Assembly: GCA_003131315.1 (NCBI GenBank)
Contig: PKUV01000069.1
Span: 1 to 42,792 of the forward strand
Length of the DNA stretch: 42,792 nucleotides
Reading direction: 5' to 3'
DNA from: Acidobacteriaceae bacterium
GTDB lineage: Bacteria; Acidobacteriota; Terriglobia; Terriglobales; Acidobacteriaceae
The notes below the pieces were generated by a model. The model ran no database searches, was not told the DNA's origin, and saw only the letters and a program-made list of their open reading frames with translations. The translations under genes were made by a program, and so were the position numbers. This document shows, piece by piece, positions 1 to 42,792 of this stretch. Within the stretch, counting starts at the first letter, position 1. Each line of letters starts with the position of its first letter.

Positions 1-425
1 GTACTTATGCCACGGGCTGCTAGAGGTTTGAACCCCGCGCCGTCCGCGGCGGTGGGGAATCGGCCCGCTGCTGGCGTATAGCGGCCATAGCTGTCCATGC
101 TGAACTGCGAGGTCTTCGAATTGCCTTCGGGGATCGGGTTGGTAACAAACCATTCCATATCTACGATGACATATTGCCAACCGTAAGGTTTGAGGTGCTC
201 GGCAAACCACTGGGCGTTGGCTTTGAATTTGGCTTCATTGATGGTCGTGCCGTACCCATCCCAGCTGTTCCAGCCCATGGGTGGAGTCTCTGCCAGCAGT
301 TGGGCATTCGTTGGTTGAGATGCCGCCGCAGTCGGCGAAGCGTTTGCCTGTCCCCAAGCGTTCGTCAGCAGAGCTTGAGAAATGAGAATGAAAACTACAC
401 TGCGCAATACGAGATGGGTCTCCAT
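1..425 (-). CDS. GH27 family glycosidase, N-terminal part (cut by window edge)
   Basis: Reading the minus strand from an ATG at 425 gives an open frame to the window edge (141 codons) with no stop. Residues 1 to about 24 form a Sec signal peptide (hydrophobic VVFILISQALL, then AWGQA). About residues 49-60 read ETPPMGWNSWDGYG, the first beta strand of the GH27/GH36 clan-D barrel; VIVDMEW follows in the second strand. GH27 is mainly alpha-galactosidase, but some members are beta-L-arabinopyranosidases, and the arabinose setting makes either plausible. It is the last visible gene of the ara strand, about 190 nt after the sugar-binding protein gene. The catalytic aspartates lie outside the window, so the activity cannot be judged. 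The family call is firm; the substrate is not. Confidence 0.85.
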   Translation of the reverse strand, partial: METHLVLRSVVFILISQALLTNAWGQANASPTAAASQPTNAQLLAETPPMGWNSWDGYGTTINEAKFKANAQWFAEHLKPYGWQYVIVDMEWFVTNPIPEGNSKTSQFSMDSYGRYTPAAGRFPTAADGAGFKPLAARGIS

Positions 426-612
426 AATGTCTGCTCTGTATAACGTGTGCTCTGTCCATTGTTGGAGTGGGTATGCACAGCATGCTTGCGGACGGTGCGA
501 GCGGTTCCGAAGGCCGAAGGAACTCAGTTGCATTGTGCTCCAACTTTTCCGGGCCAGCACCCCAAGGGCCCGTGCGATGTGCGGTCAGCTCTACCCTCCT
601 GCCGGGTGTTTG

Positions 613-1555
613 TCAACTGCTTGCTGGATCGCCTCCGGCCGTGCGCCGGGCTGCAAACTTAGCCGCCAACCTATCGAGGTCGGGAAATGATTCGGGTGCA
701 ATCAGCGTGCGCTCCGGCTGGCGGACCCGCCCCTTTATAGCCGCAACCAAGGCTTCGAGGGCGTGCGAAGTGATCGGGGGCACGATAATGGAGGCCGCCA
801 AAATGCCCTGCCGGACCCAAGCCTGCCCGGTTCCTGGGAGACCGTCGACGCCAAGAAAGGGCAGACGTGACTTGTGATCCCGCTCTGGCCGAGTCATTTG
901 TTCCTCAATGGCTCGCCGCGCGCCCATCGCGAGGAAGTCGTTTTGAGCCTGCACCACATCGATGTGCTCTTGATGCGCCGTGAAAAGCCGCAACCAGGAG
1001 GCAACCGCATGGAAGCCGGCATCTTCTGTCCAGTTAACGCTCTTCAAAACTCTGACGTTTATGCTACCTGGTTTAGTTTCGAGCATGCCTGCGGTACGCC
1101 GCTCCGTGACCATACTGTAGGAGGGGCCCTGAATGTAGAGGACCGAGCCGCCCCCCGGGCAGAAGGGCGGCGAGTTGACGACCTTGAATCCGCCCGACCT
1201 CATGATTGTCAGCACTTACAGCAAACGCCTGGACAGTGCTGCTGAAACGGAGTTCCCTCAAGTAGTCGGCCTCGCAACTAAGTACAACCCAGGCGATGCC
1301 TGATGCCACCGCCGCCTGCGCGACCTTGGGAAAGCCCGTTCCACCGGCAGGTTCGACAAGAATGCCATCCACGCCGTCGCGAGCGTGGATCGCGTCTAGA
1401 AGTTGCTGACTCTGGTCAATGGAGTTGTTGTTGGCAAAAAGGATCCGCACGTCCACCCCCAGGCGGGTCGCAGCTTCCTGGGCAGCGGAAGCCTGCCCGC
1501 GCTGGTAGTCATTCTCGTCGGTGATCAGAGAGACGACAAAGCGGAGTCTTTTCAT
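613..1555 (-). pseudogene. Sugar-binding protein (Peripla_BP_4 type) with a one-base frameshift
   Basis: Two overlapping frames make one protein of about 314 aa. The first (start ATG 1555, preceded by GAGGGAAAAC) begins MKRLRFVVSLITDENDYQRG and runs to QLAALLPGG. The second continues SVLYIQGP, then VVQAQNDFLAMGARRA, then FLGVDGLPG, and stops at 613. Both halves match the periplasmic sugar-binding (LacI-like effector) fold in order. The switch falls at a run of six C on the plus strand (1151-1156); one base fewer restores the frame. This is either a homopolymer sequencing error or a recent mutation. No signal peptide is seen and no ABC permease or ATPase lies nearby, so a cytoplasmic sensing role is as likely as transport. 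It follows galM and a gene remnant on the same strand. Confidence 0.75.
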
Positions 1556-1610
1556 GTTTTCCCTCAAGACTGAGAAAGAGCCGGGCAATGTAAGAATGAC
1601 CGACTCGTGC

Positions 1611-1743
1611 TCAGGCGGCAAGTTCTCGTTTGAGTGCATCCTCGATCTCTGCCATCTCGCTTGGCAGCAGGCGAAATGGCCCAAGCGCCATTTCCGATGG
1701 TGGTGACGTGAAGATCGCTGTTTCCAAGTTGGCGTGTTTCCAT
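1611..1743 (-). pseudogene. Aldo/keto reductase remnant with internal deletion
   Basis: From an ATG at 1743, nine bases after the galM stop, the minus strand reads METRQLGNSDLHVTTIGNGA, then WAIS, which is the typical N-terminus of an aldo/keto reductase. The frame then turns to nonsense. In another frame the following bases read PFRLLPSEMAEIEDALKREL and stop at 1611, which looks like the usual C-terminal tail of the same family (LxPxExAEIE). Family members are about 320-340 aa, so nearly 300 codons appear to be missing at about position 1675. I infer a deletion that joined the two ends of the gene. The position in the sugar operon suggests the lost enzyme acted on a sugar or sugar-derived aldehyde. 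Confidence 0.65.
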
Positions 1744-1751
1744 TGAAATCT

Positions 1752-2879
1752 TTAGCGGGTAGAGAAGTCGTAGACGGTGACCGTGTGATAACGCTCACCG
1801 CGCTTCAACTCTGTCGTTGGGAAATCGGGGTGATTCGGAGAGTCGGGGAAGTGCTGTGTCTCCAGGCACAGTGCCGCATGCAACTCGTCCGGTTTCCCGC
1901 CCTTGCCTTTGATTGAGCCGTCCAGAAAGTTCCCGCTGTAGAACTGGATTCCCGGCTGATCCGTCAAGACTTTCAGCACGCGCCCGCTGGCTGGATCGTA
2001 GAGTTCCGCGGCTTCCGCCAGTTTCCCGCCGTTGTTATCCAGCGCCCAGTTGTGGTCATAGCCGTGACCCCGATGAAGCTGTTCATCGTCAGCGTTGATC
2101 CGCGCTCCAACCGCAGTCGCTTTGCGAAAATCAAAGGGAGTCGATTCCACAGACTTCAACTCACCCGTTGGAATCAGCCCGGCATCCACCGGTGTGAAGC
2201 GGGACGCATGGAGAGTGAGTTGATGGTTAAGGATGTCGCCCTGCCCAGCGAGATTGAAATAGGAGTGATTGGTCAAATTGACCACGGTGTCTTTGTCCGT
2301 GGTGGCTGAATACTCAATCCGCAAGCTCCCTTTCACCAATGTGTACCGAACCAAGGCCGACAGGTTGCCCGGATATCCCGCCTCGCCATCTTTGCTCAGA
2401 TAACTCAGTTCCACTCCGTTCGCGACTGGCTTTGCCTTCCAAACCACGTTGTTGAAGCCGTGCGGCCCACCGTGCAGAGTGTTCTCGCCGTTGTTCAGAG
2501 GCAGAGAGTATTTCTTGCCATCAAGCGTAAAACTGCCGTGCGCGATGCGATTCGCATAACGGCCAATGATAGCCCCGAAGAACGCGACTGAAGTCCCGTT
2601 AAAGTTGGCCACATAGCCGTCGAGATCATCGAACCCAAACACCACATCGGCCGTCTTGCCGTTACGGTCCGGAGCTTTCAGGGAAACCACAATCCCGCCG
2701 TACGTTGCGATTCGAGCTTCGTACGCGTCGTCGCTCAGCGTATAAATTTCTACCGGAGTTCCATTCGGTATCTTTCCAAATGACTGACTTGTCACCTTCG
2801 TCTTAGCCTCTGCAGTCATGGTAACCGCTAACCACAACCCGCCGATCGCGATCGCTCGCAGGACTTTCTGAATGCTCAT
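1752..2879 (-). CDS. galM: Aldose 1-epimerase (galactose mutarotase), secreted
   Basis: A 375-aa protein that interconverts alpha and beta anomers of aldoses such as galactose, glucose or arabinose. The start ATG at 2879 follows a GAGGAG ribosome site. Residues 1-25 form a signal peptide (IAIGGLWLAVTMTAEA), so it acts in the periplasm. Family marks include FGFDDLDGY, GRYANRI near residue 104, NGENTLHGG with the His that binds substrate, NLTNHSYFNLAG with the catalytic His near residue 205, and near the end GIQFYSGNFLDG with C-terminal LCLETQHFPDSPNHP holding the catalytic Glu. The gene starts 21 nt after the araB stop, so it belongs to the ara operon. A periplasmic mutarotase would speed uptake by equilibrating anomers released by the secreted glycosidases. 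Confidence 0.93.
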   Translation of the reverse strand: MSIQKVLRAIAIGGLWLAVTMTAEAKTKVTSQSFGKIPNGTPVEIYTLSDDAYEARIATYGGIVVSLKAPDRNGKTADVVFGFDDLDGYVANFNGTSVAFFGAIIGRYANRIAHGSFTLDGKKYSLPLNNGENTLHGGPHGFNNVVWKAKPVANGVELSYLSKDGEAGYPGNLSALVRYTLVKGSLRIEYSATTDKDTVVNLTNHSYFNLAGQGDILNHQLTLHASRFTPVDAGLIPTGELKSVESTPFDFRKATAVGARINADDEQLHRGHGYDHNWALDNNGGKLAEAAELYDPASGRVLKVLTDQPGIQFYSGNFLDGSIKGKGGKPDELHAALCLETQHFPDSPNHPDFPTTELKRGERYHTVTVYDFSTR

Positions 2880-2900
2880 TGCTGCTCCTCGCTTCCGCCT

Positions 2901-4484
2901 CTACCGCGTTGCCTGGCCTGCTGAAGACTCTGCCACTGCAATTAATGTCGGCAGGATGTCTCCCAGACCGTCGCTACCCCGCTGACCCAAAGTGAAATAC
3001 AACTTGCTATACAAAGGATACAGATCTTCGTAAGTACGTTGCGCCGAGTCATCGGGCATGAACGTCCTGTGGGGAGGGCAAATCTTATCCTGCGCTTCCT
3101 CGATGGTCTTGAAAGTTCCAGCAGCCAGAAAAGCAAAGATTGCAGATCCAAGGCTAACCACGCTCTTGCTCGGAACCAGCACTGGACGCCCGAGCACGTT
3201 GGCATAGACCTGGTTCAGCGCATCATTTTTCTGAGGAATACCCCCGGCATTGATCACACGCCGGATGGTTACGCCATGCCCAGCCATACGATCCAGGATA
3301 ACGCGTGTATGAAACGCCGTCCCTTCGATCGCCGCGAAGAGTTCATCCTGGGCTGTGCTCTGCAGGTTCCATCCCAGCGTAACGCCGCGCAGGTTGGGGT
3401 TCACCAGCACGGTGCGGTCGCCGTTGTCCCACGTCATGCGCAGTAAGCCAGTCTGCCCTGCGCGATAATTCTCCAGACCGACGCTCAATGTCTTTACATC
3501 GGTTCCGGCACGAGAAGCAATCGCACTGAAGATGTCTCCCACGGCGGAGAGTCCGGCTTCGATTCCGGTGCGCAGAGGATGCACACTGCCATGAACAACG
3601 CCGCAAACGCCGGGCACCAGGTTCACCGACGGGGTGATTCCAATGATGCAAGTCGATGTGCCGACGACGTTCACCATGTCATCGGTTCGGCACCCGGCGC
3701 CAATAGCGTCCCAATGCGCGTCGAACGCTCCTACTGGGATCGGAATCCCTGCCTTCAGCCCCAATTGTTCAGCCCAGAACGCCGAGAGCGTACCGGCGAT
3801 TTGATCGGACGTAGCGTATTCGCCATCCAGTTTCTCGCGGACTCCCTTCAACAGAGGATCAACCTTTACCAGAAAGCTCTCCGGGGGAAGGCCACCCAGT
3901 TGTCGATTCCATAGCCACTTGTGTCCCATGGCGCAAACGCTGCGCTTTACTTTCTTAGGATCAGTGATGCCACAGAGCGTGGCCGCCACCATGTCGCAAT
4001 GCTCGAATGCGGAGACGAACTCCGATCGCACACCCGGATTGTGGCGGAGCCAGTGCAGAAGCTTCGAAAATCCCCACTCCGACGAGTACACGCCACCGCA
4101 CCATTGAATCGCTTCCAGCCCCTCGCGATGGGCCACTTCGGTGATCTCAGCGGCTTCCCCTTTAGCGCGGTGATCGCACCACAGGTAGTACTCTCCCAGC
4201 GGTTGCATGTTCTTGCCGACCGGAATCACGGATGAACCCGTGGTATCGAGCGCGATGGCCTGCACTTGATCCCCTGTGATGCCGGCCTTCTTCAGGGCTT
4301 CGCGCGTCGCGGAAGCCAGTGCCCGCATGTGATCGTCATGGGATTGGGTGGCGTATTCCGGATCTTCGCGCTTGCGGTGCAGCGGGTATTCCTGCACAGC
4401 AGACTCCAGCAGGCCGCGCTCGCTGTCCACCAGAGAGACGCGCACGCTAAGAGTCCCAAAATCCACTCCCGCCACGATGGCCAT
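2901..4484 (-). CDS. araB: Ribulokinase AraB
   Basis: A 527-aa FGGY-family sugar kinase that phosphorylates L-ribulose to L-ribulose 5-phosphate with ATP. The start is taken as ATG 4484 (MAIVAGVDFGTLSVR), which overlaps the TGA of the upstream isomerase gene by one base (TGATG). The phosphate-1 motif DFGTLSVR is at the N-terminus, with ALDTTGSSVIP near residue 80 and the AraB-typical WCDHRA. GAFDAHWDAIGAG near residue 260 carries the likely catalytic Asp, and the ATP-site motifs NVVGTSTC and INAGGIPQKN follow. Length is close to the usual 540-560 aa. Stop-start coupling with the isomerase and the araD gene in the same run support L-ribulose as substrate rather than xylulose. Confidence 0.95.
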   Translation of the reverse strand: MAIVAGVDFGTLSVRVSLVDSERGLLESAVQEYPLHRKREDPEYATQSHDDHMRALASATREALKKAGITGDQVQAIALDTTGSSVIPVGKNMQPLGEYYLWCDHRAKGEAAEITEVAHREGLEAIQWCGGVYSSEWGFSKLLHWLRHNPGVRSEFVSAFEHCDMVAATLCGITDPKKVKRSVCAMGHKWLWNRQLGGLPPESFLVKVDPLLKGVREKLDGEYATSDQIAGTLSAFWAEQLGLKAGIPIPVGAFDAHWDAIGAGCRTDDMVNVVGTSTCIIGITPSVNLVPGVCGVVHGSVHPLRTGIEAGLSAVGDIFSAIASRAGTDVKTLSVGLENYRAGQTGLLRMTWDNGDRTVLVNPNLRGVTLGWNLQSTAQDELFAAIEGTAFHTRVILDRMAGHGVTIRRVINAGGIPQKNDALNQVYANVLGRPVLVPSKSVVSLGSAIFAFLAAGTFKTIEEAQDKICPPHRTFMPDDSAQRTYEDLYPLYSKLYFTLGQRGSDGLGDILPTLIAVAESSAGQATR

Positions 4485-5914
4485 CAGCAGGCTCCGTTGT
4501 CGCACCCGTGCCAGTACATGTCCCAGCCTAGATAGCGAGTGGTGGCTTCCTGCACCGCCGATGCAACCGTCGAAAGATTAGCGGCAACGTGGTGCTCGAA
4601 GCCGTTCTTACAAATGAAATGCAGCAGCCGCTGCAGGTTCGGGATTTCGACCACTCCCGCGCCGCCGAAGGTGTTCAGCGGGTCGTCGGTGAATCGTCCT
4701 TCGCCCACGTAGCCGCGCATCTTGCCGGACGTGTCGTCGGTCGAGAAGCGGGCGAAGCTCATCTTTTCCGGCTTGATGAGCCCGACGCAGGTTCCGAATG
4801 TGTTGTCCTTGCCCACGGTACCGGCAATGATCTCCTGAAAATCCATCTTCACCGAGCGGAAGAAATGTTTGGGCAAATTGGAGCAGTGGAAGCAGACCGC
4901 CTTGTTCGGGTCCGATCCATAGTTGTTATTCCAATCGAGAAGAGCCGACGGAGTCCCCGAAGCAAGCTGCAGAGCGTGCATTCCGAGTACGCCGCAAATA
5001 TCCACTTCGCAAGCGCTGGACAGGAGTTCGTTACTCATCATGCTCATGACGGTGCAGGGAACGACGCCCAGGTTTTCTTCAATCGAAGTCCAGCACTGGA
5101 CCGCGCTGATCGCAACCTCGGTCGCCGCCATCCACTGGTCGACGACAGCCCCCAGTTTTGCCATCTTCAACAACGCCGCCGCGGGCACGCCGCTGGCATC
5201 CACGTACTTCTTGATGGCGGCCAACTTGGCCTGCGCATGGTCGTCATTGTCTTTCATGCGCTCGATGCGGCCCAGCACTTCGGAAAGATCGAGTGTCTCG
5301 ATGGAGATGCCCTGCGATTCCAGGATCTTCTCGCTATAACGCACCGTATTGAACGCGGCCGGACGCGCGCCGATGGCGCCGACTCGCAGGTTGCGAAATC
5401 CCTTTACCACCCGGCACACCGCCGCGAACCACTCCAGGTCTTTGGCGAACTCGTCCGAGTCGGGACTTTCCGTGTGCAGCGTCGTAATGGAATAGGGAAT
5501 GCCGTACTGCCGAAGGTTGTTGCAAGCCGACATCTTTCCGCAGAAGCTATCGCGCCGGAAAGCGATGGTCATCTTTTTCGGATCGTCCGGTGTCGCCTGA
5601 ATCAGCACCGGCACGCGCAGATCGGCCAGACGCAACGTATCGGCAATCGCCCGCTCTTCGCCGAAGTTGGGCAGTGTCACGATGATTCCGTCGATCCGCT
5701 CGCGATTGCGCTTGAACAGTTCGGCGCAACGCCGCGATTCTTCCCGTGTCTCCACCGCTCCGTACTTGCTCTGTTCCGGAGTGAGAGCCACCACCTCGAT
5801 GCCAGCCGCCTGCAACACCCGGAGCATCTCTTCCCGTCCGCTCTTGGCTAAATGGTCGGGGAAAAACCCCCGGTTGCCCACGATCAGGCCCATGGTCATT
5901 GTTTTTGCTGGCAT
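4484..5914 (-). CDS. L-fucose/L-arabinose isomerase family protein (COG2407), probable arabinose isomerase
   Basis: A 476-aa protein with no N-terminal resemblance to classical AraA. It reads as the FucI/AraA-like COG2407 family, beginning MPAKTMTMGLIVGNRGFFPD. The start ATG 5914 is chosen over an upstream GTG because AAAGGGA stands five bases before it. Likely metal ligands are the Glu in SSACEVDICG (about residue 305), the Asp in LLDWNNNYG (about 330) and a His in GFEHHVAANL near the C-terminus. It is one-base coupled to araB and shares a strand with araD, and no other isomerase is present, so L-arabinose to L-ribulose is the expected reaction. Fucose or another aldose remains possible. The call to isomerase is firm; the substrate is inferred from context. 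Confidence 0.85.
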   Translation of the reverse strand: MPAKTMTMGLIVGNRGFFPDHLAKSGREEMLRVLQAAGIEVVALTPEQSKYGAVETREESRRCAELFKRNRERIDGIIVTLPNFGEERAIADTLRLADLRVPVLIQATPDDPKKMTIAFRRDSFCGKMSACNNLRQYGIPYSITTLHTESPDSDEFAKDLEWFAAVCRVVKGFRNLRVGAIGARPAAFNTVRYSEKILESQGISIETLDLSEVLGRIERMKDNDDHAQAKLAAIKKYVDASGVPAAALLKMAKLGAVVDQWMAATEVAISAVQCWTSIEENLGVVPCTVMSMMSNELLSSACEVDICGVLGMHALQLASGTPSALLDWNNNYGSDPNKAVCFHCSNLPKHFFRSVKMDFQEIIAGTVGKDNTFGTCVGLIKPEKMSFARFSTDDTSGKMRGYVGEGRFTDDPLNTFGGAGVVEIPNLQRLLHFICKNGFEHHVAANLSTVASAVQEATTRYLGWDMYWHGCDNGAC

Positions 5915-5944
5915 AAAATTCCCTTTCGAAAAAGGCACGCTGCC

Positions 5945-6151
5945 CTAGGACTGTCGCTTCGGCGCGAATTTGAAACAATAAATAAGACCAAACACCAGCA
6001 ACACCGCTCCCCACCACACATTGGCGTGCAAGTGGAAGAGGACCACGCCAGGATTCACGGGAGGATTTACCAACTGGTAAATTCCCGCAGCGAGGATCAG
6101 CGCGCCATTCACGGCAAGTGAAATGCCGATGAAAAACCAGATGGAAATCAT
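5945..6151 (-). CDS. Small two-helix membrane protein
   Basis: A 68-aa protein with start ATG 6151 and a GGAGG site nine bases upstream. Residues about 2-26 form one transmembrane helix (ISIWFFIGISLAVNGALILA) and about 44-62 a second (WWGAVLLVFGLIYCF), linked by a short Pro-rich loop with the motif HLHANVWWG. The C-terminus is basic (KFAPKRQS), which favours a cytoplasmic end. I do not recognise a family. It sits 15 nt after the symporter stop and 30 nt before the isomerase start, so it is co-transcribed with both. A role as an accessory of the symporter is a guess from position only. Confidence 0.75.
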   Translation of the reverse strand: MISIWFFIGISLAVNGALILAAGIYQLVNPPVNPGVVLFHLHANVWWGAVLLVFGLIYCFKFAPKRQS

Positions 6152-6166
6152 GCTGCGTGCCTCCGT

Positions 6167-7870
6167 TTACCAGAAAATAATGTTCAGTACGATGAAAACG
6201 ACAGTTATCACAGCAGCCCAGAAAAGAGGCTTCTGGTACAGAGGGACGTCCCCTACGGAGGGAACTTCCGTCAACCCGTATACCAGGCCCGTCAATTCGC
6301 TGTCAGGCATGGGTTTCGTCGCCAGACTTACCACCACGGTCACGACGACGCAAACTATAAAAGACCAGAGTGCCTGATACATATCCTGGGCAAGGCCTTT
6401 GGCGTGGGGCGAGAGCGCCACATAACGCAGCGCGGAAGGATCGAGTTTTACCCAAGTCCACATACTGACCGAAGAAAGCGTCCCGCACAGCAATCCCCAG
6501 AATCCGCCAGGGCCGGTCGCCCGCCTCCAGAGCATCCCGAGCACGACAGTACCGAATAGGGGAGCAATGAAGAAGCTGAATAACGCCTGTACGTAGTCCA
6601 TGATGCTGGCGAACTGCATCACGAGATACGCAGTGCCTACGCTGATCAGCACGCCGATGATCGTGGTCCAACGCCCCATGTTTACGTAATGATGGTCGCT
6701 GCCCTTGCTATTGATAAACGGCCGGTAGATGTCATACGTCCAGACGGTGGTGAATGCGCTCACATTCCCCGCCATTCCAGACATGAAGCCCGCGATCAGC
6801 GCCGTCACTCCCAGTCCCAGCAGTCCCGGCCCGCAGTAACGCGCCAGCATCAGCGGCAGAACGTCGTTGTAGCTGTAGCCCCCAGTTACCTTGGCCACCG
6901 ATTCCGGAACCAGCTTCATGGGTAGCACGGCCAAGCCCAGCAGTCCGGGCAGGATCACGATGAAGGGGACCATCATCTTGAATCCGGCGCCGATAATGGG
7001 CGCCATTTCCGCGCTGCGAATATCTTTCGCGGCCAGAATGCGCTGTACGACCAGGAAGTCTGTGGTCCAGTAGCCCATCGAGATAATCGAGCCCAGTCCG
7101 AACACAATGCCGGTCCAATGGATTCCCATGGGATTGGCGGTGAATGAGCCCAAACCGGACCAGAGATGGACGTACTGTTCCGATGCTCTCTGTGCAATTT
7201 GCAGTTTGAGGTTGGTCCACCCGCCGGCTTCGTATAATCCAAGGATCGGAATCAGCAGAGCGCCCGCCCAGATGAGGAAGAACTGCAGCACTTCATTGAA
7301 GATTGCCGAGCGCAGCCCGCCCAGCATGACATAAATGGCAACCGTCAGAGACGAGACCCAGATGCTGAAATTAATGTCCCATCCGAGCACAATCTGCATG
7401 ACCTTCGCCATGGCAAACATGTTGACGCCGCTCATGAGCACGGTCATGAATGCAAACGAAACCGCGGACAGGGCGCGGCTGGGTTCGCCGAAACGCAGTT
7501 TCAAATATCCCGGCACCGAGTGAGTTTTGGAAATGTAGTAGAACGGCATCATGACCAGCGCCAGGAACAGCATCGCCGGGATGGCGCCGATCCAATACCA
7601 GTGCGTCGCCAGAATGCCGTATTGGTAGGCAGAACCCGCCCAGCCCATCAGTTCGAGCGCACCGAGATTGGCCGAGAGAAAACTGAGACCGGCCACCCAC
7701 GCCGTCATCTCCCGTCCCGCCATGAAGAAATCTTCGCCGGTGTTGGCCCGCCCTTTTAAGTACCAACCGATGGAGAGAACCAGGGCAAAATAAAAAACCA
7801 CGATGACAACATCGACGGGAGCAAGATGTACCAGCCGAGTTGGTACAAGGGTCGCTAGCAGTGGTGTCAT
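6167..7870 (-). CDS. Sodium:solute symporter (SSS family), probable arabinose transporter
   Basis: A 567-aa inner-membrane protein of the solute:sodium symporter family, with about 13-14 hydrophobic helices. It opens with a periplasmic lead, then VDVVIVVFYFALVLSIGWYL. The SSS mark GRANTGEDFFMAGREMTAW follows at about residues 40-60, with FLSANLGALELMGWAGSAYQYG next and GLTALIAGFMSGMAGN-like residues near 355 (here GVTALIAGFMSGMAGNVSAF). The start ATG overlaps the araD stop by four bases (ATGA), so the two are translationally coupled. The setting among araD, isomerase and araB points to L-arabinose uptake driven by sodium. Sugar specificity cannot be read from the sequence. Confidence 0.92.
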   Translation of the reverse strand: MTPLLATLVPTRLVHLAPVDVVIVVFYFALVLSIGWYLKGRANTGEDFFMAGREMTAWVAGLSFLSANLGALELMGWAGSAYQYGILATHWYWIGAIPAMLFLALVMMPFYYISKTHSVPGYLKLRFGEPSRALSAVSFAFMTVLMSGVNMFAMAKVMQIVLGWDINFSIWVSSLTVAIYVMLGGLRSAIFNEVLQFFLIWAGALLIPILGLYEAGGWTNLKLQIAQRASEQYVHLWSGLGSFTANPMGIHWTGIVFGLGSIISMGYWTTDFLVVQRILAAKDIRSAEMAPIIGAGFKMMVPFIVILPGLLGLAVLPMKLVPESVAKVTGGYSYNDVLPLMLARYCGPGLLGLGVTALIAGFMSGMAGNVSAFTTVWTYDIYRPFINSKGSDHHYVNMGRWTTIIGVLISVGTAYLVMQFASIMDYVQALFSFFIAPLFGTVVLGMLWRRATGPGGFWGLLCGTLSSVSMWTWVKLDPSALRYVALSPHAKGLAQDMYQALWSFIVCVVVTVVVSLATKPMPDSELTGLVYGLTEVPSVGDVPLYQKPLFWAAVITVVFIVLNIIFW

Positions 7871-8568
7871 TGCTTATCCTTGCCTTGTCCGTAATATGCG
7901 TTCTTGCCGTGTTTTCTCAGGTAATGCTTGTCGTGTAGCGCGCTTCCAACCGGTTGTGCCGCTGCATTGATGCCCAGCGTGAAGTAGGCCATCCGCGCGA
8001 GAGCCTCCAGAATGGCCGCGTTATGAGCAGCCGCTCCGGCATTCTCTCCCCAGGCGAAAGGCCCATGGTTGGCCACCAGCATGCCCGGGGTCGCCGACGG
8101 ATCTGTCTGCTGCAGGCTGCGAACAATGGCGTGGCCTGTGTTCTTTTCATAGTCTTCGGCAATCTCTTGATCGGTCATTTCGGAGGTTACCGGTACTGGA
8201 CCATGGAAATAGTCCGCGTGCGTGGTGCCGAAGCATGGGATGGGCCTGCGGGCCTGGGCCCAGGCGGTGGCATATTCGGAGTGGGTGTGAGCAACGCCGC
8301 CGATTTCAGTAAACTGGTTATACAACACCAGATGAGTAGGGAGGTCGGAGGAAGGCCTCAAATTGCCCTCCACGATGTTGCCGAGCAGATCCGTGACGAC
8401 CAAGTGCTCCGGTTTCATCTGCTCATAAGGGACACCGCTGGGCTTGATAACCACCAGGCCCTCTTCACGCGAGATGCCGCTGGCATTGCCGAACGTGTAC
8501 AGGACAAGACCTCGTCGTACCAGTTCCAGGTTGGCGTCCAGGACTTGTTCCCGCAAACGTTGCAGCAT
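7867..8568 (-). CDS. araD: L-ribulose-5-phosphate 4-epimerase AraD
   Basis: A 233-aa class II aldolase-family enzyme that turns L-ribulose 5-phosphate into D-xylulose 5-phosphate, the last step of bacterial arabinose catabolism. Seen motifs are FGNASGISREEGLVVIKPSG at about residues 26-45 (phosphate binding), SSDLPTH with the catalytic-site Asp near residue 75, and the zinc ligands in GGVAHTHSEYA at about 91-101. Next come TTHADYFHG and MLVANHGPFAWG with the third zinc His. Length matches E. coli AraD (231 aa). It is the first gene of the ara operon: the promoter and a LacI-type operator lie just upstream at 8606-8660. Confidence 0.95.
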   Translation of the reverse strand: MLQRLREQVLDANLELVRRGLVLYTFGNASGISREEGLVVIKPSGVPYEQMKPEHLVVTDLLGNIVEGNLRPSSDLPTHLVLYNQFTEIGGVAHTHSEYATAWAQARRPIPCFGTTHADYFHGPVPVTSEMTDQEIAEDYEKNTGHAIVRSLQQTDPSATPGMLVANHGPFAWGENAGAAAHNAAILEALARMAYFTLGINAAAQPVGSALHDKHYLRKHGKNAYYGQGKDKQ

Positions 8569-8605
8569 AGCTTGTCTATCGCCCCCTATTCCAACCTGTC
8601 GCTCG

Positions 8606-8617
8606 GTAATCGTTTAC
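8606..8617. promoter_or_regulatory. LacI-type operator in front of araD
   Basis: The sequence GTAATCGTTTAC is a 12-bp near-palindrome with the central CG typical of LacI/GalR family operators. It begins 13 nt after the -10 box of the ara promoter, so a bound repressor would block early transcription. The lacI-family gene lies next door. Similar sites are at 9947 and 20028. Confidence 0.65.
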
Positions 8618-8630
8618 TCAGAATGAGCGC

Positions 8631-8660
8631 AATCTAGACTATTCCCGTGGCAGTTGTCAA
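8631..8660 (-). promoter_or_regulatory. Promoter of the ara operon
   Basis: On the minus strand TTGACA (8660-8655) is followed after 18 nt by TAGATT (8636-8631). The -35 box is perfect and the -10 box matches four of six. It overlaps an imperfect inverted repeat, GTTGTCAATT / AATTGCAAC, at 8653-8673 that could bind a further regulator. The only gene downstream on this strand is araD, 60 nt away. Confidence 0.6.
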
Positions 8661-8753
8661 TTTCAATTGCAACTTTCTCATTGCAGCGGGATTCTACCAA
8701 GTACGTTACCCGATCAGGCGGCTTGCGGAACGTAAAACAACGTAAAAGGAAGA

Positions 8754-8785
8754 AATGCTGTTCTAACTCAATGCTGTTCTAACCC
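8754..8785. repeat. Tandem 16-bp duplication across the lacI stop codon
   Basis: The unit AATGCTGTTCTAACTC (8754-8769) is followed at once by AATGCTGTTCTAACCC (8770-8785), 15 of 16 bases alike. The lacI stop codon (8768-8770) falls at the junction, so the duplication lies across the end of the gene. It looks like a replication-slippage event. Confidence 0.7.
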
Positions 8786-9859
8786 ATGGGCCCGACCCCT
8801 GGGTTTTACGGGATCCGCTGCCCCACGTTCCCTTTGCCGGGGCTTCGTCGGGTGCCTTGCAGTTGGGGCCAGCGCGGTAGAACGCCTGAGCACCAGGTTG
8901 GTATTCAGCTCGTATTCGCTGCGCTCATGCGAAGGCGACTCGCGTTGCACCTCGTTCAACAGGGCTTGGAAGGCAATCTTTGCCAACTCCATTTGGGACA
9001 TCTGAACTGTCGTCAGGGGAGGAATTGTGAACCCAGCCAGCCGTATGTCGTCGAACCCGATTACAGAAAGGTCATTCGGTATCTTGATATCTTGGTCGTA
9101 TGCTTCCCTCATGACTCCGATAGCGGTCATGTCGTTGGAGCACAGCACCGCAGTCGGCCGGTTGCTTAAACTGTTAAATTCCACCAACGCGCGCATCCCG
9201 CCATCCATCCCGTGATTTCCCTCTACCGTCAAGTCAGGAGAAAGCCCGATTTCCATCATAGACGTTTTGAAAGCAGCTCTTCTCGCCAGGGCTGATTTCA
9301 GATGCAACGGACCGGTAATAAACGCGATACGCGTATGCCGGAGCGCAGCCAGGTGCTGCACCGCCTGGCGAATCCCGTTCAGATAGTTGATTCGGATATT
9401 GACGATCCCCGGGGCGTTGGGTCCCACATCGACGAACACCAGCGGCACTTTACGGAAACGGAGATGGTCGAGGAGAGTTTCCTCCATGCCAAATGTCAGG
9501 ATTGCCACACCATCGACCCGGCGTTCAATCATGCGCCGGACCGAAGATTCCATCCTTTTCGGGTCATGCACCGTTGAGGTCAGTAGGATCTCGTAGTTGT
9601 TCTCGACCGCAAGATTCTCGAAGGTCTGCACGATCTCCGGGAAAAAGGGATTGGTGATTTCGGAAACGATCAGCCCAAAGATGCGACTCCGTCCCGAAAC
9701 CAGAGCCCGAGCCTGAGTATTCGGATAATAACCCAGTTCGTCGACTACCTTCCACACTCGCTTGGCAAGTTGAGGATCGACCGTGGGAACGCGATTAATC
9801 GCTCTGGAAACAGTAGCGGTGGAAACTTTGGCTCTCCGCGCGATTTCACGAATATCCAT
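8768..9859 (-). CDS. LacI-family transcriptional regulator
   Basis: A 363-aa repressor-type regulator. The start is placed at ATG 9859 (MDIREIARRAKVSTATVSRA), which is the standard N-terminus of the family's helix-turn-helix; an upstream ATG would add 16 residues of no known use. Residues 1-25 are the helix-turn-helix and about 50-60 the hinge helix (NTQARALVSGRS). From about 62 (FGLIVSEITNPFF) comes the periplasmic-binding-like effector domain, including VIGFDDIRLAGFTIPPLTTV near residue 290. The C-terminal 25 residues are basic and proline-rich and look like a loose tail. It lies upstream of the ara operon on the same strand. CG-centred palindromes at 8606, 9947 and 20028 are its likely operators, and arabinose or an arabinoside its likely ligand. 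Confidence 0.92.
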   Translation of the reverse strand: MDIREIARRAKVSTATVSRAINRVPTVDPQLAKRVWKVVDELGYYPNTQARALVSGRSRIFGLIVSEITNPFFPEIVQTFENLAVENNYEILLTSTVHDPKRMESSVRRMIERRVDGVAILTFGMEETLLDHLRFRKVPLVFVDVGPNAPGIVNIRINYLNGIRQAVQHLAALRHTRIAFITGPLHLKSALARRAAFKTSMMEIGLSPDLTVEGNHGMDGGMRALVEFNSLSNRPTAVLCSNDMTAIGVMREAYDQDIKIPNDLSVIGFDDIRLAGFTIPPLTTVQMSQMELAKIAFQALLNEVQRESPSHERSEYELNTNLVLRRSTALAPTARHPTKPRQRERGAADPVKPRGRAHGLEQH

Positions 9860-9946
9860 CGGGATTTGTTGGGAAACCACGCCCCTATGAAAAGTGCATT
9901 TTACCATAGCTGCACAGGCAACTTCGGAGCATGGATGCTAGCTACA

Positions 9947-9958
9947 GAAAACGTTTTC
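9947..9958. promoter_or_regulatory. Perfect palindrome upstream of lacI, likely LacI operator
   Basis: GAAAACGTTTTC is a perfect 12-bp palindrome with central CG, about 90 bp upstream of the lacI start codon, in the 298-nt space between lacI and the end of the GH127 gene. It fits autoregulation. Apart from this site I see nothing else clear in 9860-10157; no convincing -35/-10 pair was found. Confidence 0.6.
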
Positions 9959-10157
9959 CATTTCCGGCTTGAGCTCCTCGGCGGCCTCGGCGCGCGATTT
10001 CGTGGATGTCCATAACTTGAGTGCCCACACCTGTCAGCAATGCAATGCTGCTGCTTTGGGTTCAATCGTCGTGAAACAGAGAGACCACTTCCAGGCGCAA
10101 ATGCCGGTCCTATGCTTCGAGCCTCACAAGTGTCGCGGCGATTTCATTGCCACACTG

Positions 10158-12146
10158 CTATGTCGACTGACGGTTCACTTTCCAGTAGATGGCGTAACGT
10201 TCGTGAATCACCTGATAAAGCGGAACCAGGGTCAATGCCTGCGATTGCCCGACGCCGTGAAAGGTAAGCGCCTGCTTCGGGTCACGTTGCAGCCACCCGG
10301 TAGGCTTGTTCGGATCGGCGACGATGTTGAGCATCTTGAAGTCGCCGGGCTTTGGCTCATAGTCGCCGTACAACATTTCCTTGGTGACGGCGTCGAAGCG
10401 TCCGGCCAGCAGGAGAGGTCCATACATTACGGCCTGAATCGTTTCATCATCGGGCATGCTCTCGATGCGCAGGTTCATGGGTAGGCTGATCTCAATCTTG
10501 TCGCCGGATTTCCAGAGGCGATTGAGTGTTAGATAACTGCCGGGGCTGGCGAAGGCGGGGACGACCGCGCCATTGATCTTCACGCTGCCGCCGTTAATCC
10601 AGTACGGAATTCGAAGATTGATTCCAAGTTGCAGCGGGTTGTTGGCTGAGATGGTGATGGTGGTGCCTTCTTCTTCGGGGAAGCGAGTCCGCTGGCTGAT
10701 GCGGAGTCCTTTCTCCGGCCACTCCAGTTGCGAATCGATGTAAAGATTCACGTAGAGCGAATCGTCGTCGTGAAAATAGATAGTATCGGTCAATTTTCCG
10801 TATTCCTCGGAGCCGGTACCAGTGCAGCACCAAAACGCATTGAAGGGCTCTCCGAAGGTTCTCCAGGCGCCCGAGGCCGGCTCCAGGTAATACATCATGG
10901 TGCCGTCTTCGGGGTTGATCGTGCCCAGTCGATGATTGAATAGGGTGCGCTCGTAGTAATCCATTAGGCGGGCATCGGGAGACCAGCCGAACAGGTGGCG
11001 GGTCAACTTCATCATGTTGTAGGCGCAACAGCATTCTTCCGTGCTGGTGCTGAGGCCAGCGCCGAGCTTGCCGGGGTCCGTATCCCAGCCTTCATTCATG
11101 GGACCGCCACGGCCGATGCTGGGGCCACCCGTCGCAAAGCAGCGTTCACTTACCACTTCATCCCAGAAGTATTCCGCGATCTCGCGATAGCGGCGCTCGC
11201 CCGTAAGTTCGTAGTAGCGAGCGGCGGCAATTACCTGTGGGATATGAGTGTTGGCGTGCAGACCTTTGAGTTCATCACGGTGCTCGGCGAGCGGGTCGAG
11301 GAAGACCTTTTTGTCGAAACGCTGGGCGGCTTCCAGGTAGTATTCCTTGCCAGTGACTGCGTACAAGTTGGAAAGCACTTCGCTCATGCCGCCAAATTCA
11401 GTGCCCAGCACGCGCTGCATGTGGTCGACGCTGAGAGGCCGGGTGTAACCAGAAACCCAACCGGCCATTTTTTCGACCACGTCGAGCGCCTGCTCGTTGC
11501 CACAGTGGACATACATGTCAAGATTGCCCGCCATGATTTTATGAATCGTGTAAAAGGGAGCCCAGACTCTCTCGCGGTTGCGCAGCCGGTCGAAGAGCTC
11601 GATGGGGAAAGCGCTCAGATATCCACCTTTTAAGGCTTCCTGGCATTTGGCGAGTTCAGCGACGACCGTGTTCGCGTTTTTCTTGAGGTCCTCGTCTCCC
11701 GTGGTGGCATACATCAGGGCGCACGCAGAAAGGTAATGACCGCCAGCGTAGTGGCCTCGTAGTTCGCAATCGGGAGCTTCCCATCCACCCAGCGGCTGGG
11801 CCGACGAAGGGATGCCGGCGTTGATCCGGAACGTGTGCAGCAGGCGATCGGTTGGCAGTGAATGCAGATATCGCTGGTCGGCTTCCATGGCAACCTTGCA
11901 CGGGCCTTCGCCGAGGCGCACCTGCTTCAAGGGGAAGGGGCGTACTCTCCACGGAACTTTCTCGCGGCTGACGGACTTGCCTTGTTTTTCGGTGGTGTCG
12001 ATCACGGGGTCTTGCAGTGGACTTGCGAAGGAGAATCCAGGCGCGAGGGCAGATCCCGCCGCGACAGCGACGGTCGTCATAAAGTGCCTGCGAGAACATT
12101 GCGTAGAGTGCGTGATGAATCCTCCAATGCCGCTGCACAACCCCAC
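10158..12146 (-). CDS. GH127 beta-L-arabinofuranosidase, Tat-exported
   Basis: A glycoside hydrolase of family 127, which removes beta-L-arabinofuranose, best known from hydroxyproline-linked arabinans. Family marks: GGWEAPDCELRGHYAGGHYL near the N-terminus, PFYTIHKIMAGNLDMY, GGMSEVLSNLYAVTG, then TEECCCAYNMMKLTRHLF and AFWCCTGTGSEEYGKL. The last two hold the cysteines that in HypBA1 bind zinc and act as nucleophile. A twin-arginine motif (SRRHFM) precedes a hydrophobic stretch ending in SFASP. The start is uncertain: ATG 12080 would lose the twin arginines, so a GTG at 12146 or a TTG at 12140 is more likely, and either fits the promoter at 12181-12210. The longer open frame upstream to 12476 runs through that promoter and is not believed. 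From the GTG the length is 662 aa, normal for the family. Confidence 0.92.
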   Translation of the reverse strand: MGLCSGIGGFITHSTQCSRRHFMTTVAVAAGSALAPGFSFASPLQDPVIDTTEKQGKSVSREKVPWRVRPFPLKQVRLGEGPCKVAMEADQRYLHSLPTDRLLHTFRINAGIPSSAQPLGGWEAPDCELRGHYAGGHYLSACALMYATTGDEDLKKNANTVVAELAKCQEALKGGYLSAFPIELFDRLRNRERVWAPFYTIHKIMAGNLDMYVHCGNEQALDVVEKMAGWVSGYTRPLSVDHMQRVLGTEFGGMSEVLSNLYAVTGKEYYLEAAQRFDKKVFLDPLAEHRDELKGLHANTHIPQVIAAARYYELTGERRYREIAEYFWDEVVSERCFATGGPSIGRGGPMNEGWDTDPGKLGAGLSTSTEECCCAYNMMKLTRHLFGWSPDARLMDYYERTLFNHRLGTINPEDGTMMYYLEPASGAWRTFGEPFNAFWCCTGTGSEEYGKLTDTIYFHDDDSLYVNLYIDSQLEWPEKGLRISQRTRFPEEEGTTITISANNPLQLGINLRIPYWINGGSVKINGAVVPAFASPGSYLTLNRLWKSGDKIEISLPMNLRIESMPDDETIQAVMYGPLLLAGRFDAVTKEMLYGDYEPKPGDFKMLNIVADPNKPTGWLQRDPKQALTFHGVGQSQALTLVPLYQVIHERYAIYWKVNRQST

Positions 12147-12179
12147 GTCGTGCAGGAGCAAGGGGGCTGTTGTTGGATA

Positions 12180-12187
12180 TTGTATAC
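12180..12187. promoter_or_regulatory. TTGTATAC motif in GH127 promoter
   Basis: The 11-mer ATATTGTATAC (12177-12187) is identical to one at 33634-33644 in the hydroxyproline operon promoter, and its last eight bases recur, reversed, at 20006-20013 before the TonB receptor. Here it covers the -10 box of GH127. It may be the site of the GntR regulator at 31224, though -10 boxes alone partly explain the likeness. Confidence 0.35.
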
Positions 12188-12210
12188 TCCTGTGGATGGT
12201 GAAATGCCAA
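12181..12210 (-). promoter_or_regulatory. Promoter of the GH127 gene
   Basis: On the minus strand TTGGCA (12210-12205) and TATACA (12186-12181) are 18 nt apart. Transcription would start near 12174, which rules out the very long upstream reading frame of GH127 and leaves starts at 12146 or 12140. Confidence 0.5.
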
Positions 12211-12243
12211 CTCCCGAGCCGAGATGCTTGCTTGTATTTTCCG

Positions 12244-13173
12244 ATGTCCAGGTTTCTCTGGGTCTGCATTTGCGGAGTCGCGCTAGCCTTGTTCAACAGG
12301 GAGGTCGCCGGACAGGCAGCCGTCTCCGGTGAATCGTCTTCCGTTGAGCGAGGCCTCGATCTTGCGCAGAAGGGCCGCTGCAAAGAAGCGCTGCCTATTT
12401 TGCAGAAGGCCACACCCCGTCTTTCGGACAAGCAGCTCAAGTACCGCACGACGATGGCAACCGCGCGATGTGCCATGAGCCTGGAGCGGACAGAGTCCGC
12501 TGTTCAGGCACTGCTCCAGTTGAACCGCGAATTCCCGCACGATCCCGAGGTGCTCTACATCACAACGCATTTCTATTCGGAGTTAGCCTCGCGAGCGTCG
12601 CAGGAATTGGCCGCCACCGCTCCCAATGCCTATCAGACTGAAGAACTGGAAGGGGAGGCTTTCGAATCACAGGGAAAATGGGATGAGGCAACGGCAGAGT
12701 ACAAGAGGATCCTCGATCAGAATCCTGGCCTACCCGGAATTCACTATCGGTTAGGGCGCATATTTTCTGCGAAGACCCCGCCGGCGGCGGAAGACGCCAA
12801 GAAGGAATTCGAGGAAGAGCTCAAGATCGACCCGACGAACGCCTCGGCAGAATTCATGCTGGGAGAAATAGCGCGTCAGGCGGGGCAATGGGACGACGCC
12901 ATTCGACACTTTTCGCGAGCGTCGAAGCTCGATGAAGGATTCCAGGAGGCATATCTCGCGCTGGGGATGTCGCTCAACTCGGCAGGAAAGTTCTCGGACG
13001 CAATCGCACCGCTCCAGAGCTATGTAAAGATGCAGCCGGCCGATCCTGCCGGGCACTATCAACTGGCAACGGCCTACGCGCGCACCGGGCGCAAAGAAGA
13101 TGCTTCACGGGAAATGGCGCTTCAGCAGAAAACTGCCGCGCAGAGCCCGCGAGAATCGCAAGCACAGCACTGA
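12244..13173 (+). CDS. TPR-repeat protein, exported
   Basis: A 309-aa protein with a signal peptide (MSRFLWVCICGVALALFNRE, then VAGQA) followed by tetratricopeptide repeats over most of its length, for example FESQGKWDEATAEYKRILDQ, GEIARQAGQWDDAIRHFSRA and LGMSLNSAGKFSDAIAPLQS. TPRs are protein-binding helical hairpins; no enzyme domain is present. The start ATG 12244 is chosen because it puts the hydrophobic core at the N-terminus; the frame is open much further upstream but there it overlaps GH127. The stop is 15 nt before the CRTAC1 gene, so the two form a pair, a pattern repeated at 16951-19899. The role is unknown. Confidence 0.85.
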   Translation: MSRFLWVCICGVALALFNREVAGQAAVSGESSSVERGLDLAQKGRCKEALPILQKATPRLSDKQLKYRTTMATARCAMSLERTESAVQALLQLNREFPHDPEVLYITTHFYSELASRASQELAATAPNAYQTEELEGEAFESQGKWDEATAEYKRILDQNPGLPGIHYRLGRIFSAKTPPAAEDAKKEFEEELKIDPTNASAEFMLGEIARQAGQWDDAIRHFSRASKLDEGFQEAYLALGMSLNSAGKFSDAIAPLQSYVKMQPADPAGHYQLATAYARTGRKEDASREMALQQKTAAQSPRESQAQH

Positions 13174-13188
13174 GCGGAGGGGCATTGA

Positions 13189-14928
13189 ATGTCGAGAAAC
13201 GGAGGCGATTGGCGGGATTTGCTATCTCGCCGCCAATTTCTTCAGATGCTCGGATGCGCCGGAGCCGCCGGTGCGCTCAGAGCGGGCCTGCTCCCTTCAT
13301 TCGCTGCCGCGTCCTCCTCCGGAAATTCTGCGTCTGCTTTTGAGGAGATCCCGGCATCCGTCAGCGGTATTTCCTGGTCGCATGTGAGTGGACGCTCCCC
13401 GATGGCACACTTGCCAGAGACGGTTGGGGCCGGCTGCGCATTTCTCGATTACGACAACGACGGCTGGATGGATATTTACTTGGTGAACAGCGGACGCTGT
13501 GATTTCTATGAGCCGGCTACACCTCTGCGCAACGCGCTCTACCACAATAACCGCGACGGCACGTTTACCGATGTCACACAAAAGGCCGGTGTGCCCGGAG
13601 ATGCATACGGCATGGGTGTCGCGGTGGGCGACTATGATGGTGACGGGTTTCCCGACCTTTACGTCACGCAGTATGCACACAGCATCCTGTACCACAACAA
13701 CGGGGATGGCACGTTTACGGACGTCACCGCGAAGGCCGGTGTAACTGCGCCGGGATGGGCGACAAGTTCCGTTTGGTTCGACTACGACAACGACGGCCGG
13801 TTGGATCTCTTTGTCTGCCGTTTCGTGGACTACAGTAAGACTAAACTCAAGTTCTGCGGCGATCTGCTCAGCGGCGAGCGGCACTATTGCATTCCAAGCA
13901 TCTACGATCCGATGCCATGCTGGCTCTTTCACAACAACGGAGATGGCACGTTCACCGATGTCAGCAAAGAGTCCGGCATTGCCCAGTTCATGGCAAAGGC
14001 TTGGGGCGTAGTTGCCGCCGACATCAATAACGACGGACGGATGGATCTCTACGTGACCAACGATACCGTGCCCAACTTTTTGTTTGCCAACCGGGGCAAC
14101 GGAAAGTTCGAAGAGATTGGGGCGTTTTCCGGGGTGGGACTCAGTGCTTTCGGAAAACCTCGCTCCGGCATGGGGGTGGATGCTGCCGACTATGATCAGG
14201 ACGGTTGGATTGATCTTTTCGAAGCCAACGTCGATCAGGAGATGTACTCGCTCTACCACAACGACAAAGATGAGATCTTCAGCGATGCCGCTCTCCCGAC
14301 CGGTATCGCGAAAGCTACGCGGCTGATGAGTGGTTGGGGACTGAAGTTTTTCGACTACGACAACGATGGTGAGATCGACCTGCTTCTCTGCAACGGCCAC
14401 CCTGACGATCTGGTCGACAAGCGTGTGGAAGGGGTAAAGTTCCTGGAACCCATGTTGCTTTTCCGTAACACGGGGAAGGGTTTTGAGAATGTGAGCCAGC
14501 AGAGCGGGTCTGTTTTCTCGAAGGCGCTGGCCGCCCGCGGCATGGCGCTCGGTGACTTCGACAATGATGGTTCCGTCGACGTGCTGGTGGCACAGAACAA
14601 CTCTGCACCCATCCTGCTGCGAAACCTTGCCGGCCGGCAGAATCACTGGCTCGGTGTTCGACTGGTGGGAACGAAGTCCAATATTGATGCCATCGGGGCT
14701 AAGATCACCTATCAGTCGGGTGACTTCCAGCGGCACCAATTCAAAGTCGGTGGCGGCAGCTATCTCTCTTCCCACGATCCGCGCATGGTTCTCGGGATTG
14801 GGAAAAGAAATAAGATCGACTGGCTGGAAATACAATGGCCGCAACCGAGCGGGAGAGCGGAGCGCTTCGCCGATCTTCCGATCGATCGATACATCACGAT
14901 CATCGAAGGTCAGGGCAAGTGGAAGTAG
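13189..14928 (+). CDS. CRTAC1-family protein (FG-GAP/VCBS repeats + ASPIC/UnbV domain)
   Basis: A 579-aa exported protein. GGAGGGG precedes the ATG. The N-terminus has a twin-arginine motif ([12 protein letters not shown]) and an alanine-rich hydrophobic stretch ending near AAASSS. Then come FG-GAP/VCBS-type beta-propeller repeats with calcium-loop motifs, seen as [58 protein letters not shown] and [15 protein letters not shown]. From about residue 485 lies an ASPIC/UnbV domain ([20 protein letters not shown] to [11 protein letters not shown]). Such proteins are probably surface or periplasmic binding proteins; none of this group has a settled function. It follows the TPR gene by 15 nt. Its last 219 bases recur at 16674-16892. 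Confidence 0.88.
14710..14928 (+). repeat. 219-bp direct repeat, copy 1 (3' end of CRTAC1 gene)
   Basis: These 219 bases recur at 16674-16892 in the same direction with about 19 mismatches by my count. The first 71 bases are identical and the mismatches crowd into the last 130. The two copies flank the 1.75-kb block 14929-16673, which holds three small minus-strand genes. Confidence 0.9.
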
Positions 14929-14968
14929 TGGGGACGGTGAGCGACGGGGAAGAACTGAGGACAGCAAA

Positions 14969-15001
14969 AAGGGGCGGTCCAAAAACGAGGGTAGGCCCCT
15001 T
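14969..15001. terminator. Bidirectional terminator between convergent genes
   Basis: AAGGGGC (14969-14975) pairs with GCCCCTT (14995-15001) over a 19-nt loop. On the plus strand TTCTTATT follows; on the minus strand CCCCTTTTTGCTG follows. It lies between the CRTAC1 gene (ends 14928) and the convergent small membrane protein gene (ends 15013), as expected for a shared terminator. Confidence 0.6.
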
Positions 15002-15012
15002 CTTATTGCTTC

Positions 15013-15237
15013 TCAGGCATGTACACGGAACACCCAGCCTCGCAGTAGCCAAAACATTCCGGCGACCACAGCCACCGCCAGAATCCAGTACAGCGGTGAG
15101 TAGACAGTCCAGGCGCGAAACACAGGCATGGTAGCAGCCTTCACTCCATCCATCCGAACGTAAAGGAAAATCGCCGTGTACGCCAGCCATGCGACCAGAG
15201 TCGCGGCCAAAGCCAACGCCGCTTTGAGCCAAACCAT
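15013..15237 (-). CDS. Small two-helix membrane protein
   Basis: A 74-aa protein with a textbook ribosome site (AAGGAGG, then TTACC before the ATG at 15237). Residues about 3-26 form one membrane helix (WLKAALALAATLVAWLAYTA) and about 47-66 a second (YWILAVAVVAGMFWLLRGW), joined by a loop containing VRMDGVKAATMPVFRAW. I do not recognise a family. It lies 14 nt downstream of the secreted protein gene 15252-15995 and probably shares its transcript, inside the repeat-flanked block. Confidence 0.75.
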   Translation of the reverse strand: MVWLKAALALAATLVAWLAYTAIFLYVRMDGVKAATMPVFRAWTVYSPLYWILAVAVVAGMFWLLRGWVFRVHA

Positions 15238-15251
15238 GGTAACCTCCTTCC

Positions 15252-15995
15252 TTAAGGATTATACGTACAGTTCCCCTTTGGCTGTGGACCCGGATAGTAA
15301 ACTGCGACAGCATGACCACAAACCCATCCCGTACCAGACGCAAGTCGGAAGCAAGCTCCGCCCACGAGCCAATTCGAACTGGCAGAGATCGGATAGGTAT
15401 CGCGGACTTCCTGCCCGTCCATATTAAGGTCTGGCGGTGTGGTCATCGGAGTACACCAGTTGTTGACACTGTATGCGCACGTAACAAGACCGGTGACTGG
15501 CATAGTCTGGCAATTTGAAGTGGTTCCTGTGAATATGGTCATTGTTTGCGCAGCTTCAACATACATGCTAAATAGGTAGACAGCGAAGGGCCCCCCCTGC
15601 ATGCTGCAGTACACCACCTCTAAGCTGTCTAGGCCCATTTCAAAAATAGTGAAGCAATCGGAGCAGTCATAGCCGATTGACGTAGTGAAATTGACGTTGT
15701 ACGAGGGCGGCACTTGCGGACCGTACGCAATTTTATTACCAGCAACAATCGCACCGGTTGCATGGTTTCTCAGTGTGAGCGTGATTTGCGGCTGGTGGTA
15801 TATCCCCGCGGGGCAGTTGCAGGTCGTGTATCCTTGAACCGTACCCGAAGCGGTAAGGGAGATGGTTGGATACGCGGTGTAGTCGAAGACTGGGTTAGGC
15901 GAATAGAAGCTGTAATGTGCAATTCCCGGCATGCTTGCGAAGGCAGACGCCGAAACCAGTAAGAACGCTAGCAAGAGCTTGAGCTTCCTCATCAC
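15252..15995 (-). CDS. Secreted cysteine-containing protein of unknown function
   Basis: A 247-aa protein (from GTG 15995; an ATG one codon later is equally possible, both after GGAGGAGG). Residues 1-20 are a signal peptide (LKLLLAFLLVSASAFAS). The mature part has many cysteines, including TTCNCPAG and YDCSDCF, which suggest disulfides in the periplasm or outside the cell. A DLNMDGQEV stretch near residue 200 resembles a calcium-binding loop. I do not recognise a family. It starts 6 nt after the preceding gene stop (16002) and so belongs to a three-gene minus-strand operon driven from 16563-16592. Confidence 0.75.
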   Translation of the reverse strand: MMRKLKLLLAFLLVSASAFASMPGIAHYSFYSPNPVFDYTAYPTISLTASGTVQGYTTCNCPAGIYHQPQITLTLRNHATGAIVAGNKIAYGPQVPPSYNVNFTTSIGYDCSDCFTIFEMGLDSLEVVYCSMQGGPFAVYLFSMYVEAAQTMTIFTGTTSNCQTMPVTGLVTCAYSVNNWCTPMTTPPDLNMDGQEVRDTYPISASSNWLVGGACFRLASGTGWVCGHAVAVYYPGPQPKGNCTYNP

Positions 15996-16001
15996 TTTAC
16001 T

Positions 16002-16502
16002 TTACCTCCTCCTTTCCAATTCAGGCGATATGCGCATGAGTTTCTTTTCGTTTTGTACATACCCGTCCAGGTGGACAAAGCCCACTTTGGAGGGCTGCAG
16101 CTTCAACGACGCCAGGATGTTGTCCATCATCGCGTCGCGGTGAATGATGAACGTGGCATGATCGGTATTCGGAACGACCGATACTTCTTTTGTGTCATCC
16201 TCCAGCATCTGCTTAAAGCGGACGTTGAAGTCATCCAAGGCGTTGGTCATGACCAGGCGGTCTTGCCCCAAAAGACCGATCGCGCCGAACAGAACGTTTT
16301 GTAATTTTCTGTGTTGATCGTCAGTACCGGCGTATGTGGCCAGGAAAAGCCGATACGCGGTGGTGTCAGAAATCAGCTCGGGATGGTGAGACCCATCGAT
16401 TAGCGTTTCTGTTTGGGTTGGGTGCTGGTGTTGCGCCATTGCTGGCAGATTAAGAGTGAGCAGCACGGCCACGCATGCGGCCCAGACGTGTTGTACCCTC
16501 AT
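16002..16502 (-). CDS. Secreted protein of unknown function
   Basis: A 166-aa protein from ATG 16502, set by the ribosome site GGGAGGT three bases before it; the frame is open further upstream but that part covers the promoter. Residues 1-23 are a signal peptide (VWAACVAVLLTLNLPAMAQ). The mature N-terminus is His-rich (HQHP and DGSHHPE). Then come amphipathic helices, for example YRLFLATYAGTDDQHRKLQ, and LQPSKVGFVHLDGYVQNEK near the C-terminus. I do not recognise a domain. It is the first gene of the three-gene operon in the repeat-flanked block. Confidence 0.72.
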   Translation of the reverse strand: MRVQHVWAACVAVLLTLNLPAMAQHQHPTQTETLIDGSHHPELISDTTAYRLFLATYAGTDDQHRKLQNVLFGAIGLLGQDRLVMTNALDDFNVRFKQMLEDDTKEVSVVPNTDHATFIIHRDAMMDNILASLKLQPSKVGFVHLDGYVQNEKKLMRISPELERRR

Positions 16503-16562
16503 GTTACCTCCCGAAAAGCGAATTAAGAATCCGGGTGCCCAAGGGGTGAGAACAGAAGCCTC

Positions 16563-16592
16563 AAGATAGTCTGGGCGGTTACAATACGTCAA
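16563..16592 (-). promoter_or_regulatory. Promoter of the three-gene minus-strand module
   Basis: On the minus strand TTGACG (16592-16587) and TATCTT (16568-16563) are 18 nt apart, about 60 nt upstream of the ATG at 16502. An A/T-rich stretch precedes the -35 box. Confidence 0.45.
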
Positions 16593-16673
16593 GAAGATTT
16601 TTTTGAAAAGTTCTTTGATGACTCAATTTGTTGCATGTGGAACCTAATTATGATCGCACGACGGAACAACATT

Positions 16674-16892
16674 TATCAGTCGGGTGACTTCCAGCGGCAC
16701 CAATTCAAAGTCGGTGGCGGCAGCTATCTCTCTTCCCACGATCCTCGCATGGTTCTCGGGATCGGGAAAAGAACCAAGATCGACTGGTTGGAAGTGCGAT
16801 GGCCGCAGCCAAGCGGTAAAACCGAGCGCTTCACCGATCTGCCGACCGATCGCTACATCACGATCATCGAAGGTCAGGGCAAGTGGAAATAG
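16674..16892 (+). pseudogene. Remnant of a CRTAC1-family gene (C-terminal 72 codons), repeat copy 2
   Basis: This stretch reads [20 protein letters not shown] and continues to [11 protein letters not shown] and a stop, nearly the same as residues 508-579 of the protein at 13189-14928. There are about 19 base changes in 219, with the first 71 bases identical. There is no matching N-terminal part; the short open frame that begins at 16635 only adds unrelated residues. It ends 58 nt before the second TPR gene, as if a CRTAC1 gene once stood directly in front of it. The changes near the end are mixed silent and replacing, so the copies diverged for some time. It is either a deleted paralogue or the displaced 3' end left by an insertion. 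Confidence 0.88.
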
Positions 16893-16950
16893 TGGGATGG
16901 ATGGTCATTGACCGCTTGAAACGCTAGAGCAGAGACGCAGGCATTTTTCG

Positions 16951-18135
16951 ATGGCATTGCGGGCTACAATCGTGGCGCTTTGGATCGTGCTATGGGCCAG
17001 ATTTCCCATCCAGGCTCAGTTCGCGAGACAACAGGTCTCGATTAATCCGACTCACCCAGCGCAGCAGCAAGGGCGCGAGCCTACCCAAAAAGCACTGCCA
17101 GATGCTGAATCGGAACTTCAGACCGGAACTACCCTGACTCGGCATGGTTCGTTTGCGGAAGCGATTCCTCACCTTCTGGCTGCTCGAGGGCGAGTTTCCA
17201 ACGAATACGCCGGCGAGTTCAACCTGGCACTTTGCTATGTGGGAACAGGCCAGTTCCTTCAGGCGGTTCGGGTTCTCAGCTCGCTGCGGGACCGCGGGCA
17301 TGACAACGCAGATGTCTACAATCTTCTTGCCCAGGCTCAAATCGGCAATGCACAGCCGCGCGAGGCGTGGGCGTCTTTTCAGAAAGCTGTGCTCCTGACG
17401 CCACAAAACGAGAAGCTCTATCTTTTTTTGGCGGACGCGTGCATGGAACAGAAAGATGACGCGCTCGGTCTGAAGGTTGTGAATCTCGGGATCCAAAATC
17501 TTCCCCGTTCCGCTCGTTTGTATTACGAGCGCGCCGTATTTCTTTCGCAACTTGACCAGTTTGACCGGGGCAAAGCGGATTTCGAACTGGCCCGTAAGCT
17601 CGCACCTGACAGCGATATTGGGTACTTGGCGGCGGCGCACGAAGAATTCCTCCAGGGAAATATCAGGGAGGCGATCCAGGCAGCGCGGGAGGGGATCCGG
17701 CAGGGTTACCAGAATTCCGTGCTCTTGACGATTCTTGGAGAGGCCCTGATGCGTGCTGGCGCCGTTCCGGGCCAACCCGAGTTTGGCGAAGCTGAGATGG
17801 CGCTGCAAAGAGCAGTGGCGGAGCGTCCTGGCGATCCGAGTTCACAGGTCGCTCTCGGCAAGCTCGACCTCGTCGGAGACAAGATCGAGGATGCGATCGC
17901 GCACCTGGAGAAAGCGCGGCAGATCGAGCCGGGCAATGCGTCGGTCTGTGCAAATCTGGCGAAAGCTTATCAGAGGCGTGGTGACCCGCAGCGCGCGCAG
18001 GAAATGCTCGGCATCCTCGCGCACTTGAATGAGGCAAAGGCCGAAAGAATCCGAACTGCTCCCGGAGATCGCAAAACCGGCTACGCGGGGTCGGGAATCG
18101 AGCAGGAAGCGGAAGACGAGCCGAGTCATCAATAA
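16951..18135 (+). CDS. TPR-repeat protein, exported (second copy type)
   Basis: A 394-aa protein with a signal peptide (ALRATIVALWIVLWARFPIQ, then AQ) and tetratricopeptide repeats from about residue 50 on, such as TGTTLTRHGSFAEAIPHLLA, LAQAQIGNAQPREAWASFQK, KLDLVGDKIEDAIAHLEKAR and LAKAYQRRGDPQRAQEMLGI. The C-terminal 35 residues are charged and probably loose. It faces the CRTAC1 gene at 18163, with only 27 nt between the two stops; the first pair in the window is head-to-tail instead. It is likely a scaffold or binding partner in the periplasm; no catalytic motif was seen. Confidence 0.85.
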   Translation: MALRATIVALWIVLWARFPIQAQFARQQVSINPTHPAQQQGREPTQKALPDAESELQTGTTLTRHGSFAEAIPHLLAARGRVSNEYAGEFNLALCYVGTGQFLQAVRVLSSLRDRGHDNADVYNLLAQAQIGNAQPREAWASFQKAVLLTPQNEKLYLFLADACMEQKDDALGLKVVNLGIQNLPRSARLYYERAVFLSQLDQFDRGKADFELARKLAPDSDIGYLAAAHEEFLQGNIREAIQAAREGIRQGYQNSVLLTILGEALMRAGAVPGQPEFGEAEMALQRAVAERPGDPSSQVALGKLDLVGDKIEDAIAHLEKARQIEPGNASVCANLAKAYQRRGDPQRAQEMLGILAHLNEAKAERIRTAPGDRKTGYAGSGIEQEAEDEPSHQ

Positions 18136-18162
18136 CCGGGCAACCGCGCTCAGCGGTCGGGA

Positions 18163-19899
18163 CTATTTTGCGGCGATGCGAGGGAAGGGGCGATCCACAA
18201 TGCCGGTGCCTTCTCTGACGGCAATAATCTGGTCGCTCTTGAGGTTTGCCAGTCTCGTCAGCACGCCGCTGGGCCAGGAAATCTCAATCGAGTCGACAAG
18301 CGAGTGTTGCCCGAGCCCGAAATGCAGTCGCGGATCTTGGGCGGACTGGTAGCTCATTCCACCTTTCCTCTGATCGTAAAGAATGAGGTCTCCAGCGCAG
18401 ATCTTGACGCGAGCGCCCACGCCATCCCGATTGGACTTCGTGCCGATCAGAAACATCTCCAGCCAGTGATTCGTATTTCCGCCGTCATTGCGGAGTAGTT
18501 GCGGCGCTCCTCCACAGTGATTGACGAGGATGTCCAAATCCCCGTCATTGTCGAAGTCGCCGATGGCGGCTCCCCGGCTTACGCGAGGCAACTGAAAATC
18601 CGGTCCCAACTGATGGCGGACATCCTCGAAAATGCCACGTCCTCGATTGCGGAACATCAGTTTGGGCTCGGCGTAGTGCGCGTTGGCGTGATAGCGCTCG
18701 ATATTGTCGAGGACGTGCCCGGTTGCCATGAACAGATCCACCGCGCCATCGTTGTCGTAGTCCATGAAGCGCAGGCCGAATTCACTCATATTGAAGGTGG
18801 CGTAGCCGATCCTGGAGCGCAGCGTTGCGTCGTCGAAAGACTGGGCGCCCATGTTTTGATAGAGACGCGCCAACTGCATGTCCAAGTGAGCGACGGCTAG
18901 ATCGAGCCGGCCACTGCCGGTGGTGTCGGCAGCGTCGACTCCCATGCCCGCTTCAAAGTCGCCATCCGCGCTGACGGCGACGCCGGCCACATATCCGATC
19001 TCGGTGAAGGTGCCGTTGCGGTTATTGTGAAACAAGAAATTCGGCATGTGGTCGTTGGCGATGAAGATGTCCTGCCAGCCGTCGTTGTCATAGTCGAATG
19101 TCACGACACCAAGACCGTTGCCTCCCTTCAACCCCACTCCCGATGATTTGCTCACATCGGTGAAAGTGCCATCGCCATTGTTGTGATAGAGCGTCGGCGG
19201 CTGCCCGTGGAAGTCATCCGGGTGACAGTAGCTGCGCATGCCGGGACCGGGGTCCCCGCAGTAGAAGTTGCGCTCGGGCGACCAGTCGACATAGTTTGCG
19301 ATCACCAGATCAAGGTGGCCATCGTTGTCGGAATCGAACCAGGCCGCGCTCGATGCCCAGCGCCCCGAATTCTCCACTCCCGCGCGCGTGGTCACGTCGG
19401 TGAACGTCCCGTCTCCGTTGTTGTGATAGAGAATGCACCGTCCATATCCGAGAACCAACAGGTCCGGGAATCCGTCATTGTCATAGTCGCCTACGGCAAC
19501 GCCCATGCCGAAAAGACCTTCAGCGCCGACTCCCGCCTTGGTGGTGACGTCGGTAAAGGTGCCATCACCGTTGTTTCGGTAAAGCGCGCTGTGCAACGGT
19601 TGCTTCGGATTATAGACACGGGTTGCGGCGCCGTTGACGAGATAGAGATCGAACAAACCGTTCTGGTCATAGTCGATCCATCCGCAGCCAGAGCCCATTG
19701 TTTCAATCAGATATTTTTCCGCAGAGGCGGCATTGTCGTGCTGAAAGGCAATCCCTGCCGCTTGAGCCACATCCACAAATGTCACCGGGGTGACAGCGGA
19801 AAGGACTGGCCAAGCGCGCGGGCTCCTCGCCAGCGCGAGGCCGGCCAATCCCAAGTACCGCAGGAGATCACGCCTGGAGATATTAGTGGAGGTCTTCAC
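18163..19899 (-). CDS. CRTAC1-family protein (FG-GAP/VCBS repeats + ASPIC/UnbV domain), second gene
   Basis: About 578 aa from a GTG at 19899, chosen because it places the twin-arginine motif (NISRRDLLRYLGLAGLALA) at the N-terminus; a longer frame to 20013 would run into the promoter area of the neighbouring receptor gene. The body has the same FG-GAP calcium-loop repeats as the gene at 13189 (GWIDYDQNGLFDLYLVN, VGDYDNDGFPDLLVL, TFDYDNDGWQDIFIAND, IGDFDNDGDLDILVN), then an ASPIC/UnbV domain (FLIGTKSNRDGVGARVKI) to the C-terminus. The C-terminal sequence differs clearly from the first copy, so this is an older paralogue. It is divergent from the TonB receptor gene and converges on the second TPR gene. 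Confidence 0.87.
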   Translation of the reverse strand: MKTSTNISRRDLLRYLGLAGLALARSPRAWPVLSAVTPVTFVDVAQAAGIAFQHDNAASAEKYLIETMGSGCGWIDYDQNGLFDLYLVNGAATRVYNPKQPLHSALYRNNGDGTFTDVTTKAGVGAEGLFGMGVAVGDYDNDGFPDLLVLGYGRCILYHNNGDGTFTDVTTRAGVENSGRWASSAAWFDSDNDGHLDLVIANYVDWSPERNFYCGDPGPGMRSYCHPDDFHGQPPTLYHNNGDGTFTDVSKSSGVGLKGGNGLGVVTFDYDNDGWQDIFIANDHMPNFLFHNNRNGTFTEIGYVAGVAVSADGDFEAGMGVDAADTTGSGRLDLAVAHLDMQLARLYQNMGAQSFDDATLRSRIGYATFNMSEFGLRFMDYDNDGAVDLFMATGHVLDNIERYHANAHYAEPKLMFRNRGRGIFEDVRHQLGPDFQLPRVSRGAAIGDFDNDGDLDILVNHCGGAPQLLRNDGGNTNHWLEMFLIGTKSNRDGVGARVKICAGDLILYDQRKGGMSYQSAQDPRLHFGLGQHSLVDSIEISWPSGVLTRLANLKSDQIIAVREGTGIVDRPFPRIAAK

Positions 19900-19985
19900 C
19901 GGCGTTCGTTTTCCGATTAATTTTTCTGCAAGCGACACCGCTAGCCTGTATACCCTTCCCGTTCCTAGTGGAGAAGAAAATAGTA

Positions 19986-20014
19986 TTGACAATGGACAGA
20001 ATAAAGTATACAAA
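19986..20014 (+). promoter_or_regulatory. Promoter of the TonB-dependent receptor gene
   Basis: A perfect TTGACA (19986-19991) is followed after 17 nt by TACAAA (20009-20014); TATACA at 20007 with 15-nt spacing is a poorer choice. The leader to the ATG at 20143 is about 120 nt and contains a LacI-type operator at 20028. Confidence 0.55.
20006..20013. promoter_or_regulatory. TTGTATAC motif (reverse orientation) in the receptor promoter
   Basis: GTATACAA here is the reverse complement of the TTGTATAC found in the GH127 promoter and the hydroxyproline promoter. It covers the -10 box. It may be a second regulatory input, from the GntR protein, besides the LacI site just downstream. Confidence 0.3.
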
Positions 20015-20027
20015 ATCCACTCGACAG

Positions 20028-20039
20028 GTAAACGTTTGC
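20028..20039. promoter_or_regulatory. LacI-type operator before the TonB receptor gene
   Basis: GTAAACGTTTGC has a perfect 8-bp core palindrome AAACGTTT with central CG. It begins 13 nt after the -10 box, the same distance as the operator before araD, and shares 9 of 12 bases with that site. This suggests that the LacI protein at 8768 also controls the receptor. Confidence 0.6.
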
Positions 20040-20142
20040 TGAGAGGCGAGTCTGGAGCCGTAAGACTCCGGATTTTTCCAAAGCTGTGCGCTTCGAACTC
20101 CAGTGACCTGGATTAGCAGGTTGCCGACCCAAAGGAGGGTGT

Positions 20143-23100
20143 ATGTCATACGGATCTTCAGCGTATTCTTGCAGGGCTCTCGCCACCGGGTTTCTAGTGC
20201 TGCTGGCAATCGGGGTCCCATCCGCTTGGGCGCAGCACGGCTCTGAAGGGAAGGTCGTGGTGACCGTCCTGGATCAGGCCGCTAATGTCGTACAAGGTGC
20301 GCAACTGGAACTCCGCGACTTGGCAACGAACGATCTCCGAAAGGCAGAGACTCAAGGCGCGGGCACGTACAGCTTCATCAACCTGTCACTTGGAATCTAC
20401 AAACTAACGGTTTCCAAAACTGGGTTCAAAACCCAAGTTTATGATGCGGTAGTCGTGGAGGCGTCCAAGACAACCGACATTAGCGCTACTCTCGCGGTCG
20501 GTGCATTGAGTGAGACTGTGGTTGTGACCGCAAGTGAAGCTCCGCTGGTGGAAACCACCTCCTCAGCGATCGGGACGGTTATCGATCTGAAGCAGATTGA
20601 AAACCTGCCCATTGAAGGCCGCGACTTGACGCAGATGACGCAATTGGTTCCCGGCTACACGGGTACGCTCGCCGACGGCGGTGGAACCTGGAATGGTCTA
20701 CCGTCCATAGCGCAGGGAAGCAATATTGATGGGGTTGTGGGCAACGCGGGACGCATGAAATTCAGTGGAAACGCAGAGCCCGCCGTCGAACCGCGCCTGG
20801 AAAACATTCAGGAGATGACGGTTCAGACCGATCAGCTCGATCTGAACCAGGGCTTCGGCAACTCGAGCATGCAGATCAACTTCATCACTCGGCGGGGCTC
20901 AAACGCATTTCACGGTCGCGTTTATGAAGATTTCAGGAATTCGGCCCTGAATGCTAACAGCTGGTTCAACAATGCGGTGGGATTGCCAAAGAACCACGTG
21001 ATTCTGAACGAATTTGGCGGCAGTTTGGGTGGCCCGATCATCAAAGACAAGCTGTTCTTCTTTGGCACCTTTGCCATGTCCAAACAGCCCGGTTCGAGCA
21101 ACACAGACGTGTGGGCTCTCACTTCTGCCACGCAAGCCGGTAACTTCAGCTATACCGACACGAACGGTAATCCCCAAACTGTGAATGTGCTGAACATCGC
21201 GGCAAATTGCCCGGCTGCTACCTGCGGGTCCATCCCCTCCACAGTAAATTCTCAGATTGCCTCAATTCTGCAGGCCACGAATGGTGCCCAGAAGTCTGGG
21301 GTGCTCACTCCGCTCAGTGACCCCAATTTCCAGCAACTCAGTTGGCTAAATCCCAATCCGACGACCACCTATTATCCGACCGTGCGCGTCGACTACAACT
21401 TGAGCCAGAAGATGAGGTTCAACGTTGCGTGGAATATGACTAAGTCTGTGTCCCCTACGGCGACTGCGCCAAATCTTCCCGGTCCCGACTTTGCGAAAAC
21501 CGGATCCGGTAATCGATTCAAATCCTATACTGCTGCTGCCGGGATCGATTACACATTCTCGCCATCGCTGATCAACGAATTCCGCGGCGGCTTCCTTTAT
21601 AATGCGAATTTCTTTGCTTACAATGGAGTTACGCCGACCACCACCACCCAGCAACTCGCCTGGAATTTCGCCAATCTCCCGTATCCTTTTAACACGCAAA
21701 TGAATGGTACGAACTTTCAGATCCCAACCGGCTCGTACTATCCCGTGTTTAATATGTCCGATACGCTGACCTGGCAGAAGCGCGCGCACACCCTAAACTT
21801 TGGTTTCTCCTGGTGGCGTGAGCAGAACCACTACTACAACGGCGGCCTGGGATTCCCCGGAATTAACTTTGGCTTGGCCAATGGCGACCCGGCGCTGAAC
21901 GCCTTTACCAACAGTTCAGGCGGAACGGTGCCGAATGCCTCGGGGAACGATTTTGCGGAGGCGCAGGAACTCTATGCAGTCCTGGTGGGGCGCATCAGCA
22001 GCGCGGGTGGAAGCTATGCCTATAGCCAGAAAACGAATTCCTACCTCCAGAAGATTGGGGCCTATAACCTCGACGAATTGCAGAAGGCGTTTGGGTTCTT
22101 TGTACAGGACTCGTATCGCATCCGGCCGACCCTGACCCTGAACTATGGGCTGCGCTGGGATCTCACATGGCCTGATTACGACCTGACCAATGCCTACCAC
22201 TCGGCTGCCCCAGACGCGATCTGGGGACCTTCTGGAATCGGGAATATTTTCAGCCCCGGAACTCTGACAGGCACTAATGACCCGCTACTCACTCAGAACA
22301 GTTCGCCGGCCAAACCGTGGTATGTGACTCCGCAGCCTGCTATCGGAATCGCCTGGAACCCGCATGGAACACTCCTGGGTGGGGATAAGACGGTGATCCG
22401 CGCGGGCTTCTCTCTCCGCAGATTCACCGAGCCTCAGCAATACTTCTGGAACCAAGCCGCCGATTACGGCGCGGTCTACTACCAGAGCTTCTTCGCCAAT
22501 GCGAACAGCACTGGACAAACCGGAACCTTTCAACCGGGGAGTGTGACCTGGCAGGGGACGGGTACCGATTTGCAGAGCTATCTGCCGAATGGTTACGGAT
22601 ATGCCCCGACGCAATTTCTCAAGAGCTATCACTTTTCGGACTTCACCTTCCAGGGGGGACCGGGAATCAACGGCGTCGGAGCGAATATCAAGCAACCCTA
22701 CACCGAATCCTGGAACCTTGGGATCCAGCGGCAGATCACGGATCACAGCGCACTGGAGTTACGCTACGTGGGTAATCGGAGCCTCCGCCAGTGGATCGTA
22801 ATCAATCAGAATGAGGTCAATATTTTCGAGAACGGCTTCCTGACGCAGTTCAAGGCAGCAAAGCAAAATCTGGATATCAACAATGCCAGCGGTAATCCAA
22901 ACTTCCAGGGGTCGTTCGCAAACAATGGTCTTTCGGGTCAACAGGCGCTGCCAATTTTTCAAGCTGCTTTTGCTGGGGAATCGGCGGGCGTTGACGGGAA
23001 CTTTTCCGACTTCACCAACAGTGGCTTTGTGAACGATCTGTCCAGGGGTCAGGCGGGAGCGCTCGCCAGCACGCTTGCTGGCATTGGAGGCCCCGTCGAC

Positions 23101-24075
23101 TACCTGTGCAACCTCGTGGGCTCCTCGTTTGTTCCCTGCGCCAACGTGGGCTATACCGGCGCCGGCGCCGGGTATCCGGTCAACTTCTTCCAGGTTAATC
23201 CGTATGCGCAGGGGATTGGCCTGAGCCAATTGGTGGCCAAAGGATACTCAAACTACAACTCCCTGCAGGTCGACTTCCGCCAGCGCCAGTGGCACGGCAT
23301 GCAGTTCGATGCGAACTACACTTGGTCGCACACGCTCGGAATCTCAACGCAGAACAACTGGCAAGGCGCAGTCAACACTTTTACGCTTCGCGACATGCGA
23401 ATGAGTTACGGTCCGACTCTTTTCGATATCCGCCACTCCGTGCACATCAGCGGGACGTACGACCTTCCTTTTGGCAAAGGCAAGCAGTTTGCGAATCACG
23501 GCGGTCTGGTAGACAGGATCGCCGGTGGCTGGATCGTCGGTTCCATCTTCACCTTGCAAAGCGGAAATCCGTGGTTACTGCAGGGGGGATACTCCACGTA
23601 TAACGACTACGCCGACGGGGGTGTTGTCCTGCATGGCGTCACGAAGTCTCAATTGCAAGATTCGGTTGGTGTATACCGGATCGCAGGAACGCCAACCGTG
23701 TCGTTCTTGAACCCCAAATACCTGGCAAGCGCAACCGGTGGGGGCGCTAATCCGTCTTACATCACACCGAACATAACTCCCGGTACCATTGGCCAACTTG
23801 TCTATCTCCACGGTCCGCGCTACGTGAATGATGATTTATCAATTACCAAGCATGTCCCGATCGCTGAAGGCATCAGTTTCAGCCTGCAGGCGGAGATGGT
23901 GAATGCCTTTAATCACCCAACCTTCCAGCCTGGGTCCGGCGCAGGGTGCTCGTACTATTGCTATGCCGCAGGCGGAGGTTTTCCGAACGTCCAGGCCTCC
24001 GGTTTCGGAATCGGCGGGACCTCCCCCAGTTATAACCCCCGTCGGATCGAATTCCGAGCGAACATCGAGTTCTAA
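20143..24075 (+). CDS. TonB-dependent receptor, Oar-like with carboxypeptidase-regulatory domain
   Basis: A 1310-aa outer-membrane protein after the ribosome site AAAGGAGGG. Residues 1-33 are a signal peptide ending PSAWAQ. Residues about 38-125 form a carboxypeptidase-regulatory-like beta domain (VVVTVLDQAANVVQGAQLEL to GFKTQVYDAVVVE). A plug-like section follows (VVVTASEAPLVETTSSAIG, IENLPIEGRDLTQMTQLVPG), then a long beta barrel with Tyr/Phe/Trp-rich strands and the terminal strand RRIEFRANIEF ending in Phe. Length and order match the large Oar-like receptors common in Acidobacteria. It would bring oligosaccharides or glycopeptides across the outer membrane. It heads the plus-strand run S9 peptidase, GH31, GH51, and its promoter carries a LacI-type site. 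The ligand is not readable from sequence. Confidence 0.92.
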   Translation: MSYGSSAYSCRALATGFLVLLAIGVPSAWAQHGSEGKVVVTVLDQAANVVQGAQLELRDLATNDLRKAETQGAGTYSFINLSLGIYKLTVSKTGFKTQVYDAVVVEASKTTDISATLAVGALSETVVVTASEAPLVETTSSAIGTVIDLKQIENLPIEGRDLTQMTQLVPGYTGTLADGGGTWNGLPSIAQGSNIDGVVGNAGRMKFSGNAEPAVEPRLENIQEMTVQTDQLDLNQGFGNSSMQINFITRRGSNAFHGRVYEDFRNSALNANSWFNNAVGLPKNHVILNEFGGSLGGPIIKDKLFFFGTFAMSKQPGSSNTDVWALTSATQAGNFSYTDTNGNPQTVNVLNIAANCPAATCGSIPSTVNSQIASILQATNGAQKSGVLTPLSDPNFQQLSWLNPNPTTTYYPTVRVDYNLSQKMRFNVAWNMTKSVSPTATAPNLPGPDFAKTGSGNRFKSYTAAAGIDYTFSPSLINEFRGGFLYNANFFAYNGVTPTTTTQQLAWNFANLPYPFNTQMNGTNFQIPTGSYYPVFNMSDTLTWQKRAHTLNFGFSWWREQNHYYNGGLGFPGINFGLANGDPALNAFTNSSGGTVPNASGNDFAEAQELYAVLVGRISSAGGSYAYSQKTNSYLQKIGAYNLDELQKAFGFFVQDSYRIRPTLTLNYGLRWDLTWPDYDLTNAYHSAAPDAIWGPSGIGNIFSPGTLTGTNDPLLTQNSSPAKPWYVTPQPAIGIAWNPHGTLLGGDKTVIRAGFSLRRFTEPQQYFWNQAADYGAVYYQSFFANANSTGQTGTFQPGSVTWQGTGTDLQSYLPNGYGYAPTQFLKSYHFSDFTFQGGPGINGVGANIKQPYTESWNLGIQRQITDHSALELRYVGNRSLRQWIVINQNEVNIFENGFLTQFKAAKQNLDINNASGNPNFQGSFANNGLSGQQALPIFQAAFAGESAGVDGNFSDFTNSGFVNDLSRGQAGALASTLAGIGGPVDYLCNLVGSSFVPCANVGYTGAGAGYPVNFFQVNPYAQGIGLSQLVAKGYSNYNSLQVDFRQRQWHGMQFDANYTWSHTLGISTQNNWQGAVNTFTLRDMRMSYGPTLFDIRHSVHISGTYDLPFGKGKQFANHGGLVDRIAGGWIVGSIFTLQSGNPWLLQGGYSTYNDYADGGVVLHGVTKSQLQDSVGVYRIAGTPTVSFLNPKYLASATGGGANPSYITPNITPGTIGQLVYLHGPRYVNDDLSITKHVPIAEGISFSLQAEMVNAFNHPTFQPGSGAGCSYYCYAAGGGFPNVQASGFGIGGTSPSYNPRRIEFRANIEF

Positions 24076-24108
24076 AGCGAGCCTCGGTTCCTGTTACCAC
24101 AGCAGGGA

Positions 24109-24151
24109 ACACTCTCCGGGTCCGATCAAACAGTCACACCCGGGAGAGTGT
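24109..24151. terminator. Strong hairpin between receptor and S9 peptidase genes
   Basis: ACACTCTCCGGGT (24109-24121) pairs with ACCCGGGAGAGTGT (24138-24151), 13 base pairs with one bulged G and a 16-nt loop. No T-run follows, so it may be a weak or partial terminator or an mRNA-stabilising stem that keeps receptor levels above those of the downstream genes. Confidence 0.5.
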
Positions 24152-24192
24152 ATGTTCCAGCATAAGTACCTTTCCGTAGACTCTGGAGTGCA

Positions 24193-26502
24193 ATGCGCCT
24201 GACTCGTATCCCGCATCTCTTTCCCATTCTATTGCTCTTGTTTCTACATGAGGCCGCGGCGCAAGGGCGGCTGGAAGACTACCAAAGGGCTGGGCGTTTT
24301 CTTTCCGGCAACCTGCGGCGTCTTGTTTCCCTGGCAGACGTGACGCCGCACTGGATCGAGAAGACGAATCGATTCTGGTACCGGCATGTCAGTCGCGACG
24401 GAACTCGGTTTGTTCTGGTGGATGCCTCGCAGAACACAAGCGTACCGGCCTTCGATCACCAGAGGCTGGCCGCGTCCCTCTCGACCGCGGCGCAGCAGGA
24501 ATACTCCGGGTCGGAGTTGCCTTTTTCCGACTTTGACTTTGTCGACGGTGGGAAAGCCATTCGCTTTCTCGTGGAAAAGTCGCAATGGACTTGTTCCCTG
24601 GCTACTTACAAGTGCGACCGCGGGCACACGCCAACGGATGCGTCCAACGAGCCGAAGTCGCCTGACCAGCGCTGGGCTGCGTTCGTGAAGGAACACAATC
24701 TGTACCTGCGTGACACTTCGACAGGCACCTTGCTGCAGTTGACACACGATGGCGCCCACGGAGTTGACTATGCGACGCCGGTCCCGTCGCTCGGCATGAT
24801 GGTTGAGCAGGGCAGCGAAGACGTGAAGCAACCCGCCGCGGTGTTCTGGTCTCCTGATTCTTCGAAGCTGGTTACCTATCGTATCGACTCAAGAAATGCG
24901 GGTCACTTCACGAGCCTGCAGTTTGTTCCGAAAGACCAGCTTCGCCCAAAGGCGTTTACCTACGTGTATCCATTGCCGGGAGAGGTTTTGGCCAAAGCCG
25001 AGCCGATCATTTTCGATATTCAGACGGGAGCGCGGATTGATGTAAAAACTCCAGGACTGGACCTTCCCGCCGAGGAGGGCGGGCCCGGCTTCGAGTGGTT
25101 CGCCGATGGGAAGAGCTTCTTCTACGACTACGATGAACGAGGGAACAAAGCAAAAGAACTTCGAATCGTCGATACGGCCACCGGCGAGCAGAAAGTTCTG
25201 TTGCGCGAGCAGTCGGAGAAGTATGTGGACCCAGGGGAAACCTTCTATCGTTTTGTGGACACAACCAAAGAGTTTTTCTGGTCCTCGGAACGCGACGGCT
25301 GGAATCACCTGTATTTCTACGGGAAGGCCGGCGGGTTGCAGAATCGGGTCACTCAGGGACCATGGGTGGTGCGGCAGATCGAACATATCGATGAAAAGAA
25401 CCGGCGCGTGTACTTTCTGGCCAACGGGCGCGAGAAGAATGAGGATCCATACCAGACGCATCTGTACAGCGCCGGCTTTGATGGAAAGGGATTGCAGTTG
25501 CTTTCTCCGGAGAATGCCAGTCATTCCGTCAGCATCTCGCCGGACGGAACATTCTTCGTCGACAATTACTCGCGGCCAGATTTGCCCGGAGTAGCGGTTC
25601 TGCGTCGCACGAAGGATGGATCGGAAGTACGCATCCTCGAGAAAGCAGACACTGACGAGTTGCTGAAGACGGGGTGGAAGTTTTCCGAGCCATTTCAGGG
25701 CAAAGCGGCGGACGGCACGACAGATCTCTACGGGTTAATCTGGCGGCCTTCGAACTTCGACCCCGCGAAGAAGTATCCAATCGTCGAATTCGTCTACACG
25801 GGCCCCCAGGACTTCTTTGTCCCGAAGACGCTCGGCCACTCTCTTTGGTTGCAAGCGATGGCGGAACTGGGCTTCATCGTCGTCATGGTGGATGGCCGTG
25901 GAACCACAGGCCGTTCGCGCGCGTTCCACGAATTCTCTTACCGGAATCTAGGTGGAGCGTTCGAAGATCATGTCTCCATGATCAAGCAAATGGCCGCTCG
26001 CTATCCGTATATGGATGCGACACGAGTTGGAATCTATGGGACCTCGGCTGGTGGCTACGGAGCGGCTCACGCCATGCTTGCTTTTCCCGAATTCTACAAA
26101 GTCGGAGTCTCGACGTCTGGCGATCACGACCCACGCCTGGATAAAGCCTGGTGGAACGAACTGTACCAGGGCTATCCGGTTCAGGACGACTATGTTGCGC
26201 AGTCCAACGTAACGATGGCTGGCCGTCTTGCGGGACATCTCCTCATCGAGCATGGCGACATCGACGCTAATGTTCATCCAGTGGAGACTATGCGGTTCGT
26301 GGATGCGCTCATGAAGGCGAACAAGAGCTTCGACATGCTCTTCGTGCCTAACATGTCCCATGGTGAGAGTGGAGAGCATGCACTCTACCTGGTTCGGCGG
26401 CGTTGGGATTACTTCGTACAATACTTGCTCGGAGTTGCGCCGCCGGAAAACTTTGAGATCAAAGAGGATCGAGAGTCCGCGGGGAACGGCAGGCGGCGCT
26501 AG
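24193..26502 (+). CDS. S9-family prolyl-type peptidase (DPP IV-like), exported
   Basis: A 769-aa serine peptidase after GGAG five bases before the ATG. Residues 1-22 are a signal peptide (FPILLLLFLHEAAAQ). The middle is the DPP IV beta-propeller region (for example EQGSEDVKQPAAVFWSPDSS, SERDGWNHLYFY). The C-terminal alpha/beta-hydrolase domain has GIYGTSAGGYGAAHA with the nucleophile near Ser618, LIEHGDIDANVHP with the Asp near 691, and PNMSHGESGEH with the His near 723. The nucleophile elbow is GTSAGG instead of the usual GWSYGG. Family members remove dipeptides after proline, or cut prolyl bonds, in the periplasm. It lies between the receptor and the glycosidases, which fits digestion of a proline- or hydroxyproline-rich glycopeptide. 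Confidence 0.9.
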   Translation: MRLTRIPHLFPILLLLFLHEAAAQGRLEDYQRAGRFLSGNLRRLVSLADVTPHWIEKTNRFWYRHVSRDGTRFVLVDASQNTSVPAFDHQRLAASLSTAAQQEYSGSELPFSDFDFVDGGKAIRFLVEKSQWTCSLATYKCDRGHTPTDASNEPKSPDQRWAAFVKEHNLYLRDTSTGTLLQLTHDGAHGVDYATPVPSLGMMVEQGSEDVKQPAAVFWSPDSSKLVTYRIDSRNAGHFTSLQFVPKDQLRPKAFTYVYPLPGEVLAKAEPIIFDIQTGARIDVKTPGLDLPAEEGGPGFEWFADGKSFFYDYDERGNKAKELRIVDTATGEQKVLLREQSEKYVDPGETFYRFVDTTKEFFWSSERDGWNHLYFYGKAGGLQNRVTQGPWVVRQIEHIDEKNRRVYFLANGREKNEDPYQTHLYSAGFDGKGLQLLSPENASHSVSISPDGTFFVDNYSRPDLPGVAVLRRTKDGSEVRILEKADTDELLKTGWKFSEPFQGKAADGTTDLYGLIWRPSNFDPAKKYPIVEFVYTGPQDFFVPKTLGHSLWLQAMAELGFIVVMVDGRGTTGRSRAFHEFSYRNLGGAFEDHVSMIKQMAARYPYMDATRVGIYGTSAGGYGAAHAMLAFPEFYKVGVSTSGDHDPRLDKAWWNELYQGYPVQDDYVAQSNVTMAGRLAGHLLIEHGDIDANVHPVETMRFVDALMKANKSFDMLFVPNMSHGESGEHALYLVRRRWDYFVQYLLGVAPPENFEIKEDRESAGNGRRR

Positions 26503-26554
26503 GCAGCGGGGACTTCACAATGATACCGTTGTGATCCCGACAAAAAGCGAGAGT

Positions 26555-26766
26555 ACTTTTGAAGTGGTCGGCCAGTTCAGCTGACCAACCTTAGCGCCAG
26601 CAGAATTGCACAATTCCCGATTGAGGCCTAGTGACATGAACCGCCCGTTATCGCGACGCAATTCCATTTCGAACGCAGCCGCACTGTCGGCAACGGCGCT
26701 TCTTCCAAAGCGATTGTACTCGGCGGCATCCACAGCCACGCCATCATTCGACATTCCATCATCCGG
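26555..26766 (+). repeat. Copy A of the GH51 leader (5' region and signal peptide codons)
   Basis: These bases match 29435-29640 over the upstream region and the first ~43 codons of the GH51 gene, with scattered changes and small gaps. The copy keeps the motif ACTTTTGAAGTGG, the GAGG ribosome site nine bases before the ATG, and a twin-arginine leader, here SRRNSIS against SRRNFIS in GH51. The loss of the Phe weakens the Tat signal, as expected of a decaying copy. Confidence 0.85.
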
Positions 26767-29395
26767 TACCCCATCTGAAGATGGGAGTTTGTGGAATGAT
26801 CAAGCGCGGCCCGCGAGGGCTGATTGCCGGGGTCGCTCTCGCAGGGCTACTGACTGCGGCGGTTCTTCCGCGCCGATCTTGCCCTGCGGTCCAGAGAAAC
26901 TCACAATGAACGTCACGCTAGTGCCATCGGGAGCGACGGCCAGTGTCGCAAAGACCGGGCCGGGAGGCTTGAGCACGCTCTTCCCCAGTTGCCTTTGCGC
27001 TATGGTTTTCTGTTTTCTCGCTGCTTCCGTCTGTCATGCGGGCTCGGCGAATCAGCCCCCAGGCGTGTTGAGCGACTTGGTCGATGTCAGCGGCGATTTC
27101 CATGACTACAAGAACACCTACTTCTTGGCGGATCGTCTCGAGAGCTTCGATCCGGCGAGTGGGCGTGGCGCAATTACCTGGCAGCGTCACCACCTGTACC
27201 CTCGGATCGCCTTCGACAATATGGTGCCGACGCTGCTGCCGTTCGAGGGGATAACCTTCCCCGCGGGTGAGTACGCTGTCGATCCATCTCTAGCGTTCTC
27301 GATAGAGTTTGTTTCTGCGCGCACCGTGCGCATCCGGATCAGAACCAGCGCCCAAGCTAAACCAGATCAGCCCTCGCTCATGCTGGTCGGCGATCCGCCC
27401 CACGACAAGTCATGGAAAATGGAGCGCCTCCCCGGCGGGTACCGGTACACCAGCATGGCAGGTTCGGTGACGGTCCTGGAGAATCCATGGCATCTTGAGT
27501 TTCGCGATTCGAATGGCCGCCTGTTGACCAGGACCAATCATTCGAGCGACAACACAAGGACGCTGGATCCCGTGCTCCCGTTCTCTTTCATCCGGCGGTC
27601 GTCCGATTACTCGCGGAGTATCGCGGCGGTCTTTTCGCTCTCGCCCGGAGAAAAACTGTTCGGCACCGGCGAATCGTTCACGCGCCTGGACAAGCGAGGA
27701 CAGAAGATCGTGCTTTGGACCAATGACGCCAATGGCGTCGAGACCGATCGCATGTACAAGCCGATTCCGTTTTTCATGAGCAGCCGTGGATACGGCATGT
27801 TCGTGCACACCTCCGCGCCAGCCACGTTTGACTTTGGAGCGTCCTTCGGTGGCGCCACCCACCTCTTCCTGGGCGATGACGATTTGGATCTTTTTGTTTT
27901 TCTCGGTACACCGAAAGAAATTCTAAACGAATACACGAATCTAACCGGCAAGGCAGCCATGCCGCCGCTGTGGTCGTTCGGGCTGTGGATGAGCCGCATT
28001 ACTTACTTCTCCGAGGACCAGGTGCGCGCGGTGGCGGAGAAACTTCGTCGATACCGTATTCCTTCCGACGTAATCCATATCGATACCGGCTGGTTTGAAA
28101 CTGACTGGCGTTGCGACTATAAGTTCTCCTCAACGCGCTTCAAAGATCCGGAAAAGATGATCGCTGACCTCAAGAAAGACGGCTTCCATATATCGCTTTG
28201 GCAGCTTCCATACTTCGACCCAAAAAATTCGCTCTTTCCCGAGATTGTGGAAAAGGGACTGGCTGTGAAAGATGGCAAGGGCAATTTGCCGTACGAAGAC
28301 GCCGTACTCGACTTCACCAACCCCACCACCGTTCAGTGGTATCAGGACAAGATTGCCGGCTTACTTCGCATGGGTGTGGGTGCCATTAAGGTCGATTTCG
28401 GAGAGGCCGCGCCGCTCACGGGAATCTACTCCAACGGCCGCAGCGGATTTTATGAGCACAACCTGTACCCGCTTCGCTATAACAAGACAGTAGCTGACAT
28501 AACGAAGCAGATTACGGGTGAAAACATCATTTGGGCGCGGAGCGCTTGGGCAGGCAGCCAGCGTTACCCTCTACATTGGGGCGGCGATTCCGACAACGAG
28601 GATGTAGGCATGGCCGCAACTCTGCGCGGTGGCCTCTCGTTCGGATTGAGCGGCTTTACCTTCTGGAGCCACGATATTGGGGGTTTTATCTCGAGAAGTC
28701 CCGAAGAGTTGTACCGCCGCTGGCTGCCATTTGGCATGCTTACCTCCCACAGCCGCGCCCACGGCGCGCCCCCCAAAGAACCCTGGGAGTACAGCCCGGC
28801 GTTTGTGGATGATTTCCGCCGGGCGGTCGAGCTCAAGTACCGTCTCATGCCGTACGTCTACGCCCAGGCAAAGGATGCGAGTGAGCGTGGGCTGCCCATG
28901 GTGCGGGCGCTGTTCATCGAATATCCGAACGACCCCGGAGCCTGGCAGGTGGAAGACGAGTACATGTTTGGCGCGGACATCCTCGTGGCCCCATTGCTGG
29001 AAGCGGGCGGGATCTCCCGCAATGTCTACCTGCCGCAGGGCCAGTGGATCGATTACCAGACCAACCGGGTCTACTCCGGCGGCTGGCACAACATTGCAGC
29101 AGGCCAAATCCCGGTTGTGATGCTGGTCCGCGATGGCGCTGTGATTCCGCACATGAAAGTCGCGCAATCCACCATGCAGATGGATTGGTCAAGTCTGGAC
29201 ATGGTGGTCTTCGCCGCCAGTTCGCCAAAGGCCGAAGGCCTGGTATGCCTGCCCTCGGAGAATGTTCTGCGCCGCATCGAAGCCATCCGGCGGAAAGGCT
29301 CTTTTGCGCTTGCGGGCGATCCCCTCGGTGGGAAAGCAACATCGACCGTGCGACTCTACGCGACCGCTGTCCGAACCACCGAAGAGTCCAGATGA
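26636..29395 (+). CDS. GH31 family glycosidase (alpha-xylosidase-like)
   Basis: The enzyme proper begins near 27050 (PPGVLSDLVDVSGDFHDYKN) and fills about 780 aa: an N-terminal beta domain, then the GH31 barrel with WSFGLWMSRITYFSEDQV, DVIHIDTGWFETDWRCDYKF, the nucleophile Asp in GAIKVDFGEAAP and the acid/base Asp in HWGGDSDNED, then C-terminal beta domains. This pattern is closest to alpha-xylosidases; GH31 also holds alpha-galactosidases and alpha-glucosidases. The start is unclear. The frame is open from ATG 26636, which belongs to a copied GH51 leader; ATG 26906 and ATG 27002 are alternatives, the last giving a short Sec signal (MVFCFLAASVCHAGS). Residues between the copied leader and that signal look unnatural. 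I infer a GH31 gene that landed behind a duplicated GH51 leader, in frame. Confidence 0.85.
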   Translation: MNRPLSRRNSISNAAALSATALLPKRLYSAASTATPSFDIPSSGTPSEDGSLWNDQARPARADCRGRSRRATDCGGSSAPILPCGPEKLTMNVTLVPSGATASVAKTGPGGLSTLFPSCLCAMVFCFLAASVCHAGSANQPPGVLSDLVDVSGDFHDYKNTYFLADRLESFDPASGRGAITWQRHHLYPRIAFDNMVPTLLPFEGITFPAGEYAVDPSLAFSIEFVSARTVRIRIRTSAQAKPDQPSLMLVGDPPHDKSWKMERLPGGYRYTSMAGSVTVLENPWHLEFRDSNGRLLTRTNHSSDNTRTLDPVLPFSFIRRSSDYSRSIAAVFSLSPGEKLFGTGESFTRLDKRGQKIVLWTNDANGVETDRMYKPIPFFMSSRGYGMFVHTSAPATFDFGASFGGATHLFLGDDDLDLFVFLGTPKEILNEYTNLTGKAAMPPLWSFGLWMSRITYFSEDQVRAVAEKLRRYRIPSDVIHIDTGWFETDWRCDYKFSSTRFKDPEKMIADLKKDGFHISLWQLPYFDPKNSLFPEIVEKGLAVKDGKGNLPYEDAVLDFTNPTTVQWYQDKIAGLLRMGVGAIKVDFGEAAPLTGIYSNGRSGFYEHNLYPLRYNKTVADITKQITGENIIWARSAWAGSQRYPLHWGGDSDNEDVGMAATLRGGLSFGLSGFTFWSHDIGGFISRSPEELYRRWLPFGMLTSHSRAHGAPPKEPWEYSPAFVDDFRRAVELKYRLMPYVYAQAKDASERGLPMVRALFIEYPNDPGAWQVEDEYMFGADILVAPLLEAGGISRNVYLPQGQWIDYQTNRVYSGGWHNIAAGQIPVVMLVRDGAVIPHMKVAQSTMQMDWSSLDMVVFAASSPKAEGLVCLPSENVLRRIEAIRRKGSFALAGDPLGGKATSTVRLYATAVRTTEESR

Positions 29396-29432
29396 ATTCC
29401 CTGGCGACAAAACTGGGGAATGCCGTCTCTTA

Positions 29433-29447
29433 CCACTTTTGAAGTGG
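29433..29447. promoter_or_regulatory. 15-bp inverted repeat upstream of GH51
   Basis: CCACTTTTGAAGTGG is a perfect inverted repeat (6-bp arms, 3-bp centre), followed at 29452 by TCAGCTAAGCTGA, another inverted repeat. The copy upstream of GH31 keeps ACTTTTGAAGTGG at 26555. It is a possible operator or leader hairpin for these two glycosidase genes; no regulator can be assigned. Confidence 0.4.
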
Positions 29448-29640
29448 ACGGTCAGCTAAGCTGATCGACACAAGCGAGCAAAAGGTCACAATTCCTAATC
29501 GAGGCATATTGATATGAACCACCCGTTATCGCGACGCAATTTCATTTCGACCGCAGCCGCAGTGTCGGCAACGGCGCTTCTTCCAAAGCGCTTGTTCGCG
29601 GCATCAACCGCCACTCCATCATCCGCTCCCCCATCATCGG
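29435..29640 (+). repeat. Copy B of the GH51 leader (native)
   Basis: This is the native 5' region of the GH51 gene; its copy at 26555-26766 precedes the GH31 gene. The two copies are direct repeats flanking GH31 and could recombine. Confidence 0.85.
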
Positions 29641-31100
29641 CCACGCGGCGTGTCACGGTTCGTACCGATTCGGAGGTTGGAGTTGTGCGGCCGGAGTTTC
29701 ATGGTCATTTTGTGGAGCACCTGGGCTCCTGCGTGTACGGCGGATTGTGGGTCGGCAAGAACTCGCGCATTCCCAACATCGATGGCTACCGCAAACAGGC
29801 AGTTGAGTATCTTAAGGATCTCGGAGTGCCGGTTCTGCGCTGGCCCGGCGGCTGTTTCGCCGACGACTATCACTGGCGAGATGGGATCGGACCCGCAGCC
29901 AAGCGGCCCCGGCGCGTCAACATTCATTGGGGCGACTATGTGGAGGACGGCAGCTTTGGCACTCATGAATTCATCGGTCTTTGCCGCCTTCTGGGTGCGG
30001 AACCCTACCTTGCTGGAAATGTTGGCAGCAGCACTCCGCACGAACTGCGAGACTGGATTGAATACTGCAACTATCCTTCGGGGAGCACGCTCTCGGATGA
30101 GCGCGCGGCGAACGGTTCGCCTGATCCCTTCCGCGTTCGCTATTGGGGCGTGGGAAACGAGAGCTGGGGGTGCGGCGGAAATATGCGACCCGAAGAATAC
30201 GCTCGCCTCTATCGAGACTTCGCTGTTTATTGTCGCGAGTTCGGCGGAACCGAGCTGTTTCTCGTAGCGAGTGGACCTTCGGGAGACGATACTCGCTGGT
30301 CTCGCGGGCTCATGGATGGTCTGGGCTGGGATCGCCCGCAAGGGGTCTCCATGCACTATTACACGGGCGGAGCCGATCTCCCAACCAGCTTTACCTCCGA
30401 TCACGTGAACGAGCAGCTTGCCATCTACGCAAAGGTGGAGGAGTCGATTGTTCATCAGCGCGCTGTGCTTGACAGTTATGAGCACGGCCGCGACGTCGGC
30501 CTGATTCTGGATGAGTGGGGAGTGTGGGACCGGATTCCTGAAGAGGACGAAAAACGGTACGGGAAGCTTTGGCAGCAGAGCACGATGCGCAGCGCGGTAG
30601 CTGCCGGGCTGGGTCTGAACATCTTCAACCGCCAAGCCGACAAACTCTACATGTGCAACATCGCCCAGATGGTGAACGTGCTCCAGTCTTTGCTCGTCAC
30701 CGACGGCCCGGAAGGAGAGCACTGCGTGCGAACCACCACCTACCATGCGTTCTCATTGTTCAAGCCGCATCGCGCTAAGACTGCGGTGCGAGTCGAGGCC
30801 GATCCTCCCTCGCCTTTGGGACTATCCGTTTCCGCTTCCAGGAGCGACAGGGAACTGGTGGTTACGTTTGTCAACCCACACCTCGATTCCGACCTGCAAG
30901 TGGAGTGCACCATCAAGGGGGGCAGCGTCTCTGGCGGTACGGCGCAGATCCTCCACGATCCAGACTGGAATGCTTTCAACAGTTTCGACAATCCCGACCG
31001 GGTCGTTCCCAAGCAACATCCTATTTCAATAAAAGACTCCAGAATCGAGTTGGAGTTGTCACGGCTATCTGTAGCTACAGTGGTTATGCCGATTCGTTAG
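29514..31100 (+). CDS. GH51 alpha-L-arabinofuranosidase, Tat-exported
   Basis: A 528-aa enzyme that removes terminal alpha-L-arabinofuranose. The N-terminus has a twin-arginine signal (LSRRNFISTAAAVSATALLP) cleaved near FAAS. GH51 marks: GHFVEHLGSCVYGGLWVG near residue 65, VLRWPGGCFADDYHWRDGIG near 107, the acid/base Glu near 216 in YWGVGNESWGCGGNM, MHYYTGG near 280, and the nucleophile Glu near 334 in LILDEWGVWD. A C-terminal beta domain follows. Most GH51 enzymes are cytoplasmic, so the Tat export is notable; it would let the enzyme trim polymers or glycopeptides in the periplasm. The product arabinose feeds the ara operon. It is the last gene of the plus-strand run; 31101-31223 downstream holds only a weak 6-bp hairpin. 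Confidence 0.94.
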   Translation: MNHPLSRRNFISTAAAVSATALLPKRLFAASTATPSSAPPSSATRRVTVRTDSEVGVVRPEFHGHFVEHLGSCVYGGLWVGKNSRIPNIDGYRKQAVEYLKDLGVPVLRWPGGCFADDYHWRDGIGPAAKRPRRVNIHWGDYVEDGSFGTHEFIGLCRLLGAEPYLAGNVGSSTPHELRDWIEYCNYPSGSTLSDERAANGSPDPFRVRYWGVGNESWGCGGNMRPEEYARLYRDFAVYCREFGGTELFLVASGPSGDDTRWSRGLMDGLGWDRPQGVSMHYYTGGADLPTSFTSDHVNEQLAIYAKVEESIVHQRAVLDSYEHGRDVGLILDEWGVWDRIPEEDEKRYGKLWQQSTMRSAVAAGLGLNIFNRQADKLYMCNIAQMVNVLQSLLVTDGPEGEHCVRTTTYHAFSLFKPHRAKTAVRVEADPPSPLGLSVSASRSDRELVVTFVNPHLDSDLQVECTIKGGSVSGGTAQILHDPDWNAFNSFDNPDRVVPKQHPISIKDSRIELELSRLSVATVVMPIR

Positions 31101-31223
31101 TAATCGTGCGAAACTCGAGCCGATCTGCAGGGGAGAGAGACGTGGGCTCTCTACAAAGATGTATGTCGCGAGGACCTTATTCTGCCTTCCCACGATCCAG
31201 GCGGAAAATCTGAAGCGTTGCCT

Positions 31224-31958
31224 TTAAGACTTTGCCCGCCGGGCGTGGTCTCCGGCGGCCAGCTGGGCTGACGCACGCCTCTCTTGCAGGACTTCTTTTA
31301 GAGATTGGCCGGCGTATTGGATGTGCTGGCGCAGTAGTTTGCACGCCGTACTGGCATCTCGTTCCCGGCACAATTCCAGAATCTGGTGATGTTCTTCGTT
31401 GGCGCGGTTGATGCCATGGGTTAAATACAATTGCAGACGTGTATACCGCTCGCCGCTGTTGTTTACATTGCGGATGATGGCCATAAAACGCGCCTGATTT
31501 GCGCGAGAATACAGGGTGGAGTGAAAGTCCCAGTTGAGCCGTCCCCAGGCGGAGACGTGATCCTCTCGACTCAATTCACTGACGTACCGGCGCAGAATCG
31601 CTTCCGCCTGCGAGAAGTCTTCTTCGGTCAGATGAGGAATCGAGCGCTTGAGCACCTCCGGTTCCAGAAGGGCTCGGATCGCGAACAGCTCCTCAACGTC
31701 GTCGGGCGAGAGGGCCGGCACGACCGCTCCACGATTGGGAATGATCGCAATCAAACCCTCGGCATCGAGCTGTCGCAGGGCCTCGCGAACTGGAATACGA
31801 CTGACCTGATACTGAGCCGCAATTGCATCTTGCCGGAGTTGGGAGCCTTCGGGAATTTCCCCCTGGATGATCTGGTCACGCAACTTGTCAGCTACGGCGG
31901 AGGTAAGCGATTGGCGTGTAATCGCTGAGTCCGAGGTTGGTGTTGGGCTTAAGCTCAT
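31224..31958 (-). CDS. GntR-family regulator, FadR/FCD type
   Basis: A 244-aa regulator from ATG 31958 (MSLSPTPTSD); a TTG further up would add 13 residues. Residues about 16-80 are the winged helix (LTSAVADKLRDQIIQGEIPE, SRIPVREALRQLDAEGLIAI). Residues about 95-225 are the all-helical FCD ligand domain, with the metal-site pattern of Asp in NWDFHSTLY and later His in THGINRANEEHHQILE and LRQHIQYAG. Regulators of this type often sense organic acids or amino acid derivatives. It follows the permease gene by 62 nt on the same strand, opposite the hydroxyproline operon, so hydroxyproline or an intermediate is its likely effector and the palindrome at 33637-33646 its likely site. Confidence 0.9.
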   Translation of the reverse strand: MSLSPTPTSDSAITRQSLTSAVADKLRDQIIQGEIPEGSQLRQDAIAAQYQVSRIPVREALRQLDAEGLIAIIPNRGAVVPALSPDDVEELFAIRALLEPEVLKRSIPHLTEEDFSQAEAILRRYVSELSREDHVSAWGRLNWDFHSTLYSRANQARFMAIIRNVNNSGERYTRLQLYLTHGINRANEEHHQILELCRERDASTACKLLRQHIQYAGQSLKEVLQERRASAQLAAGDHARRAKS

Positions 31959-32020
31959 CCTATGTGCCTTCGATTCTGTAGCTTGCGGCTCTTCCAAATT
32001 GCGTATTTAGTATAGCGCAT

Positions 32021-33646
32021 CTAGTATCCCAGAGGATCCTTGACGGTCCCGTCAGCGCCGGGAGTAGAGCTAGCGTCGACGTCTCGACCCCGATGATTCT
32101 GGATTCGCGGCAGCACCAGGTAGACCGGTACTCCCAGCACAACAATAAGCAGTCCCGGCCAAGTGGTTGCCGGACGGAAGGCGAAGAGGACCACGAGTAT
32201 CGAAGTGGCCGCCACCAGGTAGAGAGCGGGGACGAGTGGATATCCGAATGTGCGGTAGGGGCGAGGCGCGTCGGGCCGCTTGCTACGAAGGCGGAACACG
32301 CCCGCCACAGTGAGCACGTAGAAGATCAAAGCCGCGGAAATGACGTACTCGAGCAGGCTGCTATATAGGTTTCCCCACAGTTTCGTGGCGGGATCGTAGG
32401 TGCGGGGCAAAACCAGGAACGCTGCCCATAGCCCCTGAAGCCAAAGGGCCGAGGCCGGTACACCGGCTGAGTTCAGTTCACCGGTGAAGCGAAAAAAAAG
32501 TCGTTGACGAGCCATCGCATAGTACACGCGTGCTCCGGTCAGGGTCAGGGCGTTGATTGTGCCAAACGTCGAGACCATGATTGCGGCCGCCATCAGCGTG
32601 GCCCCGAATCCGGGAAAAATCGCCGTCAAGGTCGCCGTTCCGACGCGATCTGCGGGGGCGTGCTGGATGTCCTGCAACGAAAGTGTAAGAAGGTACGCGA
32701 CGTTGGCCACCAGGTAGAGAGTGATCACGACCGTTGTACCAATTACCATTGCGAGCGTGACGTTACGTTCAGGTCTCTTCACTTCGCCGGCGGTGAAGGC
32801 AATATTGTGCCAGGAATCGGCGGAGAATAACGATCCGGTTTGGCTCAGGCAGAGGGCCACGAACAATCCGGAGATTGTCGTGACGTTAAGTCCGCTTGCG
32901 AAAAAATTGAGTCCGTGAGGCTGCCACGGATTGCTCCAGTTGAAATGAATGGCAGCTGGGTTGCGTCCGAGGAAGATCCCTAGAACGATCAGGCCAAACA
33001 GGGCGCCCGTCTTCGCGACCGTGAACACGTTCTGAATCAACCTGCCATAGCGGAGTCCCAGAGTATTGGTGAGCGTGAGCAACGCGATCACGCCAACTGC
33101 CAGCAGTTGCGCCGTTGAAAGGGACAGCGCATAACGGGTTGAGATGTGGATCGGAGCGATCAGATAGTGGTCTTCTGAAATTCGAGGCCAGAGTACACCG
33201 GAAAATCGTGCGAAGGCGACTGCGACTGCGGCGATGGTTCCTGTTTGAATGACTGAGAACAACGTCCAACCGTAAAGGAATCCCCAGAGTGGGGAATAGG
33301 CTTCCCGCAGGTAGACGTACATGCCGCCCGCCCGTGGCATCATTGCCGACAATTCGCCATAGCACAAAGCTCCAGCTATTGTTAAGGCTCCTGCTATGCC
33401 CCACGCTACGAGCAACCAGCCCGCGCTTCCGATGTTGCGGGCCATCTCGGCCGGAACGATGAAGATTCCCGACCCGATCATGGCCCCGACTACCAACATC
33501 GTGGAATCGAACAAACTCAACCCCCGGGTAAACTTACGGTTCCCGCCGTCCTGCGGTTCGGGATCTGTCAGCTTAAGTTTTTGAGTCAATTTCGCGTCCG
33601 CCTTATCGAACGAAATTTGAGTTTGACGATTGCATATTGTATACAT
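32021..33646 (-). CDS. APC-superfamily amino acid permease
   Basis: An inner-membrane transporter of about 520-541 aa with 12 predicted helices. It has the APC mark LVVGAMIGSGIFIVPAEMAR after an N-terminal cytoplasmic stretch, then YGELSAMMPRAGGMYVYLRE. FTAGEVKRPERNVTLAMVIG in the middle is the typical APC loop. ATG 33646 overlaps the -10 box of the divergent hydroxyproline promoter, so a later start such as TTG 33589 is also possible. The gene is divergent from the hydroxyproline operon and upstream of the GntR gene. Hydroxyproline or proline uptake is therefore the likely role; the family itself covers many amino acids. Confidence 0.88.
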   Translation of the reverse strand: MYTICNRQTQISFDKADAKLTQKLKLTDPEPQDGGNRKFTRGLSLFDSTMLVVGAMIGSGIFIVPAEMARNIGSAGWLLVAWGIAGALTIAGALCYGELSAMMPRAGGMYVYLREAYSPLWGFLYGWTLFSVIQTGTIAAVAVAFARFSGVLWPRISEDHYLIAPIHISTRYALSLSTAQLLAVGVIALLTLTNTLGLRYGRLIQNVFTVAKTGALFGLIVLGIFLGRNPAAIHFNWSNPWQPHGLNFFASGLNVTTISGLFVALCLSQTGSLFSADSWHNIAFTAGEVKRPERNVTLAMVIGTTVVITLYLVANVAYLLTLSLQDIQHAPADRVGTATLTAIFPGFGATLMAAAIMVSTFGTINALTLTGARVYYAMARQRLFFRFTGELNSAGVPASALWLQGLWAAFLVLPRTYDPATKLWGNLYSSLLEYVISAALIFYVLTVAGVFRLRSKRPDAPRPYRTFGYPLVPALYLVAATSILVVLFAFRPATTWPGLLIVVLGVPVYLVLPRIQNHRGRDVDASSTPGADGTVKDPLGY

Positions 33647-33651
33647 AAAAT
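33623..33651 (+). promoter_or_regulatory. Promoter of the hydroxyproline operon
   Basis: TTGACG (33623-33628), a 17-nt spacer and TAAAAT (33646-33651) make one of the best promoters in the window (five of six at both boxes). The spacer contains the palindrome TTGTATACAT, so a bound repressor would block RNA polymerase directly. Confidence 0.6.
33637..33646. promoter_or_regulatory. Palindrome TTGTATACAT, candidate GntR operator
   Basis: The 8-bp core TGTATACA is perfectly palindromic and lies between the -35 and -10 boxes of the hydroxyproline operon and upstream of the divergent permease-gntR genes. GntR proteins of the FadR group often bind short A/T-rich palindromes of this kind. TTGTATAC recurs at 12180 and, reversed, at 20006. 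Confidence 0.5.
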
Positions 33652-33735
33652 ACGGTTGGTGATCGTAGATATTAAGGATCAGGGCGCAGTCACTCCGTTT
33701 ATGGCGGGAATTCTTGGACAGGGGCAAAAGAGGCG

Positions 33736-34689
33736 ATGATTAAAGGAGAAGGCCGCCGCGTGCGCATCATCGATTCTCACACGGGTGGAGAGCCCACGCG
33801 GGTAGTCGTGACTGGCGGGCCAGACCTCGGATCCGGTTCTTTGTCTGACCGTCTGGAGCGTTTTCGCCACGAACATGACGACTTTCGTTCTGCCGTGGTT
33901 AACGAGCCCCGCGGATCGGACGTGATGGTGGGTGCTCTGTTGTGCGAACCGACGGATCCAAAATGCGCGGCGGGAGTCATCTTTTTTAATAACGTTGGCT
34001 ATCTTGGAATGTGTGGTCACGGCACCATCGGTATCGTGGCCACGCTGGCGCACATCGGGCGCATTGGTCTGGGAATGCACCATATCGAGACCCCAGTGGG
34101 TACTGTCCAGGCCCAGCTCCACGAAAACGGCGAGGTCACGGTCAACAACGTTGCGAGTTATCGTAGCGTCGCCAACCTGGCGCTGAACGTGCCTGGCCAC
34201 GGCACAGTACATGGCGATGTGGCATGGGGTGGAAACTGGTTCTTCCTTGTTCATGAACACCATGCGGAACTGACTCTCGGCAATGTAGAAGGACTCACCG
34301 CGTTTACATGGGCTATCCGTCAGGCGCTCGGTGACAGCGGGATCACCGGCGATGACGGGAAAGAGATCGATCACGTCGAACTTTTTGGTCCCTCCCAGGT
34401 GCCGGGTGTTGACAGCAAGAATTTTGTCCTCTGCCCCGGCAAAGCCTACGATCGTTCTCCCTGCGGTACGGGAACCAGCGCAAAGCTGGCTTGTCTTTAT
34501 GCCGACGGCAAGATCCGCGAAGGCCAAATCTGGAGGCAGGAAAGCATCGTCGGAAGCGTGTTTGAAGGCAGTGTCACAGTACGAAATGGCAAAGTGTATC
34601 CGAGCATCAAAGGGTCTGCGTTTGTGAATGCTGAAGCCGACCTTGTGCTCGATCCGCGCGATCCGTTGTGCATGGGGATCCGAGCGTGA
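33736..34689 (+). CDS. 4-hydroxyproline 2-epimerase (proline racemase family)
   Basis: A 317-aa enzyme that converts trans-4-hydroxy-L-proline to cis-4-hydroxy-D-proline in the cytoplasm. It has IIDSHTGGEPTRVVV at the N-terminus and both catalytic cysteines: Cys93 in GMCGHGTIG and Cys243 in DRSPCGTGTSAK. Dehydratases of the same family lack one of these cysteines, so racemase/epimerase activity is favoured. The downstream genes make the hydroxyproline epimerase the natural call over proline racemase. The ATG at 33736 has GAGG only two bases before it; a GTG at 33760 after AAAGGAGAAGG gives the family-typical start (VRIIDSHTGGEP) and may be the true one. The gene overlaps the next by four bases. 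It corresponds to LhpA-type enzymes of Pseudomonas. Confidence 0.92.
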   Translation: MIKGEGRRVRIIDSHTGGEPTRVVVTGGPDLGSGSLSDRLERFRHEHDDFRSAVVNEPRGSDVMVGALLCEPTDPKCAAGVIFFNNVGYLGMCGHGTIGIVATLAHIGRIGLGMHHIETPVGTVQAQLHENGEVTVNNVASYRSVANLALNVPGHGTVHGDVAWGGNWFFLVHEHHAELTLGNVEGLTAFTWAIRQALGDSGITGDDGKEIDHVELFGPSQVPGVDSKNFVLCPGKAYDRSPCGTGTSAKLACLYADGKIREGQIWRQESIVGSVFEGSVTVRNGKVYPSIKGSAFVNAEADLVLDPRDPLCMGIRA

Positions 34690-35813
34690 CCGCAGCTTCG
34701 TATGACGTAGTCGTTGTTGGGGCGGGGATCGTAGGAGTGGCCTGCGCCGACCAGTTTGCGCGGCGCGGCATGCGCGTGGCGATTGTCGACCGGGATATGG
34801 TTGGAGCTGGCGCCACCGCGGCGGGCATGGGCCACATCGTGGTGATGGACGACTCCGAGCCGCAATTTTCGCTCACTCGTTACTCGCAGACCCTGTGGCA
34901 GGGATTGAGGTTGGAACTGCCCGACGACGTCGAATACGAACAGTGCGGAACGATCTGGATTGCCGCTGACGACGAAGAGATGGCCGAGGTATGGCGCAAA
35001 CGGGAATATTACAACAAGCGCGGAGTGCCGACCGAAGTGCTCGATGCCCAAACCCTGCAGCGCCTCGAACCCAATCTGCGTCCGATGGCTGGCGGCCTTC
35101 TGGTCCCCGAGGATGCCGTGTTGTATCCGCCCTGCGCAGCCCGCTTTCTTTCGGAACGCGCGCAGGCGCATGGGGCAAAGTTTCTTCTCGGAGATTCGGT
35201 CGCACAAATTGGACAAGGTCGAGTGCATCTGAGCCATGGCTTGCAACTCGCGGCCGAGGTCATTGTGAATGCGGCTGGCGCTTACGCGCCCGACCTCACG
35301 CCGGGACTCGAAATCAGGAAACGAAAAGGTCACTTAGTCATTACCGATCGATATCCCGGTTTCATTCGACATCAATTGGTCGAACTGGGTTACCTGAAGA
35401 GTGCTCATTCGGTGACTAGCGATTCGGTAGCATTCAACGTCCAGCCGCGTCGCACGGGTCAAGTTCTCATCGGGTCATCCCGGCAACAAGGGGCAGAGCA
35501 CAGGGAAGTTGATAACGAGATCCTGGTGCGCATGTTGAAGCGTGCCCAGGAATACATTCCAGACCTGATGCAAATGTCCGCCCTGCGCACATGGACCGGG
35601 TTCCGTGCCGCCACGCCTGACAAACTTCCATTGATCGGGCCCTGGCCGGCCGACAAGTCTTTGTTCCTGGCGGCTGGGCATGAGGGTCTAGGCATCACTA
35701 CCTCTCTTGGAACCGCCAGGCTTCTCGCCGATCACATCACGGGCGCGAAACCGGAGATTCCGATTGAGCCGTATTTGCCTTCTCGTGCGGCCAAGGTGGA
35801 GGTCCATGCTTAG
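34686..35813 (+). CDS. D-hydroxyproline dehydrogenase, FAD catalytic subunit (DadA-like)
   Basis: A 375-aa flavoprotein of the D-amino acid oxidase/glycine oxidase fold. The start GTG at 34686 overlaps the epimerase stop (GTGA). Residues about 6-35 hold the Rossmann FAD motif VVVVGAGIVGVACADQFARR, and GATAAGMGHI follows. The C-terminal substrate/FAD part reads MSALRTWTGFRAATPDKLPL and FLAAGHEGLGITTSLGTARL. It would oxidise cis-4-hydroxy-D-proline to pyrroline-4-hydroxy-2-carboxylate. The next two genes code for a small 2Fe-2S protein and a second flavoprotein, the same set as the three-part D-hydroxyproline dehydrogenase of Pseudomonas, so it is probably the alpha part of such a complex. Confidence 0.9.
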   Translation: MTAASYDVVVVGAGIVGVACADQFARRGMRVAIVDRDMVGAGATAAGMGHIVVMDDSEPQFSLTRYSQTLWQGLRLELPDDVEYEQCGTIWIAADDEEMAEVWRKREYYNKRGVPTEVLDAQTLQRLEPNLRPMAGGLLVPEDAVLYPPCAARFLSERAQAHGAKFLLGDSVAQIGQGRVHLSHGLQLAAEVIVNAAGAYAPDLTPGLEIRKRKGHLVITDRYPGFIRHQLVELGYLKSAHSVTSDSVAFNVQPRRTGQVLIGSSRQQGAEHREVDNEILVRMLKRAQEYIPDLMQMSALRTWTGFRAATPDKLPLIGPWPADKSLFLAAGHEGLGITTSLGTARLLADHITGAKPEIPIEPYLPSRAAKVEVHA

Positions 35814-36051
35814 CGAGATCATCGTGACGGTGAATGGAGTTCCAGTGACGGTCCCTTCGGGTGCGACCGTGACGACTGCGGTTCTGCTCGCCGGGAAGGC
35901 ATGTCGGACTTCGGTAAGTGGCGAACCGCGCGGGCCGTTGTGTGGGATGGGTATTTGTTTTGAATGTCGCGTAGCCATCAATGGAAAACCCCATTGCCAA
36001 AGCTGCCAGACTTTGTGTGAGCAGGGGATGGAAGTAAGGACAGATGAGTAG
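35806..36051 (+). CDS. Small (2Fe-2S)-binding subunit of D-hydroxyproline dehydrogenase
   Basis: An 81-aa ferredoxin-like protein. GGAGG stands five bases before the ATG, and the gene overlaps the previous one by eight bases and the next by eight. It begins IIVTVNGVPVTVPSGATV, the beta-grasp opening of 2Fe-2S ferredoxin domains. The cluster cysteines are seen in GPLCGMGICFECRV and in QSCQTLCEQG. In heteromeric D-hydroxyproline and sarcosine-type dehydrogenases a protein of this size carries electrons between two flavin subunits. The tight overlaps on both sides fit a fixed subunit ratio. Confidence 0.9.
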   Translation: MLSEIIVTVNGVPVTVPSGATVTTAVLLAGKACRTSVSGEPRGPLCGMGICFECRVAINGKPHCQSCQTLCEQGMEVRTDE

Positions 36052-37351
36052 GGAAGTGCGACAACGATTCGACGTTCTCGTCGTAGGCGGTGGGCCTGCA
36101 GGCGTGGCGGCAGCGGTCCGCGCGGCGGAAGCCGGTGTCCGTGTCGGAGTCGTCGATGACAATGTGAACCTGGGTGGACAAATTTGGCGCGGCGGGCCCG
36201 AGCATGAAAAAGAAACCTCAGCCGCGGGATGGATATCGCGGTTGCGAGCCTCCGGAGCAACGATCCTTTGCGGGTTGAGGATTTTTCACCAACCCGAAGC
36301 CGGGGTGTTGCTGGCGGAGGGACACGACGACCTCCATGTGCTGAGCTATACGAAGCTGGTACTAGCAACTGGAGCGCGGGAGAGATTCCTGCCATTTCCA
36401 GGATGGACCCTGCCGAATGTCACCGGTGTCGGCGGCTTGCAGGCAATGGTGAAGTCCGGCCTTCCCATTCGCGGGAAACGCGTCGTTATTGCCGGAACCG
36501 GTCCTCTGTTGCTCGCGGTCGCTGCGTATCTGCGTGAACACGGTGCAGAGATTCCAATCATTTGTGAGCAAGCCTCCTGGAGTAGCTTGGCCAGGTTCGG
36601 AGTGGCGCTGTTTGGTCAACCCGGCAAGATCGCACAGGGACTTCAGTTGAAGCGACAACTTGCCGGAATAAAGTTTTCTGCGAATAGCTGGCCGCTGGCC
36701 GTCCACGGCAAAGCGGCTGTCGAAGCCGTTGTGATCTTCCGTAGAGGGCAGACGGAGGCGATCGCTTGCGATTACCTCGCGTGTGGCTTTCATCTCGTCC
36801 CTAATATCGAATTGCCCCTGTTGCTAGGGTGCCAGATTCAACGTGGGTACGTGCGAGTTGACGACTACCAAAGAACGACCGTCCAGGAAATTCTATGCGC
36901 GGGCGAACCGACCGGCATTGGAGGCGTTGAGTTGTCGCTCGCCGAAGGCCAGATCGCAGGTCTCGTCGCCAGTGGGCAGATGACCGAGGCGAAGAAATTG
37001 TTCGGTGCGCGGAACAGGGCACGCTATTTTGCACGGAGTCTTGACCGAGCATTCCGTCTGCGTTCGGAGCTCAGAAGGCTCCCCTCTCCGGACACGATCG
37101 TCTGCCGTTGCGAAGACATTCGTTATTCCCGTCTCTCCAGGCACACATCCTGGCGCTCGGCCAAACTGCACACGCGATGCGGCATGGGACCTTGTCAGGG
37201 ACGGGTTTGTGGAACTTCAACTGAATTTCTTTTTAAGTGGAATCCGGATTCTGTCCGGCCGCCGATCTTGCCCGTTCGGGTGGAGAGCCTGGCGGCGATG
37301 TCCAGCGAACTCGATTTGGAATGCAGTGGAGTGTCAGGAGGGCACAAATGA
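36044..37351 (+). CDS. NAD(P)/FAD-dependent oxidoreductase subunit with BFD-like iron-sulfur domain
   Basis: A 435-aa flavoprotein. Residues about 9-40 have a dinucleotide-binding motif (VLVVGGGPAGVAAAVRAAEA), about 140-150 a second (VVIAGTGPLLLAVAAYLREH), and GEPTGIGGVELSLAEGQIAG near residue 290 the usual FAD contact. The C-terminal part has four cysteines in IVCRCEDI and RCGMGPCQGRVCG, a BFD-like 2Fe-2S domain. This layout is that of the beta part of heteromeric D-hydroxyproline dehydrogenases and opine/octopine-type oxidases. It overlaps the gene before by eight bases and the gene after by four (ATGA), so all are made from one message. Confidence 0.88.
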   Translation: MSREVRQRFDVLVVGGGPAGVAAAVRAAEAGVRVGVVDDNVNLGGQIWRGGPEHEKETSAAGWISRLRASGATILCGLRIFHQPEAGVLLAEGHDDLHVLSYTKLVLATGARERFLPFPGWTLPNVTGVGGLQAMVKSGLPIRGKRVVIAGTGPLLLAVAAYLREHGAEIPIICEQASWSSLARFGVALFGQPGKIAQGLQLKRQLAGIKFSANSWPLAVHGKAAVEAVVIFRRGQTEAIACDYLACGFHLVPNIELPLLLGCQIQRGYVRVDDYQRTTVQEILCAGEPTGIGGVELSLAEGQIAGLVASGQMTEAKKLFGARNRARYFARSLDRAFRLRSELRRLPSPDTIVCRCEDIRYSRLSRHTSWRSAKLHTRCGMGPCQGRVCGTSTEFLFKWNPDSVRPPILPVRVESLAAMSSELDLECSGVSGGHK

Positions 37352-38271
37352 ACTGGAAAGGTGTGATGCCGGCAATCACAACCAGTTTTACCGAGGATCT
37401 CAAAGTCGATCATCGCTTCATGGCGAGCCATTGTCGCTGGTTGCTGGACAATGGTTGTACAGGCATCGTGGCCCTCGGATCTTTAGGAGAAGGCGCGACG
37501 TTGTCCTTCGACGAGAAGATCGAGATTCTGGGAACGTGTGCGGAATCTGTTCGTGGGCGTGGAATGGTGGCCGCCGCCATCTCTGCACTGTCCACCGCAG
37601 AGGCTGTTGCCCTTGCCAAAAAGGCTGCGGAACTTGGCTGCGATGGCCTCATGGTGCTGCCCCCTTATGTGTACGAGGGGAACTGGCGCGAGATGAAGGC
37701 CCACGTTGCCGCAGTGTTTGGAGCAACTCCTCTTTCTTGCATGCTCTACAACAACCCAGTCGCTTACGGGACGGATTTTCTGCCCGAACAGATTCGAGAA
37801 TTAGCGGAAGAATATGACAACCTCGAGGCCGTGAAGGAGTCGAGCACCGACGCGAGGCGCGTTTCCGCGATTCGGGTCCTGCTCGATCGCCGCTTGGAGA
37901 TATCCGTGGGAGTGGATGATGCGGTGTTGGAAACCATCGGGGTGGGTGCTACAGGGTGGGTCGCCGGCCTCGCCAACGCCCTTCCGAGGGAGTCTGTCGA
38001 CCTGTTCGATCTTGGCATGAACGGGCAGAGTGAGAAAGCGTTTGAGCTGTATCGGTGGTTCCTGCCGCTGCTTCGGATGGACACCGTGCCAAACTTCGTC
38101 CAGCTCATCAAACTTGTTCAAACGGAATTTGGCATGGGCAACACTCGTGTCCGTCCGCCTCGGCTGGAACTGATCGGGGACGAACTCGAACACAACCGAC
38201 AGATCATTCGTCATGCGTTGCAAAACCGGCCGCAGATCGTGAGCAGCTATGCCCTGCCGGATGGAAAGTAA
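37348..38271 (+). CDS. Pyrroline-4-hydroxy-2-carboxylate deaminase (DHDPS family)
   Basis: A 307-aa TIM-barrel enzyme of the dihydrodipicolinate synthase/N-acetylneuraminate lyase family. The ATG overlaps the previous stop (ATGA). Residues seen: GSLGEGATLS near 44-53 (carboxylate binding), the catalytic Tyr134 in CMLYNNPVAYG and the Schiff-base Lys163 in LEAVKESSTD. Alone it could be any member of a wide family, but in this operon the expected reaction is deamination and dehydration of pyrroline-4-hydroxy-2-carboxylate to alpha-ketoglutarate semialdehyde. Its stop lies just ahead of the next gene's start, with a 10-nt gap. Confidence 0.87.
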   Translation: MNWKGVMPAITTSFTEDLKVDHRFMASHCRWLLDNGCTGIVALGSLGEGATLSFDEKIEILGTCAESVRGRGMVAAAISALSTAEAVALAKKAAELGCDGLMVLPPYVYEGNWREMKAHVAAVFGATPLSCMLYNNPVAYGTDFLPEQIRELAEEYDNLEAVKESSTDARRVSAIRVLLDRRLEISVGVDDAVLETIGVGATGWVAGLANALPRESVDLFDLGMNGQSEKAFELYRWFLPLLRMDTVPNFVQLIKLVQTEFGMGNTRVRPPRLELIGDELEHNRQIIRHALQNRPQIVSSYALPDGK

Positions 38272-38281
38272 CCAGGTTTAC

Positions 38282-39901
38282 ATGGGAAAACTTACAGGTC
38301 GATCGATGATCGGGTTTCGGGATGGTGCAACTGAAGTTGAGCCATTCCACGCAACCAATCCAGCCACGGGGGAACATCTTCCGCCGGGCTTTTTTCCTGC
38401 AACACCGGAGGAAACGGATCTTGCCGCGCGACTGGCCGCTGACGCTTTTGCGGTCTACAGTCGCACCTCGGGGAAGGAGAAAGCCGCATTCCTGCGCAAA
38501 ATCGCCAACAAGATTGAGTCTGTTGCGAGCGAGGTGATCGATCGCGCCGGGCAGGAAACGGCACTCCCTCAGGCTCGTCTGCAAGGGGAAACGGCGCGCA
38601 CGTGCGGCCAGCTTCGTCTGTTCGCCACAGTTGTGGAAGAAGGCTCTTGGGTCGCGGCACGGATTGACCGCGCCGTTCCCGACCGCAAACCCCTTCCCAA
38701 GCCAGACCTACGTTCCATGTTGCGGCCGCTGGGCCCGGTGGTTGTTTTCGGAGCAAGCAACTTTCCTTTGGCTTTCTCGGTTGCTGGGGGAGATACTGCG
38801 TCTGCCTTGGCGGCAGGAAATCCTGTGGTCGTGAAGGCGCATGCAGCCCACCCCGGCACCGCCGAACTGGTCGGGTGCGCGGTGCGAGAGAGTGTTCGCG
38901 AATGCGGTCTGCCCGAAGGTGTCTTCTCGCTGCTTTTTGGCGCTGGAGCGCGCGTCGGAGCGGCACTTGTGAAGCATCCCCTGGTGAAGGCGGGGGGCTT
39001 CACCGGCTCCCGCTCTGCCGGAAGAACGCTAATGGATCTTGCAGCGTCACGCTCAGAGCCGATTCCGTTTTACGCCGAGATGAGCAGCACCAATCCGGTT
39101 TTCATCCTTCCGGGCGCGTTGCGAGAGCGAGGCGAGAGAATTGCGGCGGGACTGCACTCTTCCTTCACTATGGGAGCCGGCCAATTCTGTACAAAACCGG
39201 GAATGGTTTTCCTCGCTGATGACACCGATGAGGCTCCATTCAGAAATAAGCTGCGAGAACTCGTCGAGGCGTCCGCGGAATTCAGACTGCTGACTGCAAA
39301 TATCCATTCGTCCTACCAGTCGGCGGTGGCGAACCGGAAGTCAAGGGGCACAGCGACCATTGCCGCCCAAGCTGCCGAGCCGTCTGATAGCCGCGGTTTT
39401 GCCGTGGGTTCGATATTGTTTGAGACTGATTCCACGTCGTTCTTGAAGAACCCGGGTCTCGACGCCGAAATCTTTGGACCCACGACGCTGCTCGTGCGCA
39501 ACACGAAGCGCGACGAAATGCTGGAGATTGCTCGAAATCTTGAGGGGCACCTTACCGCGACGATTCATGGAACCGATCGGGATCTGCGAGAGTTTGCGGA
39601 GCTGATCTCAATTTTGGAAGGGAAGGTCGGCAGGCTGGTGTTCAATGACTTTCCAACTGGCGTCGAGGTCAGTCACGCTATGGTGCATGGCGGGCCTTAT
39701 CCTTCCACCTCGGACGGACGCTCAACATCGGTGGGAAGCCAGGCAATTTTCCGGTTTACGCGGGCAGTTTGTTATCAGGGATTCCCGGATCGCGCTTTGC
39801 CAGATGAGTTGAAAGACGCCAATCCGCTGGGGATCTGGCGAATGGTCGACGGACAGATGACACAGGAAGTGAACGTACCCGCCTCGTCTAGCCGGGCGTG
39901 A
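38282..39901 (+). CDS. Alpha-ketoglutarate semialdehyde dehydrogenase
   Basis: A 539-aa aldehyde dehydrogenase. The start is taken as ATG 38282 (MGKLTGRSMIGF), an upstream start being inside the previous gene. Visible sites: the oxyanion Asn160 in FGASNFPLAFS, Lys185 in PVVVKAHAAHPGT, the general base Glu266 in YAEMSSTNPVF and the nucleophile Cys303 in GAGQFCTKPG. The sequence style (FGASNFPLAFSVAGGDTASA) is typical of the ketoglutarate semialdehyde group. It gives alpha-ketoglutarate, which enters the TCA cycle and closes the hydroxyproline route. The same semialdehyde is also an intermediate in nonphosphorylating arabinose breakdown, so it could in principle serve both sugars and hydroxyproline. 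Confidence 0.93.
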   Translation: MGKLTGRSMIGFRDGATEVEPFHATNPATGEHLPPGFFPATPEETDLAARLAADAFAVYSRTSGKEKAAFLRKIANKIESVASEVIDRAGQETALPQARLQGETARTCGQLRLFATVVEEGSWVAARIDRAVPDRKPLPKPDLRSMLRPLGPVVVFGASNFPLAFSVAGGDTASALAAGNPVVVKAHAAHPGTAELVGCAVRESVRECGLPEGVFSLLFGAGARVGAALVKHPLVKAGGFTGSRSAGRTLMDLAASRSEPIPFYAEMSSTNPVFILPGALRERGERIAAGLHSSFTMGAGQFCTKPGMVFLADDTDEAPFRNKLRELVEASAEFRLLTANIHSSYQSAVANRKSRGTATIAAQAAEPSDSRGFAVGSILFETDSTSFLKNPGLDAEIFGPTTLLVRNTKRDEMLEIARNLEGHLTATIHGTDRDLREFAELISILEGKVGRLVFNDFPTGVEVSHAMVHGGPYPSTSDGRSTSVGSQAIFRFTRAVCYQGFPDRALPDELKDANPLGIWRMVDGQMTQEVNVPASSSRA

Positions 39902-39958
39902 ACGAAATCCATTTTCAGAGTAAACATCCTTAACCAGGAACAAGGGGGTCCTCGCGAC

Positions 39959-42751
39959 GTGCGCAAGATCCGTTCGTTTTCGCCGACGTTCGTTTGCCGG
40001 GTTTTGCTGGTGTTGAGTCTGGCAGCTTTGTTCCAGCTAGCCCTTTGCGGCCAAGAGAGAGGCAAGAAAAAGCCTCCGGTTCCGGGGCCGATGCTGAGTC
40101 AGGGGAAAGTGCAGTTCGACACCCCCGAGTTTTCCTTGAGTCTGGTCCGTTCATCGCAAACGGTTGCCGCGTTGCAGCCGAAGGGGGCGGGCGATTTCGA
40201 TTTCACTCCCGGCGATCTGCTCGTTGCACGCTCGAACAATGGTTATTTTCACTTGGGCGACGTGACGTTGCGCTTGCGCGCTGGAAGCTCTGGTGAATGG
40301 AAAAACTATTCCACCGCCGAAGCTCGCAAGCCGGTGATCGTTCTGTCTGCTACTCAAGATGTTTTGGCCGCCGCCGACCTTGCACCTTCCCTTCCCGCCG
40401 ACATCCCGTTGCAGGTTACTCGAACATGGATGTTGGATCGTGGAAAACTCGTCCTGCGTTTCACCTTGAAGAATAAGACTGCTGAGACAGTTCAATTGGG
40501 AGCGCTCGGCATTCCGATGATCTTCAATAACGTACTCAATGACCGCTCGCTGGAAGAGGCTCACGCCAAGTGTTCTTTTTACGATCCTTACATCGGAGAA
40601 GATGCTGGATACCTTCAAGTAACGCGGCTCAGCGGTCACGGTCCCGCTCTGTTGGTTGTGCCGGATGGCAAGACTCCCTTCGAGGCCTACAACCCTATTC
40701 TGGATCGTGCGCGGGGCCGAGGTGGGGCAATCTCAATCTTCACCGACCCCACACCACGGGGTATCACCTTCGAAGGGTTTTATCAATGGATGGTTCACAG
40801 TCAGGCTTATGCCGACAGCGAGTGGAAAAAGGCGCAACCGTGGAATTCTTCAACCTTGCTGACCCTCGCTCCCGGCGAGTCGAGGACCTACGGGCTAAAG
40901 TTTCTCCGTTCGGACTCGATTCGCAACATCGAAAAGACGCTTGCTGACAATGATCGTCCAGTTGCCATCGGTGTGCCCGGCTACATTCTGCCCACCGACA
41001 TCAACGGTCGTCTTCTCCTGAAGTACTCGAAGGCCGTGAAGTCGGTTGTCGTCGAACCAGAAGGCTCTATTTCTGTCAGTCGCGATCCATCATCTCCAGT
41101 CGGCTGGCAATCCTTCTCGCTGCAGGGCAAGACCTGGGGACGTGCTCGTCTCTCTGTGATCTATGCCGACGGCTCCGAGCAGGCGATCCACTATTTCGTG
41201 ATCAAGCCCGAGGCCGATGCGGTTGCCGACATGGGGCATTTTCTGACCACGCGGCAATGGTTCACTGATTCAACGGACCCTTTCCATCGCGCTCCCTCAG
41301 TCATGTCCTACGACCGCGAACTTAACCAGATCGTCCAACAGGAGAGCCGCGTCTGGATAGCTGGTTTGAGCGACGAAGGCGGCGCAGGATCTTGGCTTGC
41401 CGCCATCATGAAAGAACTGGGCCAGCCCGACAAGGTAGAGGTCGAGAAGCTCGATCGATTTGTAGATGAAGTTGTGTGGGGTGGTCTGCAGTTTAGGGAC
41501 GGCCCACATCAGTACGGAGTCCGCAAGAGTCTCTTCTACTTCCAGCCGGATCAGCTTCCGCCGAATTACTATCGCAGCGATCTCGACTGGAAGAGTTGGA
41601 CGAGCTGGAGCAAACAGGCATCCGAAGCGGTCGACCGGTCGTATAACTACCCGCATGTTGCGGCTGCGTACTGGGTGCTTTACCACCTTGCGCGCAACGA
41701 TCAGGGACTCGTCACGCGACATCCGTGGAACTGGTATCTCCCGCACGCTTACGAAACCGCGGTCGCCATGACAACCTTCGCGCCTGACTTGGCGCAGTTC
41801 GGTCAGATGGAAGGCGACATCTTCGTGCAGATACTGGTGGATCTGAAACGAGAGGGTATGAAAACCGAGGCGGATACACTCGAAGCGAAGATGCACGAGC
41901 GCGCTGACCGCTGGAAAGCTCAAGCGTATCCCTTTGGCAGCGAAATGCCATGGGACTCGACCGGACAGGAAGAAGTGTATGCGTGGACAAAATACTTCGG
42001 CTATCCGGACAAGGCTGACGTAACGCTCAATGCGATTCTGGGCTATGACCCGGCGATTCCGCACTGGGGGTACAACGGCAGCGCGCGCCGCTATTGGGAT
42101 TTTCTGTATGGCGCGAAGTATAGCCGGATTGAGCGACAACTCCACCACTACGGCTCGGGCATCAACGCGATTCCTCTGCTGAGCGAGTATCGACAGCACC
42201 CAGATGATTTTTACCTGCTGCGAATCGGCTATGCCGGCACAATGGGCGCTTTGACTGACATTGACCAGGAAGGCTTCTTGTCTCCAGCATTTCATTCCTT
42301 TCCAGACATGCTCAGCTTCGATCCACTCTCCGGCGACAATGGCCCGAATTTCTTTGGCCACGCGTGGAACACCGCGACCTACGTGGTGGATCAGCCCGAT
42401 TTCGGCTGGCTGGCGTTCGGAGGCAATGTCAAAGTCGAAGGCGTCCAGGTTGAAGTCACGCCGCTCGACTCTTTCCGAACGCGAATCTATCTCGCCCCCA
42501 TGGGATTGTGGCTAACGCTGGATGCCGGCCAGTTCGAGCGTGTAGAGATCAATCCTCAAACCGGCAACGTGCGCGTCGGGTTGAGAGCAGCAACCGAGAT
42601 ATCCCTCGCGGCACGTCTTCGTATTGAGCAGCCAGCAGTCAGCAGCAAAGGTAGCTACCGCCTCGTACCTCACTTCGATTTCGAGAGAGATGCGTATGTG
42701 GTCCCACTCAGTAAGGACGTCACTTGGGTTGAATTGAGCATACATCCCTAG
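39959..42751 (+). CDS. Large secreted protein, DUF5695-like, possible glycosidase
   Basis: A 930-aa protein from a GTG at 39959, with AAGGGGG about ten bases before it. Residues 1-32 are a signal peptide (VLLVLSLAALFQLALCGQE). Mature residues to about 420 look like beta-sandwich domains; about 430-780 are rich in Trp and Tyr helices with repeated motifs such as WNWYLPHAYETAVAMT, PHWGYNGSARRYWDF, LHHYGSGINAIPLLSEY and DNGPNFFGHAWNTATYV, as in (alpha/alpha)6-barrel glycosidases. The whole resembles the DUF5695 group, whose function I cannot state. It starts 57 nt after the hydroxyproline operon on the same strand, so it may be co-expressed and act on the glycan of the same substrate. Catalytic residues cannot be assigned. 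Confidence 0.75.
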   Translation: MRKIRSFSPTFVCRVLLVLSLAALFQLALCGQERGKKKPPVPGPMLSQGKVQFDTPEFSLSLVRSSQTVAALQPKGAGDFDFTPGDLLVARSNNGYFHLGDVTLRLRAGSSGEWKNYSTAEARKPVIVLSATQDVLAAADLAPSLPADIPLQVTRTWMLDRGKLVLRFTLKNKTAETVQLGALGIPMIFNNVLNDRSLEEAHAKCSFYDPYIGEDAGYLQVTRLSGHGPALLVVPDGKTPFEAYNPILDRARGRGGAISIFTDPTPRGITFEGFYQWMVHSQAYADSEWKKAQPWNSSTLLTLAPGESRTYGLKFLRSDSIRNIEKTLADNDRPVAIGVPGYILPTDINGRLLLKYSKAVKSVVVEPEGSISVSRDPSSPVGWQSFSLQGKTWGRARLSVIYADGSEQAIHYFVIKPEADAVADMGHFLTTRQWFTDSTDPFHRAPSVMSYDRELNQIVQQESRVWIAGLSDEGGAGSWLAAIMKELGQPDKVEVEKLDRFVDEVVWGGLQFRDGPHQYGVRKSLFYFQPDQLPPNYYRSDLDWKSWTSWSKQASEAVDRSYNYPHVAAAYWVLYHLARNDQGLVTRHPWNWYLPHAYETAVAMTTFAPDLAQFGQMEGDIFVQILVDLKREGMKTEADTLEAKMHERADRWKAQAYPFGSEMPWDSTGQEEVYAWTKYFGYPDKADVTLNAILGYDPAIPHWGYNGSARRYWDFLYGAKYSRIERQLHHYGSGINAIPLLSEYRQHPDDFYLLRIGYAGTMGALTDIDQEGFLSPAFHSFPDMLSFDPLSGDNGPNFFGHAWNTATYVVDQPDFGWLAFGGNVKVEGVQVEVTPLDSFRTRIYLAPMGLWLTLDAGQFERVEINPQTGNVRVGLRAATEISLAARLRIEQPAVSSKGSYRLVPHFDFERDAYVVPLSKDVTWVELSIHP

Positions 42752-42759
42752 CACCGCGA

Positions 42760-42779
42760 CCGCGTGATGGGTCATGCGG
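42760..42779. terminator. Hairpin after the DUF5695-like gene
   Basis: CCGCGTGA (42760-42767) pairs with TCATGCGG (42772-42779) with one G-T pair and a four-base loop; CACCGC/GCGGTG extends around it. It starts nine bases after the stop codon. The window ends too soon to see whether a T-run follows. Confidence 0.35.
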
Positions 42780-42792
42780 TGGAGGGACGGGC

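Follow-up and report, generated by a model that had tools for sequence, protein, structure and literature searches.

The stretch of DNA analyzed here, called the window in the following, comprises 42,792 nucleotides from a member of the Acidobacteriaceae and corresponds to an entire contig, which ends at position 42792. The open reading frames (ORFs) of the window were searched with Pfam and NCBIfam profiles, selected proteins were compared with PDB entries using phmmer, and signal-like N-termini were judged by eye. The family matches bear out the gene inventory of the first-pass annotation, which had listed an arabinosidase, a GH51 enzyme, an S9 peptidase, a receptor and routes for arabinose and hydroxyproline (Hyp). 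The arabinose genes are encoded on the minus strand and comprise, according to Pfam, an aldose 1-epimerase with a signal-like N-terminus (1752..2879; PF01263, 310 bits), an AraB-type ribulokinase of the FGGY family (2901..4505), a fucose-isomerase-type sugar isomerase (4484..5938; Fucose_iso_C), an SSF sodium:solute symporter (6167..7870), a class II aldolase family protein (7867..8568; Aldolase_II) and a LacI-family regulator (8768..9907). The ribulokinase scores 556 bits with the NCBIfam model NF003154, whose cut-off is 428, and 340 bits with TIGR01234, which is under the cut-off of 583. The isomerase is proposed to act on L-arabinose because its gene adjoins those of the ribulokinase and the Aldolase_II protein, the latter being a putative L-ribulose-5-phosphate 4-epimerase (AraD), and the symporter would take up arabinose.

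The β-L-arabinofuranosidase gene (10158..12476, minus strand; PF07944, 368 bits) is the single match to this family in the whole genome. Its ORF is too long at the 5' end, and a Tat-like signal and the start of the domain are located internally. The protein retains the putative zinc/nucleophile glutamate and cysteine motifs. The enzyme had been labeled GH127, and its membership in PF07944 stands; however, with 328 bits to BT0349 and 45 bits to HypBA1, it is nearer to GH146. Since members of GH146 are reported to cleave Araf-β1-Hyp (PMC10850190), the idea of a Hyp-arabinoside substrate survives this relabeling. Two further glycosidases with Tat-like signals are encoded on the plus strand, a YicI-like GH31 enzyme (26606..29395; Pfam, NCBIfam and PDB matches) and a GH51 α-L-arabinofuranosidase (29514..31100; Pfam, 412 bits to 2vrk). 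The GH31 protein scores 523 bits with the NCBIfam α-xylosidase model, under its cut-off of 606, and matches 5f7c with 479 bits and YicI with 405 bits. At the contig edge, an ORF that runs past the contig end (3..560, minus strand; TPPMGWNSWDGYGTT) encodes the N-terminal fragment of a GH27 protein with a signal-like N-terminus. Pfam gave no match at E<=10 for window positions 3-419, and residues 88-181 match GH27 enzymes in the PDB at 1e-28 with phmmer. The nearest matches are the β-L-arabinopyranosidase Abp (97 bits) and 3cc1, whereas α-galactosidases reach at most 28 bits and were ruled out as nearest relatives. Thus, the earlier call of a GH27 α-galactosidase holds for the family but not clearly for the activity, and α-galactose on serine is not clearly the target of this Abp-like piece, although it could fit the GH27 genes of relatives. 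No GH121 match was obtained in Pfam scans of the window ORFs, with a library that possibly has no GH121 model. Pfam likewise found no GH43 in the window; the genome has one sub-cut-off match outside the window, and GH43 occurs in the relatives G091, G087 and G135.

On the plus strand, an outer-membrane receptor of the OMP_b-brl_4 type with a CarboxypepD_reg domain (20143..24075; Pfam) is followed by an exported DPP-IV-type S9 peptidase (24193..26502; Pfam, 224 bits to 2d5l), which retains the active-site motifs. The Hyp genes start with a GntR/FCD regulator (31224..31997; Pfam) and an amino acid permease (32021..33727; Pfam and NCBIfam) that may import Hyp or peptides, both on the minus strand. 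The 4-hydroxyproline 2-epimerase HypE (33736..34689, plus strand) belongs to the proline-racemase family of Pfam and scores 442 bits with NF010577 against a cut-off of 442; a second scan gave 441.5, which is marginally below. HypE keeps both CGHGT and CGTGTS, which we take to be the catalytic cysteine motifs. Downstream, and identified by Pfam, are a DAO-family protein as putative FAD-dependent D-hydroxyproline dehydrogenase subunit (34668..35813), a Pyr_redox_2 protein as its presumed second FAD subunit (36044..37351), a DHDPS-family protein as candidate pyrroline-4-hydroxy-2-carboxylate deaminase (37237..38271) and an aldehyde dehydrogenase (ALDH) as candidate α-ketoglutarate semialdehyde dehydrogenase (38249..39901). 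The dehydrogenase, deaminase and semialdehyde dehydrogenase families are all present and co-directional with HypE. The DHDPS and ALDH proteins score over the Pfam cut-offs and under all listed NCBIfam equivalog cut-offs, and Hyp roles are assigned to them because of the operon context. In bacteria, oxidative operons for trans-4-Hyp carry an epimerase, an FAD dehydrogenase, a deaminase and a semialdehyde dehydrogenase in one run. The run of the window has the same gene set; however, it is located together with arabinosidases and an S9 peptidase and ends in a gene for an exported, glycan-type DUF5695 protein.

This final gene of the Hyp run (39959..42751, plus strand), which was overlooked in the first reading, encodes a putative glycan-active enzyme with a signal-like N-terminus and is the one match to DUF5695 (PF18951) in the whole genome. 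The DUF5695 profile matches the polysaccharide lyase BACCELL_00875 of family PL27 (PDB 5no8) in two stretches with E=3.5e-19, the sole match in the PDB, and the homology spans N-terminal and helical regions. A single-sequence search with DUF5695 yielded no match to PL27. DUF5695 is, judged by this profile homology, a remote relative of PL27, which does not carry the reaction over. PL27 enzymes such as BACCELL_00875 are L-rhamnose-α-1,4-D-glucuronate lyases (PMC8377490), whereas the companions of DUF5695, whose homology to PL27 is seen by profile only, point to arabinose. AlphaFold models of the window protein, two pieces from L003 and a paralog from L006 have a mean pLDDT of 38, too low for use. 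Five residues (E494, R560, Y564, E662 and D666) do not vary among the divergent DUF5695 sequences. A search of viral contigs with the profile gave 40 stretches that fit a pattern and no relatives, and in open-licence PubMed Central literature, DUF5695 surfaced only in work on fungal regulators. For this unstudied family, the locus supplies both a fold relative and a specific, directly testable proposal for the substrate.

Taken together, the gene content suggests that the window is probably one catabolic locus for an arabinosylated, Hyp-rich plant cell wall glycoprotein, most likely of the extensin type. In the scheme that we infer for substrate, step order, transport, regulation, the DUF5695 reaction and several pathway roles, the glycans would be stripped by the exported GH146-like β-L-arabinofuranosidase, the GH51 α-L-arabinofuranosidase, GH27, GH31 and DUF5695, and the Hyp/Pro-rich backbone would be cut into short peptides by the S9 peptidase. 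The products would enter via the receptor, the symporter and the permease; arabinose would then be isomerized, phosphorylated and epimerized, and trans-4-Hyp would be converted to α-ketoglutarate by the epimerase, the FAD dehydrogenase, the deaminase and the semialdehyde dehydrogenase, with the LacI and GntR regulators controlling the arms. As the first-pass annotation had already remarked, GH31 does not plainly fit an extensin scheme, and the YicI-like enzyme has no clear place in it. Extensin, the proposed target of the locus, is still the best-fitting Hyp-rich glycoprotein but is not established over others, given the kinship of DUF5695 to gum arabic-active PL27. It is rather unlikely that the substrate is instead an arabinogalactan-protein (AGP), whose arabinose-rich side chains would be trimmed and whose backbone Hyp would be used, with DUF5695 removing a side-chain cap in a PL27-like manner. 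The profile match to PL27, a family known for its action on gum arabic (PMC8377490), would suit an AGP, as would the reported activity of the GH146 enzyme Bll3HypBA1 on AGP (PMC10850190), the resemblance of the GH27 piece to a β-L-arabinopyranosidase and the GH39 genes preceding DUF5695 in G064 and G122. However, PL27 homology does not settle what DUF5695 does, and no galactanase or β-galactosidase family was found in Pfam scans of the window or in selected scanned ORFs of relatives.

The first-pass annotation had staked the one-locus reading on linkage between the Hyp operon and the arabinosidase genes in relatives, and the two are indeed linked, in rearranged form, in several of them. In a sample of 200 genomes of the class, nine hold both HypE and DUF5695, and in seven of these DUF5695 and a PF07944 gene are found close to HypE, with gene orders that differ; the naive chance of this linkage is 7e-10, a value that ignores shared ancestry. 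The order is DUF5695-GH27-S9-PF07944-GH51-permease-DUF885-DHDPS-FAD-DAO-HypE in G033 and receptor-S9-unknown-GH27-GntR/HypE-DHDPS-ALDH-PF07944-GH51-DUF5695 in L003, and GH51, HypE-DAO-FAD-DHDPS-ALDH, S9 and DUF5695 also lie together in G278, which is outside the class. None of five DUF885 neighbors has HEXXH, so that the reading as metallopeptidase is unsupported by this motif. The idea that the arabinosidase, peptidase and Hyp genes form one unit withstood the refuting condition set by the first-pass annotation, whose interpretation as a whole is partly supported, and the fact that related bacteria keep these parts together points to dedicated recycling of plant material. Alternatively, the window could hold two or more adjacent units that are unrelated, one for arabinose from arabinan or pectin and the other a Hyp operon of general use, supplied with free Hyp or with other proteins. 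The Hyp operon indeed stands alone in many genomes: 76 of 80 named HypE loci have no PF07944, GH27 or DUF5695 within reach, and the same applies to 18 of the 27 HypE neighborhoods examined in the class. Conversely, arabinosidase/DUF5695 sets without Hyp genes occur in some genomes, and in the stretches examined, Hyp genes are absent around 15 of the 24 full-length DUF5695 genes. BT0349, the nearest solved relative of the PF07944 protein, is part of a rhamnogalacturonan-I locus (PMC10850190). The LacI and GntR regulators are separate, and a palindrome scan of chosen intergenic stretches found no operator shared between the arms; one of 25 candidates was LacI-like, and the window contains a single copy of its core, where 1.31 would be expected. 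Unrelated units are unlikely, however, in view of the recurrent, reordered linkage of HypE, PF07944 and DUF5695 and of Hyp transcription runs that include DUF5695, as in G135 and G155, or both GH27 and DUF5695, as in G087 (HypE-DAO-FAD-DHDPS-GH27-DUF5695 on a single strand with gaps <100 bp). Furthermore, G199, in which no HypE was detected, keeps a different Hyp pathway in the same company: there, the neighbors of DUF5695 include a glycyl-radical Hyp dehydratase (1103 bits; runner-up 548), the activase of this enzyme and an M24 peptidase. Several apparent cases were discounted: GH27 and HypD in G043 are separated by restriction-modification genes, the GH51-like matches beside HypE in L004 and L013 cover about 60-95 residues only, and HypD of G043, G028, G138, G051 and G166 is located on other contigs than DUF5695.

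Some Solanaceae xyloglucans carry β-Araf-α-Araf-Xyl side chains, and PF07944, GH51 and a GH31 α-xylosidase could remove these in turn, with the Hyp part as a bystander; this is very improbable, since it accommodates the GH31 gene, nearest to the YicI α-xylosidase model and adjoining GH51, but leaves the Hyp and S9 genes unexplained, the window Pfam scans contain no xyloglucanase family, and those relatives that have GH31 have a different type, the YicI-like one being no constant partner.

Partly similar systems are known or proposed in other bacteria. In Bacteroidetes polysaccharide utilization loci (PULs), the genes for a receptor cluster with those for exported glycosidases, for the catabolism of sugars and for regulators, as they do in the window; unlike in PULs, which are defined by a SusC/SusD pair, the receptor is of the OMP_b-brl_4 type, and Pfam scans of the window ORFs gave no SusD match. 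The HypBA1/HypBA2/HypAA system of Bifidobacterium longum and Xanthomonas euvesicatoria acts on Hyp-linked arabinofuranosides (PMC6085000, PMC10850190, PMC7263609) and shares with the window a GH127/GH146 β-L-arabinofuranosidase and an α-L-arabinofuranosidase for the arabinose of Hyp-rich glycoproteins. In contrast to this system, the window has GH51 in place of GH43, lacks a GH121 match and adds an S9 peptidase, a receptor, Hyp catabolism and DUF5695, whereas the portions covered of the published descriptions deal with sugar release only (PMC6085000, PMC10850190). Use of Hyp-rich glycoproteins was also proposed for Latescibacteria, with GH127 for extensin arabinose and peptidases for cell wall protein; however, the covered part of that work is a genome inventory and describes neither a linked locus nor a Hyp catabolic operon, both of which the window has (PMC4454575). 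Among the matches listed from open-licence PubMed Central literature, in the portions covered, no acidobacterial locus for Hyp-rich glycoproteins was found.

Within the plant wall, Hyp-rich glycoproteins such as extensins form a tough fraction that contains nitrogen. The locus, if correctly read, would show how soil Acidobacteriota take carbon and nitrogen from this fraction by combining deglycosylation and peptide cleavage with the use of both arabinose and Hyp. It is tempting, though somewhat doubtful, to extend this to a dedicated, modular dismantling of extensin sugars and backbone in Acidobacteriota, in which aerobic and anaerobic Hyp pathways would be exchangeable cassettes and DUF5695 a new exported family of the PL27 superfamily for the arabinose-rich glycans of Hyp-rich glycoproteins. 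Finally, a set of TPR and FG-GAP/UnbV (ASPIC) genes (11812..20013, both strands; Pfam) adjoins the receptor in the window and also in relatives, for instance in G194 and G199.

The window is a complete contig of 42,792 bp from a genome of 6.0 Mb, and the gene calls of the first-pass annotation, together with its observation of the locus, were borne out by Pfam and NCBIfam (the latter for ten proteins). The minus-strand arm encodes a GH27 fragment, a split periplasmic-binding protein, an aldose epimerase, a ribulokinase, a fucose-isomerase-type isomerase, an SSF symporter, an AraD-type protein, LacI and an enzyme of the beta-L-arabinofuranosidase family PF07944. TPR and FG-GAP/UnbV genes and a receptor occupy the middle. 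The right arm carries S9 (a DPP-IV-type peptidase), GH31 and GH51 genes, then GntR and a permease on the minus strand, and then a trans-4-hydroxyproline (Hyp) run in the order HypE (4-hydroxyproline 2-epimerase)-DAO-FAD-DHDPS-ALDH-DUF5695, with neighbouring ORFs either overlapping or separated by 57 bp, apart from a DAO-FAD gap of 230 bp. Judged by eye, the N-termini of the GH, S9, DUF5695, receptor and aldose epimerase proteins are signal-like or Tat-like; those of the kinase, the isomerase and the Hyp enzymes are not. The Peripla_BP_4 protein (613-1798, minus strand) lies in two frames, each matching about half of the Pfam profile, and this split is a frameshift or sequencing error; the window scans returned no ABC transporter partner for it. 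Two minus-strand ORFs at 15252-16592 matched no Pfam family.

The PF07944 gene, the only match to this family in the genome, is real, but the GH127 label initially given to it does not hold, as its protein scores 328 bits against GH146 BT0349 and 187 bits against GH146 Bll3HypBA1 versus 45 bits against HypBA1. The PF07944 protein of L003, a stretch of DNA from a relative, behaves similarly (433, 178 and 31 bits, respectively). As described in PMC10850190, the GH146 members Bll4HypBA1 and XeHypBA1 hydrolyse Araf-beta1-Hyp, and Bll3HypBA1 is active on arabinogalactan-protein (AGP) and arabinan. The GH27 gene is likewise present though cut; residues 88-181 of the fragment score 104 bits against 3cc1 and 97 bits against the beta-L-arabinopyranosidase Abp, whereas enzymes labelled alpha-galactosidase reach at most 28 bits, and the proposed alpha-galactosidase likeness was therefore not upheld.

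The last gene of the window, left unnamed by the first-pass annotation, encodes the only DUF5695 match in the genome. Its 14 full-length relatives are 53-70% identical to it, and 257 alignment columns are invariant across these 15 sequences. A 24-sequence profile, which takes in divergent paralogues, had BACCELL_00875 (5no8), a member of polysaccharide lyase family PL27, as its sole PDB match (3.5e-19); a 15-sequence profile gave 1.1e-4, and a search with a single sequence did not recover it. We predict from these profile matches that DUF5695 is a glycan-active enzyme; it is not assigned to PL27 itself. A second, divergent type of about 1,070-1,160 aa often lies beside DUF5695, GH31 or arabinose genes (L006:9525-12794, with an F5/8-type domain; L117:6746-10087; L122:3271-6537; L127:3370-6588; L132:2610-6104; L140:5116-8334).

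Among 200 genomes of the class Terriglobia, DUF5695 is present in 22 (full-length in 15), HypE (E<=1e-60) in 40 and both in nine, a modest co-occurrence (Fisher p 0.003 when only full-length DUF5695 is counted, 0.02 when any is). In seven of these nine (G000, G033, G087, G091, G135, G155 and G194), HypE lies less than 20 kb from DUF5695 and less than 22 kb from PF07944; G030 has HypE and DUF5695 on different contigs, and G043 has a divergent DUF5695 only. Under naive placement, HypE-PF07944 in at least 7/9 has a chance of 7e-10, and HypE-DUF5695 in at least 7/8 one of 1e-13, figures that assume independent genomes, which these are not, and that use distances picked after the data had been seen. 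Gene order differs among genera, and thus the set has been retained through rearrangement. HypE neighbourhoods were read in 27 of the 40 genomes (the window, six and a further twenty, the latter mostly about 10 kb per side and some ended by a contig edge). PF07944, GH27 or DUF5695 was found in nine: the seven linked genomes, G139 (PF07944 ahead of ALDH-HypE) and G151 (HypE-DHDPS-GH27, plus S9 and DUF885). By blastp to the reference set, the other 18 lacked all three: four belong to the window's family, two to family f6 and twelve to f5, f8 and f9 (every neighbourhood read from these three). In two class genomes, a divergently placed second proline-racemase-family gene (30% identity) adjoins the HypE operon (L151:8745-9890, L152:8921-9985).

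In named genomes, the closest HypE relatives among the matches listed come from Acidobacteriaceae and Sulfotelmatobacter MAGs (77-79% identity). Partners were sought by tblastn at the best 80 of at least 577 confirmed HypE relatives, many on short contigs. A PF07944 gene of the window's kind was near HypE in two of these 80 (L003, L018), GH27 in two (L003, L039) and DUF5695 in three (L003, L018 and, as a divergent member, L006); none of the three was found in 76, including those of Duganella, Massilia and Pseudomonas. L003 reads receptor-S9-unknown-GH27-GntR/HypE-DHDPS-ALDH-PF07944-GH51-DUF5695, and DAO and FAD were not found at this locus.

Full-length DUF5695 occurs in 15 of 297 genomes of the phylum, nine of them outside the class, where neighbourhoods were typed by blastp. 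In G278, one strand carries a receptor and GH51, the other HypE-DAO-FAD-DHDPS-ALDH-S9-DUF5695. PF07944 is near DUF5695 in G458, G416, G321 and G336 (the last also with ribulokinase-like and AraD-like genes), G381 has GH51-like and GH31 genes only, and blastp found no partner genes in G435, G207 (short contig) or G249 (contig edge). Overall, PF07944 lies within 20 kb of DUF5695 in 11 of 24 full-length cases, and at 27-28 kb in two more (G000, G199); Hyp catabolism genes lie within 20 kb in nine (eight HypE, one HypD, the glycyl-radical trans-4-Hyp dehydratase), and the stretches read around the other 15 contain none. The arabinosidase tie is therefore somewhat wider than the Hyp tie.

No single argument for Hyp handling by the cluster is stronger than that from one genome, G199, in which a different Hyp enzyme keeps the same company. 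G199 is not among the 40 class genomes with HypE (E<=1e-60), and it keeps parts of the oxidative Hyp operon. One of its contigs carries PF07944, GH51, GntR, a short ALDH, FAD, DAO, a receptor, TPR and UnbV genes and S9, together with an 826-aa unknown protein, DUF885, DUF5695, an M24 peptidase, an amino acid permease, a radical-SAM protein and a glycyl-radical enzyme whose match to trans-4-Hyp dehydratase scores 1103 bits (runner-up, 548). HypD was found in six of 22 genomes, and in the other five of these it was not on a contig with DUF5695.

The linkage in relatives lends comparative support to the main inference behind the original proposal of an extensin utilisation locus, namely that its arabinosidase, peptidase and Hyp genes make up one unit. 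The window is probably a locus for Hyp-rich glycoproteins, a reading given slightly less weight because the distances were post hoc and 15 of the 24 DUF5695 genes have no Hyp genes in the stretches read around them. Extensin in particular is possible, with the balance tilting slightly against it. Extensin serine carries alpha-galactose, and the GH27/Melibiase_2 family includes alpha-galactosidases. By its sequence, the Melibiase_2-type GH27 in the clusters of L003, G033, G087, G091 and G151 is a member of this family; these genomes are rich in GH27 (up to 11 matches), so that finding one in a cluster counts for little by itself. GH43 is part of the cluster in G087 and G091 (Pfam), G135 (blastp) and G155 (content table). 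The window holds both beta- and alpha-arabinofuranosidase families, and PMC6085000 describes one to four arabinofuranose units on Hyp in extensin and solanaceous lectins. AGP may be the substrate instead, and is kept in play by the PL27 relationship of DUF5695, by the likeness of the window's GH27 to an arabinopyranosidase and by the GH39 genes next to DUF5695 in G064 and G122; against it, no galactanase family was seen, the Pfam scans of relatives covering chosen ORFs only.

Further families recur as neighbours. DUF885 proteins repeatedly lie beside Hyp operons or DUF5695 (by Pfam, L125:12086-13876, L130:7134-8927 and L115:15961-17841; by blastp, L148:4353-6191 and L162:8012-9748), and the HEXXH motif is absent from these five. 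The paired TPR and FG-GAP/UnbV (ASPIC) genes at 11812-20013 of the window have similar sets adjoining the receptor or DUF5695 in G194, G199 and G064 and a Hyp operon in L026, and could belong to the system. A family of exported-looking proteins about 800-845 aa long (L003:5276-7813, L115:13506-15986, L142:1120-3561), with no Pfam match above cut-off, is found beside DUF5695, S9 or GH27 and is possibly another new glycan enzyme.
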